Shown here: in pieces, positions 1-64,000 of the stretch
How positions within the stretch are numbered: position 1 is the stretch's first letter
Layout of the letters: every line of letters begins with the position of its first letter
From: Hemileia vastatrix
Lineage: Eukaryota; Basidiomycota; Pucciniomycetes; Pucciniales; Zaghouaniaceae
Assembly: GCA_030280995.1 (NCBI GenBank)
Contig: JASXTE010000008.1
Coordinates: 14,461,212-14,525,211, forward strand
Length of the DNA stretch: 64,000 nt
Direction of reading: 5' to 3'
Notes under the pieces: model-generated
The model's database searches: none
The model's input: the letters and a program-made list of their open reading frames with translations, nothing else
Told to the model about the DNA's origin: nothing
Position numbers and translations under genes: made by a program

Positions 1-1229
1 GTTCATAGAAAAGTGCCCAAAAGTCTCTAGAAAAGTACCAATATACACCAAAAAAAATTACTTTAAAATTCTTGCATAAAATTTCAGATTTATTTCCAAA
101 TTTTTTCAAGAATTTCCAAAGTATTTTAGCAACAAGAAAGACTCAAAATAGCCCAAAAAAAGTCCTAAAAATTACTGGGAAATTCTCAGAAAATATTTTC
201 AAATTTTTTAGCAAAAGAAAGGCTAAAAATAGCTCAAACCCACCTAAAAACAGTTGAAAAATGCTCAGAAACCATTTTCAAGCTGTTTCCTAATGATTCC
301 AAAGATATTTAGAAAAAAAAGCAAAAAAAAGAAAAAAAACACCAAAAAATAATTGTGAAGAAAAAAAAAGGGAAAAAAGAACAGCTAAGCCAGCAATTAA
401 AACAAAAATAATGATAAAAAATAAAAAAAAGGATATTTCATTCAGAAATTAAATTACAAAAAATGAGAAAGTGACTTACATTGAGAGCTGTGGAGTGAGA
501 AGTATCTGAGCCAACAATAAGTGATTCAAGTTAAATAAAATAAGATGAGATATCATAATGAGAAAGAATATTGGAAATTTTATGCAATTTCAAGTCTGGG
601 AGCTGAAGCAAAACAAATGAATCTGTGAAACAGGGGAAATTAATTGCAACAAAAGTGAACAGTGATGAAGATTGAGAGTAAGTGTATGATTATGTGATTG
701 ACTAAGTGCTGGTAATTCACACACCTCATTTGTATAAATAAGCCCCTAAGGAATAGGTGAAACAAAACTAGTTTTTGGCATTTTTTCTTAGTCTTGGAAT
801 TTATTTACCTAGTTCTGACTTATCATTATGAAGAAGGGTTGTGTTTTGATGACTTTTTTAGCTAAGAAAAGATGTCTTTAGATACAAATACATGGTTGAA
901 ACACACCTTTTTAGAGCAGGTGTATTTTATTTTTTGATGGCAAGTTTGGTAAATTTTTTTTAAAAAATTTTATGTGGTGTATTTGGTACTTTTTGAGACC
1001 CCCAATTGTTTTTAATCTTATTATAAGTAATATTAAGGGGTCTCAAACATTAGCATATATTCTTAGCAGAATTCAGCCTCAAAACACCATGAAAAGTGGC
1101 AGATTTGGGGTTAGTGGTTTTAAAATTATAATGCTGTAGCCCAACACTAAGCAGGTCAGTCATTTTAGTCTCTTATGATAAATGGTTTCAATTAATTACT
1201 AACCAATAATGCTGTAGAAAAAGGTGTAC
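1..1229. other. AT-rich unassigned stretch
   Basis: No gene is supported here. The sequence is AT-rich with long A runs on the plus strand. Two degenerate two-copy repeats are visible: one of about 84 bp starting near 122 and 206 (shared words include TTTTAGCAA and AAAATAGC), and one of about 77 bp starting at 1131 and 1208 (ATGCTGTAG followed by CAGGTCAGTC). An imperfect inverted pair TTGAGACCCC/GGGGTCTCAA lies near 994-1048. The 61-residue open frame at 72-257 is K/N/F-rich and looks like chance. The missing left LTR of Gypsy copy A should lie here or beyond, but I could not find it. Confidence 0.5.
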
Positions 1230-1329
1230 CAGGTCAGTCCTGTTCGTCTCTTTTCCAGAGTGAATAAAGAGAAACCAGCTATGGCATCTAGACTATATAC
1301 TTTTGAGTATATTATGACTTTAAATTTCA

Positions 1330-2560
1330 GCCTTCTCAATTATTTCCAAAGGTTTAGATTTTGGTCTTCCCCTTCTTTTAGGAAATAGATCAGGATTATT
1401 TAAAATGTAAGGCTTTATTAAAGATATAGGAAATAATGTATGTTTTCTATCATATGGAAAATATAATAAAACTTCAACAGTATTATTCCCAATCATCTTT
1501 TTTATAAAAAATTGACCAATAAATAGATATTTTAATTTATTGTTACCTTGTAAGCTGAAATTGGCTGTTGAAATAAGAACTTCATCTCCTTCTTTATAAG
1601 TACATTATTTACGGGATTTTTCCCATAGTTTCTTCTCAAATTGCTTTGCTTTTTTGATGCATTTTTGTGCATGATTTCTACATAATTGTTGCATATGAAG
1701 AAAAGACATAAAACCAGGATGTATATCTAACCTAGGTAAGTTATTATTTATCAAAGAACTTGGAGCTCTTGGTACATATCCTAACCATAACTCAAAAGGT
1801 CTTTTTTTAGTTACTCAATGAACAGTACTTTTGTAAGCAAATTCAAGGCCTGGCAGAAGTGTTACCCAAACATGAGTATATCTATCATTATCTTCAATTC
1901 CAAACCAAAAGCACAATATCTCCTTATCATGTCTTCTAAGGTTTGTAACATCCTTTCAGCCATTCCATCAGTATCTGGATGATGTGCTGTGGAAAATTAT
2001 GAATCACAACCACAAATTTCTATTAAGGAAGCCCAAAATTGCAATGTAGATTTTGGGTCTCTATCAGAGATAATAGTATTTGGAAATTCATCTGTATTAA
2101 AAATACTAGTTCACCATATAAAACATAATTCCTTGGTAGAAAAATCTTTGTGGGTAAGGATAAATTTACATATTTTTGTAAATCATCCTACAATTATCCA
2201 ACAGGAATTAAAGTTATCTTTAAAAGCTGTTGGAAGGCCTGTTATGAAAATCATGTTTATTAGTTTCCATGGTGAATTTGGACCTTCAATATGTTAAATT
2301 AATCCTGCTCTTCTGCCAGTCAATATTTTTGATTTTTAGCATGAATCACAAGAGTTAACATATTGTTTAGCATAATATGACATAGTATCCCACCAAGAAG
2401 TATTTTTTAATCAGATGATGGTTTTTTACATTTTAAAATGTCATGCTAATATGTCATCATTACATAATTTAATAATAATTTCATTCATTTATGAGTATAT
2501 CACTATTACATTATTAAGTTTTCTTGTGTAATATATGAAGTCATCTTCTAAAGAAAATTA
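1330..2560 (-). pseudogene. Copy A integrase and C-terminal remnant
   Basis: Translated in pieces on the minus strand, this stretch matches the integrase of copy C. Near 1350-1400 is the conserved linker ending in a proline/arginine/lysine block (rust copies read KRRGRPKKNP). The integrase core lies at about 1800-2560. The region encoding the HPQTDG-type motif is visible near 1960-1985 but damaged. Stops and frameshifts occur every 100-200 bp, and the chromodomain beyond the linker is barely recognisable. The plus-strand open frame at 1989-2297 is its antisense shadow. Confidence 0.7.
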
Positions 2561-4377
2561 TTCCTTTTCCAAAGCTTTTTGATATTTTACTGATAAAGAT
2601 TTTATCAAAGGTTTTACTGATGCATTTTTTGGATCATTAAGGATGATTAATAATTTACTTAAATTTTCATCATCTTTATATGATTTAACAATAGTTTGCA
2701 TTAATTCTTCCTCCATATATACTATATATATTCCAAAAATATGAATAATATTTTCTTCAGTTACATAAGCATTATTAGAGTCATCATTAGGCAAAGGAAG
2801 TCTTGATAACATTTCAACATTATATTGTAGTAAACCAGCTCTATGAAAAATAGTCATTCTTACTCTGTATTCCTGAACTTCTAGCTGCCACCTAAACATA
2901 TGACTTTTTTGTGTTTTCATATTTAATAATGACTTTGCAGCACTACAATCAGTAATTAACTCAAATTTTTGGTCCTCTAAATAGTAATGCTTTTTTTCCA
3001 AAGCCCATACTACTTCTAGACACTCCAATTAATTTGCAGAATATTTCAATTCAATTGGTCTCAAGGTTCTTGAAATATAGCATATAAACACTTCTGACAT
3101 TTCTTCTTTCACCACTTGTTTTTGAAGAAGTGCAACTCCTAATACTACAAAAATTGAATCTGTATATAATAAAAATGGTTTTGCAAAGTCAGTTAATCTT
3201 AAAATAGGTGCTTAAATAAAAGATTTTCTCAATGTTTCAAAAGCTTTTTGTCTTTCATCATCCCCAATAAAAGAAATATCTTTCTTCACTAGATTTGTTA
3301 AGGGTGCAGCAATTACATGGTAATTTTTTATATACTGTCTATAGTAGCCACAAATACCTAGAAAGGATTGTATTTGTTTAAATGAAGTAGGTAAAACAAC
3401 ATTTTGGATAAATTCTACTTTATTTTGATCCACAAAAAATTGTAGAACTGAAACAACATGTGCCAGAACTTTTAAAGAATGAAAACAAAATATACATTTT
3501 TTAAGAGCCAGAGTCATATTAATATCATCCATTTTCTGGAAGACTTTAATCAGGTTTAGAATATATTCATCAAAAGTTTTTGAGAAAAGAATGATATCAT
3601 TAATATATACCACTAACCATACTTCAATTATTTCTTAATGGAATGTTTTATCAATAAATTCTTGCAACACTGAAGGTGCATTTTTTGCACCAAAAGGCAT
3701 CCTTATATATTTATAAATTTCCATATGAGTATCAATCAAAAGAAAATTTTGTGATGAATTTTCAACAGGAATTTTATCATTACCTTTATTTCCATCTAGA
3801 CAGCTGATATACTTTTCTCATTGTAAAGTTGCATGTATAGAATTTATTGTTGGTAAAGGATAAATATCATCAACTGTATAGGTATTTAAAGCTCTGTAAT
3901 CTCCACACAGTCTAGCTTTTTATTTTTCATAAGATATTAGAACAGGTGAAATTACACAATATTTTGGAGTAACATCTACATTTTTAACTATGTTCATATT
4001 TAAAAGAGTTTTAATGTTATCTTAAAAATCTTTCCTTTTTGTAGGAGAATCAGGATAAGACTTCTTTTTAAGGCTAGGTGGAATCTTCTCCAAATCACAT
4101 GCTAGTTTTAGTTTCATTTAATGTTCAACTAGTCCTAACTCATGACGACCATGTTCTAAAGCCATTGGAAATGATTTACTAGGTTTATAATTTTTTCTTT
4201 TTTTAATTCATTCAATTGTTCTCCAAAAGAAGCTTTATTAATTTCTAATTTAAGAGCTCTTATTTCTTCATAATTTCTTCCTTTCAATTGAATTAAATTT
4301 TGAAATGTATATATAAGAGGTGAAATTTTTGGTTCAGCAGAAAATACTTTGAATTTTCTTTTACCATTTTTTCCCAT
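2558..4377 (-). pseudogene. Copy A reverse transcriptase and RNase H remnant
   Basis: The three longest open pieces are 2558-3028 (RNase H end, with the DCSAAKSLL and MFRWQLEVQEYR words also seen in copy C), 3212-3613 (RT palm to connection, beginning MVYINDIILFSK) and 4156-4377 (spacer between protease and RT). The RT active-site word reads YIND where copies B and C have YIDD, so one catalytic aspartate has become asparagine. The connecting frames are broken by stops and indels. Non-functional. Confidence 0.8.
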
Positions 4378-4457
4378 GGTTAAGCATTGATTTTATGGAT
4401 CCGATTTCATTCCATATTTTTTTAGAATATAATTTCCCATAATATTCTATTTACTCA

Positions 4458-4696
4458 CACTATGCAATATAGGGGGTGAAATTGCTAGTAAGTCACCAAC
4501 CTGAACTTAAATGGAACTCAGACTGAACTCATACTGAACTCTACTTGAAAGCCCACCTAAAACTGTTCTGCTGAGTGGCTTTCATCTCTGATTTTATGGT
4601 TCCTTTGTCAATAGCTCAATGTGTGTTCAATCTTTGGTGAGTTTGGGTCCAGGGTTGCAGACTTGCTAGCAAGGTGGCCCCCCATACTGTGTGGTG
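4458..4696. mobile_element. 239-bp CACTA-like non-autonomous element
   Basis: The left end CACTATGCAATATAGGGGG and the reverse complement of the right end, CACCACACAGTATGGGGGG, form diverged terminal inverted repeats. A 3-bp TCA duplication lies on both sides (4455-4457 and 4697-4699). Inside the right TIR is the word GACTTGCTAGCAAG, part of a palindrome fully preserved in the 887-bp relative at 52201. Subterminal sequence at both ends also matches that relative, so this is an internally deleted or ancestral shorter version. TIRs starting CAC with 3-bp duplications fit the CACTA/EnSpm type. No coding capacity. Confidence 0.75.
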
Positions 4697-4699
4697 TCA

Positions 4700-5400
4700 A
4701 ATTATCATTGTTCATTACATTAGATGTACCAACTGCTTTAACATACCCATGAGTATGTTTAAGTAAAACTGAAGCAGAATTTTTTCCTACAGGTTTTAAT
4801 ATTAAACCATATCCTCTTTAATTTCCAGAAGAAACAGTTTCTAGTCTACCACTATAATCATTACCAAAATTCTTTAAAGCTGACAAAGAAAAAAAAATTC
4901 CTCCAGCACCTGAATACAAAATAACTTCAGTGTTTACACCATTTATTATAACAGGAATTTTCATAAGAGTAATGATTAGAGCACTATCAGTGAGATCCTT
5001 TGTGACTTTAGCATCCTCAAAATTATATAACATCCCTGTAATTAATGGTAATTCTTTATTAGAAAATTGGATATCTTTTTCTAAAATAAGAACAATTTTT
5101 TCCTGATCATAATAAATATTACTTTCAATGTCTGAGGAACTATCTGATTCTTCATTATCTTCTGGTTCAGTTTTTTCTACAAGATTTATCTTTTTATCAC
5201 AAACATGAAACTTTTGCCATTGTTTTCCATATTTTAAACAAGTATTTGTATTATAATTTTTAGAAGCAATTGTGGCAGAGGCTTTAACCAATTTATCAGG
5301 GTCCTTTTTTCCAGATTTTTGGTAATCATTTTGATTATTATACTTTTATACACCTTTCTTTGGTTCATATCTGTGGTTTAATAAAACATCATTACAGATA
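4700..5400 (-). pseudogene. Copy A zinc knuckle and aspartic protease remnant
   Basis: The open piece 4818-5291 holds the junction of nucleocapsid and protease. The knuckle reads CLKYGKQWQKFHVC, where relatives have C-x2-C-x7-H-x-C, so the second cysteine is tyrosine. The acidic serine-rich spacer follows. The protease signature is LYSGAGG where copy C has LDSGAGG, so the catalytic aspartate is lost. Two key residues changed within 160 codons, so this is dead. Confidence 0.8.
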
Positions 5401-7048
5401 TTAATAAAAGTGGAAGTTTTAAATGTATTTTCAGACCTGGCTACCACTCAGTCTCTCAATGAATTTAGAGGCTTAAACAAAATTCATTCCTTCCATAATT
5501 CAAAATCCATTTTTGGATCCATGGCTTTCATTCTTTCTTTAAGCTTCATTAAGAAAACTAAAGGTTTTTAATAAGAATTAGAGAAATAATTACTCTCTTC
5601 ATATAATCTCATTTGGGCTAGTCTGAATTTTGAATCACCAAATTCTTTTTAAATTAGGTTTTTCCATTCATCCCATGAGTATTCTATGTTATCCGTCAGA
5701 AATGATTCATACCACATCAATGCAAAATCAGTAAATAAAGAATTTACTTTTGAAGTAATTTTTTCATCTGGTAATTTGTATGAAATTTTGAATTATCAAA
5801 TCTTTGAATAAAATGTTGCCAGTCTGAAGCAGCATCACCATCAAAAGTTGGGTATTGAGCCAGTTTTGGCCAATTCTTCTGATGATTGGTGAAGTAAAAT
5901 TTTTTTATTAATTTTATCATTATTTAATAATTCTGAAATATTCTAAATATATCCAGATAATTCTTCCTTCAAAGAGATTTGAGGAATTTCCTCTGGTTAT
6001 GCTTTTTCCAAATTATTATCAAATTTTGTTTCCCTTAGTTTCCCTTTTGAAGACTTATTTTGAATATTTTAATTGTTCATATTAGGCAATTTATAAGAAA
6101 AATTTACATTATTTTCTTCTAATCTCAATATTTTTTCTCTCATAATTGGGATTTCAGATAATGTCTCATTAATATTATGAATTGATAAAGTATGTATTTC
6201 TTCATTCATTTGTAATTTTTCATTAAAAGAAGGCATTTGAATTATCATAGAATTTATTTCTTTTCTCTATTGATCATTTTATCTTATAAAGACTGATTTT
6301 CAGTTTTACTAATAATAAATTGTTAATTCATTTCATCAACAGTTTCTTTCTTTTTTTGATAGATTTTTTTCCTTGGAAGTCTTATAACATTTTTAGTAAT
6401 TTCAATAATCAACTCATGAGAAGTTTCTAATTGATTTAATATTTTATCAAAGTTCTGAATTTAATTATTCATTCTATGGTTGATAATCAAACTTACATCT
6501 AATGTATTACTCTCAAGCTTATCATAAGCATCACCAATTATCTTTCATATTTTGTCTGGAATTTTAACTTCAATACTAGATTCTTCATTTGATAATAAAG
6601 CAAAAAAATTACTAAAAGATAAAGATAAATCATCATCAAAATTAGTTAAAATAGGATGTCCAGATGATTTTCTATCATATTTGATTGTTTCCTCATTAAC
6701 ATCACTCTCACCTAAGTAAATTTTGTCAGTATTTGAACCAAGTAATTTATCAGGAGGAGTTCTTACCAGGGTTTTAAAGGGATATTTACTTTTTACTTTT
6801 TCTTTCCCTTGTAGGGATGGTGATGGATTACTGGTATAGGAGGAGGCCTTGAAGGACCTGGCTGAGGATGCTGGTTTTGACTTACCTGATTCTGGTTTTG
6901 CATCCCATCCCAGTTTGAGCTTATCTAGACCCTCTTCCATTTTTACACTTTTACTATGTCTGAGATCTGGGAATCTTCTAGATGGGTAGAATAATTTGAT
7001 GGTGTGCTGGGAGACTGATTTTTCTGGTTGGTGAAAAATATCTCCCAT
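5400..7048 (-). pseudogene. Copy A gag remnant
   Basis: The part nearest the zinc knuckle (about 5400-5900) aligns by eye with the gag of B and C, including codons for the QYPTFDGD-like word near 5850. Further out (5900-6540) is coiled-coil-like, K/E/N-rich sequence with many stops. The 167-residue open frame 6545-7048 is S/K/P-rich and differs from the matching N-terminal part of B and C, so copy A may represent a separate subfamily. No intact start is assigned. Confidence 0.6.
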
Positions 7049-8099
7049 TTATTGAGAATTATTGAGAATTTTTCCTCTATAATTTACACCTTTACTTTGA
7101 GCCTCATCCACTCCTGCTTGTGATTTTTTACCACTGAGCAGAGATTTCTAGTTTTATCTTGGCCTTACACCTTTTTTATTTTCAGTCCTGGTGGTAGTTT
7201 TTCCACTATCATTTAAGAATTGTTTTTCTCTAAGGGTTTGGCCTCCTGCATGACTATATCCTGTATTATAACTTCTTTGAGTAATATTCTTAAAATCAAA
7301 CATACCAACTCTAGAGCTTACAATAAATTCTTTAACAGAAACTATTTTTATAAAGTGATTAATTTTTCAGAAAATTTAATTCTAAAAAAAATTATTCCAG
7401 TTTAAAATATGATTTTTTAATTAAAAAAATTACTCACAAAACAATTTAATTAATTATTTTATTTTAAGTAATTTTAAATAATTTGATATCAGTGTTATTT
7501 CTAACTGTATTAACAGACCTGAAAAATTCAGTTCAATAATAAATTAATTATTGAGTTCAGAAAAATAAATAATTTTTACATAAATTATTATATATATTCA
7601 ATAAAATATTATTTATATATTTCAATATTAATATTTTAATATTAATATATATAAAAAAGTAAATATTATATATAAAAATAATTTAAGAAAATGAGGTGTC
7701 AGTTACTCTAGATACTAAAACTACTCTTTCAAAGTAAAACTTGAAATAATGACAAAACTATATAAATTACTCACTACTATAGTAGACCTTAAAGGTACAA
7801 GTATTTTTTAGTATATATGCCAAAAATCAACAATCCCTGGTTCAAGCCTCTTCTGAGACTGATTTCAATATTCAGCTCAGCAACCATAAACTAGTTATTT
7901 AAGTAAAATTGACATTTGTTGTTTTTCATTAACTTTAGTTTTGAAATTTTTCAATTTACTATTTTATTAATAAGTATTTTATTCCAATCCTTCAACCCAC
8001 AATAAGATGGTCCAATCCAATCATCCGAAACCCTTTGGAACACCTTATATTGACTGCACAAGTTTATTCCATCCTTTTTAATTTGTAAAGACCCCCAAT
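7049..8099 (-). other. Copy A 5' leader
   Basis: Non-coding, extremely AT-rich sequence between the gag start and the right LTR. The end next to the LTR, GTAAAGACCCCCAAT, corresponds to GGAAAGACCCTCAAT in copy D and GGAAAGGCCCCCAGT in copy C at the same place, which identifies it as the leader/primer-site region. The long ATT/TAA-rich run at 7560-7680 has no further feature I can name. Confidence 0.55.
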
Positions 8100-8950
8100 T
8101 GTTGGCTTGTACAGTAGGTGATGGTGATAAATATGATAGATTATAAAATAATAAAGTGAAAAAGAGATAGAATTTTTGACTGAAGATAATCTATTTGTAA
8201 TTTATTAATCTTATTATTTTTTTTATTTACATTGAAAAGTTTATAATTCAAATAATTTATTTGTATATGATTTTTTATTTAATTGTATATAATAGTTATA
8301 TATGAATTGAATGTAATTATCAAAAATATTATTTTAAACAAAAAAAACACTTTATATAGGAAAAATTTACTACAATGTGAATTTTGTTGAAGTCAAAAAA
8401 ATCATTGATAAATAAGATAAAATGGTAATATAAAATAAATTTAAAATAAATTGAGAATATAAATTAAATGATTATATTAAGGTTTAATAAAATAATTAGA
8501 ATTTAATAAAATAATATAATTTAAGCTTAATTATAATAAATAACACAGTTAAATTATGCCTTAAAACTCCAAGGAAACACCAAAGCCTCTTTCCTTGCTC
8601 TCCCTGGGCCCCATTAGCCAACTACAAGAAATGTCTGAGTCCCAGTAGCTACAAGGACATAGATATACAACTTTTTTGTAGGTTTTTATTACTTTATTTG
8701 TATTTAATTTATTAATTAAAATTTTTTAGAAAGATGAAATAAAAATTTAATTAAATAAATAAAAAATGTTTGCATAAGTAAAAACAACTTTAAAGACTAT
8801 AACATTAATTGTAATATAGTTAATTTTTTTTTCACAATCTAATACTTAATGAATTAGAAATATTAGATTTATAATATTTTATTAATTAAATATTGAGTAA
8901 TAACTTTTATCAGATCAGTTAACCTATGTTAAATAAGTTACTGGCTGACA
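8100..8950 (-). repeat. Right (5') LTR of copy A
   Basis: Starts TGTTGGCTTGTACAG immediately after the leader motif and ends CTGGCTGACA, the terminal word of the D, B and C LTRs. About 851 bp, AT-rich, with one GC-richer patch at 8570-8660. No matching left LTR is visible, so no target duplication could be tested. Confidence 0.65.
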
Positions 8951-8997
8951 GGGGCTCTCTCAGTACTTTTCAATATGGAAGATTTGTTGCTTTTAGA

Positions 8998-9648
8998 GCA
9001 TCTACCCCTGTGTCAGTAAATTTTTTGGTATGCATACTTTACAGATGATTTTATAAAATTTTGACCACTATTGAATTAAACTCTCACATTAACTTAAAAT
9101 GTCAGTAGATAATCCAAACCTGTAAGGTAATCTACTGACACACAAATATTTACAATCTGTAACTTGCACCCACTCCTGCCATTTTTTTAAACTCATCTGC
9201 AGCTCTCAAGACTCTCAAAGTTTATCAATCACTTTTCCCATTTTTCACTTACACTTCAAATTACCTCAAACACTACAAAAAAATATTTATTGGCACTACT
9301 CACTTTTTAAAATCATCCCCTACCATCTTCCACCAGCTATATACCAGTTTAAAGTACACCATTTCAGCACATAACAAACACTTGGGGAGAAATTATGTCA
9401 CATTTTCAATTCCAGTTTCAATATCCCACAATATAATGTGACATGGTGCAAAGCCCCATGTCACACACAAATTAAGTGAGCAGTTTTTTACTGAAAATTT
9501 GTTGGGAAAAACAGTAAAAAAAGAATCCAGTTTACTGTGCCAGTAGTAAATCATGGTGCATATGGTGGTGATTTTAGCCAATTCATTAACCCATATTGTG
9601 GAAATATTTATTTTGCTTCTCATAATATACCAAAACAGGGGTAGATGC
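8998..9648. mobile_element. 651-bp inverted-repeat element (MITE-like)
   Basis: The left end GCATCTACCCCTGT and the right end ACAGGGGTAGATGC are exact inverted copies. Flanks CTTTTAGA and CCTTAGAT resemble a decayed 7- to 8-bp duplication, which would suggest a hAT-type element, but two mismatches leave this open. Inside, TGTCAGTAGAT and ATCTACTGACA near 9101-9142 form another inverted pair. The 76-codon minus frame at 9393-9623 has no recognisable domain. Confidence 0.5.
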
Positions 9649-10712
9649 CCTTAGATATTATACAATGATAAAAGTTTACACCATCAGATGGTAGAGATTA
9701 TGGTAAGTCTAGTGCCACTATGTAAGTTATTACTCTCCTAATTAACCTCATTCTCAAATACCCTAACACCCTGAGTCAATGCATGAGAGCAGGATTGTTC
9801 TTATTCATTTTCTCAGAGGTAAGATCACAGGGTGGGTATAAAGAGATTGAAACCTGTGCACTTGAGACAATCTTTTATGGAGAAATAATTGAGGTTGAAT
9901 TTCAGGAAGGTAATACATATTTTATGAAAAAAATAAGACTTCCAAGAATTTTTATTTTTAAAGACACTTCTAAAAAGAATATTATATTTTTTATGATATT
10001 TAAAGTATTTTTTGCTTCAAAATCTACCCTAGCACCTTGCCTAATCAATGAGGCTACCAGAATCAGGGTACCAGTAGCATTTGGATGACAGAAAACCATC
10101 CTGATCAAAATATCAATATATAATTCTTTTACTGAAGCCACTCCTATTCCAGTCAAGTATTCAGGATTCAATTTATTGAATTTTTGAAATAATCAAAGGA
10201 ATCAGATGAGTCAATTTTTTGATCCAAGGGAACAGAGTTTTTTTTAACGCCACAAATTCTCTGTTTCCCCATTATTAAGTAACTATTTCTTACTTTTGGA
10301 CATCTAATTTTTATTCTCTAGGCTCATGGAACCAGAAAATTGTGTCTTATTTTTAAAGTGTTAATATTCATCAATTTCAATAAAGCAAGCTTTAACTTTT
10401 GATTTTGGGTAGAAAGGGAAATAGCCAACAGATTTTTTCTTAGGGCTATCTAACTAATTTGATGAGCTACATTGAAAATGTATATTAAAATAAAGATTTA
10501 TACTTGAGGTTAATTTATGGCTGATTTTTAGATACTTGTTTATTGGCACATGGAGTTAAGAACAATTTGTATTTGATGACATTTTATTCAACAATTAAAA
10601 ATTCCTCCCCCCCCTGCAACTCAGTAACACATAATTTAATGAGATGACTTGTTCAAAATAAGGGTCAGGTTAATTTTCATAGTATTTGATTGACATTAAA
10701 TTTATTTCCCTG
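9649..10712. other. Unassigned stretch with two overlapping weak ORFs
   Basis: Two frames overlap on opposite strands: 9783-10088 (+, 101 codons) and 9902-10171 (-, 89 codons). I recognise neither. The minus frame has a less biased composition (MNPEYLTGIGVASVKELY start) and may be a fragment of an older gene or element. Joining 10715 to 16143 across element H1 recreates the pre-insertion locus, so this stretch and 16143-16807 were once contiguous. Confidence 0.35.
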
Positions 10713-11043
10713 ATTAGGGGGTGTCAGTTCTGGAAAATTTGCACTTAAATTTGACCAAATCTGCACTTATTTGAGTGCAGATTTCCAAAACACACTAGCC
10801 CCAACAAGGGTGTGTTTCAAAATGAAAAAAGTCACTCATTTCACTCGAATCTGCACTTTCTCAACCAAAAGTTCTAATTTCACCATAACATCCCATTTCA
10901 CTGATTTGTCAATATCATCCCATTCATAAAAAGAACTCCACAGAATAACACTTCATAACTCAAAACATTGTACATCATTTAAATTTTTATACCGCATAAG
11001 AGTCATGCCTTCCTCACTCTCAAATCTTGATAAGCTACATCAA

Positions 11044-11265
11044 GCAATAAATTTCATAGCTCTTGATATCCTCTTAGACTCTGATTGCAATTCTGATTCT
11101 GATTTTGAAGAAGATTTTCTTTTTTTATAAAAAATAGCCAGGAAACATTACCTTCTTCCAAGAAATCCTCAATTACACCATCAAAACACTTCTTAACCTA
11201 TCTGTACCCAGGTTTGGACAGTTTTTCAGGACTTTTCAGGAATGTTTTCTCAGAATGGTTATTCT
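11044..11265 (+). pseudogene. H1 transposase exon 1 remnant
   Basis: Closely matches the start of the H2 transposase at 17139-17340: an acidic DSDxNSDSDxEEDF run followed by a basic YLLPRNPQ stretch and the sequence encoding FRTFQECF. The start codon is lost (ATAAAT where H2 has ATGACT), a TAA interrupts the acidic run, and the match stops near 11265, after which the catalytic exons are absent. Confidence 0.7.
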
Positions 11266-12493
11266 TATTTTCATATTGACTTTGATTTTGAATTTTCTCT
11301 TTTAGTCTCTTTTTTTCAAGTCTCTTTATTTTCCTTCATCATCTCAGCATGAGATTGCTTACTTTCTGCAATTGCATAATTTTTCAGCCATTCTTTTCTT
11401 TCTTTCATCACTTATATCCATTTCCTCCTCTCCTCTTTCATCCCTCAAATAATTTGAAGTCAATTGTTTTCTCAACTCATCTCTCCAGGTAAGTAATTTT
11501 TTTATTTTTACTTATATATTTGCCAATTATTTTTTTTTCTTTGTATCTAAATTTTTTTAGTAAGTGTTTATTTTTTGATTTTAAAGGTAAAATTAACCTT
11601 TTTTTTCTCTCCCTCTTTTCTTTCATTTTTTAGCTCCATCATCTTACTCTTCATCCCTCCTTGTCTTGGTCATTATTCCCCCTTTCTCCTATCTTGCTTT
11701 TTTATGGTTCCATGTCATTGAAACACATACATTGCACATTCTTTAAGCATTTAACTTGGGCCATATTCAATTTCCCCCAAATTCCAACTTCACTCTTTCT
11801 CACTCTATTTTTCCTACCTTTCAATTAAGGTAAGTTTCATATCCTTTTTTCATGTTTTTATAATATCTAATTCTTTCTATTAAAATTTCATACTTAAGTA
11901 TATGTAGGACTTATATAACTCTTCATGTTGTCATTTTTATTGTCACTTTTCAAGTTTTTGTAAAATTTTGGAAATCAGACTCAGAATTAGTATTATATTA
12001 ATTCAACTCTAATTTACTTTTGATTGAAGATTCTTCTGAAGGCTATCTTTAATTTCCCACAAACAGATTTGAATTTAGTTCAGTGGTTTCTGAGATATTG
12101 ACAATTAAAGTTGAGCCTTTTTTTCCCAATTTGAAATTTTTTCTTTCATTTTTTATATTAAAAATTAGGGTTAGGTTTATTTTAATATAATTCATTTTAA
12201 CTGAAGATTATACTGAAACCTACCTTTCATTTCCCACAAACAGGTTTGAATTAGGTTAAGTGGTTGCTGAAATTTTGACATTTGAAGTAAAGCCTTTTTT
12301 TCCAAATTTCACTAATCTTATTTAACATTTTTATATTGTATAAATAGAGAATAAGGATTCTGAAACTATTATAAGATAATTATCTAGGCATTTATCTCCT
12401 TATTTTTGGAATTTTCATCATCAATTTTCAAGTTTTTGTGCAATTTTAAAAAGAAGAGTCAGAATTAGGGTTAGCTTTATTTAAATCAACTGT

Positions 12494-14153
12494 TGTCAGG
12501 CTAAGTCCAAGTCCAGAGATGTGAATAGCTTGCTGGTCTAGTGTCTAGAAGATTTACAAAAGGTCCCAAATGAATACAATGGTATAAAACAAGCAAGTAG
12601 TAGAATATAATCAATTATAAGGCTCAGTAATTTACTCTCACTTATTATAATTTGATATTACAAGGCTTATTGTTGTGCAGAAAAATAGATGTAATATATT
12701 TAAAATACTATTCAAAGACTCTCTAAAGTACTAATGAAATTTAAGATAAATTGTATTGGTTATATTGTAATTGTAATTGTATAGATGATAAATTGAATGT
12801 AGAAAATATGACCAAAAACCCCCTCCTTTTATACCCAATAATTCCCCAATGATGCCCCTATATTTAAAATACTATTCAAAGACTCTCTAAAGTACTAATG
12901 AAATGTAAGATAAATTGTATTGGTTATATATATTGTAATTGTAATTGTAAAAAATGATAAATTGAATGTAGAAAATATGACCAAAAACCCCCTCCTTTTA
13001 TACCCAATAATTCCCCAATGATGCCCCTTGATGATTCCAATCCTATACACGGCCAAATGCGCCTCAAAATAACTAATAGACCTGTCCAACAACATAAGGA
13101 ATAACCAATGACAACCAAAGAATAATATCACACGCCAAAATCCTGAAATAATAGGGATAATCCATCACAAATAAAGAATAACCCAAAAAAGAGTGTATAT
13201 GCGTGTAATATCTATTTTTAATAGACTAAAAATAAAGAAAAGGTACTAAATATAACACAGTATTAAGGGGGATTAACAGTAGAAATGTTAGAGTTAATTA
13301 TTACAAATTTATACGTGAAATCCCTGTCCAAAAATAAGTATTATTGACTGAGAAACCACTGAAAAACCTAATTTAATGCGTGTAAGGGCTGATCCCTGTA
13401 TGCAGACTCTTGGCAGGCGTAACCACGGGTAAATCCTTGACTAAATAGGCGATTTTTAAGTGTGGTAGCATAATTGGGCACCAAGACTGATGTAACTAAT
13501 GCAATTAGTGCATTTAATAAGGTTAAATCACATTGAAACTAAATTAAGACACTAAATAAGCGTCCCTCGCCTATTTTAGTGTGTTTCCACATATAGTGCA
13601 TGTATGTGGGGTAATTTTAGCGTGAAAAATACTAACTTTGCTAAAAATGAAGCTATTCACACGGGAAAAATGCAGCAGTATGTAGCCACTGCACAGAGGC
13701 CATTTCTGGCATAAAAAACACCAAATTTGAAAAGTGTTATTTTTACACTTTTAAATAGCCAGATCAATTGTTCCAAATAAGGCAAATTGATCTGTCAAGG
13801 CGCATTTTTATTATCTTAACATTTATAGCGCATATATCCAACTTTTAGTGATAATAAGCGCATTTATCAATTATTTCAATATAATAATAGAAAAATTATC
13901 TTTATGTGTACTTAAAAATTATGTAGGCTTATGGCTAAGCTTCTTAAGGTTACCCTAACATATTCTAACTTAATATTAGGTACATAAGACTTAAATAAGG
14001 TGGATATATGCGTGTATATATATGCTTTACAATGGCATATATTTGTATTAAATCAATTTTTTATACAATTATTTATTGTTCCCATGTATGCTACATATGT
14101 TTAGCACAATTTGTTAGTAATTTTACTCAGTCCTGATAATATTCAGGCTGACA
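12494..14153 (-). mobile_element. Solo LTR, 1660 bp
   Basis: Begins TGTCAGGCTAAG and ends ATTCAGGCTGACA, with a 5-bp ACTGT duplication at 12489-12493 and 14154-14158. It interrupts one unit of the H1 tandem repeat. Sister units still show the uninterrupted sequence ACTGTCC, so the empty site is known. No internal retrotransposon sequence remains, so LTR-LTR recombination is inferred. TATAAAA words on the minus strand suggest minus-strand orientation. The LTR is richer in CpG-containing words than its surroundings, suggesting younger age. Confidence 0.85.
12695..13026 (-). repeat. 164-bp tandem duplication carrying the LTR TATA box
   Basis: Two consecutive copies starting at 12695 and 12859 share TATATTTAAAATAC, AAAGACTCTCTAAAG and the block around CCCCCTCCTTTTATACCC. 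Read on the minus strand each has GGGTATAAAAGG, a good TATA box (12827-12833 and 12996-13002). The solo LTR therefore has a duplicated core promoter. Confidence 0.7.
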
Positions 14154-14739
14154 ACTGTCCTTTTAGCTGAGATACCTCTGAAGCCTATTTTTCATGTCCA
14201 GAAAGCCAATTTGAATTTGCTTCAGTGGTTTCTTAAATATTGACCTTTTAACTTGAGCCTTTTTTTTCCAAATTTCACTTTTATTTATTTCATAATTCAT
14301 ATCATAACATTTACATCATGCATTTATCCATCCAGATTCCTATGATTATCTAGGCTTTTATCTCCCTCTTGTTGGAATTTTCATCATCAGTTTTCAAGTT
14401 TCAGTGCATTTTTGAAAATCAGAGTCAGTTTTAGGGTTAGGTTTATTCAAATCTACTGTCCAGTTAGCCGAAGATACTTTTGAAGCCTATCTAAAATTTC
14501 CAGAAAACCAATTAGAATTTGGTTCAGTGGTTGCTGAGATATTCAACTTTGAGGTTGAGCCTTTTTTTCCCAATTTGAAATTTATTTCTTTAATAATGCA
14601 TAACTTAACATTTAAATCATGTATTTATCCCTTCATATTCCTCAAACTACCTTTCTCTTTACTTATTATCCTTCCCTTAAATCAAGGTGTGTTTTTTTCT
14701 TTTTCTACCATTTTCATATGTCTAACCCTTCACTCATTT

Positions 14740-14857
14740 TTGCTTCTCTTATCAGATCAGTCAAAAGTTAGTCCAACAAGTTAACAAGGTAAAAAAAGAA
14801 GGTAAAATTAATAAATTTAAAATCCTTTTGGTAGATAAAAAAAGTTTAAGTATTTGT
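14740..14857 (+). pseudogene. H1 Tet-like oxygenase 3' remnant
   Basis: Only the last exon end survives. It is nearly the same DNA as 20646-20764 in H2: ATCAGTCAAAAGTTA, a lysine-rich tail and the terminal sequence for a GRSKKYGDL-like end. The 3' flank to about 15075 also matches H2 (GAAAGTCCCAAAC followed by GAGGAATTGTCATTAC), so gene end and downstream sequence are conserved together. Confidence 0.75.
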
Positions 14858-15159
14858 AAAATCATCAAATATTTTTTATTCTTTCATAAATTATTAATAA
14901 ATAAATCTGATATTCCAACATACTAAACTAAATTAATGAGACAAAAACCTTGTGTTGTATAAAAGGTAATCATGATAAAATTAAATTGTTTCATGGGGTT
15001 AATCTTTCCTATAACTGTGGAAAGTCCCAAACTTAGTTTCTAGACTTGGTCCACATTTTGGCTTGAGGAATTGTCATTACTTTAAAACTAGTGAATTTGA
15101 CTTATCTTACTTATTTATTTATTAATTTATGGAATTATTCTAAATTTTGGTGATTTTAC

Positions 15160-15330
15160 CCCTTATTCAATCAAATACAGGGGAGGGTATCACCATATTT
15201 TTAAATCTGACATAGAAAATTGATGACTTATAAAAATTTTATGATACCCACCCCTTGCTTCAATAAAATTCAGGGGAGGGTATTACCAAATTTTCCATAA
15301 AGATATAGAATTTTGTTGACTTAGCTATAT
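15160..15330 (+). repeat. 93-bp-type tandem repeat, H1 copy
   Basis: Two units with TTCAATxAAATxCAGGGGAGG followed by GTATxACCAxATTTT. The same repeat lies at the same place, between the convergent ends of the Tet-like and Myb-like genes, in H2, H3 and H4. In the H2 to H4 units the plus form reads AATAAAATGCAGGGG, which includes a poly(A)-signal word. Confidence 0.7.
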
Positions 15331-15479
15331 TTATAAATACCAATTAGTGGTGAGGTGATAGAAGTATGTTGATGATGAGGATTTTTGCACAGGTGTCAGT
15401 ATTATTTAACCATCTGAAACTCCAAAAGTGCAATATTTTATATTCTAGTAAGGAAAAATGGTGTTATTAGAATCTCATG

Positions 15480-15830
15480 ATATATATATTTTTGATAAGA
15501 TTAAAATTAACTATTAAATTGGGAACCAAAAAGAATATCCATTTACTCATAGAGAAGATACATGACATTGAGATTTTTGGAAACAGTAGTAATTCCAATC
15601 TCCAAATCATAGTCATCAATACCAAAGCCAGTGGAAGTGTAAGCAAAATAAGCCTTTTTATATTTTTATTGATAAATTTTAAACCTCTCCTTCATTTACT
15701 TAGGATTGATGTTGATTCTCCCTTTTATTTTCTTTTTTACTTCATTTTCCATCAAAAAAAAGCAATTTCCCTTTGATGAAGGTGGACTTCTTATTTGTGG
15801 AAGTTTAAAACATAAAAAATAAAGGAAAAA
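15480..15830 (-). pseudogene. H1 Myb-like gene remnant
   Basis: Minus-strand translation gives PPSSKGNCFFLMENEVKKK and RININPK, then a stop, aligning with PPSSKANGYLLMANEVRKK and RIDINPK of H2. The matching nucleotide stretch runs to about 15480. Frames before and after are broken and the 3' coiled-coil exons are absent. Confidence 0.7.
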
Positions 15831-16142
15831 AACATGCTTGGCTAAAATTTCACAGTAAAATGTTTTAAATCTCAGTGAGGGGTGCGCCAAGGATTGATGA
15901 GAAGATTGAGGTCTGAGTGTCACATGTGACAGGGATGGGATGGGCAAAGAAGTGATGATGTGGCAAACATGTGTTGTGAAATAAAATTGGGAAAAAAGTG
16001 CTTATTTGAGGTCATAACTGACACCCATTTTTGAAATAAGTGACTTTTTTGCAAAATTTAAGTGTTGATTTGTATGTGCTGATTTGGTTTGAAATCTGCA
16101 CTTAAGTTAAGTGTGGATTTTCCAGAACTGACACCCCCCATT

Positions 16143-16807
16143 GTATGGAATTGTGAAGATTGAATTTCTATTTTCAAAGATTTTTGTGCTAACTTCCAAT
16201 GGTATTGATTTTGATGGGTATCATCTCTGTTTCTGGCATTTGCATGTGGTTATCAATGTTGTCAATTACATCAGTTGAATACTTGAGAGGCAATTTAATA
16301 TTGAGAAAGATGAATAACTTACAAAATGATTGTTTATTTAAACATAAAACCATTCACAAAAAAAACTTGATTTTTTCTTTCTGAATGAAGAGGAATTTTT
16401 TGCAAAAATCATTTTTTCTGGATTAAATTTCATTTTGAGTATATCCTTCAAAGACCTCAATTGGGAGCTGATTGAATTCATTTTTAATTGATTGCATAAG
16501 AATTGATAAACTGAGTGATCTGGATGTATCAGTTTTATTTTGTCTTTATGAGCATTTGATAATGAGTTATAATTTTCAATTGATGCTAATTCATTTACAT
16601 ATTTTTTAAAATGAGCCATTTTAATTTCAGAAAATATATATTCTGGATCGCATATATGAGTATTTAAGGCTGAAGGAAATTCTTATTGCCAATATTGGTA
16701 GAAATTTATCTTCACTTGGAGACAGTAAAGTTCCACATTTGGCTCTTTTTTGAAATTACTCTTCCCACTTATTCTAATTTTCTAGAACAATCAGGTATAG
16801 TATCTAG
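16143..16807. other. Unassigned spacer between H1 and H2
   Basis: Lies between the target duplications of two Harbinger-like elements. A 93-codon minus frame at 16338-16619 (start MAHFKKYVNELASIENY) has protein-like composition but no family I recognise, and further minus-strand protein-like sequence follows in another frame to about 16160. Probably a piece of an older element or gene once continuous with 9649-10712. Confidence 0.35.
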
Positions 16808-17138
16808 AATAGGGGGTGTCAATTCTGGCAAATCCGCACTTACAAATCCGCACTTAAATAAGTGCAGATTTCCGAAACACACTAGCCCCAATACTGGTGG
16901 ATTTCAAAAGTGAAAAAAGCCACTTATTTCACTCAAATACGCACTTTCTCAACCAAAAGTGCTGATTTCACCATCAAGTCCCATTTCACTGATTTTAAGC
17001 ATCATCCCATTCATACGCAGCACTCCGCAGCATAACACTTCATAACTCAAAACATTGTACATAATTTACATCTTCATATCATATCATATAAGAGTTATTC
17101 CTTCCTCACTTTCAAATTGTGATAAATTACATAAAGCA

Positions 17139-18336
17139 ATGACTTTCATGGCTCTTGAACTGCTCTTGGACTCTGATTCAAATTCTGATTCTGATCTAGA
17201 AGAAGATTTTGTCTTTTTATCAAAAATGGCCACAAAACGTTACCTTCTTCCCAGAAAGCCTCAAGTACACTATCCAAACACTTCTTAACCTATCTACACC
17301 CAGTTTTAGACAGCTGTTCAGGACTTTTCAGGAATGTTTCCTTAAATTGCTTGAGCTTATTCAGGATCATCCCATATATCACAATAATTCTCAAAAAGAA
17401 CAACGACATCCTTCAATTCAATTGGCCATCACACTATGTTTTTTGGGTTCAAATGGTAATAGAGCCGCTTTGAAATGTTTAGAAAATGTCTTTGATTTAG
17501 GGTATGGTTCAGTTAACACTTACACCGAATGATGTATCACGGCCATCAACTCCTTGTAATCTCAACTTCTCACCTGGACAACAAAAGAAGAGCGACTTGA
17601 ATCATCTCAGGTTATGCAAGAAGAGCGCTTCCCAGGATGTATTGGTTTTGTTGATGGTACTACTATTCCTTCGAGCCAGAAACCTGCTCAAGGTGGAAAC
17701 AATTACTTTGACCGTAAAAAGAGGTAGATTATTTTTAACTCCTTTCATTCTCTTTGAAACTAACACAAACAAATATATCTTCTTTATAGATATTCAATTT
17801 CCATTCAGCTTATATGTGACGTAAACAAAAAATTTATATCATTCTTTGCTGGCTATCCTGGCTCATGTCATGACTCCTACATCTTCCAAAGAATGCAAAT
17901 TTCAAATGAACCTGAAAAATTCTTTGATGAAGATCAGTATCTTCTTGCAGATTCTGCTTATGTGAATGGAAAGTATGTACTTCCTGCTTTTCGGGGAGCA
18001 GCTTCAGAAGACAGTCAAAATGCCAAGTTCAACAATCATTTGGCAAAGTCAAGAGTCTGTATTGAACATTCTATTGGAATCTTGAAAGGCCGTTTTTCTA
18101 GTTTAAGGGAATTAAGAAGTCCTCTTAGAAATAAATCTGAAATGGAGGTGGTGATCAACTGGATTCTGTGTTGCACTATACTTCATAACCTAGTTGCTGA
18201 CCTCAAAGATCAATGGTTAGAGCTGTATGAAGTTGATTCACCTCCGACTATATCCAACACTTTTATTTCTCAATCAACTAGTATAAGGGCAAAAATTCTT
18301 CCAATAACACTCCAACATTTTTCAACGCAATTTTAA
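17139..18336 (+). pseudogene. PIF/Harbinger-type DDE transposase, decayed
   Basis: Would cut and rejoin element ends. The N-terminus is acidic (DSDSNSDSDLEED), followed by a basic patch and a helical DNA-binding-like region (RQLFRTFQECF, NRAALKCLENVFDLGYGSV). The catalytic domain shows all three DDE_4 acidic residues in context: FVDGTT (GAT at 17653-17655), LLADSAY (17950-17952) and VCIEHSIGILKGRF (18064-18066). A 66-bp intron at 17724-17789 (GTAGAT...TATAG) joins DRKKR to YSISIQLICD in frame, which supports it. Lesions: a frameshift near 17280, TGA at 17530-17532 and TAA at 17557-17559, the last two where arginine codons are expected. The start at 17139 keeps the conserved acidic N-terminus. 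Confidence 0.85.
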
Positions 18337-18659
18337 TTTTTTTTTTTCATTCTCTTCAAATGATCAATTTGCATGTGTTATTCACTGAGAATGGTAAATT
18401 TTTTTGCATATTTTTTTGGTTTTTGAATTTGCTGTTAAAGTCTTATTTTTTTTATCTCTCTGTGTTTTCTTTCATCAACTCAACATGAAATCACATATTT
18501 TCAGCAAATGCATATTTTTTCAGTCACTCTCTTTTTTTTCTTCACTCATATCCTTTTTCTCCTCTCTTACTACATCACTCAAACAATTTCACTTATATTT
18601 CTTTTTTCTCAACTCATCTCTCCAGGTAAGTCATTTTATCTTTTTTACTTAATTTTTTG

Positions 18660-19375
18660 CCAATTTTTTTTCTTTTTTTTTTGGTTTTTTGGGTTTTTTT
18701 TTTTTTTTTTTTTTTTTTTGTAAGTGGTTTTTTTAAATTTATAGGTAAAATTAACATTTTTTTTCTCTCTCTCTCTCTCTCTCTCCCTCTTTTCTCTCAT
18801 TTATCCTATTCTTTATCCCCCCTTGGCCTGGGCTTTTTCCCACCTTTACCCTCTCCTTGGAATGGATACATCCCCCTTTTCCCACCTTTGGCTGCCTTAT
18901 TCCCCCCTCCTTGGCTCACTCTAACCTCACTTTTCTCCCTCTTTGGTCTCATCTCTCCCTTTCTCCCCCTTGTTGGTGTCCTCATTTCCTCCCCTCATTC
19001 CTCTCCAACCCCCCTCCAAATCCCCTCCAAATCCCCTTTAAACCCCCCTCCAAACTCTCCCAATCACCCCCTCCAACCCCCCTTCCAAACCCCCCCTCCT
19101 ATCCCCCTCAAAACCCCCCTACCCCCCCTTAAAGGTTCCTTAACAATTCGCTAACAAATTGTTAAGCAACATTGAGGGGGGGGGGTAGGGGGAGGTTAGG
19201 GGGGGGGTTTGGAGGGGGATTCGGAGGGGTGTTTGGAGGGGATTTGGAGGGGGGTTTGGGGCAGATTGAAGGCAGGTTTGGAAGGGGGTTTGGAGAGGTT
19301 TAATTGGGGATGTGAATAGGTTGGAGGGGGGGGTTTGTACAAGGGGTTTGGAGCGGTGAATTTAGGGGAATGGGG
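18660..19375. repeat. C-rich/G-rich inverted low-complexity structure
   Basis: A T-run (18667-18720) and a TC microsatellite (around 18766-18790) lead into about 200 bp of C-rich repeats of the CCCCTCCAAA type (18940-19135). A perfect 10-bp stem CTTAACAATT/AATTGTTAAG (19139-19148, 19157-19166) forms the centre. It is followed by about 190 bp of G-rich TTTGGAGGGG-type repeats (19174-19370). The halves are imperfect inverted copies. The G-rich strand has many runs of four or more G with short spacers. Apparent ORFs here are low-complexity proline/phenylalanine artefacts. H1 matches the start but lacks the expansion. Confidence 0.8.
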
Positions 19376-19600
19376 AAGTGATAAAAAAATTTTCACAGTT
19401 TTTTGAATTTTTTTTTTTGAATTTTTTTTTTTGATTTTTTTAATTTTAGCAAAAAATATTCATCAAGTTCAAGTGAAATGAAAAAAAATTCTTATAAGTC
19501 TTTTGAGGATTTTTATATTTTGAATTTAAATTAAGTGAGTTTTTTTTAATGTATAATTTTGGGTGTTTGAAAAGTAACAAATTTTTAAGTAGAAAAATAC

Positions 19601-20764
19601 ATGTCTTTAACTTCAGATTCACCACTTACCTCACTCTCATCTTCAAATTCAACTTCTTTTCAATCATCATCTAAAAAATTGACAAAAAATGAACATTATC
19701 AAAATAAAAGAAATTTAAAAAAAAAATTCACTTGGATCAAATATTTGGCCATATTTAAAAAATAAAGTACTATAAAACTAAAGTAAAAAAAAACAATATC
19801 CAAAAATGTTACCTGAAAATATACATTATTTAACTGAAACTGGAGGTGATGAAGCTAAAGCTGTTATTAATAATACTTTCAAACCTCAATTTATTTACGA
19901 AAACCATTCTTTTAATGGTTTAAAAGATGAATCATTTAATTAACTCTGTGATCTCATCATAACACTCTATCAAATGGCTTTGGTTCGCTTACCTTTAAGG
20001 AATAAGAATCTGTTGGGTGGAATCATGCTTGGTATTGGATGGAGACCAGGATTTGATAAAGGTTTTTCTCTTGGTATGTTTAAAAATTTTTCTGGATTTT
20101 TTAATATCATTTTACTGAATTTAATTCAAATAGGCATATATTATTTACTCAGATCTTTATCTAAAACTGAATTAGATAATGATTTTCGAAAATGGAATAC
20201 TTTACCTTCATTTAATTCATTTCTTGCTCTTTGACTTAAAAAATTCTGTAATAAAGCTTTTGAGACAAATCATGAAGTTGCTAAGAGACTTGGAATACCA
20301 AATTGGTGCAACTCTGAATGGGAAGATATTAGCAGTGATTATCTCATGTTTTCAAATGTTATAATCACTCATTCTGGATTTCATAACCGAATTCACACCG
20401 ACTCAAATGATGACAATTACCTCACTTATGGAATTTTCACATATATTAATCCTATCACTGGACAACCTATTCCATCATCTGTAAAAATTAAACGAAATTG
20501 ATTATATTTCCCAGATCATAGATGTATAATTGATTTTGGATTAGGAAATGGAATCATCAAAAAGTTTGGAATTCTTCTTATGATAATCACCAAACCACAA
20601 AGGCTCCTCCAGGTTTGGAATCTTCTCAAGACTTCATGCATTTCGGTTGCTCTTTCCAGATCAGTCAAAAGTTAATCCAGCGAATAAACAAGTTAAAAAA
20701 AGAAGAAAAAGGTAATAAATTTAAAAATTCTTTAGGTAGATCTAAAAAGTATGGGGATTTGTAG
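19601..20764 (+). pseudogene. Tet-like 2OG-Fe(II) oxygenase, transposon-carried, decayed
   Basis: Predicted iron- and 2-oxoglutarate-dependent dioxygenase of the fungal Tet-like type. The N-terminus is S/T-rich then K-rich (MSLTSDSPLTSLSSSNST), with a frame break near 19760. The core has GWRPGFDKGFSLG, then a 60-bp intron (20074-20133), EWEDISSDYL, the HxD iron-binding pair in SGFHNRIHTDS (His 20394-20396, Asp 20400-20402), YGIFTYINPITGQPIP, FPDHRCIIDFGLGNGIIK, the distal histidine in DNHQTTKAPPG (20588-20590) and FGCSFQIS. Stops: TAA 19941-19943, TGA 20232-20234, TGA 20499-20501; frameshift near 20560. The last exon and 3' flank recur in H1, H3 and H4. Substrate is unknown; TET/JBP relatives oxidise methylated or thymine bases. 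Confidence 0.8.
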
Positions 20765-21073
20765 AGTCACCAAATATTTAATATTCTTCCATAAATTTTT
20801 AATAAATAAATATGATATTTCAATTTATGAAATTAAAGTAATGGGCCAACGACCTTGTGCTGTATAAAAGGTAATCATGATAACATTAATTTGTTTCATG
20901 GGATTCCTCTAGCCTATACCTGTTGAAAGTCCCAAACCTAGTTTCTAGACTTGATCTGCATTTTGGCATGAGGAATTGTCATTACTTTAAAAGTAGTAGA
21001 TTTTGACATATCTTATTTATATATTAATTAATTTATGTAATTATATTAAATTTTGATGACTTTCACCCTTTAC

Positions 21074-21240
21074 TTCAATAAAATGCAGGGGAGGGTATTG
21101 CCAATTTTTTAAATCTGACATGTGAAATTGATGACTTAGAAAAATTTGGTGGTACCCACCCCTTGTTTCAATAAAATGCAGGGGAGGGTATTGCCAAATT
21201 TTCAAAAGAGATATTGAATTTTATTAACTTAGAAGTATTT
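21074..21240 (+). repeat. 93-bp tandem repeat, H2 copy
   Basis: Two units starting TTCAATAAAATGCAGGGGAG at 21074 and 21167, with GGTATTGCCAA, GAAATTGATGACTTAGAAAA and GGTACCCACCCCTTG in the first. It lies between the end of the Tet-like gene (+) and the end of the Myb-like gene (-), so AATAAA in each unit could serve plus-strand 3' end formation. Confidence 0.75.
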
Positions 21241-21485
21241 AGATAAGCAAACTTATTGACTTGAAATTAAAGATATAAAATTTTTATTATAATTTCAAAT
21301 TTTTGTCAAAATAAAAGTATAAGCAAACTTATTGACTTGAAAGTAAAGATAGAAAAATTGTATGATATTTTCAAAAATTTGTCAAAAATAACGTACTATA
21401 TTCAAGACCTTTTATAAGGCAGCATATAAGAAAATATTACCAAAAAGAAATAAAAGAAAATTAAATTAACTAGAAAAACAATTTA

Positions 21486-22800
21486 TCAATTGAAAAGGTC
21501 AAGTAATTTTCTAATTTCCTCATAGGATTGGCCATTTTTTACACATTCCATAATGAAATCTTTTTTTTTAAAACTCTCTTGTTTTTCCAATTCACAAGTA
21601 GCCATTTCTCTTTGAAATTGATGGTCATTTACTCTTTACTTCTGCTCTGCCTCAAATTTTTTTTCTTCCAAATCTAAGGCTTGCTGATATTTCCTTAGCA
21701 TATGATCAAACTTCATCTTCTCAAAGTCAAGGGCATTTTTTGCAATAGTTGATTTTGCTGAGAAAATTAAATTGAAATAAATAAATAAATGAGTTAATGA
21801 TTAAGATATATAGTAAACGAATCTTAATTATATCTTTTTTTTCAAAATAATCCTCAAGGGAGCCAAATGAGCTTTTTGAAGTATTACCACGTTTTAATAG
21901 ATGGTTCAAGTTCATTGAAGTTAAGGCTCGACGCTTTAGTTTGGAGCTTGAGAAAGAGGCTTCAGGAAGTTCATCTAAAGCAGCTTCTAAAGTGAGATTC
22001 ACATTTCCAGAATCGAGATTATTTAATGGAGATTGAGTTTGAGTAGGAGGAGACTAGAATGAAAGAGAAATTCAGAGAAGAATTGAAGAAAAAACAAAAA
22101 GTAAACATACATTTAAATTTTGGGCCTCTGAGGATTCAGATCTGCTGCGATATAATTGTTCTGCTTGATAGTCAGGATCATCTTCAGCTGAACTATGGTT
22201 AGAAGGTGGAGGGGATTGATCTCCTTCAAGTAAAGGTGTTTTGGGAGGATTATAGGATGGTTTGGATCCAGAGGGTATATCCTTAGTAGTATCATGTAGA
22301 AACCAAGGGTTTACATCAACTCAGGAGCCAAAAAGATTATCCATTTCCTCATAGAAAGGACACATGACACTGAGCTTTTCAGAAACAGTAGTAATTTTCA
22401 ATCTCCAAATCATCATCGTCAATACCAAAGCCATTTCATTTGCATCATGATGAGCCTTTTTATATTTTGATTGGTAACTCTTAAATCTCTCCTTCATTTG
22501 TTTAGGATTGATATCAATTCTCCCCCTTGTTTTCTTCCTTACTTCATTGGCCATCAATAAGTAGCCATTAGCCTTTGAAGAAGGTGGACATCCAATACGA
22601 GTGGACTTTTCACATCCAAAACATGCTTCAAAATTTGATTTTATTTTAAGGAAGTTGATTATGATGAGATAATCATCCTTTTTAAGATGACCTGAACCTG
22701 ATATTGATTTTTCAGGTGTAGGGCTTGCTTAATGAGGAGACTTTTGTGACAAAGCAGATTTTTGAGTTACCTTTTGAGATTTGGAATGTCTGGGAGGCAT
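21486..22800 (-). pseudogene. Myb/SANT-like accessory protein gene of H2
   Basis: Second gene of the element, convergent with the Tet-like gene. The minus-strand start at 22800 gives MPPRHSKSQKVTQKSALSQK, a Ser/Pro-rich head. A folded domain of about 120 residues follows: KKDDYLIIINFLK, FEACFGCEKSTRIG, KANGYLLMANEVRKK, RFKSYQSKYKKAH and MCPFYEEMDNLFG. Then come an acidic linker (SSAEDDPDYQAEQLY), a probable intron near 22050-22110, a basic patch (SSKLKRRA) and a coiled-coil tail ending FKKKDFIMECVKNGQSYEEI. Stops: TAA near 22730, the TGA ending DNLFGS, and one in the tail. PIF/Harbinger elements normally encode a Myb-like partner that helps transposase bind DNA; that role is inferred from position and fold-like pattern. 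Confidence 0.7.
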
Positions 22801-23123
22801 TATGAAACTGGCACATAACAAGAAAAAAGATTAAGAGGTAGAAGAAATAAGTAAAAAAGAATGTAAACATGCCTTGTCAAAATGTTGAAAATGTCAGGAA
22901 GGGGTGTGTGCCAAGGATTGATGGGTAGGTAGCGAGGAAGGTCAGTGTATCACATGTGATAGGGATGGTATGGGAAAGAAAGGGGTGATGTGGCCAACAT
23001 GTGGTTTTGAAAAAAAAATCACGAAAAAAGTGCTGATTTTAGGTCAGAACTGACACCCATTTTTGAAATAAGTGACTTTTTTGCAAAATTTAAGTGCTGA
23101 TTTGTAAGTGCTGATTTAGTTTG

Positions 23124-23152
23124 AAATCCGCACTTAAGTTAAGTGCGGATTT
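23124..23152. repeat. Perfect subterminal palindrome of H2
   Basis: AAATCCGCACTTAA and its exact reverse complement are separated by one G. The half-site recurs in the terminal repeats at both ends of H2 (for example 16831-16843) and, as AAATCTGCACTTA, in H1. Likely a transposase or accessory-protein binding site. Confidence 0.7.
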
Positions 23153-23177
23153 GCCAGAACTGACACCCCCTAATGAA

Positions 23178-24500
23178 TCAAGTACTGAAACTTTCCCCTA
23201 TACACCCTTTAGAAACAAACTTTATCACTTCAAACTCCTCTTCATTTCCCACCTGGATTGGTGCTAGTGGCTCCTCTGGATGCTGTGTGATTGTACCTTC
23301 TTTACGCTTTGTTAAAAATGAAATGTTGAATACTGGATGTACTTGCCTCATTGATATTGTTGGTTCCAGCTCATAAGATGAGTCAGATACTTTGAATTTG
23401 CCTTTGAATGGCCCCACTTTATTGTGATCTAATTTATTGCTGGGGCACAATGTGGAAAGAAATGTAAGCTTAACCAAATCTTGTCACCTACTTTCAGTGG
23501 GCAATTCTGGCGCCTTCCTTGATTTTGATGATTCTTCATTGATTGTTGAGATAACTTGAGAGCCACTACTAGTTCTTGATGTATACTAAATATTCTTTGG
23601 ATCTGCTCTTCTACTTCTGGGACTTGTAAAGTGGATGGGGTACCAATTGAGAATGTTGGGTGATATTGATAGATAGCATAGAATGGTGACATGCCTGTTT
23701 CAGAATGTGCTTGTTTGTTGTATGAGAATTCAGCTAATGGGTACCCAATAATCTTGCTAATAGTTAATAAAGTGGTGCAAGTATTTTTCAATTGCCTTAT
23801 TTACTATTTCAGATTGACCATCAATTTACCAATTCCATGCTATTGATAAGATGGGTTTAATGTTAAGTTGGTCATAAATTGCTTTTAACAATTTAGAGTT
23901 AAAATTACTTGCCCTAACTGATACTATACTTTCAGGAAATACATGTAATTTCCTGACATGCGCCACCATTAAGTCTGCAATACCCTCTGATGTAAACTTG
24001 GTAGTGGTGGGAAAAAAGTGTGCTATCTTGGTGCAGCGGTCAACTACTGTGAGAATAGCATTCTTTCCTTGTGACTTGGGTAAATCCAGTATAAGATCAT
24101 AATAGATTTCCATCCATGGCTGCTTGGATATGCTTAACAGGGTTAGTGGCATGGTTTTTGGGCTAATCTTGTTCCTCTGGAAAGAATCCCATGCTGCTAC
24201 ATAGCACTGGACATATGCCTTCATAAACTTCCAGTAAAAGTTTTAATTCAAAAGCTCCACAGTATTCAGAGGTCCTGGGTGTCATGCCATTGGGGAATCA
24301 TACCTATATTTTTCCACCTTATTTTTGAGCTCTTCATCATTTGAAAGCACTATCCTCCCATTCAAATACAGAACTTCTCCTTCAGGGTGATACTCCTCCA
24401 ATCCATTCCTTACCAATACGTCTTTTGATAACAGTGCCTTCACCAGCTCCAGAACCCCCTCATCCTTTTTCTTCCCCTCCTTGCCCATTCCATCAAATCT
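23178..24500 (-). pseudogene. Gypsy E integrase, decayed
   Basis: Pieces: 24282-24488 (region before the integrase zinc-binding domain), 23826-24224 (core), 23429-23791 and 23178-23477 (C-terminal part). The core shows MEIYYDLILDLPKSQG with the first catalytic aspartate and VVDRCTKIAHFFP. The second site reads VSVRASNF, where family members have SDRxSxF, so that aspartate is valine. The glutamate segment survives as GQSEIVNKAIEKYL after a stop. C-terminal sequence includes FSYNKQAHSETGMSPF, LKVGDKIWLS and RQVHPVFNISFLTK. Confidence 0.8.
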
Positions 24501-26088
24501 TCATCTGAAAACTCCACCTCATCTAGGATTACCCCCTCTTTAAGGGTCCCCCTTTAATAACATAGCACCAACAGTATGTAGCAGGTCCAGTGCTGGGCGC
24601 AAGTTAGGATGTCATGATAGCGCATCAGGTTTTCCACTTTTCTTCCCTAGTCAGAATGTAACAACAAAATTAATGCTACTTAGAAGCTCTTCCCAGTGTG
24701 CTTGTTGGAGAGTCAACTTTTTAGTGTTCAGGAAGGCTCCTAATTTTTTATGATCTGTGTAGATAGTAACTTGTATTCTGTGAGGCCCTTCTTCTAAATA
24801 GTGGCTCCAGGTGGATACCACTTCAACTAGCGCAAATAAATACTTATCATATGTTTTATAGTTCGATTTTTTTCCTAGCAGTGTTCATGACAAATATGCT
24901 ACTGGGTGCAGGACATTTTCAGAATTGTATTGGTATAATACTGCACCTAGTGCAAAATCTGAGAAGTTGCATTCCAGAAAAAATGGCTTCAATAAGTCAG
25001 GGATTACAAGAATAGGGGCTGTCAATATTTTTACATTTCAGGTAGTCAAACACATTTTGTTGGCTACCTTTCCAGATAAATTTGACTTCCTTCTTTGTGA
25101 GGTTGTGCAATGGTTGGAAAATGTGGGAGTAATTTTCAATAAAATGGCAGTAAAAGCTTGCGAAGCCTTAAAATGACTGGAGCTCCTTTACTGATGTTGG
25201 TGTTGGACATTCTGTTACTTCCATTACTTTATCCTGGTCCATTTGCACCCTATTATTTTAAATGATCATACCCAGGTAGGGGATTTCACCTACTTAAAAG
25301 ATACATTTCTCTGTTTTTAACCATACTTGGGCCTCCCTCAAGCGCTGAAAAGTCTTTCACACATATCTGGTGATCCTCCATCAATCTTGAGTAAATCAGG
25401 ATGTCATCTATGTAAACCGCTACATCTATCCCTATTCTATCTCTGAAAATGCTATTGGTGAAGTGTTGAAAAGTTGAAGGCCCATTAAATGGGAAAAATG
25501 GCATTACCAACCATTCAAAATGACCAAATTTTGTGCAGAATTCAAGTTTCTGTTTATCTCCTTCTTTCACAAATATTTGTGGTAACTTGCCCTGAGATCT
25601 AGGGATGTGAAAATTTCTGCGCCATGCAGACTGTCAATCAACTCACTATTCAGTGGAAGGGGATATCTGTTTTTAACTGTCAGTGCATTTAATCTTCTGA
25701 AATCCATACATGGTCTCAGTGACCCATCCTTTTTACCTGCAAAGATCACAGGGGCTGCCCTGAGATATTTTGATTCTCTAATGAAACCATTCTTCAGATT
25801 TTCATCAATCATCTCTTTTAGTGCTTTTGACTCCAAGGTTGAAAATGGGATTATGCAGCTAAATTGAGGATTTGTGCCCGGCATCAGATCAATGGCAAAA
25901 TTGTATGGTAGATGAGGTGGTAGGGTCTTGACTGATCCCTCTCTAAACAGTGGTAAGAATTCCCAATAAGCTGCAGGGATCATTTCCTGAAGGCTTTTTG
26001 TTGACTTTAAGGACTGGACCCTGGCTTCAATCTTGGAAGATATGTTCCAAGCTGTTTCATTGCATTCCAGTTCCTCTTCTTCCTCCAA
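24500..26088 (-). pseudogene. Gypsy E reverse transcriptase and RNase H, decayed
   Basis: The open pieces 25567-26088 and 25286-25570 cover the RT fingers and palm: SLRPCMDFRRLNALTVKNRY, FTSLDLRASYHKYL, EWLVMPFFPFNGPSTFQHF and the active site VYIDDILIYS, which keeps both aspartates. A frame break separates them at 25567. RNase H lies at about 24560-25280 in broken minus frames; the plus-strand frame at 24925-25176 is its antisense shadow. Confidence 0.85.
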
Positions 26089-26199
26089 TTCCCCCTCAAA
26101 GTCCTGAAACTTAGCATCAAGAGAAAATGTCAGCTCTTGTGGAAAATATACTTATGATAATTAAACACCAGGAGACTTGCTGGGAGGGGCCCCTGACCC

Positions 26200-27930
26200 C
26201 TTCAAACGCCAGGGGACAAATCCTTTCTCTGCGCAATCCACCTTTCTATCTTCTTCCTTCCCTTTTCTTTGTTGAACCTTCTCCTCTTCTCAGTACACTT
26301 TACCCCTTTCTGCTCCTCTCCAGTGCTTCCTGTTAGCGCTCCATCCCCAGCCTGCTGATTAAAGTCAAGAGGAAGAATTAGTTCTGGTGGCAAGTCAACT
26401 GATGATAAAAAAAAATCAGAAGAATCTCTGGGATGGGTCCCTGACCCATGAGGGGGCCAATAATTTAGTGCTGGAATCTTGTTTCCTTTCTATCTGAACC
26501 TTCTTTTCATTCCAATAAACTTGCAGGTTATATCAGTGTATCCATGACATCCCCAGTACCATGTAGTACTGGCCTTTCAGGTTTGTTGCATATGCCCTGC
26601 ACTGACACTCCCTTCTGTCAGGCTAAAACCTACAAAAAACCTTTTCTCTTACTTCTCCTCCATCACCTGGGGATCCATCAAACATAATTAGATGCCTAGG
26701 GTTTTCCAATTTTTCTTTTTTCTTTTTATTTCTCTGTATAAACTTGTTAGAAGTAAAACAGTCTGTGGCCCCACAGTCCAGTAGGGCTTGTACATTTGTT
26801 GTGGGGTCAAGGGTGATGAAAGGCAAGTTTAATATGATGTGATATTCAGTTACTTTAAGTGGCTTACATGCTGATAATTCTTCTACCAAATCCCCTTCAT
26901 TCTTTCCCTCTAATCTGCTCAATGAGGGCACAACCTTCACTCCTGAGTTCTGTCTTCTACCTGTACCTTACTTACGCTACCCTCCACTTCACTAACCCTG
27001 ATCTTCTTCTTACACTCCCTTGCTAGATGAAAACAATTTCCACATTGGAGGAACAGACCTCTGCTCATATGCTTCTGGTATTCCTCATCAGATAGACTTT
27101 TATTCCCACTAGCCTGGCATTCATTGACTGCATCAATGTCCATGGTGTTTGGGTCCCTGGAACTGGTCCTGCTTGACGGGGCATAGTTTTGCCACTTCAA
27201 CCATTCATTTGCTGATGCGTGAACTTGTTTTCGATTTGGATGGCTAGTTTCATGAGCACTTGGAGGGAGGTTGGACAAGGGTGTTCCTGATTTTTTGTGA
27301 GAGCCCATTTTTAAAGGGAAACATGAGTGCTTTTTCTCCCCATATTGTAAAATATCTGGTGTGGCCCTGGAATTTGGACACATACTCAGCAACAGAGTGT
27401 TTCTGTTGTAACTGGTTGAGAGAATGCTCTGAGGTTATGGCCACATTGGAATCACCAAATGATAATTCAAATGCTTCAATGAGCTGATGGAAATCTGTTT
27501 CCAACTTGCCATTTCCAAAGAGTTCCTTTGTATATGGCCTTGCCCAGACTTCCACCTTGTCTGTGAGGTACAAGATTGTGAATCCAATTTTTGATTGCTC
27601 ATCTGGGAACTGATGGAAGTTGAGAAGGACATAAATATTTACCTGTGATGAATACTGATCCACCTGGGGACCTCACTCTCTATAAAAGATTTTCTGGGAC
27701 AGCAATCTTTGGGCCTTTAACAAGTGGTGCTGGTGCTGTGGGCGGCGCCTGTGCCTCAGCTTCAGCAGAGTCCAGTTCTTCTTCTGTGAGGCCATGGTAT
27801 GAGGGCCACTCTTCTGCTCGACATTCCATGAGTCTGGGGGGGTTTTTTTCAATCATGTCTTTTTCTCTTTCATTGCAGAGTGGATTACTGAATCAGGTTG
27901 ACCTGAGGGGTTAATTGTTCTTTGGTAGTG
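26200..27930 (-). pseudogene. Gypsy E gag and protease, decayed
   Basis: Gag begins with an acidic, alanine/proline-rich N-terminus around 27880-27700. Next comes the retrotransposon gag domain in 27250-27663 (YVLLNFHQFPDEQSKIGF, EYVSKFQGHTRYF). The piece 26937-27392 carries a knuckle FLQCGNCFHLAREC, where the first of the usual C-x2-C-x4-H-x4-C cysteines is phenylalanine. Protease is in 26623-26940, with LLDCGATDCF where D-S/T-G-A is expected. The spacer at 26200-26600 is in broken frames. The overlapping frame 27435-27632 is a shifted shadow. Confidence 0.75.
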
Positions 27931-28200
27931 CACCAATTAGGATTGGACAAAATTTTAAGACCTAAGAAGGCAGACTATCACTAGTGCTAACACTAGTCTA
28001 AGATATGACTGACTATTCTGGATACAGAAGTGAGACTAACTAAGAATGACTATGTTGGAACTTCCAACAGTGAGGGAAGAATGGACTGACTATGCCAATT
28101 GGAAGTGAGACTAGAGAGCAACTGGATTACTAAATAAGTTGTCTGATGAGGAGCGCTCCACAGTACTGGCCCCATATAACCCCCTTATGCAATATCCACT
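27931..28200 (-). other. Possible leader and LTR remnant of Gypsy E
   Basis: On the minus strand, TTGGTGCACTACC just upstream of gag (27927-27940) resembles a tRNA primer-binding site. Beyond it lie CACTAGTGCTAACACTAGTC and the palindrome TGTTGGAACTTCCAACA near 28051-28067, whose ends look like LTR termini. No second LTR copy exists in the window to confirm boundaries. Confidence 0.35.
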
Positions 28201-28205
28201 CTTTC

Positions 28206-28721
28206 ACCACTTTAAAATGCATAACTCCCATAGTGCTCCTCCTCCCCACATCTCAACCAATTCTTGATATAATGGTTCATAAGATAATCCCATTTCCATT
28301 GCTCTACCTCCATGGTTTTTGAGGTCTTTTGAGGCTGATGTAGATTTGGCTTCATAGGATGATGTTGACTTTGGCTTTTTTTAAAAGCTCTTGCATCTGA
28401 TCCCATAGAGTATCTACTCTGGCTTTGTATCTCAAATTTTCTGTTTTTATTTTGTTTATATGATTTGACAGGTTTTTTACCTGTTGTGACATAGGGATCT
28501 TTTTTATTTTTATATTTTTTAAAGGATTGACAAGACTTAGTTGAAGTTTGACCTCTCTATGAGTTATTGGGGGAGGAATTTTTATAACTTCTCCTGAAAT
28601 TTCTGTGTCCTGAAGAATTAGATGTTTTTCTGTCAGATGATGAATTTTTGTGAGTTAATTTTGAAGAACCTACAGATTCAACATCAACATCCACCTCAAT
28701 TTCATCTACATGAGGACTATC
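28206..28721 (-). pseudogene. Fragment F: Gypsy ORF1 N-terminal remnant
   Basis: Minus-strand translation shows HVDEIEVDVDVESVGSSKLT, then broken lysine-rich sequence, then MEVEQWKWDYLMNHY, the conserved ORF1 words of copies B and C. The ORF1 start abuts the LTR beginning at 28722 directly, whereas in B and C about 670 bp of leader lies between. The fragment therefore belongs to a deleted or recombined element rather than to D, whose 3' side joins the same LTR from the right. Confidence 0.7.
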
Positions 28722-29063
28722 TGTCAGCTGGTCATCAAGAAGAAGGAGAAGAGGAAAAAGAAATACTACAACAACAATAATTTGACAATTTGAATTTGGG
28801 GAGTCGCAAAACTTATAACAAGCTATTTTAGGGGGTGATATATGGTAAGTCTTTTATTCACTCTGCTTAATTAGCAATTACTAATACTAAAAGACTCTTA
28901 AAGCAACCTTTTTATTCATATTTGTTCTAGATTTTCAAGGCAAGAAAGTGCCATAATAAAAGCTCTAGTAAATATAACATTATATATTAATAATAATATT
29001 AAAAATAAAAATAAAAATAAAGAAAGTAATTATACATGAGGTTACAGGGGGTTACCTAAGGCC

Positions 29064-29071
29064 TTTATATA
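29064..29071 (-). promoter_or_regulatory. LTR TATA box, D left LTR
   Basis: Minus-strand TATATAAA within GCCTATATAAAGGCC. The same position holds TATAAAA in the B and C LTRs. Transcription would run leftwards into the element in the right-hand copy. Confidence 0.6.
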
Positions 29072-30011
29072 GGCAAGAGGTCCTCTGAAGCGCCACATTA
29101 ATGTATATACAAAGTAAGATAAAATAAAAACAAAATGTAACTAATTTTGAGCAAGTGTAAGGGGAAGCCAATGATACAATTAACTAAGATACATGAGTAA
29201 GAGCCCAAAATCCATTAATTGAATCCTAACTAGTTACAATAAAATTAGTGAGTAATTAAATTAGTTTGAGACAAATAAAAACAACTAATTTAATTTAAAA
29301 CATGTTTTATACTTTTTTTAATTAATAACCAATTTAAGTGAAACATAAAAATAAACTATTTTAACACATAAAAATAGTAAAATTAATTTATTTAGTGTAA
29401 AAGATGAATAATCAATTAATTTAAACTTTTTTATTAGTGTAACAATTACTTTAAGTAAAAAAAGAAATTATTTTAATAAAATTACTAATTTTTTGAGTAA
29501 AACATTAATAATTTATTTAATAAAGAGTTTTAACTTGTTTAATACTTTGGTGACACAATTATAAGTCAAAAAAGCTCCCAACATTTATGCTTAATAAGAT
29601 ATGAAAGGTTTTATTTTATATATAAATTTAATTACATTATAAGACAATTTTACATCTATAATTATAATATATGTTTTTAATTAATTAATTATTAATTCAT
29701 AATTTTTAGGGGGTATAAATGTTGAACAATCTGCAATTTAATTAATTGTGGATAAAAATCATTATACCCCAATTATCTTCTGCAATTATTTTTGCTAATA
29801 ATTGGGTTATTAGACATTTTACATGTCAATGTTCACCTCTATCTGACATTTTTATCCTCAATTTTTCATAACCACATCTTGGACAACATTCTGGATGTGC
29901 CAGCCTCCCTACATTTCTGTGCCCTCCCATCTTGTCTATTCATTTCAATTCAAAACCCCTCCCCATCTCATCTGTTTTTCTCTTCTCCTTTTTGTCTTCA
30001 AATATCTCAAC

Positions 30012-31340
30012 ATGTCCTGTAATCATAGATCTTCTCAAAGGAAGCCTTTCCTCCGTTGTTCTTCAAATCCCATCACTCCCTCTCTCCCCTGCTCAGCCAG
30101 GAAATCAAAGACTGTTCAACTAAAAGAATATGATCATATCATACTTATCAACTGGCTGAAAATAAAAACTAATTATGATTCTTGTTTTGGTACTGAGAAT
30201 GCAACTAACGTAGGATGGCCCCCTTCATCAAAAGTCAATGGCTATCTTCTAATGTCCAATGAATTACAAAATAAGACAAAGGGAAAGGTTGATCTTTTGC
30301 CTAAATAGATGTCTGAATGTTTCAAACATTACCTAGTCAAATACAAGAAGGCAAAGACTCTTTCATTTTCTACTGGTTTTGGTATTACCAACATCAATAT
30401 CAGTAAGGGCATAAAATCCATAGATGATAAACTTAAATCTCTATGTCAATACTTTAAAGAGATGGATGCTATTTTTGTAGAGCTATCTGATGTTAATCCT
30501 GGAAAAATGTTGGATTGTCAAGATGCTATCTCCAAAAATGATTTTGAAAGAAATATTTTCCCATTCTCTTCCTCCACTCAAGTCTCCCCTGTTCTGAATT
30601 CAACGAATCTAGATAGTTTTCCAATAGATCCTTATGGTGATATAAACCAGTTTGATCCCACTCCAGTAAGTTTTTATTTCTTTTCTAGTTTTTTTATTTT
30701 TTTATTTCTAAAAAGGCTAATGAACAAACCCAGGATCCTCAAGCAAGTGAGTCTGAAGCTAGCATCAATGATGAAGAGGAAAATGTTACCTCCAAAAAAA
30801 AGCAAAGACCATCAACTACTTTGTATTTCAAAAGTCATAGAAAGTGAAACAGAGATGGTTTTTCACAAACCCCTTTTTCTTCCATTGATGATTTTCTGGA
30901 GAAACATGAATATGGTAAGTGATGGCATACCTCTTAATAGTTTAGGGAGCTTTTCTTTTCTTTTTTTAATATTCCTTTTTGCTCTAGGTAAAGTTGAAGT
31001 TTCAAGAGATACTCTCAACTTTCAAAAGAAACAATAAAAGCTCTCTTTATGAAGGGATGATAGGGCACAAGACTTGGAGGAGAAGAAATTTGAGATAAAG
31101 AAAGAGAAGAAGGCTCTTGAGTACAGTTTCCCATTGGATCAAATGAAACTCAATTATCAACTTAAAGATGGTTCAAAAATAAAAGATTTCTTGAGAGAAT
31201 GTGTTAAAGCTAATAAATCTAATGAGGAAATTGAAGGCTTAATGAAAATTTTTGATAACTATTTTTTTTTATTTTGTTTACAAGTTTTCTTGATAGAATG
31301 CATTAAAGCTAATCATAAATCCTTGGAACACACTCCTCAC
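30012..31340 (+). pseudogene. Myb-like accessory protein gene of H3
   Basis: Start MSCNHRSSQRKPFLRCSS, then INWLKIKTNYDSCFGTEN, VNGYLLMSNELQNKTKG, a TAG stop at 30306-30308, and FKHYLVKYKKAK, STGFGI and LCQYFKEMDAIF. The acidic serine-rich linker follows to about 30660. Probable introns lie at about 30666-30718 (before GCTAATGAACAAACC, the exon start also used in H4) and 30914-30988. The tail has DLEEKKFEIKKEKKALEY and FLRECVKANKSNEEIE. A second partial copy of the last words (FLIECIKANHK) follows, suggesting a small duplication at the 3' end. Confidence 0.7.
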
Positions 31341-31559
31341 TGAGATTTGAAACATTTTATTAAAAATTTTAGATTATTTGTTTGTTTGGTTAAATTAATT
31401 TTGTATCATTTCTTTTTGGTGATAATTTCATATGTGCTGACTTTTTAAAGGTCTTGATTCTTGATGATTTTTTTTTAAAAAAAATTTAAAAATTCAACAT
31501 TTTTTCTTTACATTCAAATCATTAAATTTACTTTTTAAATTCAGCTAAGTCAACAAAAA

Positions 31560-31720
31560 TCTATATCTGTTTTAAACAATTGGAAATACCCTCCCCTGCA
31601 TTTTATTGAAGCAATGGGCAGGTATCACCAAAATTTTTCTAAGTCATCAATTTCACATGTCAGATTTGAAAATTTGGCAATACCCTCCTCTGCATTTTAT
31701 TGAAGTAAGGGATGTAAATC
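31560..31720 (-). repeat. 93-bp-type tandem repeat, H3 copy
   Basis: Two units in inverted orientation relative to H2: ATACCCTCCCCTGCATTTTA and a TTGAAGxAAxGG word repeat near 31588 and 31681. It lies between the convergent 3' ends of the Myb-like (+) and Tet-like (-) genes. Confidence 0.7.
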
Positions 31721-32014
31721 ATCAAAATTTAATATAATTGAATAAATTAATAAATAAAAAAATAAGATATCTCAAATTTACTAGTTCTTAAGTAATGACA
31801 ATTCCTCAAGCCAAAATGCAGATAAAATCTAGAAACTAAGTTTGGGACTTTCCACAGGTATAGGCAAGATGAGACCAATGAAAAAAATTTATGTTATCAT
31901 GATTCCCATTTATACAACATATGGTTGTTGGTCCATTACCTTAGTTTAGTAAATTGAAATATAAGATTTATTTATTAAAAATTTATGAAAAATAAAAAAT
32001 ATTTGATGACTTTA

Positions 32015-32420
32015 CTAATCCTCATACACTTTAGATCTACATAATGTTTTTTTATATCTGTTAAATTTACCTTCATTTTTTACCTTGTTGATTTGGTGGA
32101 TTAATTTTTGACTTATTTTAAAAGAACATCTGAAATGTGTGAACTCTTGACAAGATTCCAAGCCAGGTGAAGCTTTGGCTGTTTGGTGATGATCCTGAGA
32201 AGAGTTCCAAATAGTTTTGATGATTCCAGTTCCCAATCCAAAATTGATTATATAGTTGTGATCCAGAAAGTATTACCCATGACGTTTTATTTTAGCTGGG
32301 GAAGGAATAGCTTGTCCAGTAATGGAATTAATATAAGAGAAAATCCCCAAGTAAGACTATTGGTGTCATTTTTATTGGTATAAATCTTGTTATGAAAACC
32401 AGAATGTAATTTTTTCAAGT
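32015..32420 (-). pseudogene. Tet-like oxygenase remnant of H3
   Basis: The C-terminal half survives: SGFHNKIYTNKND, a disrupted middle, GTGIIKTIWNSS, DHHQTAKASPGLES and FRCSFKISQKLI. The iron-binding pair HxD seen in H2 and H4 reads Y-T-N here. Both changes are of C-to-T type (CAT to TAT, and GAT to AAT from the other strand). Upstream exons are missing. Inactive as an oxygenase. Confidence 0.75.
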
Positions 32421-32429
32421 CATTGGTCA

Positions 32430-32900
32430 AGAAATAAATGAGTGATTCTAAGCTTTTGGAGATAAAATCCTAGATAATCATCAGATAAGATTTTGAGAAG
32501 CCTTATTCTCTAATTATGCAATATAAAAACACAAAATAAATTATGTGATATTTGGAAAAAGAGGCTCAACTTTTAAAGTCAATATCTCAGCTACAAGTAA
32601 ACCAAATTAGAATATGTTTATGGAAAATGAATGATAGGATTCAGGAGAATTTTCAGCTAAAGTACATGTGATTTAAATAAACATAACCATAGTTTGTTAC
32701 ATAAAAACATGAAATAAAAAAATTTAAATTTGGAAAAAAAGGCTCAACTTTAACAGTCAATATCTTAGCAACCACTGAACCAAAGTTAAATCTGTTTGTG
32801 GGAAATAAAAGGTAGCCTACAGAAGAATTTTCAGTTAAAAGTCATTAGATTTGAATAAAACTAACCCTGGTTCCAAGTCTGATTTTAAAAATTTTACAAA
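32430..32900 (-). repeat. Long-unit tandem repeat, H3 copy
   Basis: Inverted relative to the H1 repeat. Anchor GGAAAAAxAGGCTCAACTTT lies near 32553 and 32733, about 180 bp apart. The flanking words (AATATCTxAGC, AACCxAA, GGATTTGAATAAA-like) also match. Same position in the element as in H1: between Tet-like and transposase genes. Confidence 0.65.
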
Positions 32901-33379
32901 AACTTGAAAAGTGGTAATTGAGATGAGAACAAGAGGAGTTTAATAAGTTCACTGTTATCCAGATAAGAGTTATACATATATTTAAGTATGAAATTTTCAT
33001 AGAAGAAATGAGATATCATATAAACATGAAAATTAGGAAAAATAGAGTGAGAAAGATTGATGTTGGAATTTGGGAGAAATTGAATATGGAGTAAGTGAAA
33101 TGCATAAAGAATGTGCAATGTATGTGATTTAAAGACATGGAGCCAAAAAAAAGTTAAATAGGGAAAGGGGGATAATGACCATTCCCACAAGGGATAAAGA
33201 GTAGGGTGATGGAGTGAAAAAAGAAAGTAAAGAAGGAGTGAAAAAAGTTACTTTTACCATTGAAATCAAAAATAACCACTTACAAAAAAATTTAGATACA
33301 AAAAATAAAAAAAAATAAAAAAATAAACAAGAAAAAATTATAATTAGCAATCAAAAAATCAATAAAATGAATAAAATGA

Positions 33380-33890
33380 CTTACCTGGAGAGATGAGATG
33401 TGAAATGAAATGAAACCAAATTGTTTGAGGGATGTTGAAGGAGAAGAGGAAAAGGATATGAGGGATGAATTAAAAAAAGAAACAGTGAAAAATTATGCAA
33501 TTGCAGAAAATATGTGATTTCATGTTGAGCTGGTGAATGAAAACAAATGAGACATTCAGCATAAATTAAAAATAAAAATGAATATGCAAAAAACAAAAAA
33601 CAAAAACCCCAAACCAAGTGAATAAAGCACAGAAGTTGAACATTTGGAGAGTATGAAAAATAATTAAAAGGGTTTTGTTTCAAAATGTTGGAGGGTGGTT
33701 GGCATAATGAAAGAGTGTATGCTGGTGGAAAGAATGTTTTGTGATTTAAGGGAGGGGAGAGCTGGTGCAGGTCTGGAATCCTCTTCTTCATTAAGATCAT
33801 TGAAAAGATATATAAGCTAAAGGGTCTTGCAACCCAGATTCAGAGTCAGAGTTAGTGGCTAAAACTAAAGTGATAGCATTCATAGCTATG
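33380..33890 (-). pseudogene. H3 transposase start and downstream remnant
   Basis: The minus strand near 33880-33800 encodes ATNSDSESGLQD, resembling the acidic DSDSNSDSD head of the H2 transposase, and then a basic MKKRIPDLHQ stretch. The sequence down to 33380 matches the region after the H2 transposase, ending CATCTCTCCAGGTAAGT, also present at 11480 and 18610. All catalytic exons are deleted. Confidence 0.55.
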
Positions 33891-34018
33891 TGAAATTGCT
33901 TCCTAGTAGAGAGGTGCTTCATTATTGTTAGTAGAAAAGGTTTTTGGTAGAAGGTTTAGGTGATGAGTGGGAAGTGGGAATTCACCACCAAATGAGCAGA
34001 TGGGGTGTGAAGATAGAA

Positions 34019-34146
34019 AAAAAAATTTTATGTGTTCACCAAAAAAATTAAGTATCATATAGTGAAGAGACACATAAAGATGAGAAAAAATGTTATGTGT
34101 TTGCCACCAAAATTAAGTATCATAAAGTGATGAGATACATAAGGAT
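34019..34146. repeat. 63-bp tandem duplication near the H3 end
   Basis: Two units share AAAAAxxTTATGTGTT, CACCAAAATTAAGTATCATA and ACATAAxGATG. Located in the subterminal region of H3; not seen in H4. Confidence 0.6.
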
Positions 34147-34639
34147 GGCATCCGCCATAATATGTCATGCGACTTGCTTACAAATTAATTATGGATGTGA
34201 TGAGTTTGGGATCAGGAATTAGGAATGTAAATTGGGGTATAAGAGGCAGGGTAATGCATTATTGTGGATTCCTTATCCACAATTAATAATTTGTGATCCC
34301 AGGAAAAAAAATTCCCAATCCCTAATTGCGGATCCCTGAACATTCATACCCCCTATTAAATACATAAAAATGTGCCATAATTTATAGAATTTAACATATA
34401 TTATGCTTAATCTAAATGTATAAATAATTTATATAATAATAAAATTAATATAACACTTATTTTACTTATATTCAATAAGATACTTGTATTATTTTATCAT
34501 GAAATATAATATCAATTTGTATACATAAAATGCATAATTTTAGGCCCTCTTTCAGGTCCAATAAATTAACATAAAAATTACTGGGCTCCTGCTACCACCT
34601 GGCTGACACTCCTTCACTCTAAAAAAATAATAAAAAAAT

Positions 34640-36600
34640 TCTAAGATTTTTTCTTATTTATTATAATTTTCATATTTGTTTGAGAGTTAGAAATACGTTC
34701 CCAGTTATCCATGAGTTATCCTTATGTGGTTTAATCTTATATCTTAATAAATACTCAATAACTATTCTCAGAGATCAAAATTCTATTATTTCAAATTTCA
34801 ATATCTGATATTTCTGTGATTAATTTGGGACTCTCAGGTCTATAATTTCTCTTTGAAAAATAAATCACTGTTGGAAGTATAAGTCTTGAGAAAATAAATG
34901 TAAAGAGCTGGATGTGTATTGTTATATGGAGAATACGATTGCATTAACATCAATCATTACGTTAACAACAAAAAGTCCTATAAAAGGATCTTAAAATTTA
35001 TTTATTCCCTGTCATTTGAAGATAACTTTACATACCAGTATTTCAAAATCCTATTAAATGGTATAATACATGGGTTTATCCCATCTTTCATTTTTAAATG
35101 CATTTAACAATTATATGGCATATTTTTGCTAAGTTGTTGCATATGAATAAAAAATTTAACACCAGGATTAAATTCCAACCTTTTTAATTTGTTATTGAGA
35201 GCTTGAGCAGGAGTGTTGGGAACACAACCTAGCTGGAGCTCAAAAGGCTTCCTATAATTGATTGAGTAGACAGTGCTTTTATAAGAAAATTAAAGAATTT
35301 GATGTAAGTTTAACAAGTCATGAGTAAATGTGTCCTTGTCTTTATATTCTATACCAAAGGCACAATCCCTTTTTAATTACAATCCAGAGTTTGAAAATTT
35401 TTACCAGCTAAACCATCAGTTTGGGGATGGTGAGAAGTATATAATTTCAACTCACAGCCACATATATCCATTAAAGACATTCAAAATTCACATGTAAAAC
35501 TTTGGATATTTTTCATATATGATGGCTTTTGGAAATACAACAATATTGAACATATTTGACCACCATAAACAACTAAATTTTTTGGTGGAAATTTTTTTGT
35601 TTTTGTTTTTTTCTATGGGTAGAAGAAAAATTTACACATCTTTGTGAATCTATCCAGTATAACCCATAAAGGATAAAAATTTATTTCTTTCTATGGGAGG
35701 ACCAGTGACAAAATCCATATTAATGATTTGCCAAGGGGAATAAGGTGCCTTAATATGTTGCAGTAATCCATCACTTTTCCAGTCAATCCTTTAGATTTTT
35801 GGCAAGAATCACAAGATTCAACATATAATATTGTGTCCTCAGATATATTAGCCCACCATGCAGTATATCTAATCATGGTTTTCTAGATCAAAATGACCTA
35901 CCAATATGACATCATGGAAAGGTTTTAAGATGATTTATTTCATTGATGGAGGAATAAAAATGATATTAGTAAGTTTTTCTCCAGTAATAAATGTAACTAT
36001 CATTGAAAAATTTCTTTTATTCAAAGCATTTCGGTACATTGGAGGAAAACTTTGTATCAATGCTTGAATAGAAGTATTTTTTGGATTAATTAAGATTTTA
36101 ACATTATTTATTTATGTTATAATCCTTTATAATTATTCCATAATAAACTTTAACAGTTCTTCTTCCATATTAACAATATATATGTCATGTATATGAAATT
36201 TATCATCTTCAGGCACATATGCTGGATTCAAAGTGTCATTTGGTAAAGATAATTTAGACAGAATATTCACATTTTAATGAACATTTCCGGAATTTTGATT
36301 ATTTTTTATTTAACATCTGTATTCTTGAACTTCTAATTTTCCTTAAAAAATGTCATTTTTGGTGACTTTAAGCTCTAGAGAGATTTTTACTGCACTATAG
36401 TCAGAAACCAATCAAATTTATGGAATTCAGATAATAATGAAGTTTTTCTAAGGTCCATAAAATTGTTAAACACTTTAATTGAATTTCAAAAAATTTTAAT
36501 TCACTATATTTTAAAGTTTTTTTTAAATTTAACAAATAAATATCAGACTTTATGTCATACTGGTGAAAAGAAATTAAGTTCAATAAAAACATTCATCAGG
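34640..36600 (-). pseudogene. Gypsy D integrase and RNase H remnant
   Basis: Recognisable islands: 35691-35876 encodes the integrase zinc-binding segment (TAWWANISEDTILYV, SCDSCQKSKGL), and 36401-36592 the RNase H end (LKYSELKFFEIQLKCL, LEKLHYYL). Between and left of them, about 34690-35690 and 35880-36400 align by eye with copy B DNA (for example TTGGAAGTATAAGxCTT, CCAACxxTTTTxATT) but with stops everywhere. The chromodomain region at 34640-34760 is barely readable. Confidence 0.7.
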
Positions 36601-37447
36601 TTTAAAGGAATCATAATTAATTAATTTAATTAATTTCAGAAAAATCATTATTATTGAAGACATTCCAATTATTTATATTCAAAGTTAGAAAGATTATTAT
36701 TTATGGTAAGAATAATATTTGATTTCATCTATGACCACTATTAATATATATTTTCCATTGAATAAAAAAAGTTGGAATATATTTAATCAAATTAATGATT
36801 TATTCATTCTAAAATTTAGAAAGTCTTAAAAAATCAAAAATAAATCATTACATTAGTTAATGATTAATTTCATTTTTGTTGCTACCATTTTATTGAACCT
36901 GTTAATGAAATGGTATCAATAAAGGTGGAAAAAGGTTTTCTGAGGAGATTAAATTAAATTCCATTTTAAATATAAACCTTGGTTAAAAAATTGATTATAA
37001 GGGTAATTTTATACTAAAAATGATTAAAATATAAATCCCCATTATGCACTGATTCTTTATGATAAAAAAATCACATACAGCTTAAACAAATTCACTATTA
37101 AAGAATGTAGTGACTTTGTTTTTTCCAAGTGGGTAAAAAACAGATCAATAGCTCTATGAGTTTATAGAGACTATTGGTTTCAATTTAATGATAATTATTG
37201 AATACCAACTATTCTTTGGTAGATACAAAACAACCTTCAATACCAGAGTCAGAAAACAAATTTGTTGATTATGACTGGTGGTTTTAAGGAAGAAATTATC
37301 ATTGAAGTGTATTGAAAATTCATGAAAATAGAATTATCTATTGAAGATGAATAAAATTATTTATGAAAATCAGAAGTTATATTCATATATTGAACATTAT
37401 GTTTTAACATAAAGATTTCACTTGTAGATTGATTTTCATAACAGAGA
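36600..37447 (-). pseudogene. Gypsy D protease remnant with RT deletion
   Basis: The stretch from RNase H to the zinc knuckle is only about 850 bp, whereas B and C have about 3 kb, so most of RT is deleted. The right half matches the copy B protease region: a TTTTTCCAAGTGGG word near 37118 and a DSG-encoding ACCAGAGTCAG near 37240. The left half is featureless AT-rich DNA. Confidence 0.6.
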
Positions 37448-38131
37448 TTATTTTGAAAGTAACTTGAAGTAAATTATGTTGAACTGGATCAAGGTAAGGC
37501 TCATTTTGTTGTTCAAGAAGATATATTCTTGCATAATAAATTGATATTTTTTCCAATGCTTATTAAATTTGTAACAAGTATTTGTTGCATACATTTTTAT
37601 GCAACAGTGGAAAAGACTTCCAGTGTTTTCTAGAAGGTCTACACAAGAAATATTTAGATCATAAAAGATCCTGGAGAGAAAATGTGTTATTGCATAATTT
37701 TTTAAGAACATTTCTTGAAAAAACTATTGATAAAGATATGAAGGTACTCTAAAAGGTCTTATATCATTAAAATTAAATTTTTTACAAATGTTGTTATTTG
37801 TAAAATTTAATTTAATAATTTAAATCACTTTTTTTATTCATTTAGCTAATAATTTTAAGAAATCTTTATTATAGACTTCATGGGTGTTCCAGATAAATGA
37901 GAGGTATATATTTTATACTCATATAATCATAACTGATATAACCATGCAAGATGTTTTTTGGGAAATAAAGATATTAGTGTCAAACTTTTTCTATTTTTCA
38001 GGTCATTTCATGAGAACAATTTATATGATTAATATTCTGAATAAAATGTTTCAAATCTAATGAAGAATTACTTTCAAAATTGGGATATTGGTAAATAATT
38101 TTTACTCATATCTTTTTGAAGTATTTTGAGC
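37448..38131 (-). pseudogene. Gypsy D gag and zinc-knuckle remnant
   Basis: Frame 37448-37711 has YATNTCYKFNKHWKKYQF, matching YATNTCYKCNKPWQKGH of copy C, with the second cysteine changed to phenylalanine. Further right, minus translation gives YPNFESNSSLDLKHFIQ-like sequence, matching YPTFDGDSSSDWKHFIQ. Gag is then interrupted at 38132-38136 by insertion of element B and resumes after 57619. Confidence 0.75.
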
Positions 38132-38136
38132 AAAAC

Positions 38137-39435
38137 TGTAAGCCAGTCGTCTAGAAGAAGAAGAAGAAGAAGAAAGAAATAAAAGGGAACTAGGATAAGG
38201 TGAGGAGATAGTAATTAATAATAAATGAGATTTAAAATTTTAATTAAAAGAAGAGAGAGAAATAAAGAAATGCAACAACAATTGCCTGAGTAGAGACACA
38301 ACGGGAGGTTCAATTTAAATATAATTATTATTATTTTGATAAATTATATCTCAGTGCGCGGTTCACAATTACTATTATTAATATACTTACTGCAACCTCA
38401 GAATATTTATTTACATTTTAAATTAAACTTATAATACTAATAAAAAAATAGAATAAACGTGTTATATATATTTAAAAAATATGTTAAAAATTGAGTGTAA
38501 TAAGTGATAGAGCTACAGGGGATTATCCAAAGCCTTTTATAGGCAATGGATCCTCTGAAGAGCCACAAATGAGTAATTACAAAGTAGTAATAAAGTGAAA
38601 CAAGAATATAAAAGAATATAACTAAAACATAAAGATTGAGAGAAAAACATGAAACAATAAACTAAACCTGTGAGTAAGTAACCAATTTTCCCACCATAAA
38701 TTCCCAAAACAATTATTTAAAATAATCAGTAACTAAGTAAGTCTGAAACATAAGAAAAGTGAGTAAAATAACCCAAAACAGATATTACAGTGAGATGTAA
38801 AGGGTTTAATTAAAACAAATAGAATTATTTTCACACAAAAATCCATGTAATCAATTTAATCCAGTATAAAGCAAATTTAATCAACTTTTTTAACTATGTA
38901 ATTAATTCAATAACTAGTTTAAATGAAACAAATAATTAATTTAATGATTTTTCTAATTGAAAGTGAGAATTTTAATACCATCTTATTAAATAAGTGTTTT
39001 AATTTATTTAATAATTTTACTGACACAATTAAGGGTCAAAAAAACGCCCAATATTATTGTTTAATAAGATATGTATGGCTTTATTTAATATATAATTTTA
39101 ATTAATTAATTTAATTAAATTATAAGTTAACTTTACAATTATATTTTATAATATATGTTTATAATTAATTAATTTTTAATTTATATTTATTAAATACCTA
39201 AAAATGCGCCATAATTTATAGAATATATATCATGCTTAATTTAAATGTATAAATAATTTATATAATAATAAAATTAATATAATACTTATTATATATATCT
39301 AATAAAATAATTATATCATTTCATTATGCAATATAATATTAATTTATATACATAATAAGCATATTTTTATGCCCTCTTTTAGTTCCAGTAAATTCACATA
39401 AAATTTTCTGGGCTCCTGGTATAGCCTGGCTGACA
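38137..39435 (-). repeat. Left (3') LTR of B
   Basis: 1299 bp, starts TGTAAGCCAGTCGTC and ends TAGCCTGGCTGACA. Near the start is a GAA repeat (about 38155-38180). Polypurine tract on the minus strand next to it: AGAGTGAGGGAG. The small frames inside are not genes. Confidence 0.9.
38535..38541 (-). promoter_or_regulatory. LTR TATA box, B left LTR
   Basis: Minus-strand TATAAAA in GCCTATAAAAGGC. The other B LTR has it at 46678-46684. Confidence 0.6.
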
Positions 39436-39480
39436 CTCCCTCACTCTAAAAAAAACAATAAAAAAATGCTAAGATTTTTT

Positions 39481-41018
39481 CTATTTATACTTCTTTAACA
39501 GAGTATGAAGATTTGAAATTTCCTTGCCAGGTATCCATGCATCATGTTCAGATGATTTGTTCTTATATCTCAAGAAATATTCAGTACCTCTTTCAGAAGT
39601 GATAATTCTATCATTGAGAATTTTATCAATTTCTGCAGTTTCTGTGACTTCCTGAGGGTTTTTCTTAGGTCTTCCCCTCCTTTTGGGAAATAGGTCACTG
39701 TTGGAAGTATAAGGCTTAAGCAAAGAAATGGGAAAAACAGGATGTTTCCTATCATATGGGGAATACAATACAACTTCTACTGCATTATCTCCAACCATTC
39801 TTTTAACAACAAATAGTCCCACAAAAGGATATTTTAATTTTTTGTTACCTTGTAGACTTAAATGGACAGTAGATATCAACACTTCATCACCCTTTTTAAA
39901 TGTGTATTCTCTATGGGATTTATCCCATCTCTTCTTTTCATATTCAAATGCTTTATCAATACAGCTTTGAGCATGTTTTCTGCATAGCTGTTGCATTTGC
40001 ATAAAAGATTTTACACCAGGGTGTAGTTCCAACTTAAATAATTTATTATTGAGAATTTGAGCAGGAGTTTTTGGGAAATAACCTAACCAAGCTCAAAAGG
40101 CTTTTTCTCAGTGACAGAATGAACAGTGCTATTATATGCAAATTCTAGACCAGGCAATAGAGTGACCCAGTCATGAGTAAATCTGTCATTGTCTTTATAT
40201 TCTAAACCAAAGGCACAATACCTTCTAATCATATCTTCCAGAGTTTGAATCATTCTTTCAGCCAGACCATCAGTCTGAGGATGGTGAGCTGTAGACAATT
40301 TTAACTCACAGCCACAAATATCCATCAAAGAGGTCCAAAACTCAGATGTAAATTTTGGATCTCTATCAGAGATAATGGCTTTTGGAAATCCAACAATATT
40401 AAACATGTAAGTCCACCATAAGAAAGCTAATTCCTTTGTAGATACATCTTTGTGGGTGGGAATAAATTTGCACATTTTTGTGAATCTATCCACTATTACC
40501 CAACAAGAGTTAAAACTGTCTTTACCTGCTACAGGAAGACCAGTGACAAAATCCATGTTAATTATTTGCCAACGAGCATCAGGTGCTTCAATATGTTGTA
40601 ATAACCCTGCTCTTTTACCTTTCAACCTTTTAGATTTCTGGCAGGAATCACAAGATTCAACATATAATATTGTATCTTCAGACATATTAGCCCACCAAGC
40701 AGTGTTTTTGATTCTAATCAATGTTTTTTCAAGATCAAAATGACCAGCTAATATGTCATCATGACAAAGTTTGAGGATAGTTTCTTTCATAGAAGGAGGA
40801 ATTACAATTACATTAGTAAGCTTTCTTCTATAATATATATAACCATCTTCAATAAAAAACTTTCCCTTAATCAAAGCATTTTGATACTTTGCAGGAAGAG
40901 TTTTAATCAATGCTTGAATTGAAGCATTCTTAGGATCATTTAAGATAGTAACTAATTTACTTAAATCAGAATCTTTATCATATGAATCCAGAATAAATTG
41001 TAATAACTCTTCTTCCAT
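39481..41018 (-). pseudogene. Gypsy B integrase with chromodomain
   Basis: Piece 40083-41018 has the zinc-binding pattern CHDDILAGHFDLEK...SCDSCQK and the catalytic core: MDFVTGLPVAG, ISDRDPKFTSEFW and HPQTDGLAERMIQTL, all three acidic residues present. A frameshift at 40083 ends it after TEKKPFE. Piece 39481-40032 continues with FKKGDEVLIST, HPVFPISLLKPY, KRRGRPKKNP and a chromodomain-like end (ILNDRIITSERGTEYFLRYK, HDAWIPGKEI). Chromodomain integrases are known to steer insertion to heterochromatin, which fits the nesting here. Confidence 0.9.
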
Positions 41019-41023
41019 ATCAA

Positions 41024-42776
41024 CTATAGATATACCATGGATATGAAAATATCATCTTCAGGTACATAAGCATGATTGGAGTCATTATTTGGCAGAGGCA
41101 ATCTAGACAGCATATCAAAATTGGAGTGAACATTTCCAGCCCTATGGATAATTGTCATTCTTCCTCTGTATTCTTGAACAGCAAGTTGCCACCTGAACAT
41201 ATGTCTATTAGGTGTTTTCAGGTTAAAGAGGAACTTCACAGCACTACAGTCAGTTACCAATTCAAACTTTTGGAAATCCAGGTAGTAATGAAGCTTCTCA
41301 AGAGCCCAAACAACTTCTTAGCACTCTAATTGAGTGGCACCATATTTCAATTCACTATTTCTAAAGGTTCTTGAAATATAACAAATTACAACCTCTGAGG
41401 ATTTATCATTAATAATTTGTTTCTGGTGGAGGGCAGCACCCAGACCAACAAAGCTAGCATCTGTGTACAGTAAAAAAGGGTTGTTGAAATCTGGAAGAGC
41501 CAAGATAGGGGCTGTCATTAAACAACATTTTAATGCATCAAAAGCTTTTTGACAGTCATTATTCCAGATAAATGCAACTTCTTTTCTAGTTAGTTTGGTA
41601 AGAGGCAAGGCTATGACCTGATAATTTTTAATATATTGTCTATAATAGCCACACATACCCAAAAAACTTTGGATTTCTCTTACAGAAGTTGGTGTCTTTA
41701 CATTTTGAATTGCAGCAACTTTTTTGTGGTCTACGCAAATTTGTAGGCCTGAAACAACATGGCCAAGGACTTTCAAAGATTGAAAACCCAATTTACACTT
41801 TTTCAAGGACAAGGTCTTATTGATTTCATCCATTTTTTTGAAAAACTCTATTTAAGTGAATCATATGTTCATCAAAATTTTTAGAAAAAACTATAATATC
41901 ATCAATATACACCATGAGCCACCCCTCAATTATTTCCTGATGGAAAGTGTTATCCATGACTTTTTGAAAAACTGAAGGGGCATTTTTAGGGCCAAATGGC
42001 ATTCTATCATACTTATATATTCCCATATGAGTAGCAATAAGTAAAAATTTTTGAGAATTTTTCTCAACTGGAACTTGATGATACCCTTTATTACCATCCA
42101 GACAACTAATAAATTTTGCACCTTGAAAGGTAGCATGTATTGAATTAATTCTGGGTAAAGGATAAATATCATCAACAGTATATGTGTTTAATTCTCTGTA
42201 ATCTCCACATAATCTAGCTTTATATTTTTCATAAGAGATTAAAACTGGAGAGATGACACAGTATTTTGGTGTAACATCTACTTTTTCAATAATATTCATA
42301 CTCAATAAAGCGTAGATATTATTTTCTATATCCTTTCTTTTTGTGGGAGAAGCAGGGTAAGATTTTTTCTTTAGGCTAGGAGGTATTTCATCCAAGTTGC
42401 AAGATAGAGAAATTTTCATTTCATCTTTAACCAAGCCTAACACATGGGAACCATGAGAAAAAGCCATTGGGAAAGATGTAATTAAGGCTACTATTGAAAC
42501 TTTTTGGTCATCAGTTAATTGATCATCAAAGGAAGCTGTTTCAATTTCAGACAATAATACATTCATTTCTTCTGTTTGTCTACCTTTTAATTGGATTAAA
42601 GAATGATAAGATTTTAACAAGGGTTCAGAATGCTTTTTAGAAGAAATTTTAAATTTTCTTTTCTCATTCATTCCCAAAGTAAAATAATTATTTGCAGGAT
42701 CCAATTTAATGCCAAACATGGTTAAAATATCATTTCCCATGATAAACCAATTGATTAAATTGTCATTTTTCATCAC
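41024..42776 (-). pseudogene. Gypsy B reverse transcriptase and RNase H
   Basis: Pieces 41826-42776 (RT fingers and palm, with ARLCGDYRELN, MPFGPKNAPSVFQ and active site YIDDIIVFSK), 41318-41833 (thumb, connection and RNase H start, LYTDASFVGLGAALHQ) and 41024-41260 (RNase H end, VTDCSAVKFL). Catalytic residues look intact. The breaks are a frameshift at about 41830, a stop near 41318 and a frameshift near 41024. Confidence 0.9.
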
Positions 42777-43700
42777 AACAAATTCACATATAGCACTGGC
42801 AAAACAACCATTATATTTAAAGAATACAGTGATTTTGTATTTGCCAATGGGACATAAAACAGAACCATAACCTTTCCATTTTCAGATGTTATAGGTAATA
42901 ATTTGCATTGATAATCCTTATCTACAGAAGCAAGTGCTTTCTCAGAAACAAAACTTCCCCCAGCACCAGAGTCAAGAATAACCTCAACATTTTTACCATA
43001 AATGATAAATAGTGCCCTCAAAGGTGATATTAATATGGAACTGTCAGTAATATCTCTAATTAATTCAGAATTTTCTACAGAAGATAAGTCAATATCACAA
43101 TTATTAGACCAATTATCTAGATATTGGATATCTTTTTCTAAAACCAGAACTTCCTGAGAAGACTCATGGTCATAAGAGATAATGCTATTACAGTCACTGG
43201 AGGAATCATCAAGATCACCTTGAGTATTATCAGATTCCTCATTTTGTTCTACAAGATGAATTTTATTGTCACAAATATGTCCTTTTTGCCATGGTTTGTT
43301 ACATTTAAAACAAGTATTAGTTTCATATTTCTTTGGAGCAACTGGGACAGAGGGTCTGCCAGTTTTTTCCGGAAGTTTTTTGGAGAGCTTTTGTTGGTCA
43401 TGATAAGATTTAACAGGATAATTCCTTGTTTCATATCTATGATTTAATAGGACTTCATTACAGATATTAATAAAGGAAGAATTCTCTCTCACATGCTCAA
43501 CTCTTGCCACAGTCAAATCCCTCAGAGAATTTGGTAATTTATAGAGAATTATATCTCTCCAAATATCATAATCCATTTTAGGATCCATGGCTCTAAGAAT
43601 TTTTTTAATTTTCATAAGGAAAACAATAGGTTTTTCAGGAGAGGAGGATGCATATTTAGCATTCTCATATAATCTCTGCTGGGAAAGCCTGAATTAGGAA
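42773..43700 (-). pseudogene. Gypsy B gag end, zinc knuckle and protease
   Basis: Piece 42773-43615 runs from gag (LRAMDPKMDYDIWRD) through a knuckle CFKCNKPWQKGHIC (C-x2-C-x7-H-x-C) and an acidic spacer to protease with the intact signature LDSGAGGSF. It shifts frame near 42870 compared with C, then overlaps the RT piece. The plus-strand frame 43166-43447 is antisense. Confidence 0.85.
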
Positions 43701-45127
43701 CCACCAAATTGATTTTAAATCAATGTTTTCCACTCTTTCCAAGTATAATGTTGATTGTCCAGTAAAACAGATTCATACCACATTAAAGCTACATTGGAAA
43801 ATAAAGAAATTAATTTAGAGACAATTTCTTCATCTGGAAATTTATAAGAGTTTTTCAGATAATCAATTCTCTGAACAAAGTGTTGCCAGTCAGATGAAGA
43901 GTCACCATCAAAAGTGGGATATTGATCCAGTTTGGGCCAATTTTTCTGGCTACTGGGATGGTCCATCCTTTGGTTTGAATTACTTATCATTAATTATTCC
44001 TGAAGTTTAGCCAGGTGTTCAGAAATCTCATCATTTACAGAAACAGCTGGTACATGACCATTACAAGATTTTTTGCTAGTAGAAAAAGATCTTACAGACT
44101 CATTGGTAGTTTGTTTAATTGCTGAAATATGGGGAAGAAAAGAGCTGCTTTGTCCAGGCTCTTTTTCTTTCTTTTCATGCATCTGATGAAAAGCATTTTA
44201 ATCCATGCCATAATGATTGATGGTTAAGGCTGAAAATTTTTCCTGCAGGTCAGACACATAGTTTCTTATCCTTGGAATTTCAGACATTTTGTCATTTATT
44301 TTTGCAAGGGATAAAACATTTCTGTCCTCAAAAACTGTGTGTTTGGTACTTAGTGCATGGAAATCATTTTTTAGCTTTTTAAACTCATTGTGTAGAGATT
44401 TAATTTCACCTTTTAATGAAAAATTTTCATCAATAAGGGGTTTCAATTCACTCAAGGTTTTATGCAGACTGATATTCTTATCTGAGATAGCTCTATGATC
44501 ACTCCTTATTTGTTTTTGTTGGCTAAGAACAGTATTCAAGTTTTCTTAGATTATAAAATAAGCTGTATCTTGTACAGAAGAACTTACTTTACAATGCAAG
44601 TGCAAATTATTTAATCTATCACTCTCATGTATTAACACATCTTTCAAATGTTTGTCTTTCACAACATTAAAATCAAGTGTATCTTTCAATATTTTTTCAG
44701 AAGTTTTCTCAATTAAAGTATAGACTTCAGGGGAAAAAGAATCATTCTTAATTGAAAGAGAAGAATTAATTAAAGAAGTAGAAGTCAAATGTAAAGGTTC
44801 ATAAAATGATAATTTTCTAATTACATCATTGGGGCTACTCATTAAAGGAAGTTGTCTTTTTAAGGGTTTAACTGTTCTTTCACCAGGATCCACAATATTA
44901 CTTGTGGAAGAAGATTTTTTATTATACATACCAACATGTTTATCAAAAAAATTACTTACCATGTCAAGAGAGGAAACTTCCCCTGTGCCTTCTTTCTCCT
45001 GCCTCCATGATAAGGATGGGGCTGAGGAGATTGATTGTAGGTTGGTGTCCTGGATGGGCCAGGGTGTTGAGCTGTTGGTTGCTGGACATTCTGTTGGTAA
45101 TGGTTCATCAAGTAATCCCATTTCCAC
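43700..45127 (-). pseudogene. Gypsy B ORF2 gag region
   Basis: Pieces 44546-45127, 44198-44539, 43994-44182 and 43715-43990. They contain an N-terminal Ser/Pro-rich part, a long coiled-coil region (LSELKPLIDENFSLKGEI, LHNEFKKLKNDFHALSTK) and the gag domain (LDQYPTFDGDSSSDWQHF, NVALMWYESVLL). ORF2 overlaps ORF1 in the -1 frame over 44956-45127, as in copy C. Several one-base indels break it. Confidence 0.85.
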
Positions 45128-45615
45128 TGCTCCACCTGCAGAGTGTTTTGGTTTTGAGAGAAGGAGCTGGGTGCCTGATGGGGCTGAGGTTGAGGCTGAG
45201 GCTGAGAGGCTGGGAAAGGAGGAGTTTGAGTCTTTTTGGGATTTAATAACTCCTGCATCTGTTTCCAGAGTGTGTCTACTCTTGCCTTGTACTTCATACT
45301 TTCTGCATTCAGTTATTTTATGTGACTGGAAAGGTTTTTTACTTGTTGAGTCAGGGGTATCTTTTTTATTTTTATCCCCTTTAGTGGATTTTCCTGATTT
45401 ATAAGAGGTTTTGCTTCTTTCAGAGGTGTTTGATGAGGGGGATTTGCCACTTCTCCTGCCATCTCCACATGCTGAAGGTTTTTGTCAGCTGAATAATTTT
45501 TGTAAGTTAATTTAGAAGGACCTACAGATTCAGTGTCAAACTCCACTTCAATCTCATCCACATGTAAGTTATCCATGCTGTTATCCAAACTACTGGACAT
45601 TAAAACTGTGAACAA
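44956..45615 (-). pseudogene. Gypsy B ORF1
   Basis: Reading 45615-45313 and 45297-44956 are in one frame, separated by a single TAA after LSSHIK. The product has an acidic N-terminus (MDNLHVDEIEVEFD), a lysine-rich middle (KGIKIKKIPLTQQVKNL), a Pro/Gln-rich part and the conserved LQVEQWKWDYLMNHYQQNVQ, ending GKFPLLTW and TAA. The stop lies in TGGTAAGTAA. Function unknown; position and composition suggest a gag-like or accessory protein. Confidence 0.75.
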
Positions 45616-46279
45616 AGAATCAAAATTATTTTAATGATTCAAATTTTTATTTTCAAAATAAAATATAATTAATTGAATTTTCAAAATAAAAAAAAAAATT
45701 TATTCAAAAATCAATTAATTAACAAAAAATGTAATACAAATATATGTAATTACAATTTTTTATTAAGAAATAATAATAATTATAATGGGACTAACCAACA
45801 AAGGTTTTATAAGTCAACCAAAAAAAATATATTGGAAATATTGGGACCAAGCACTGAGTACTATTATGGTCAACCAATAAATCAAAAAATATTTTAATAA
45901 AATTAATTTAATAATTTATTAAAAATTTAATGATCTTCTAGGACTAAAAGTATAACTCTATTATGGTCAACTAGGAATAAAAAAAATTTAAAAAAATTGA
46001 ACACTTACACTCAGTGAATCAGCAATTAAGCCACAATCACTGTTATTGCAATAAAAATTTAATAATATAAGTGAGAGGTGCAAAGGTTAACTTACTATAG
46101 TTATCAAGAAATCACTTCAAAATTATATATTATTTAATTAAATATAAGCCTAAAAGGTTGAACCCAAGTTTGAAACACGGTCGCGGCAAAAAATTTCTTT
46201 TTTGGCTTGAGTGGTCCGTGCGCAATGTTGTTTGTCGCAAGGTGGTGTATCGTTGTCATTGTTTGGAAAGGCCTCCAAA
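45616..46279 (-). other. B 5' leader
   Basis: Non-coding leader. Next to the LTR is a CpG-rich island (46180-46275) with CGGTCGCGGCAAAA and GGTCCGTGCGCAATG, shared with C. The primer-site side reads TTTGGAGGCCTTTCCAAAC on the minus strand next to the LTR end. The word CACTTACACTCAGTG near 46005 is conserved in C and D. Confidence 0.65.
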
Positions 46280-47215
46280 TGTAAGCCGGTTGTCTAGAAG
46301 AAGAAAAAGAAGAAGAAAGAAATAAAAGGGAACTAGGATAAGGTGAGGAGATAGTAATTAATAATAAATGAGATTTAAAATTTTAATCAAAAGAAGAGAG
46401 AGAAATAAATAAATGCAACAACAATTGCCTGAGTAGAGACACAACGGGAGGTTCAATTTAAATATAATAATTATTATTTTAATAAATTATATCTCAGTGC
46501 GCGGTTCACAATTACTATTATTAATATACTTACTGCAACCTCAGAATATTTATTTACATTTTAAATTAAACTTATAATACTAATAAAAAAATAGAATAAA
46601 CGTGTTATATATATTTAAAAAATATGTTAAAAATTGAGTGTAATAAGTGATACAGCTACAGGGGATTATCCAAAGCCTTTTATAGGCAATGGATCCTCTG
46701 AAGAGCCACAAATGAGTAATTACAAAGTAGTAATAAAGTGAAACAAGAATATAAAAGAATATAACTAAAACATAGAGATTGAGAGAAAAACATGAAACAA
46801 TAAACTAAACCTGTGAGTAAGTAACCAATTTTCCCACCATAAATTCCCAAAACAATTATTTAAAATAATCAGTAACTAAGTAAGTCTGAAACATAAGAAC
46901 AGTGAGTAAAATAACCCAAAACAGATATTACAGTGAGATGTAAAGGGTTTAATTAAAACAGATAGAATTATTTTCACACAAAAATCCATGTAATCAATTT
47001 AATCCAGAATAAAGCAAATTTAATTAACTTCTTTAACTATTTAATTAATTCAATAACTAGTTTAAATGAAACAAATAATTAATTTAATGATTTTTCTAAT
47101 TGAAAGTGAGATTTTAATACCATCTTATTAAATAAGTGTTTTAATTTATTTAATAATTTTACTGACACAATTAAGGGTCAAAAAAACGCCCAATATTATT
47201 GTTTAATAAGATATG
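46280..47215 (-). repeat. Right (5') LTR of B, first part
   Basis: Begins TGTAAGCCGGTTGTC. It is interrupted at ATATG (47211-47215), the target of element C. A TATA box on the minus strand lies at 46678-46684. The remainder is 57253-57614. Confidence 0.9.
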
Positions 47216-48353
47216 TGTCGGTCAGTCGTCTAGAAGAAGGTAAGAAAAAGAGGAGAAAAGGAGGAGAGAAGGAGGAGGACAAGGGAAAATAAAAGAAATA
47301 AATTACAATAATATATTTAATTTATTTAGGAGGGAAACAACAGCGAGCAACTTTGAGAGATGACAAAAACTTAGAATTTATTAATAATAATACTATTTAA
47401 TGTAAGGGTTCTGCGCGGCAAACACTTTTAATTACTATCAGACTTAAAGCAACCTTTAAATTGTTATATAGACTTTCAATTAGAATTGTATTACTAATAA
47501 AAAAAATATAAACGTAGTAAAATAGTATTTAATTTGTTGAGTGTAAAATAAGTGATGATGCTACAGGGGATTATCCAAGGCCCTTTTATAGGCAATGGGT
47601 CCTCTGAAGCGCCACTATGTTTGTAAATACAATAGTTAGAATAGAATAAAACAAATATATCAAAGAGTAAATGAAACATAACAATGTAGAGAAAAACATG
47701 AAACAAATAATTAAATCCCCAATTAAGAATCCAATTTCCCCGCCATTAATTCCCAAATCAGTAAGTAAAAATAGTGAATAACTAAACAAGATTGGAACAT
47801 AGGAACTATGAGAAAAATAATTCCAAACAGATGGTACAGTCTGATTTAAGGATATTTTTAAGTGAAACAAAAAAATACTTTGACGCAACAAAACATGTAA
47901 TTAATCTCAATTTAGTATAAATTAATTAATTGGTTTTTTCCTGACACAATTAAGGGTCAAAAGAAGCGTCATTATTTATTGTTTAGTATTATATGAAAGG
48001 TGTTATTTAATATATAAATTTAAATAATTAATTTAAATATATTATAAGTCAATTTTACACTTATAATTATAATATATGTTTTTCAATTAATTAAATATAA
48101 ATTTATAATTATTAAATACATAAAAATGCGCCATTATTTGTAGAATATATTATATTATGTTCAATTTAACTGTATATAAAAATTTATATAACCAATAAAT
48201 TTAATGTAACACTTGTATATAATAAAATACTTATATAATTTTATTATGCAATAAAATATTAAGTTATATTCATTAAATACAATTCTTACCCACTCTTTCA
48301 GGTTTTATAAGTTACATATCATTTACTGGACTCCTGGAATAGCCTGGCTGACA
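47216..48353 (-). repeat. Left (3') LTR of C
   Basis: 1138 bp, begins TGTCGGTCAGTCGTC and ends AGCCTGGCTGACA. TATAAAA on the minus strand at 47584-47590. The adjacent polypurine tract on the minus strand is AGAGTGAGGGAG. Confidence 0.93.
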
Positions 48354-48388
48354 CTCCCTCACTCTAAAAAGAACAATAAAAAAAAATG

Positions 48389-51300
48389 CTAAGATTTTTT
48401 CTTTTTGTATTTTTTCAACAGAGTAGGCAGATTTGAAATTTCCTTGCCAGGTATCCATGCATCATGTTCAGATGATTTGCTCTTATATCTCAATAAATAT
48501 TCAGTACCTCTTTCAGAAGTGATAATTCTATCATTGAGAATTTTATCAATTTCTGCTGTTTCTGTGACTTCCTGAGGGTTCTTCTTAGGTCTTCCTCTTC
48601 TTTTTGGAAATAAGTCACTGTTGGAAGTATAAGGCTTAAGAAAAGAAATGGGAAAGACAGGATGTTTCCTATCATATGGAGAATACAATACAACTTCTAC
48701 TGCATTATCACCAACCATTCTTTTAACAACAAATGGTCCTACAAAAGGATCTTTTAATTTGTGGTTACCCTGTAAATTGAAATGGACAGTAGAGATCAAC
48801 ACTTCATCACCCTTGTTAAATGTGTATTCTTTATGGGATTTATCCCATCTTTTCTTTTCATATTCAAATGCTTTATCAATACAACTTTGAGCATGTTTTC
48901 TGCATAGCTGTTGCATTTACATAAAAGATTTTACACCAGGGTGTAGTTCCAACTTAGGTAATTTATTATTGAGAATCTGAGCAGGAGTGTTTGGGACATA
49001 ACCTAACCAAATCTCAAAAGGCTTTTTCTCAGTGACAGAATGAACAGTGCTATTATATGCAAATTCAAGACCAGGCAAAAGAGTGACCCAATCATGAGTA
49101 AATCTGTCATTGTCTTTATATTCTAAACCAAAGGCACAATACCTTCTAATCATATCTTCCAGAGTTTGAATCATTCTTTCAGCCAGACCATCAGTCTGAG
49201 GATGGTGAGCTGTAGACAATTTTAACTCACAGCCACAAATATCCATCAAAGAGGTCCAAAACTCAGAAGTGAATTTTGGATCCCTATCAGAGATAATGGC
49301 TTTTGGAAAACCAATAATATTAAACATGTAAGACCACCATAAGAAAGCTAATTCTTTGGTGGATACATCTTTGTGGGTTGGAATAAATTTGCACATTTTT
49401 GTGAATCTATCAACTATTACCCAACAAGAGTTAAAGCTGTCTCTACCTGCAACAGGAAGACCAGTGACAAAATCCATATTAATGATTTGCCAGGGAGCAC
49501 TAGGTGCTTCAATATGTTGTAATAACCCTGCTCTCTTACCTGTTAACCTTTTAGATTTTTGGCAGGAATCACAAGATTCAACATATAATTTTGTGTCTTC
49601 AGACATATTAGCCCACCATGCAGTGTTTTTGATTCTAATTAATGTTTTTTCAAGGTCAAAATGACCAGCTAATATGTCATCATGACAAAGTTTGAGGATA
49701 GTTTCTTTCATAGAAGGAGGAATTACAATTACATTGGTAAGCTTCCTTCTATAATATATATAACCATCTTCAATAGAGAACTTTCCTTTATTTAAATCAT
49801 TCTGGTACTTTGCAGGAAGAGTTTTTATTAATGCTTGAATTGAAGCATTCTTAGGATCATTTAAGATAGTAACCAATTTATTTAAATCAGAATCTTTATC
49901 ATATGAATCCAGTATTAACTGTAATAACTCCTCTTCCATATCAACTATAAATATACCATGGATATGAACAGTATCATCTTCAGGTACATAAGCAGGATTT
50001 GAGTCAATATTTGGCAGAGGCAATCTGGAGAGCATATCAACATTAGAGTGAACATTTCCAGCTCTATGGATAATTTTCATCCTTCCTCTGTATTCTTGAA
50101 CAGCAAGTTGCCACCTGAACATATGTCTTTTAGGTGTCTTGAGGTTTAAGAGAGACTTCACAGCACTACAGTCAGTTACCAACTCAAATTTTTGGTCATC
50201 CAAATAGTAATGAAGTTTCTCAAGAGCCCAAACAACTGCTAAGCACTCCAATTGAGTGGCACCATATTTCAATTCACTATTTCTTAAGGTTCTTGAAATA
50301 TAACAAATTACAACCTCTGAGGATTTATCATTAATAATTTGCTTTTGGTGAAGGGCAGCACCCAGACCAATAAAGCTAGCATCTGTATAAAGGACAAATG
50401 GCTTGTTAAAATCTGGAAGAGCCAATATAGGGGCTGTCATTAAGCAACTCTTTAATGTATCAAAAGCTTTTTGACAGTCATTATTCCAGAGAAAAGCAAC
50501 ATCTTTTCTGGTCAGTTTTGTAAGAGGCAAGGCTATGACCTGATAATTTTTAATATATTGTCTATAATAGCCACACATACCCAAAAAACTTTGGATTTCT
50601 CTTACAGAAGTTGGTGCTTTCACATTTCGAATGGCAGCAACTTTATTATGGTCTACACAAATTTGTAAGCCTGACACAACATGGCCAAGGACTTTCAAAG
50701 ATTGAAAACCAAATTTACACTTTTTTAAAGATAAGTTCATATTGATATCATCCATTTTTTGGAAAACTCTATTCAAGTGAATCATATGCTCATCAAAAGT
50801 TTTAGAAAAAACAATAATATCATCAATATAAACTATGATCCAACCTTCAATAATTTCTTGATGGAAAGTGTTATCCATAACCTTTTGGAAAACTGAAGGA
50901 GCATTTTTAGGGCCAAATGGCATCCTAACATACTTATATATTCCCATATGAGTAGCAATAAGCAAAAAATTTTGAGAATTTTTCTCAACTGGAACTTGAT
51001 GATAACCTTTATTACCATCCAGACAACTAATAAATTTTGCACCTTGCAAGGTAGCATGTATTGAATTAATTCTGGGTAAAGGATAAATATCATCAACAGT
51101 ATAAGTATTTAAAGCTCTGTAATCTCCACATAATCTAGCTTTATCCTTTTCATAAGAAATCAAGACTGGGGAGATGACACAATATTTGGGGGTGACATCC
51201 ACTTTCTCAATGATATTCATTTTCAATAATGTTTCAATATTATCTTCAATATCTTTTCTTTTTGATGGAGAAGCAGGATATGGTTTTTTCTTAAGGGTAG

Positions 51301-52200
51301 GAGGAATATCACTCAAATTACATGATAAGGTAATTCTAATCTCTTCCTGAACAATTCCCAAGACATGAGAACCATGAGCAAAAGCCATAGGGAAAGAGGT
51401 AATAGAGGCAACAATAGAATCCTTTTGTTCACTAGTCAACTGATCACCAAAAGAAGCGGTATTTATTTCATGTAATAAATCATCCATTTCAGTTGTTGTT
51501 CTACCTTTACACTGGATCAGTGAGCTACAAGATTTCAACAAATGCCCAGAAGTTCTAGGAGAGGAAATTTTGAATTTCCTTTTCCCATTCATTCCTAAGG
51601 TAAAGCAATTATTTGCTGGGTCAAGTTTCACACCAAACATGGTTAAAATATCATTTCCCATAATAAACCAATTGCTTAAATTATCATTTTTCATGACAAC
51701 AAACTCACAAACAGCTCTGACAAAACCACCATTATATTTGAATAATACAGAGGTTTTGTATTTGCCAATAGAAAATAAGGTAGAACCATACCCTCTCCAT
51801 TTTTCAGAAGTTATAGGTAATAATTTACTCAAATATTCCTTATCCACTGAAGCCAAAGCTTTTTCAGATACTACACTTCCTCCAGCACCAGAATCAAGAA
51901 CTACATCAACATTTTTACCATTAATGATAACAGGTGCCTTTAAAGGGGATATAGGAATAGAATTGTTATTAATATCTCTAATTATCTCAGCATTTTCTAC
52001 TGAAGATAAATTCAATACACAATCTTCAGATATATTATTTAAATAATGGACATCATGTTCCAACATTAAAACATCTTTAACAGATTCATTGTCATAGGAG
52101 ATATTACTTTCACAGTCACTGGAAGAATTATTGACATCAAGTTCAACTTCATCAGTGTCTTCATTATGTTCAACAAGATGAATTTTCTTGTCACAAACAT
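48389..52200 (-). pseudogene. Gypsy C pol: protease, RT, RNase H, integrase, chromodomain
   Basis: From 52200 leftwards: knuckle end (CDKKIHLVEH), acidic spacer, protease LDSGAGGSVVS near 51890, RT (ARLCGDYRALN, MPFGPKNAPSVFQ, YIDDIIVFSK near 50826), RNase H (LYTDASFIGLGAALHQ, VTDCSAVKSLL), and integrase with CHDDILAGHFDLEK...SCDSCQK, MDFVTGLPVAG near 49476, ISDRDPKFTSEFW and AERMIQTL near 49180. A TAA at 48914-48916 replaces the CAA seen in B (GCAAATGCAAC). The frame then continues through KRRGRPKKNP and the chromodomain-like end to 48389. All catalytic residues look intact. Upstream it is separated from gag by the CACTA-like insertion; its apparent first residues (LASPPPILRG) are transposon sequence. 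Confidence 0.92.
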
Positions 52201-53087
52201 CACCACGCAATATAGGGGGAGGACTTGCTAGCAAGTCCGCAACTTGAAGTCAGATGGAAATCAGATGGAACTCAGACTGAAGTAATACTGAACTTTCACT
52301 TGAAGTATCACACAAATAACAATGGATCTATATTGAAAACATAGTGAAAGTGTGAGGATAACTGAATGGAAGCCAGAAAAAATCATTCCATGAGTCTACT
52401 CAATGCAAAGTATTTTTTGAAACAGCTTATTAAAATAATACTTTATTAAATTAATTTGATCAATAAAAATTGATTGACAATATTGCAATTCTTAAATACA
52501 ATAATTTTATTAAAAAATTTCAGATTACATATAAAAAAAATCAGTGACTTTTTCTATTACTTACAACTGTTTTTACAGAATTGAAAACTATGTTTCAGCT
52601 AATAATTTATGGAAGTGAACTCTGTTCTTCGCCCGAAGAACAGAGTTCATCCTCCTATTTTCACACTCTGTTTGCACCAATCTCCATCCCTTTCAATTCT
52701 ATCAACACATGCTTGTCTTCCCTTCCCATGCCTTTCGCTATCCTCCCAGCCCCATTGTATGCCATCCTCTTTTGATCCCCATTTCACCCCTCTCAACCTC
52801 TCCCAGACCCTTTTCTTCATTTAAAATGCCTCAGAACCCTTAATCTTCCCTTCCAACTCTTTCCCAACCTTTTCGCTACCCCATACACCCTTCCTCACCC
52901 CTCTCTCCAGCCTTTCCAGCCCTTGTAGCCCCATTTGTGTTCACATGAGCTTCAAGGTGTGTTCAAAGTAAATTCAATACTTCTTCATGATGGTTTCATC
53001 ACTTCCTCAATGTGTGCTCAAAAAGATATGAATTAGGGTTCAAGGTTGCAGACTTGCTAGCAAGTCCGCCCCCCATATTGCGTGGTG
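52201..53087. mobile_element. 887-bp CACTA-like non-autonomous element
   Basis: Left end CACCACGCAATATAGGGGG; the right end inverted is CACCACGCAATATGGGGGG, and the TIRs match for about 48 bp. Each TIR contains the perfect palindrome GACTTGCTAGCAAGTC (52223-52238 and 53051-53066). CAT is duplicated at 52198-52200 and 53088-53090. Copy B shows the uninterrupted site. The middle (52650-52930) is strongly pyrimidine-rich on the plus strand and GC-richer than its surroundings, possibly captured DNA. No transposase. Confidence 0.9.
52617..52648. repeat. Perfect 15-bp-arm hairpin
   Basis: GAACTCTGTTCTTCG, CC, then CGAAGAACAGAGTTC. It sits at the edge of the pyrimidine-rich block that is absent from the 239-bp relative at 4458. 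Confidence 0.9.
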
Positions 53088-55097
53088 CATGACCCTTCTG
53101 CCACGGTTTGTTACACTTATAACAAGTATTTGTTGCATATTTTTTAGGTGCAACTGGGGCAGAGGGTTTACCAGATTTTTCTGGGAGCTTTGTAGAAGGT
53201 TTATTCTGATCATTATAAGATTTACTAAGGTAATATTTTGGTTCATATCTATGGATGAGCAGTACTTCATTACAGATATTAATGAAAGAAGAATTTTCCC
53301 TTACATGCTCAGTTCTAGCAACAATCAAATCCCTAAGAGAATTTGGTAATTTATACAAGATTTTATCTCTCCAAATATCATAATCCATCTTTGGATCAAT
53401 TGCTCTAAGGATTTTAGTTATTTTCATCAGAAAAACAATGGGCTTTTCAACAGAGGAGGATACATATCTAGTATTCTCATACAGTCTCTGTTGAGCTAAC
53501 CTGAATTTTGAACCACCAAACTGATTCTCAATCAAGGATTTCCAATCATTCCATGTATAATGATTGTTATCTAAAAGGACAGATTCATACCACATCAAGG
53601 CTACATTGGAAAATAAAGAAATTAGCTTAGAAACAATTTCCTCATCAGGTAGTTTATAAGATCTCTTTAAATTATCAATTCTTTGGATAAAGTGTTTCCA
53701 ATCAGAGGAAGAATCACCATCAAAGGTAGGATATTGGTCTAACTTAGGCCAATTTTTCTGACTACTGGGATGGTCCACTTTTTGGTTTGAATTATTCATT
53801 ATTAATAATTCCTGAAGTTTAGCCAGGTGTTCAGAAATTTCATTATTTACAGAAACAGCTGGTGCATGACCATCACAAGATTTTTTGCTAGTAGCAAAAG
53901 ATTTTACAGACTCATTGTCAGTTTGTTTAATGGTTGAAATATGAGGAAGAAAGGATGAACTTTGCTCAGGTTTTTTCCCTTTATTTTTATGCAGCTTATT
54001 TACAGAAATCTCATTTAATTCATTATTGATGGTTAAGGTTGAGAACTTTTCCTGCAGGTCAGACACATAGTTTCTTATTCTTGGAATTTCAGACATCTGG
54101 TCATTTACTTTTGCAAGAGATAGAACATTTCTGTCCTCAGAAACTGAGTGTTTGGTACTTAGTGCATGGAAATCATTTTTTAGCTTCTTAAACTCATTTT
54201 GCAGAGATTTTATTTCATTCTTGAATGAATAATTTTCCTCAATAAGGGGTTTCAATTCACTCAAGGTCTTTTGTAGACTGATATTTCTATCTGAGATAGC
54301 TCTATGGTCACTTCTTATTTGTTTTTGTTGACTAAGAACAATATTCAAGGTTTCTTTGATTTTTAAATAAGCTGTATCTTGTACAGAAGAACTCACTTTA
54401 CATTGCAAGGGTAAATTATTTAATCTATCATTTTCATGGATTAACACATCTCTCACATGTTTGTCTTTCACAATATTAAAATCAAGGGTATCTTTCAATA
54501 TTTCCTCAGAAGTTTTTTCAATTAAGGTATAGATTTCAGGGGAACAGAATCATTTTTAATTGCAAGAGAAGGATTAATTAAAGATGTAGAAGTTAAATGT
54601 AAAGGTTCATCAAATGACAATTTGCTAATTACATCAATAGGGCTACTAGTTACAGGAAGCTGTCTTTTAACAGGTTTAACTGTTCTTTCACCATGTTCAA
54701 TAATATTACCTGCAGAAGAAGATTTATTAGAAAACATACCCAAGTGACTATCAACCAAATTACTTACCATGGCAGAGGAGGAAACTTCCCCTGGGACTGG
54801 GTTTGGGATTGTGCTTGGGCCTTCTTTCTCCTGCCTTGTTGGTAGGGATGAGGAGGTGGATGGAAATTGGGTGTTCTGGATGGGCCAGGCTGATGATGAG
54901 GAGGGTGTTGCACATTCTGTTGGTAGTGACTCATTAGATAATCCCATTTCCATTGCTCTACTTCCATAGTATTTGTATTTTGGATGGTTGAGCTGGGTGG
55001 CTGTGAAGGTTGAGCCTGAAACTGAGGCTGATTGGGAGGCAACTGAGGAGGGGCCTGGGCCTGAATCTGGTTCCTGAGTTCTTGGACCTGATCCCAC
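53088..55097 (-). pseudogene. Gypsy C ORF2 gag region
   Basis: The N-terminal part 54522-55097 is Ser/Pro-rich. A one-base deletion near 54540 (TCTGTTCCCC where B has TCTTTTTCCCC) shifts frame into 54498-53088, which has a long coiled coil (LSELKPLIEENYSFKNEI, LQNEFKKLKNDFHALSTK), the gag domain (LDQYPTFDGDSSSDWKHF, NVALMWYESVLL, DPKMDYDIWRDKILY) and a knuckle CYKCNKPWQKGH, where the CACTA-like element interrupts it before the last cysteine. Translation would run 33 residues into the insertion (APRNMGGGLASKSATL). ORF2 overlaps ORF1 completely in the -1 frame between 55097 and 54764. Confidence 0.88.
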
Positions 55098-55443
55098 AAG
55101 GTGTCTACCTTTGCTTTCTACGTCATATTAACTGTCTTCAACTCTTTTATATGACTGGATAGGTTGCTGATTTGTTGTGGCAGAGGAAGCTTTTTTATTT
55201 TGAAGCCTTTTGGAAGACCTTCTTGAGGCACTAGAGGCTTTACTTCCTTCTGTGGTACTGGGGGAAGGGGGTTTGGTTTGTTTTCATTTCCTGTCATTTC
55301 CACATCCTGCAGTATGTTAATTCTTTTTGTTAGTATAAGATTTTTTATAACCAACTTTAGAAGAACTTACAGTGTCAGCATCATAGTCAATTTCTATTTC
55401 ATCCACTTGCATGTTATCCATTTTTTCTGCCAAATTGTTGGAC
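54764..55443 (-). pseudogene. Gypsy C ORF1
   Basis: Starts MSNNLAEKMDNMQVDEIEID at 55443. After a frame break near 55330 it continues as RINILQDVEMTGNE and GFKIKKLPLPQQISNLSSHI, then a TAG (55119 region) where B has TAC, then WDQVQELRNQIQ, a Pro/Gln-rich stretch and MEVEQWKWDYLMSHYQQNVQ, ending GKFPPLPW and TAA. The stop sits in CCATGGTAAGTAAT, as in B. About 225 codons in the intact form. No family recognised. Confidence 0.75.
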
Positions 55444-56110
55444 ATACTAGTGGGAAGATTTTAATTTACTTCTTATTTTTTTAAAAAAAAATAATAAAAG
55501 TTAGTCAATAATTGCTCCAAATATTAAAAAAAAAATTTTCAGTATAAAGTAATAATTATAAAAAATTAATTTTTAAAAAAAAATGGATTGCAAGGTTAAA
55601 TTGGGAATAACAATCAAGTTAATTCAACCAATTAATTACCAATATTAAATATGGCAATATATTTGGGACTAAGCACAATGTACTTTTAAGTCAACCAAAA
55701 TTAACAATAATTAATAATAATAAAAAATTAAATTAATAATTCAATTTGTATTAATAAAAAATGTTAATTCTTCTAGGAATAAGAGGATTTAACACTCTAT
55801 AATGGTCAACTAGGAAAAAAAATGTTTAATAATTGAACACTTACACTCAGTGAATCAGAAATTAAGCCACAATCACTGTTATTGCAGTAAAAATATAGTA
55901 ATATGAGTGAGAGGTGCAAAGGTGAACTTACTATAGTGATTGAAAAATCACTTCAAAATAATATAAAAATTAATATAATATAAACCTAAGAAATCGAACC
56001 CAAGTTCGAAAAACGGTCGCGGCAAAAGTTTCTTTTTTGCTAGGTGTTCCGTGCGTTTTGTCGTTTGTCGCCAGGCTCGATTGTCGTCGTCGTTTGGAAA
56101 GGCCCCCAGT
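55444..56110 (-). other. C 5' leader
   Basis: AT-rich leader with the conserved ACTTACACTCAGTG word (near 55841) and, next to the LTR, a CpG-rich island (about 55995-56100) including CGGTCGCGGCAAAA and CCGTGCGTTTTGTCG. A short palindrome CGAACCCAAGTTCG lies at its start. Probably primer-binding and packaging region. Confidence 0.65.
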
Positions 56111-57247
56111 TGTCGGTCAGTCGTCTAGAAGAAGGTAAGAAAAAGAGGAGAGAAGGAGGAGGACAAGGGAAAATAAAAGAAATAAATTACAATAATATAT
56201 TTAATTTATTTAATTTATTTAGGAGGGAAACAACAGCGAGCAACTTTGAGAGATGACAAAAACTTAGAATTTATTAATAATAATACTATTTAATGTAAGG
56301 GTTCTGCGCGGCAAACACTTTTAATTACTATCAGACTTAAAGCAACCTTTAATTTGTTATATAGACTTTCAATTAGAATTGTATTACTAATAAAAAAAAA
56401 TATAAACGTAGTAAAATAGTATTTAATTTGTTGAGTGTATAATAAGTGATGATGCTACAGGGAATTATCCAAGGCCCTTTTATAGGCAATGGGTCCTCTG
56501 AAGCGCCACTATGTTTGTAAATACAATAGTTAGAATAGAATAAAACAAATATATCAAAGAGTAAATGAAACATAACAATGTAGAGAAAAACATGAAACAA
56601 ATAATTAAATCCCCAATTAAGAATCCAATTTCCCCGCCATTAATTCCCAAATCAGTAAGTAAAAATAGTGAATAACTAAACAAGATTGGAACATAGGAAC
56701 TATGAGAAAAATAATTCCAAACAGATGGTACAGTCTGATTTAAGGATATTTTTAAGTGAAACAAAAAAATACTTTGACGCAACAAAACATGTAATTAATC
56801 TCAATTTAGTATAAATTAATTAATTGGTTTTTTCCTGACACAATTAAGGGTCAAAAGAAGCGTCATTATTTATTGTTTAGTATTATATGAAAGGTGTTAT
56901 TTAATATATAAATTTAAATAATTAATTTAAATATATTATAAGTCAATTTTACACTTATAATTATAATATATGTTTTTCAATTAATTAAATATAAATTTAT
57001 AATTATTAAATACATAAAAATGCGCCATTATTTGTAGAATATATTATATTATGTTCAATTTAACTGTATATAAAAATTTATATAACCAATAAATTTAATG
57101 TAACACTTGTATATAATAAAATACTTATATAATTTTATTATGCAATAAAATATTAAGTTATATTCATTAAATACAATTCTTACCCACTCTTTCAGGTTTT
57201 ATAAGTTACATATCATTTACTGGACTCCTGAAATAGCCTGGCTGACA
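56111..57247 (-). repeat. Right (5') LTR of C
   Basis: 1137 bp. It differs from the left LTR by a handful of changes visible by eye, such as AATTTATTTAATTTATTT here for a shorter form, GGGAATTATCC for GGGGATTATCC, and TGAAATAGCC for TGGAATAGCC. Recent insertion. Confidence 0.93.
56478..56484 (-). promoter_or_regulatory. LTR TATA box, C 5' LTR
   Basis: Minus-strand TATAAAA in GCCTATAAAAGGGCC. As the 5' LTR of the youngest element, this is the promoter most likely to drive a leftward genomic transcript. Confidence 0.65.
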
Positions 57248-57252
57248 ATATG

Positions 57253-57614
57253 TATGGCTTTATTTAATATATAATTTTAATTAATTAATTTAATTACATT
57301 ATAAGTTAACTTTACACTTATATTTTATAATATATGTTTATAATTAATAAATTTTTTATTTATATTTATTAAATACATAAAAATGCGCCATAATTTATAG
57401 AATATATATCATGCTTAACTTAAATGTATAAATAATTTATATAATAATAAAATTAATATAATACTTATTATATATATTTAATAAAATAATTATATCATTT
57501 CATTATGCAATATAATATTAATTTATATACATAATAAGAATATTTTTACACCCTCTTTTAGTTCAAGTAAATTGACATAAAAATTACTGGGCTCCTGGTA
57601 TAGCCTGGCTGACA
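57253..57614 (-). repeat. Right LTR of B, second part
   Basis: Continues B's LTR after element C (TATGGCTTTATTTAATATAT) and ends TAGCCTGGCTGACA, followed by the AAAAC duplication. The two parts sum to about 1298 bp, matching the left LTR. Confidence 0.9.
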
Positions 57615-57619
57615 AAAAC

Positions 57620-58252
57620 AATCCTTTGTGAATTGAATCAGAAAAATGATCAAAATTTGAGAAAACTTATTATTATGAAATGAATATCTCATTTTTTGAG
57701 TAATTCTAATTCCTTTGAAATGGTTTCAATAAAGTTTTCAAAGAAAAATTTTCATTTACAAGTGGAAATAAAGAATAAAATTACTGAGATTCTGATATTT
57801 CAAATTAAAGAGATTTATTAAAAAAAATCATATCACTCATCTTAAAGTATGCAGAAAGTTTACTCAAAAACATAATAAATTTCAGGATTTATGATTCATT
57901 CAATGCTTTAAAGTGCAAGATTCAATAAAAGAAGCTGAAATATAATTCAGATCATCATCAAATAAAATTATAATATTCAGGTTAATCAACTATTTAATTT
58001 GGCTTTATTTACATTGAATTTCTATGTTTGGTCACCAATGGTAATTACAATACTTGTAGAGTAAATAATTGTAAGATTATTATAATAGTGGAAAAAATTT
58101 TCAACAATATTTATATCAAAAATTTAATTTAATTATTATGAAAATAAATTAATATGTCAAATAAAAATTATTAATATACACACAAAATATTTTTATTGCA
58201 AAATAATTGTATGATTAATTATAATATTGGACAAAATTTCAACAATATTTAT
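57620..58252 (-). other. Gypsy D gag and leader resumed
   Basis: D sequence to the right of B. The first part (57620-58050) should be gag N-terminus, but no frame is readable. From about 58060 it enters the leader with its 138-bp-type repeat, which H4 interrupts. Confidence 0.55.
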
Positions 58253-58658
58253 ATTAGGGGGTATCAATGTTCAGGGATCAACAATTAAATTAATTGCGGA
58301 TAAAAATCCTTATACCCCAATTATCTTCGGCAATTATTTTTGCTAATAATTGGGTTATTAGACACTTTACATGTCAATGTTCACCTCTTATCTGACATTT
58401 TTTTACTCAATTTTTCATAACCACATCTTGGACAACCTTCTGTCATAACCACATCTTGACCTACTCTCTGCCATAACCACATCTTGGACTACTCCCTGGA
58501 TATGCCTTCTACCTTGCTGCGCACTTCCATTCTCATCCCATCCTGTTTATTCTATCCGCTCAGAATTTCTCCCCATTTCATCTATTTGATTCTGCTCCTT
58601 TTCATCTCGCTATCTCATCTGCTTGTTTCTGCTCATTTTCATCTTCATCTATAATAAC

Positions 58659-60062
58659 ATGCCTCGTCATCCTAGATCTTCTCAAAGGCAGCCATCACCC
58701 AGTTGTTCTTCAATTCCCACTACTTCCTCTTTCCCCCGCTCAGCCAAGAAATCAAAGACCTTTCAATTAAAAAAAGATGACCATCTCATTCTTATCAACT
58801 GGCTGAAAACCAAAACTAACTATGATTCTTGTTTTGGTACTGAGTATGCCACTAAAGTAGGACAGCCCCCCGCATCAAAAGTTAATGGCTATCTTCTAAT
58901 GGCAAATTAATTACGGAATAAGACCAAGGGAAGGATTGATCTTTTTCCTAAAAAGATGTCTGAATGATTCAAGCATTACCGAGCAAAATACAAGAAGGCA
59001 AAGGCTCTTTCATCTTCCACTGGTTTTGGGGTTACCGACAACAATATAACTAAGGGCATAAAATCCATAGACAATAAACTTGAAACTTTATGTCCTTACT
59101 TTAAAGAGATGGATGCAATTTTTGGAGAGCGAGCTGATTTTAATCCTGTTAACATGTTAGATGGTGAAGATCCTATCTCTGAACATGATGTTGAAGCAAA
59201 TATTTTCCCATCCTCTTCCTCCACTCAAGCCTCCCCTCATTTGAATGAGACATATCTAGATAGCTTTTCTGTAGATTCTATAGGTGATTTAACCCAACCA
59301 AATCTAACTCAGGTCTGTTTCTTTTTTCTTTTATCTTATCTTTTCTATTTTTTATTTACTTATCCTTTTCTTATTTCTTAAAAGGCTGATGAACAAACCC
59401 AGGATCCTCAATCAACTGAGTCTGAAGGTAGTTACAATGATGAGGAGGAAAATATGACATTGAACAAGAAGCGTAGGGCTTCAAGTAGTCTAAATTTCCA
59501 CTCACAAAGAAGACAAAAAAGTGATACTTCATCTTAAACCCCTTTTTTGTCTATGGAACAATTTTTAGAGAAACATGATTCTGGTAAGTGATACCATACC
59601 TCTTATTACTTTACTCTACATTTCTTCAACTTTATATTAATTTTTATTATCACTCTAGAACAAGTGGAAATTGCTAAAGAGACTCTAAGCTTTGAAAAGA
59701 AGAAATATGAGCTCTCTTTAAGGAGGGATGATAGGCTACAAGATTTGGAAGAAAGGAAGTACGAGCTCTCTTTAAGGAAGGATGATCGGGCCCAAGATTT
59801 GGAGGAGACGAAGTACCAGCTCTCTTTACGGAAGGATGATTGGGCCCAAGATTTGGAGGAGAAGAAGTTTGAGTTAAGTCTAAGTATTGAAAAATCAAAA
59901 AAAGAGGAGAAAACACTCAAACATCAAAACCTATTAGAGCAGATGAAATATAAGTTTGGTCATGAAGGAAATTCCAAAAAGAAAGATTTCTTGATAGAAT
60001 GTGTTAAAGCTAATAAATCTGTTGAGGAAATTGAACTTTTAAAGAAATTGTTGGATGACTAG
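58659..60062 (+). pseudogene. Myb/SANT-like accessory gene of H4, nearly complete
   Basis: Start MPRHPRSSQRQPSPSCSS. Folded domain: KKDDHLILINWLKTK, DSCFGTEYATKVG, KVNGYLLMAN, HYRAKYKKAKAL, STGFGVTDN, LCPYFKEMDAIFGERADFNP. Introns are inferred at 59313-59384 and 59584-59658 (GTAAGT...CTCTAG), each restoring homology with H3. The basic patch LNKKRRASSS may be a nuclear signal. The tail has three full and one partial 18-residue repeats (KYELSLRRDDRLQDLEER-like, 59695-59880) forming a charged helix, and ends KKDFLIECVKANKSVEEIEL. Three stops: TAA 58908-58910, TGA 58965-58967, TAA 59535-59537. Likely DNA-binding partner of the transposase; not proven. Confidence 0.75.
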
Positions 60063-60204
60063 TTTGTTTTATTTCTCTCACACTTCAACTGTTCATATTT
60101 ATTTGTACATAAAATTTCCAATAATTTCCTTTATTTCATTACTCTATCTATCATTACTTGAATTTTTATATTCTTTTTTTAAATAAAATTTTCATGTCTC
60201 CTTT

Positions 60205-60640
60205 GAAAATTTGATGATCCCCCACCCCTGGATTTTTTTGAAGTAAGGGGTGGGTATTACAAAAATTCTTTCATGTCATGAATCTTGAAAGTCTTATATG
60301 AAACTTTGGCTTTACTACCCCCTGCATTTTACTGGTATCCCCAAAATTCTTACAAGTCAAGAATTTCACAAGTCTTATAAGAAATTTTGGCAATACCCCC
60401 CATGGATTTTATTGAAGTAAGGGACGGGTATCACCAAAAAATTTTCACCAAAATATTTACAAGTCAAAAAATTTCTATATCTGTTTTAAAAAATTGGAAA
60501 TACTCTCCCCTGCATTTTATTGAAGCAAGGGGTGGGTATCACCAAAATTTTTCTAAGCCATCAATTTCACATGTCAGATTTGAAAATTTGGCAATACCCC
60601 CTCCTGCATTTTATTGAAGTAAGGGGTGGAAGTCATCTAA
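60205..60640 (-). repeat. 93-bp-type tandem repeat, H4 copy (expanded)
   Basis: About five partial units with CCxCCCCTGCATTTTATTGAAG and AAGGGGTGGGTATxACxAAA words. Unit length varies between about 75 and 110 bp. Longest array of the four elements; same position between the convergent genes. Confidence 0.75.
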
Positions 60641-60928
60641 ATTTAATATAATTACATAAATTATTAAATAAATATCTAATATATATCAATTTCCCTAGTT
60701 TAAAGTAATGACAATTCCTCAATCCAAAATGCAGATCAAGTCTAGAAACTAAGTTTGGGACTTTCCACAGGTATAGGCAAGAGGAACCCCATGAAACAAA
60801 TAAATTTTATCATGATTACCTGTTATACAACCAAAGGTCATTGGCTCATCACTTAACTTGAGAAAATTGATAAATATAAAATATTTATTAAAAATTTATG
60901 AAAAAATATAAAATTTTCGATGACAACT

Positions 60929-61720
60929 CTAATCCCCATACTTTTTGGATCTAGATAAAGTTTTTTTAAATAGATTAACTTTACATTCTTTCTTTACCTT
61001 ATTGATTCTTTGAATCAACTTATGACTGATTTGAAATGAGCAACCAAAATGTGTTAAATCTTGACAGGATTCCAAACCAGGAGGAGCTTTGGTCGTTTGA
61101 TGATTATCCTTAGAAGAATTCCAAATAGTTTTGATGATACCATTTCCCAAACCAAAATCAATGATGCATTGGTGGTCTGGAAAATATAAACCATGTCCTT
61201 TGATTTTAGCTGGAGATGGTATTGGGTGGCCAGTTATCCGATTGATATATGAGAATATACCAAAAGTAAGAAAATTGGCATCATTCCTATCAATATGAAT
61301 CTTATTGTGGAATCCAGAATGATTGATAATAACATTAGAAAATAAAAGATATTCGTGGCTGATATCTTCCCATTCGGAGTCATACCAAGTTGGTATTCCA
61401 ACTTTGGTTGCAATTTCATGATTTTTTTCAAATGCTTTATTACAGAGCTTTTTGAGTCAAAGAGAAAGAAAAGAGTTAAAGGAAGGTAGAGTGTCCCATA
61501 AGCGAAAATCTTCATCTTTTTGAGCTTTAGTGATATTCTTGACCAATGAATATATGCCTATATAAATGAAATAAGTGAAATGATATTAAGAATGGAAAAA
61601 TATTATTAGACATACCAAGAGAATATCCTTTAACAAAACCTGGTCTCCAACCAAATCTAATCATGATACCATCCAACAAATTTGGGCTAGTGGATAAGAA
61701 TCTTCTGCAATTAATAATGT
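60929..61720 (-). pseudogene. Tet-like 2OG-Fe(II) oxygenase of H4, N-truncated
   Basis: The minus strand from about 61700 gives FGWRPGFVKGYSLG, then a 57-bp intron (61559-61615, GTATGT...TATAG), YSLVKNITKAQKDEDFRLWD, a TGA (61457-61459), KLCNKAFEKNHEIATK, EWEDISHEYLLFSN, SGFHNKIHIDRND with the HxD pair (His 61296-61298, Asp 61289-61291), FGIFSYINRITGHPIP, HGLYFPDHQCIIDFGLGNG, the distal histidine in DNHQTTKAPPG (61100-61102) and FGCSFQIS, ending SRSKKYGD. One stop in the whole catalytic domain makes this the best-preserved copy. The N-terminus was lost at the TIR-side deletion. Confidence 0.82.
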
Positions 61721-62111
61721 CTGATCCCGGAAAAAAAAATTCCTGATCCCTAATTGTGGATCCCTGAACATTGATACCCCCTATTGAAATTTTAATTATT
61801 TTTGTATGACTATAAATTGATGTCAAAATATAGTATTCAATATACATAAAATATATTTTTATCACAAAATAATTGGATGATTAATTATAATATGGGACTA
61901 AATTTCAACAATATTTATATTGAAAATTTAATTATTTTATTATGAGCATAAATTATTATTTCAAAATAAAATTTTCAATATACACACAATATATTTTATT
62001 TACAAAATAAGTTTATGATTAATTATAATATTGGACTAAATTTCAACAATATTTATATTGAAAATTTAATTATTTTATTATGAGCATAGATTAATATGTC
62101 AAAAATAAAAT

Positions 62112-62452
62112 ACTTCTAGGACTAAGAGTGTTAATCTATTATTTTTCAACTAGAAAAAAATATTGAAATTAAAGACCTACTTACACTCAGTGTTCAGCAA
62201 TTGAGCTAAGACACTGTTATTGCAATAAAAATGTATTGTTAGACATGTTAGATGCAAAGGTTGACTTATCATAGCAATAAAAAAACCACTCTAAAACATA
62301 TATAAATTTAAAATATATAACTCGTAAAGTGAAAACCCCTGTTCAATTCACCATCACAAAAAAATTTGGTTTTGCCTGAGCAAGGTGGTCCATGTGTCAA
62401 GCCATTTTTCCAATTGTCAAAATCTTTGTTGTTGTTTGGAAAGACCCTCAAT
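62112..62452 (-). other. D 5' leader, LTR-proximal part
   Basis: Contains the conserved ACTTACACTCAGTGTTCAGC word and the LTR-side GGAAAGACCCTCAAT. The segment equivalent to the CpG-rich island of B and C reads GGTCCATGTGTCAAG here, so CpG words have become TpG/CpA. Confidence 0.7.
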
Positions 62453-63249
62453 TGTCAGCCGGTCATCTAGAGGAAGGAGAAAAAAGGAAGAAGAAAAAGG
62501 AGATGAAGAAGAAGAGGAAGAAGAAATACTACAACAATAATAATTTGACAATTTGAATTTGGGGAGTCACAAAACTTATAACAAGCTATTTTAGGGGGTG
62601 ATATATGGTAAGTCTTTTATTCTCTCTGCTTAAGTAACAATTACTAATATTAAAAGACTTTTAAAATTACATTTGTATTCATATTTTTTCTAGATTTTAA
62701 AGGCAAGAAAGCGCCATAATAAAAACTATAGTAAATATAAAATTATAAATTAATAATAATATTAAAAATAAAAATAAAGTAAGTAATAAGACAGGAGGTT
62801 ACAGGGGGTTACCCAAGGCCTATATATAGGAAAGAGGTCCTATGAAGTGCCAAATTAATTTATTTACAAAGTAAGATAATATAAAAATAAAATGTAACTA
62901 ATTTTGAGCAAGTGTAAGGGGAAACCCATGATACAATTATCTAAGATACATGAGTAAGAGCCCAAAATTCACCAATTGAATTCCAAATAGTTACAATAAA
63001 ATTAGTGAGTAATTAAATAAGTTTGAGACACATAAAAACAACTAATTTAATTTAAAACATGTTTTATACTTTTTTTAATTAATAACCAATTTAAGTGAAA
63101 CATAAAAATAAACTATTTTAACACATAAAAAAAGTAAAATTAATTAATTTAGTGTAAAACATGAATAATCAATTAATTTAAACAATTTTTATTTGTGTAA
63201 AAATTATTTTAAGACAAAAAAGTAATTATTTTAATAAATTTACTAATTT
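62453..63249 (-). repeat. Right (5') LTR of D, truncated
   Basis: Begins TGTCAGCCGGTCATC. Matches 28722-29500 of the left LTR, including GGGGAGTCxCAAAACTTATA. It is cut at 63250 by another LTR, so the end and D's target duplication are outside the window. TATATA lies on the minus strand near 62820. Confidence 0.85.
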
Positions 63250-64000
63250 TGTCAGCCAGGTAACTAGACTTACCCAGTAAAATAATTAATTATTTACTGG
63301 GATGAAGCCACACCTTTTTAATTCTTATTTTATTATTAATTGTATTATTATATTTACTTTTAGATTACTTTTAATAAATTAACTAACTACAATAAGTAAA
63401 TTTAGTAAATATTTAAAATTAATATTAAATGTCCCTTATATTTCTATTCCCTAACATTGTGCCTAATGTCAGGTTGAAAGAGAAACAAAATTATATTAAT
63501 ACTAAATTTTAAGAATTCAAATTCTTTCATTTAAAAAACTAAAGTTCTTTTAATACAAAATTTTAATTCAAATTATTTTTATACAAAGTGTGACATTTAA
63601 AGTAAACTCTAAAATATATCAAATAATTTGATATATAGTTAAAAATAGTTTATTGACAGATCTTTATAGTACACTTTTGTTATTTGAACTTTCTTATTTT
63701 GGAAAGTTTTCCCTCTCACACTCCTGTATATAGGCTTCTTAACTCTATGTGCTCTCTCTCCTTTTTCCTATGAAAGGCCTTCCATTTTGTGCTGTTTTAT
63801 TCATACTTTTTACTTACTTACTTTTTACCATATACAATTAAAATACATTCTATTACTACCAGTACTGAATTAGTATGTACATTTGGGTAAATCAAGTCTT
63901 TATAAGTAATAATAATATTATTCCCTTACCATCTAATTGAGTAATAAATCATATGAGATAAAATTTACGTACCTTAATCTAAATCATTGAGTGTTCCACC
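63250..64000. mobile_element. Start of an unidentified LTR element
   Basis: TGTCAGCCAGGTAACTAGAC interrupts D's right LTR. It resembles an LTR start but not those of the other elements here. Near its start is the near-perfect palindrome CCCAGTAAAATAATT/AATTATTTACTGGG (63274-63302). A CTCCTGTATATAGGC word lies near 63722, and pyrimidine-rich sequence follows. It runs off the window, so family and orientation are unknown. Confidence 0.5.

Follow-up and report, generated by a model that had tools for sequence, protein, structure and literature searches.

Tet-like dioxygenase genes carried by PIF/Harbinger-lineage transposons in a very large fungal genome

The very large genome studied here, probably that of a rust fungus, contains thousands of copies and remains of cut-and-paste elements that carry genes for Tet-like dioxygenases, and the Tets found in such elements fall into four divergent lineages (A, B, C2 and D), one of them oppositely oriented. 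The explanation that we favour, with a probability of about 0.6, is that these are transposons of the PIF/Harbinger lineage encoding, beside a transposase of the DDE_Tnp_4 type, a Myb/SANT-like protein and a Tet-like dioxygenase, in which Tet eases the silencing of the element's own copies and is a module replaced at times.

The window, i.e., the whole stretch of 64,000 nucleotides that was analysed, contains five exact copies of AGGGGGTRTCA (0.06 expected). The initial annotation had described four TIR-bounded elements with 3-bp duplications (TSDs), within a span starting at 16811 that omits H1 (10716-16139); the four elements are present, and the duplication was recovered in H1, H2 and H4, while the flanks of H3 (TTT/ATT) hold no matching 3-bp duplication. 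An Rfam scan of the window gave no match. The elements, listed without strand, are as follows.

10716..16139: H1, a decayed A-family element, TSD ATT/ATT; TIRs AGGGGGTGTCA, the right-hand TIR, GGGGGGTGTCA, having 1 mismatch
16811..23171: H2, a full-length A-family element of 6361 bp, TSD AAT/AAT
29708..34354: H3, a decayed B-family element with TIRs AGGGGGTATAA and AGGGGGTATGA
58256..61782: H4, a B-family element of 3527 bp, TSD ATT/ATT

As previously described, the Tet and Myb-like genes keep the same relative order in all the elements, being convergent in 4/4. The transposase, reported as present in H2 and as gene starts in H1 and H3, was found in H2 and, as an exon-1 remnant only, in H1; the piece in H3 proved to be the end of the gene and not its start, and a transposase was looked for in H4 and none was detected. 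The genes and remnants within the elements are the following.

11131..11254, + strand: H1 transposase exon-1 remnant
14732..14821, + strand: H1 Tet remnant, the C-terminal end, ~30 residues
15513..15839, - strand: H1 Myb-like gene remnant
17263..17754, + strand: first part of the H2 transposase, with an in-frame stop; tblastn 88% to L052; exon boundary approximate
17764..18336, + strand: DDE part of the H2 transposase
19685..20758, + strand: H2 Tet-like 2OG-Fe(II) oxygenase, frame broken by internal stops; 20074-20133 is a putative in-frame intron of 60 nt (by eye)
21606..22800, - strand: H2 Myb/SANT-like gene, probably of at least 2 exons
30093..30668, + strand: H3 Myb-like gene
32018..32436, - strand: H3 Tet fragment
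33682..33804, - strand: H3 transposase 3' end, 41 residues
58650..59318, + strand: H4 Myb-like gene, matched by the H2 Myb query at 58752-59126 (the B query of the second comparison was drawn from this same H4 stretch)
59592..60035, + strand: H4 repeat-rich frame lying downstream of the Myb-like frames; it resembles a coiled coil (by eye) and has no match in Pfam
60929..61703, - strand: H4 Tet, a 175-residue open stretch with HxD and the distal H, and an exon-1 remnant upstream

A complete Tet gene is thus absent from the window, since the H2 Tet frame carries stops and the other copies are fragmentary.

The assignment of the transposase to the PIF/Harbinger type was supported, as DDE_Tnp_4 (PF13359) matches the DDE part in H2 (E 1.4e-25) and in a further locus, L050 (E 2.9e-25). 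Pfam includes a KDZ model, and the Pfam search of the DDE part returned only DDE_Tnp_4, DDE_Tnp_1, Plant_tran and DUF3740, with no KDZ-type transposase. TIRs and a 3-bp duplication are shared with PIF/Harbinger elements, whose canonical duplicated trinucleotide is TWA, whereas here it is AWT. The Myb-like protein matches PF13837 below the curated cut-off of 27 bits (22.0 and 19.6 bits, E 2.2e-4, obtained for H2, and 1.2e-3), and its AlphaFold2 model is mostly helical, with a mean pLDDT of 51.

The oxygenase had been proposed to be Tet-like, and profile searches agree: PF20515 matches the middle piece of the H2 Tet (20235-20501, E 1.1e-11), the H4 Tet (60929-61456, E 2.9e-25) and an open 385-residue Tet frame, L034 (E 9.8e-34), and in the genome search 150/150 scored matches, of 10849 first-look candidates, exceed the cut-off. 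The iron-binding HxD...H residues (H273, D275 and H338) are invariant in 16/16 aligned A, B, C and C2 Tets, a comparison outside which stands the D-type Tet, represented by its C-terminal part only. After the distal H, a basic residue (Arg) anchoring 2-oxoglutarate is expected in TET/JBP dioxygenases; among the 16 aligned Tets no Arg is invariant at this side, K342 is invariant and H355 nearly so. A protein homologue search for Tet found none at E 1e-3; the PDB yielded none by single Tet sequence and six chance-like matches by Tet profile, the best being an odorant receptor (E 0.046). The predicted structure of the H4 Tet fragment has a mean pLDDT of 34. The sub-cut-off Myb-like domain, the lack of a credible PDB match and the lack of a conserved Arg after the distal H are counted against the favoured explanation.

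Beyond the window, exact TIR ends number 13956+13844 genome-wide, versus 102+92 for a reversed-pattern control, and the Tet motif SGFHNxIH occurs in 3677 exact copies, versus 0 in the control. The sample consists of every adjacent exact TIR pair 2.5-9.2 kb long in C2:1-2.98 Mb (20 pairs), a stretch at one end of the single contig C2, and in 19/20 both flanks carry the same AWT trinucleotide (p 2e-5 if the middle base is random). We also considered a TA duplication beside a TIR beginning GGGGG, as in PHISTA elements, and rejected it, since the left and right trinucleotides of those 19 pairs agree in their middle base. A Tet piece lies in 14/20 sampled pairs (13 of A/B type and 1 of D type, in L045), and among the 10 pairs in which a transposase DDE exon occurs together with a Myb-like gene, 9 have Tet. 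Furthermore, for 20 of the 46 B-type transposase motifs on contig C2 a same-strand Tet motif lies 0.5-6 kb downstream, with 0.72 expected at random; the other 26 have no downstream same-strand Tet motif, and an upstream one accompanies 2 motifs and one on the opposite strand 2. The view of Tet as cargo of TIR elements is borne out by this recurrence in fixed order elsewhere in the genome. The possibility that most Tet copies lie outside such TIRs is not borne out by the 15 exact motif copies in C2:1-2.98 Mb: 8 sit within an exact TIR pair and 1 within a pair whose TIRs are decayed, a single TIR in the correct orientation is found less than 8 kb from 5 others (chance 20%), and 1 has none.

Two sets of observations point to swaps of the Tet module. 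The L061 element pairs a transposase and Myb of B type with a Tet that is 50-58% like A and B, and the D-type Tets stand tail-to-tail with a Harbinger transposase in L045 and in 3/3 other sampled copies; L045 had been considered a Tet-free element, which was ruled out when this second Tet-like lineage was found inside. The top Pfam matches (L009 and others, ~50% identical to H2) were likewise considered as a separate non-Harbinger family, and this was ruled out for one C2-type Tet, which sits in a complete AGGGGGTATCA element of ~10.06 kb (by arithmetic) on C121 with TSD AAT; this was the one C2-type locus traced to element ends, with L010, L012, L026, L031, L032 and other C/C2-type loci left out. 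In 3/20 sampled pairs (L039, L044 and L049) a recurrent chimera was identified, with A-family ends and a dead Tet with a common stop. Tet-only non-autonomous elements were considered as proof of Tet acting in cis, and rejected on finding that these three are chimeras with a shared Tet stop.

By analogy with known Harbingers, the Myb-like protein and the transposase would bind to the ends of the element and move it by a cut-and-paste route. The Tet protein would oxidise 5-methylcytosine, mainly at CpG, on the element's own copies, which may ease silencing and slow C-to-T decay, so that an element with a working Tet would leave more copies. Tet itself may be a module exchanged from time to time, as the four divergent lineages, including that of opposite orientation, suggest.

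It is unlikely, in our estimation, that the Tet genes are passengers, captured and copied along but useless to the elements. The broken H2 Tet, the stop-bearing Tet within A-family ends in the 3/20 chimeric pairs, itself clearly a passenger, and a within-family Tet dN/dS of 0.26-1.96 would agree with such passengers, and these three observations are also counted against the favoured explanation. However, between the A and B families, with sequences selected for open frames, the dN/dS of Tet is 0.05-0.13 (25 pairs; rough, dS 1.1-2.4), no higher than that of the transposase DDE part (0.14-0.15 in 3 pairs, 2 more being saturated, with one B sequence); the gene order recurs over the A, B and C2 types, and the divergent, oppositely oriented Tet adjoins Harbinger transposases.

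Judging from sequence, the function that we favour for Tet is to erase CpG methylation from the elements. CpG observed/expected ratios are 0.03-0.46 across the window and elements, and among six A copies private C-to-T changes affect 39/632 sites at CG versus 207/11740 at other C (a 3.5-fold excess), which suggests that 5mC is present now or was formerly; the CpG depletion supports this function. It is weakened, in turn, by the chromosome-scale contigs, where no DNA C5-methyltransferase was detected, a result that is unexplained. A PF00145 search of the genome gave 8 matches, 0 on chromosome-scale contigs, the matches being located on four contigs 44-159 kb long, C228 (DNMT2-like), C561, C74 and C350; RPB2 was detected on three chromosome-scale contigs. 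A DNMT1-RFD search, itself uninformative, gave no match anywhere in the genome, and a C5-methyltransferase motif pattern gave zero matches, also missing the DNMT1-like genes of the small contigs, which makes it uninformative as well.

The lack of a detected C5-methyltransferase on chromosome-scale contigs would fit an enzyme making another modification, such as thymine or 6mA oxidation, or acting directly in transposition, e.g., on an AT-rich target or the element ends, and Kojima (2025; PMC12730594) states that other activities are not excludable for PU- and PE-type enzymes. We consider such an activity rather unlikely, given the strong CpG depletion and the private C-to-T excess at CG, and Puccinia graminis is described, in the portion of PMC8444563 available, as having CG methylation and very little 6mA. 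A bolder reading, possible albeit doubtful, is that this Harbinger lineage has a dedicated TET slot, for which at least four divergent Tet lineages were captured or exchanged in both orientations and kept by selection as firmly as the transposase, and whose enzyme, in a host with no detectable C5-methyltransferase on its chromosome-scale contigs, might even target a different base or work in transposition itself instead of erasing host 5mC.

With regard to known systems, KDZ (Kyakuja, Dileera, Zisupton) transposons were reportedly found by Iyer in 2014 to carry and spread TET/JBP genes in fungi; they are also fungal DNA transposons, but of another transposase superfamily, DDE_Tnp_4 being the one found here. 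In its accessible part, PMC12730594 also gives KDZ as TET+ fungal DNA transposons, and names TET+ Harbingers in rusts PHISTA, so that the Harbinger-TET linkage, initially put forward as a different association, was already published in December 2025. PHISTA elements are likewise of the PIF/Harbinger class, and in Pucciniales they carry a TET/JBP-type dioxygenase along with a transposase and a third protein (PMC12730594). That the present elements are plain members of this lineage is very unlikely, even though superfamily and enzyme family are the same and so, by inference, is the host order: PHISTA is described there with TA duplications and third proteins without Myb/SANT, in contrast to the AWT 3-bp duplications (19/20 pairs) and the protein found to be Myb-like by sub-threshold profile matches only. 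Because duplication and third protein both differ, we regard the elements as a variant separate from PHISTA. Nuwa and canonical PIF-Harbinger elements share the transposase and the 3-bp duplications, and their Myb/SANT protein has a probable counterpart in the Myb-like one found here; the available portion of PMC12730594, from which these features are taken, mentions no dioxygenase in them, whereas here Tet is a third recurrent gene. The same source reports that CcTET of Coprinopsis cinerea, close to AG-type Tets, acts on 5mC and 6mA; it too belongs to the fungal TET family, and the Tet described here has no sequence-level PDB match.

Since relatives with open Tet, with broken Tet and free of Tet coexist in one genome, the anti-silencing hypothesis is directly testable by methylation calling. 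If the favoured explanation is true, transposons bringing their own DNA-mark eraser filled part of a very large fungal genome, and the TET-Harbinger combination arose outside the single published lineage.

Harbinger elements that carry a Tet-like 2OG-Fe(II) dioxygenase gene (Tet), generate 3-bp duplications and encode a Myb-like protein constitute a real group in the Hemileia vastatrix genome. Their exact terminal inverted repeat (TIR) motif, AGGGGGTRTCA, was counted five times in the window (C2:14461212-14525211) versus 0.06 expected, and 27,800 times in the 747.6 Mb (791 contigs) searched, versus 194 for a reversed-pattern control. Four TIR-bounded elements lie in the window:

10716-16139, element H1
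16811-23171, element H2
29708-34354, element H3
58256-61782, element H4

H2 (6361 bp) has transposase, Tet and Myb-like genes and the length of complete relatives elsewhere in the genome (e.g., L050 and L052), with stops interrupting both its transposase and Tet frames; H1, H3 and H4 are relatives that have decayed or lost parts. The initial annotation described 3-bp duplications at all four elements, and flanks indeed match at H1, H2 and H4, whereas those of H3 differ; the transposase start it placed in H3 is instead a retained transposase end. Minus-strand frames that look by eye like Ty3/Gypsy retroelements were also observed in the window (2558-7048, 23178-28560, 39481-45484 and 48389-55127), the last of these with an open frame of 1110 residues (48917-52249).

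The Tet-like identity of the gene was upheld by profile search, as the open 385-residue frame of locus L034 matched PF20515 (9.8e-34); further, the DDE exon of the L050 transposase matched PF13359 (2.9e-25), and the Myb-like protein gave only a sub-threshold match, to PF13837. Residues H273, D275 and H338 are unchanged in all 16 aligned Tet sequences; no arginine after H338 is conserved among them, K342 and H355 being candidates for a stand-in. A putative in-frame 60-nt intron in the H2 Tet (20074-20133, read by eye) would account for the reading-frame break that B and C copies show at that position.

The association was assessed in C2:1-2.98 Mb, one end of one contig, where the exact-match TIR list is complete, using all 20 adjacent +/- TIR pairs spaced 2.5-9.2 kb. 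Nine pairs of 12-106 kb were left out, as were seven of 195-450 bp, which are MITE-like derivatives (e.g., C2:501824-502023 and 1749061-1749255). Matching 3-bp flanks were found in 19 of the 20 pairs, always AAT or ATT, so that only the middle base carries information (chance of 19/20 matches, 2e-5); the sole mismatch, L056, has two Myb-like genes inside and looks composite. Tet pieces of the A or B family type were present in 13 pairs (L039, L042, L043, L044, L047, L049, L050, L051, L052, L054, L055, L057 and L058), a Tet of another lineage in L045, and no Tet in L040, L041, L046, L048, L053 and L056. The DDE exon and Myb-like gene occur together in ten pairs (L045, L047, L050, L051, L052 and L054-L058), all with Tet except L056; L057, spanning 9.1 kb, may be composite.

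Conversely, 15 exact SGFHNxIH-coding Tet motifs in the same stretch were scored for TIR context. Eight lie within an exact TIR pair (4.1% expected at random positions; binomial 4e-8), and 13 have at least one correctly oriented TIR end within 8 kb (19.9% expected). Regarding the other two, L059 sits in a B-family element, its TIRs decayed and its three genes all present, and L060, whose Tet is degenerate, has no TIR within 7.5 kb and a retroelement-looking frame by eye. A majority of Tet copies outside TIRs, the outcome that the initial annotation had named as adverse, was not seen in this stretch. Over the first 17.7 Mb of C2, a Tet motif on the same strand lies 0.5-6 kb downstream of 20 of the 46 B-type transposase motifs (0.72 on average at random and at most 5 in 2000 trials), with spacings clustering at 1982-2000 and 2704-3502 bp; the remaining 26 lack one in that range, and Tet was upstream in two cases and on the opposite strand in two. 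Genome-wide motif counts, which take in dead copies, were 3677 for Tet, 251 for the A-type GWRPGFDKGFS and 1896 for the B-type transposase, with all controls at zero. The 150 scored Tet-like matches are spread over 19 contigs, of which the 16 with a length given measure 10.6-71.4 Mb.

Across families A and B, transposase and Myb-like proteins are 46-60% identical (lower for the H1 Myb) and Tet proteins 64-77% alike. Element L061 has B-type TIRs, a transposase 76-86% and a Myb-like gene 79-91% identical to B, and a C2-type Tet only 50-58% like A and B. In L045, the TIRs are of the A family, the transposase and Myb-like gene are A-like, and a D-type Tet in opposite orientation shares ~30% identity with A across 70 residues:

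L045:2147-2617 (C2:1544478-1544945), minus strand, D-type Tet

In view of the C2-type and D-type cases, Tet modules have been replaced or captured on more than one occasion. A D-type query gave 4414 first-look candidates in the genome, 150 of which were scored, and in all three copies sampled a Harbinger transposase lies tail-to-tail with the Tet at a distance of 86-120 bp. Three D-type matches with identical scores lie 37,517 bp apart (C194:26749037, 26786554 and 26824071), suggesting a tandem segmental repeat. Three of the 20 pairs (L039, L044 and L049) represent a recurrent chimeric non-autonomous element, in which A-family ends flank ~2.2 kb of B interior that is inverted and includes a dead Tet. 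Tet type C (L010, L031 and L032) is a further lineage.

Between A and B, Nei-Gojobori dN/dS for Tet was 0.05-0.13 across 25 pairs and for the DDE exon 0.14-0.15 across 3 pairs that share a single B sequence, 2 further pairs being saturated; within families it was 0.26-1.96 and 0.14-1.30, respectively, all rough values given a between-family dS of 1.1-2.4 and sequences picked for open frames. CpG observed/expected was 0.03 in the window at 1-10000 and 0.12 at 23.2-28 kb, with values of 0.06-0.46 in elements or their loci; among six A copies, private C-to-T changes affected 39/632 C at CG versus 207/11740 at other C (3.5-fold). This deficit and excess fit CpG methylation followed by deamination. 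Puccinia graminis is reported to have DNMT1, DNMT5 and CG methylation (PMC8444563). Against this reading, a whole-genome PF00145 search gave eight matches, none on chromosome-scale contigs. They lie on four contigs of 44-159 kb and include a DNMT2-like enzyme (C228; best PDB match DNMT2; GC 0.33), a DNMT1-like one (C350), one that is 44-52% similar to that of C350 (C561) and a further PF00145 match (C74), with GC of 0.45-0.49 around the latter three. Three large contigs carry RPB2, with a weak match on a fourth (C579) and extra copies on the minor contigs C191, C678, C340 and C122; these extra copies and the methyltransferases on other minor contigs make it probable that a second organism is present in the assembly. 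Rust methyltransferases could have been overlooked owing to introns, or sit in gaps.

Among PMC full texts under CC0, CC BY and CC BY-SA, PMC12730594 was the sole relevant paper found. It describes fifteen TET+ Harbinger families, found in Austropuccinia psidii and in five members of the genus Puccinia, as a lineage named PHISTA whose duplications are TA and whose third protein lacks Myb/SANT, and it proposes escape from methylation-based silencing. The present group is distinct on both features tested, having 3-bp rather than TA duplications and a Myb-like protein, the latter assignment being weak by profile. The Tet of these Harbingers would probably act as an eraser of 5mC. TET+ Harbingers are already in print, and the present group is a new variation on them.
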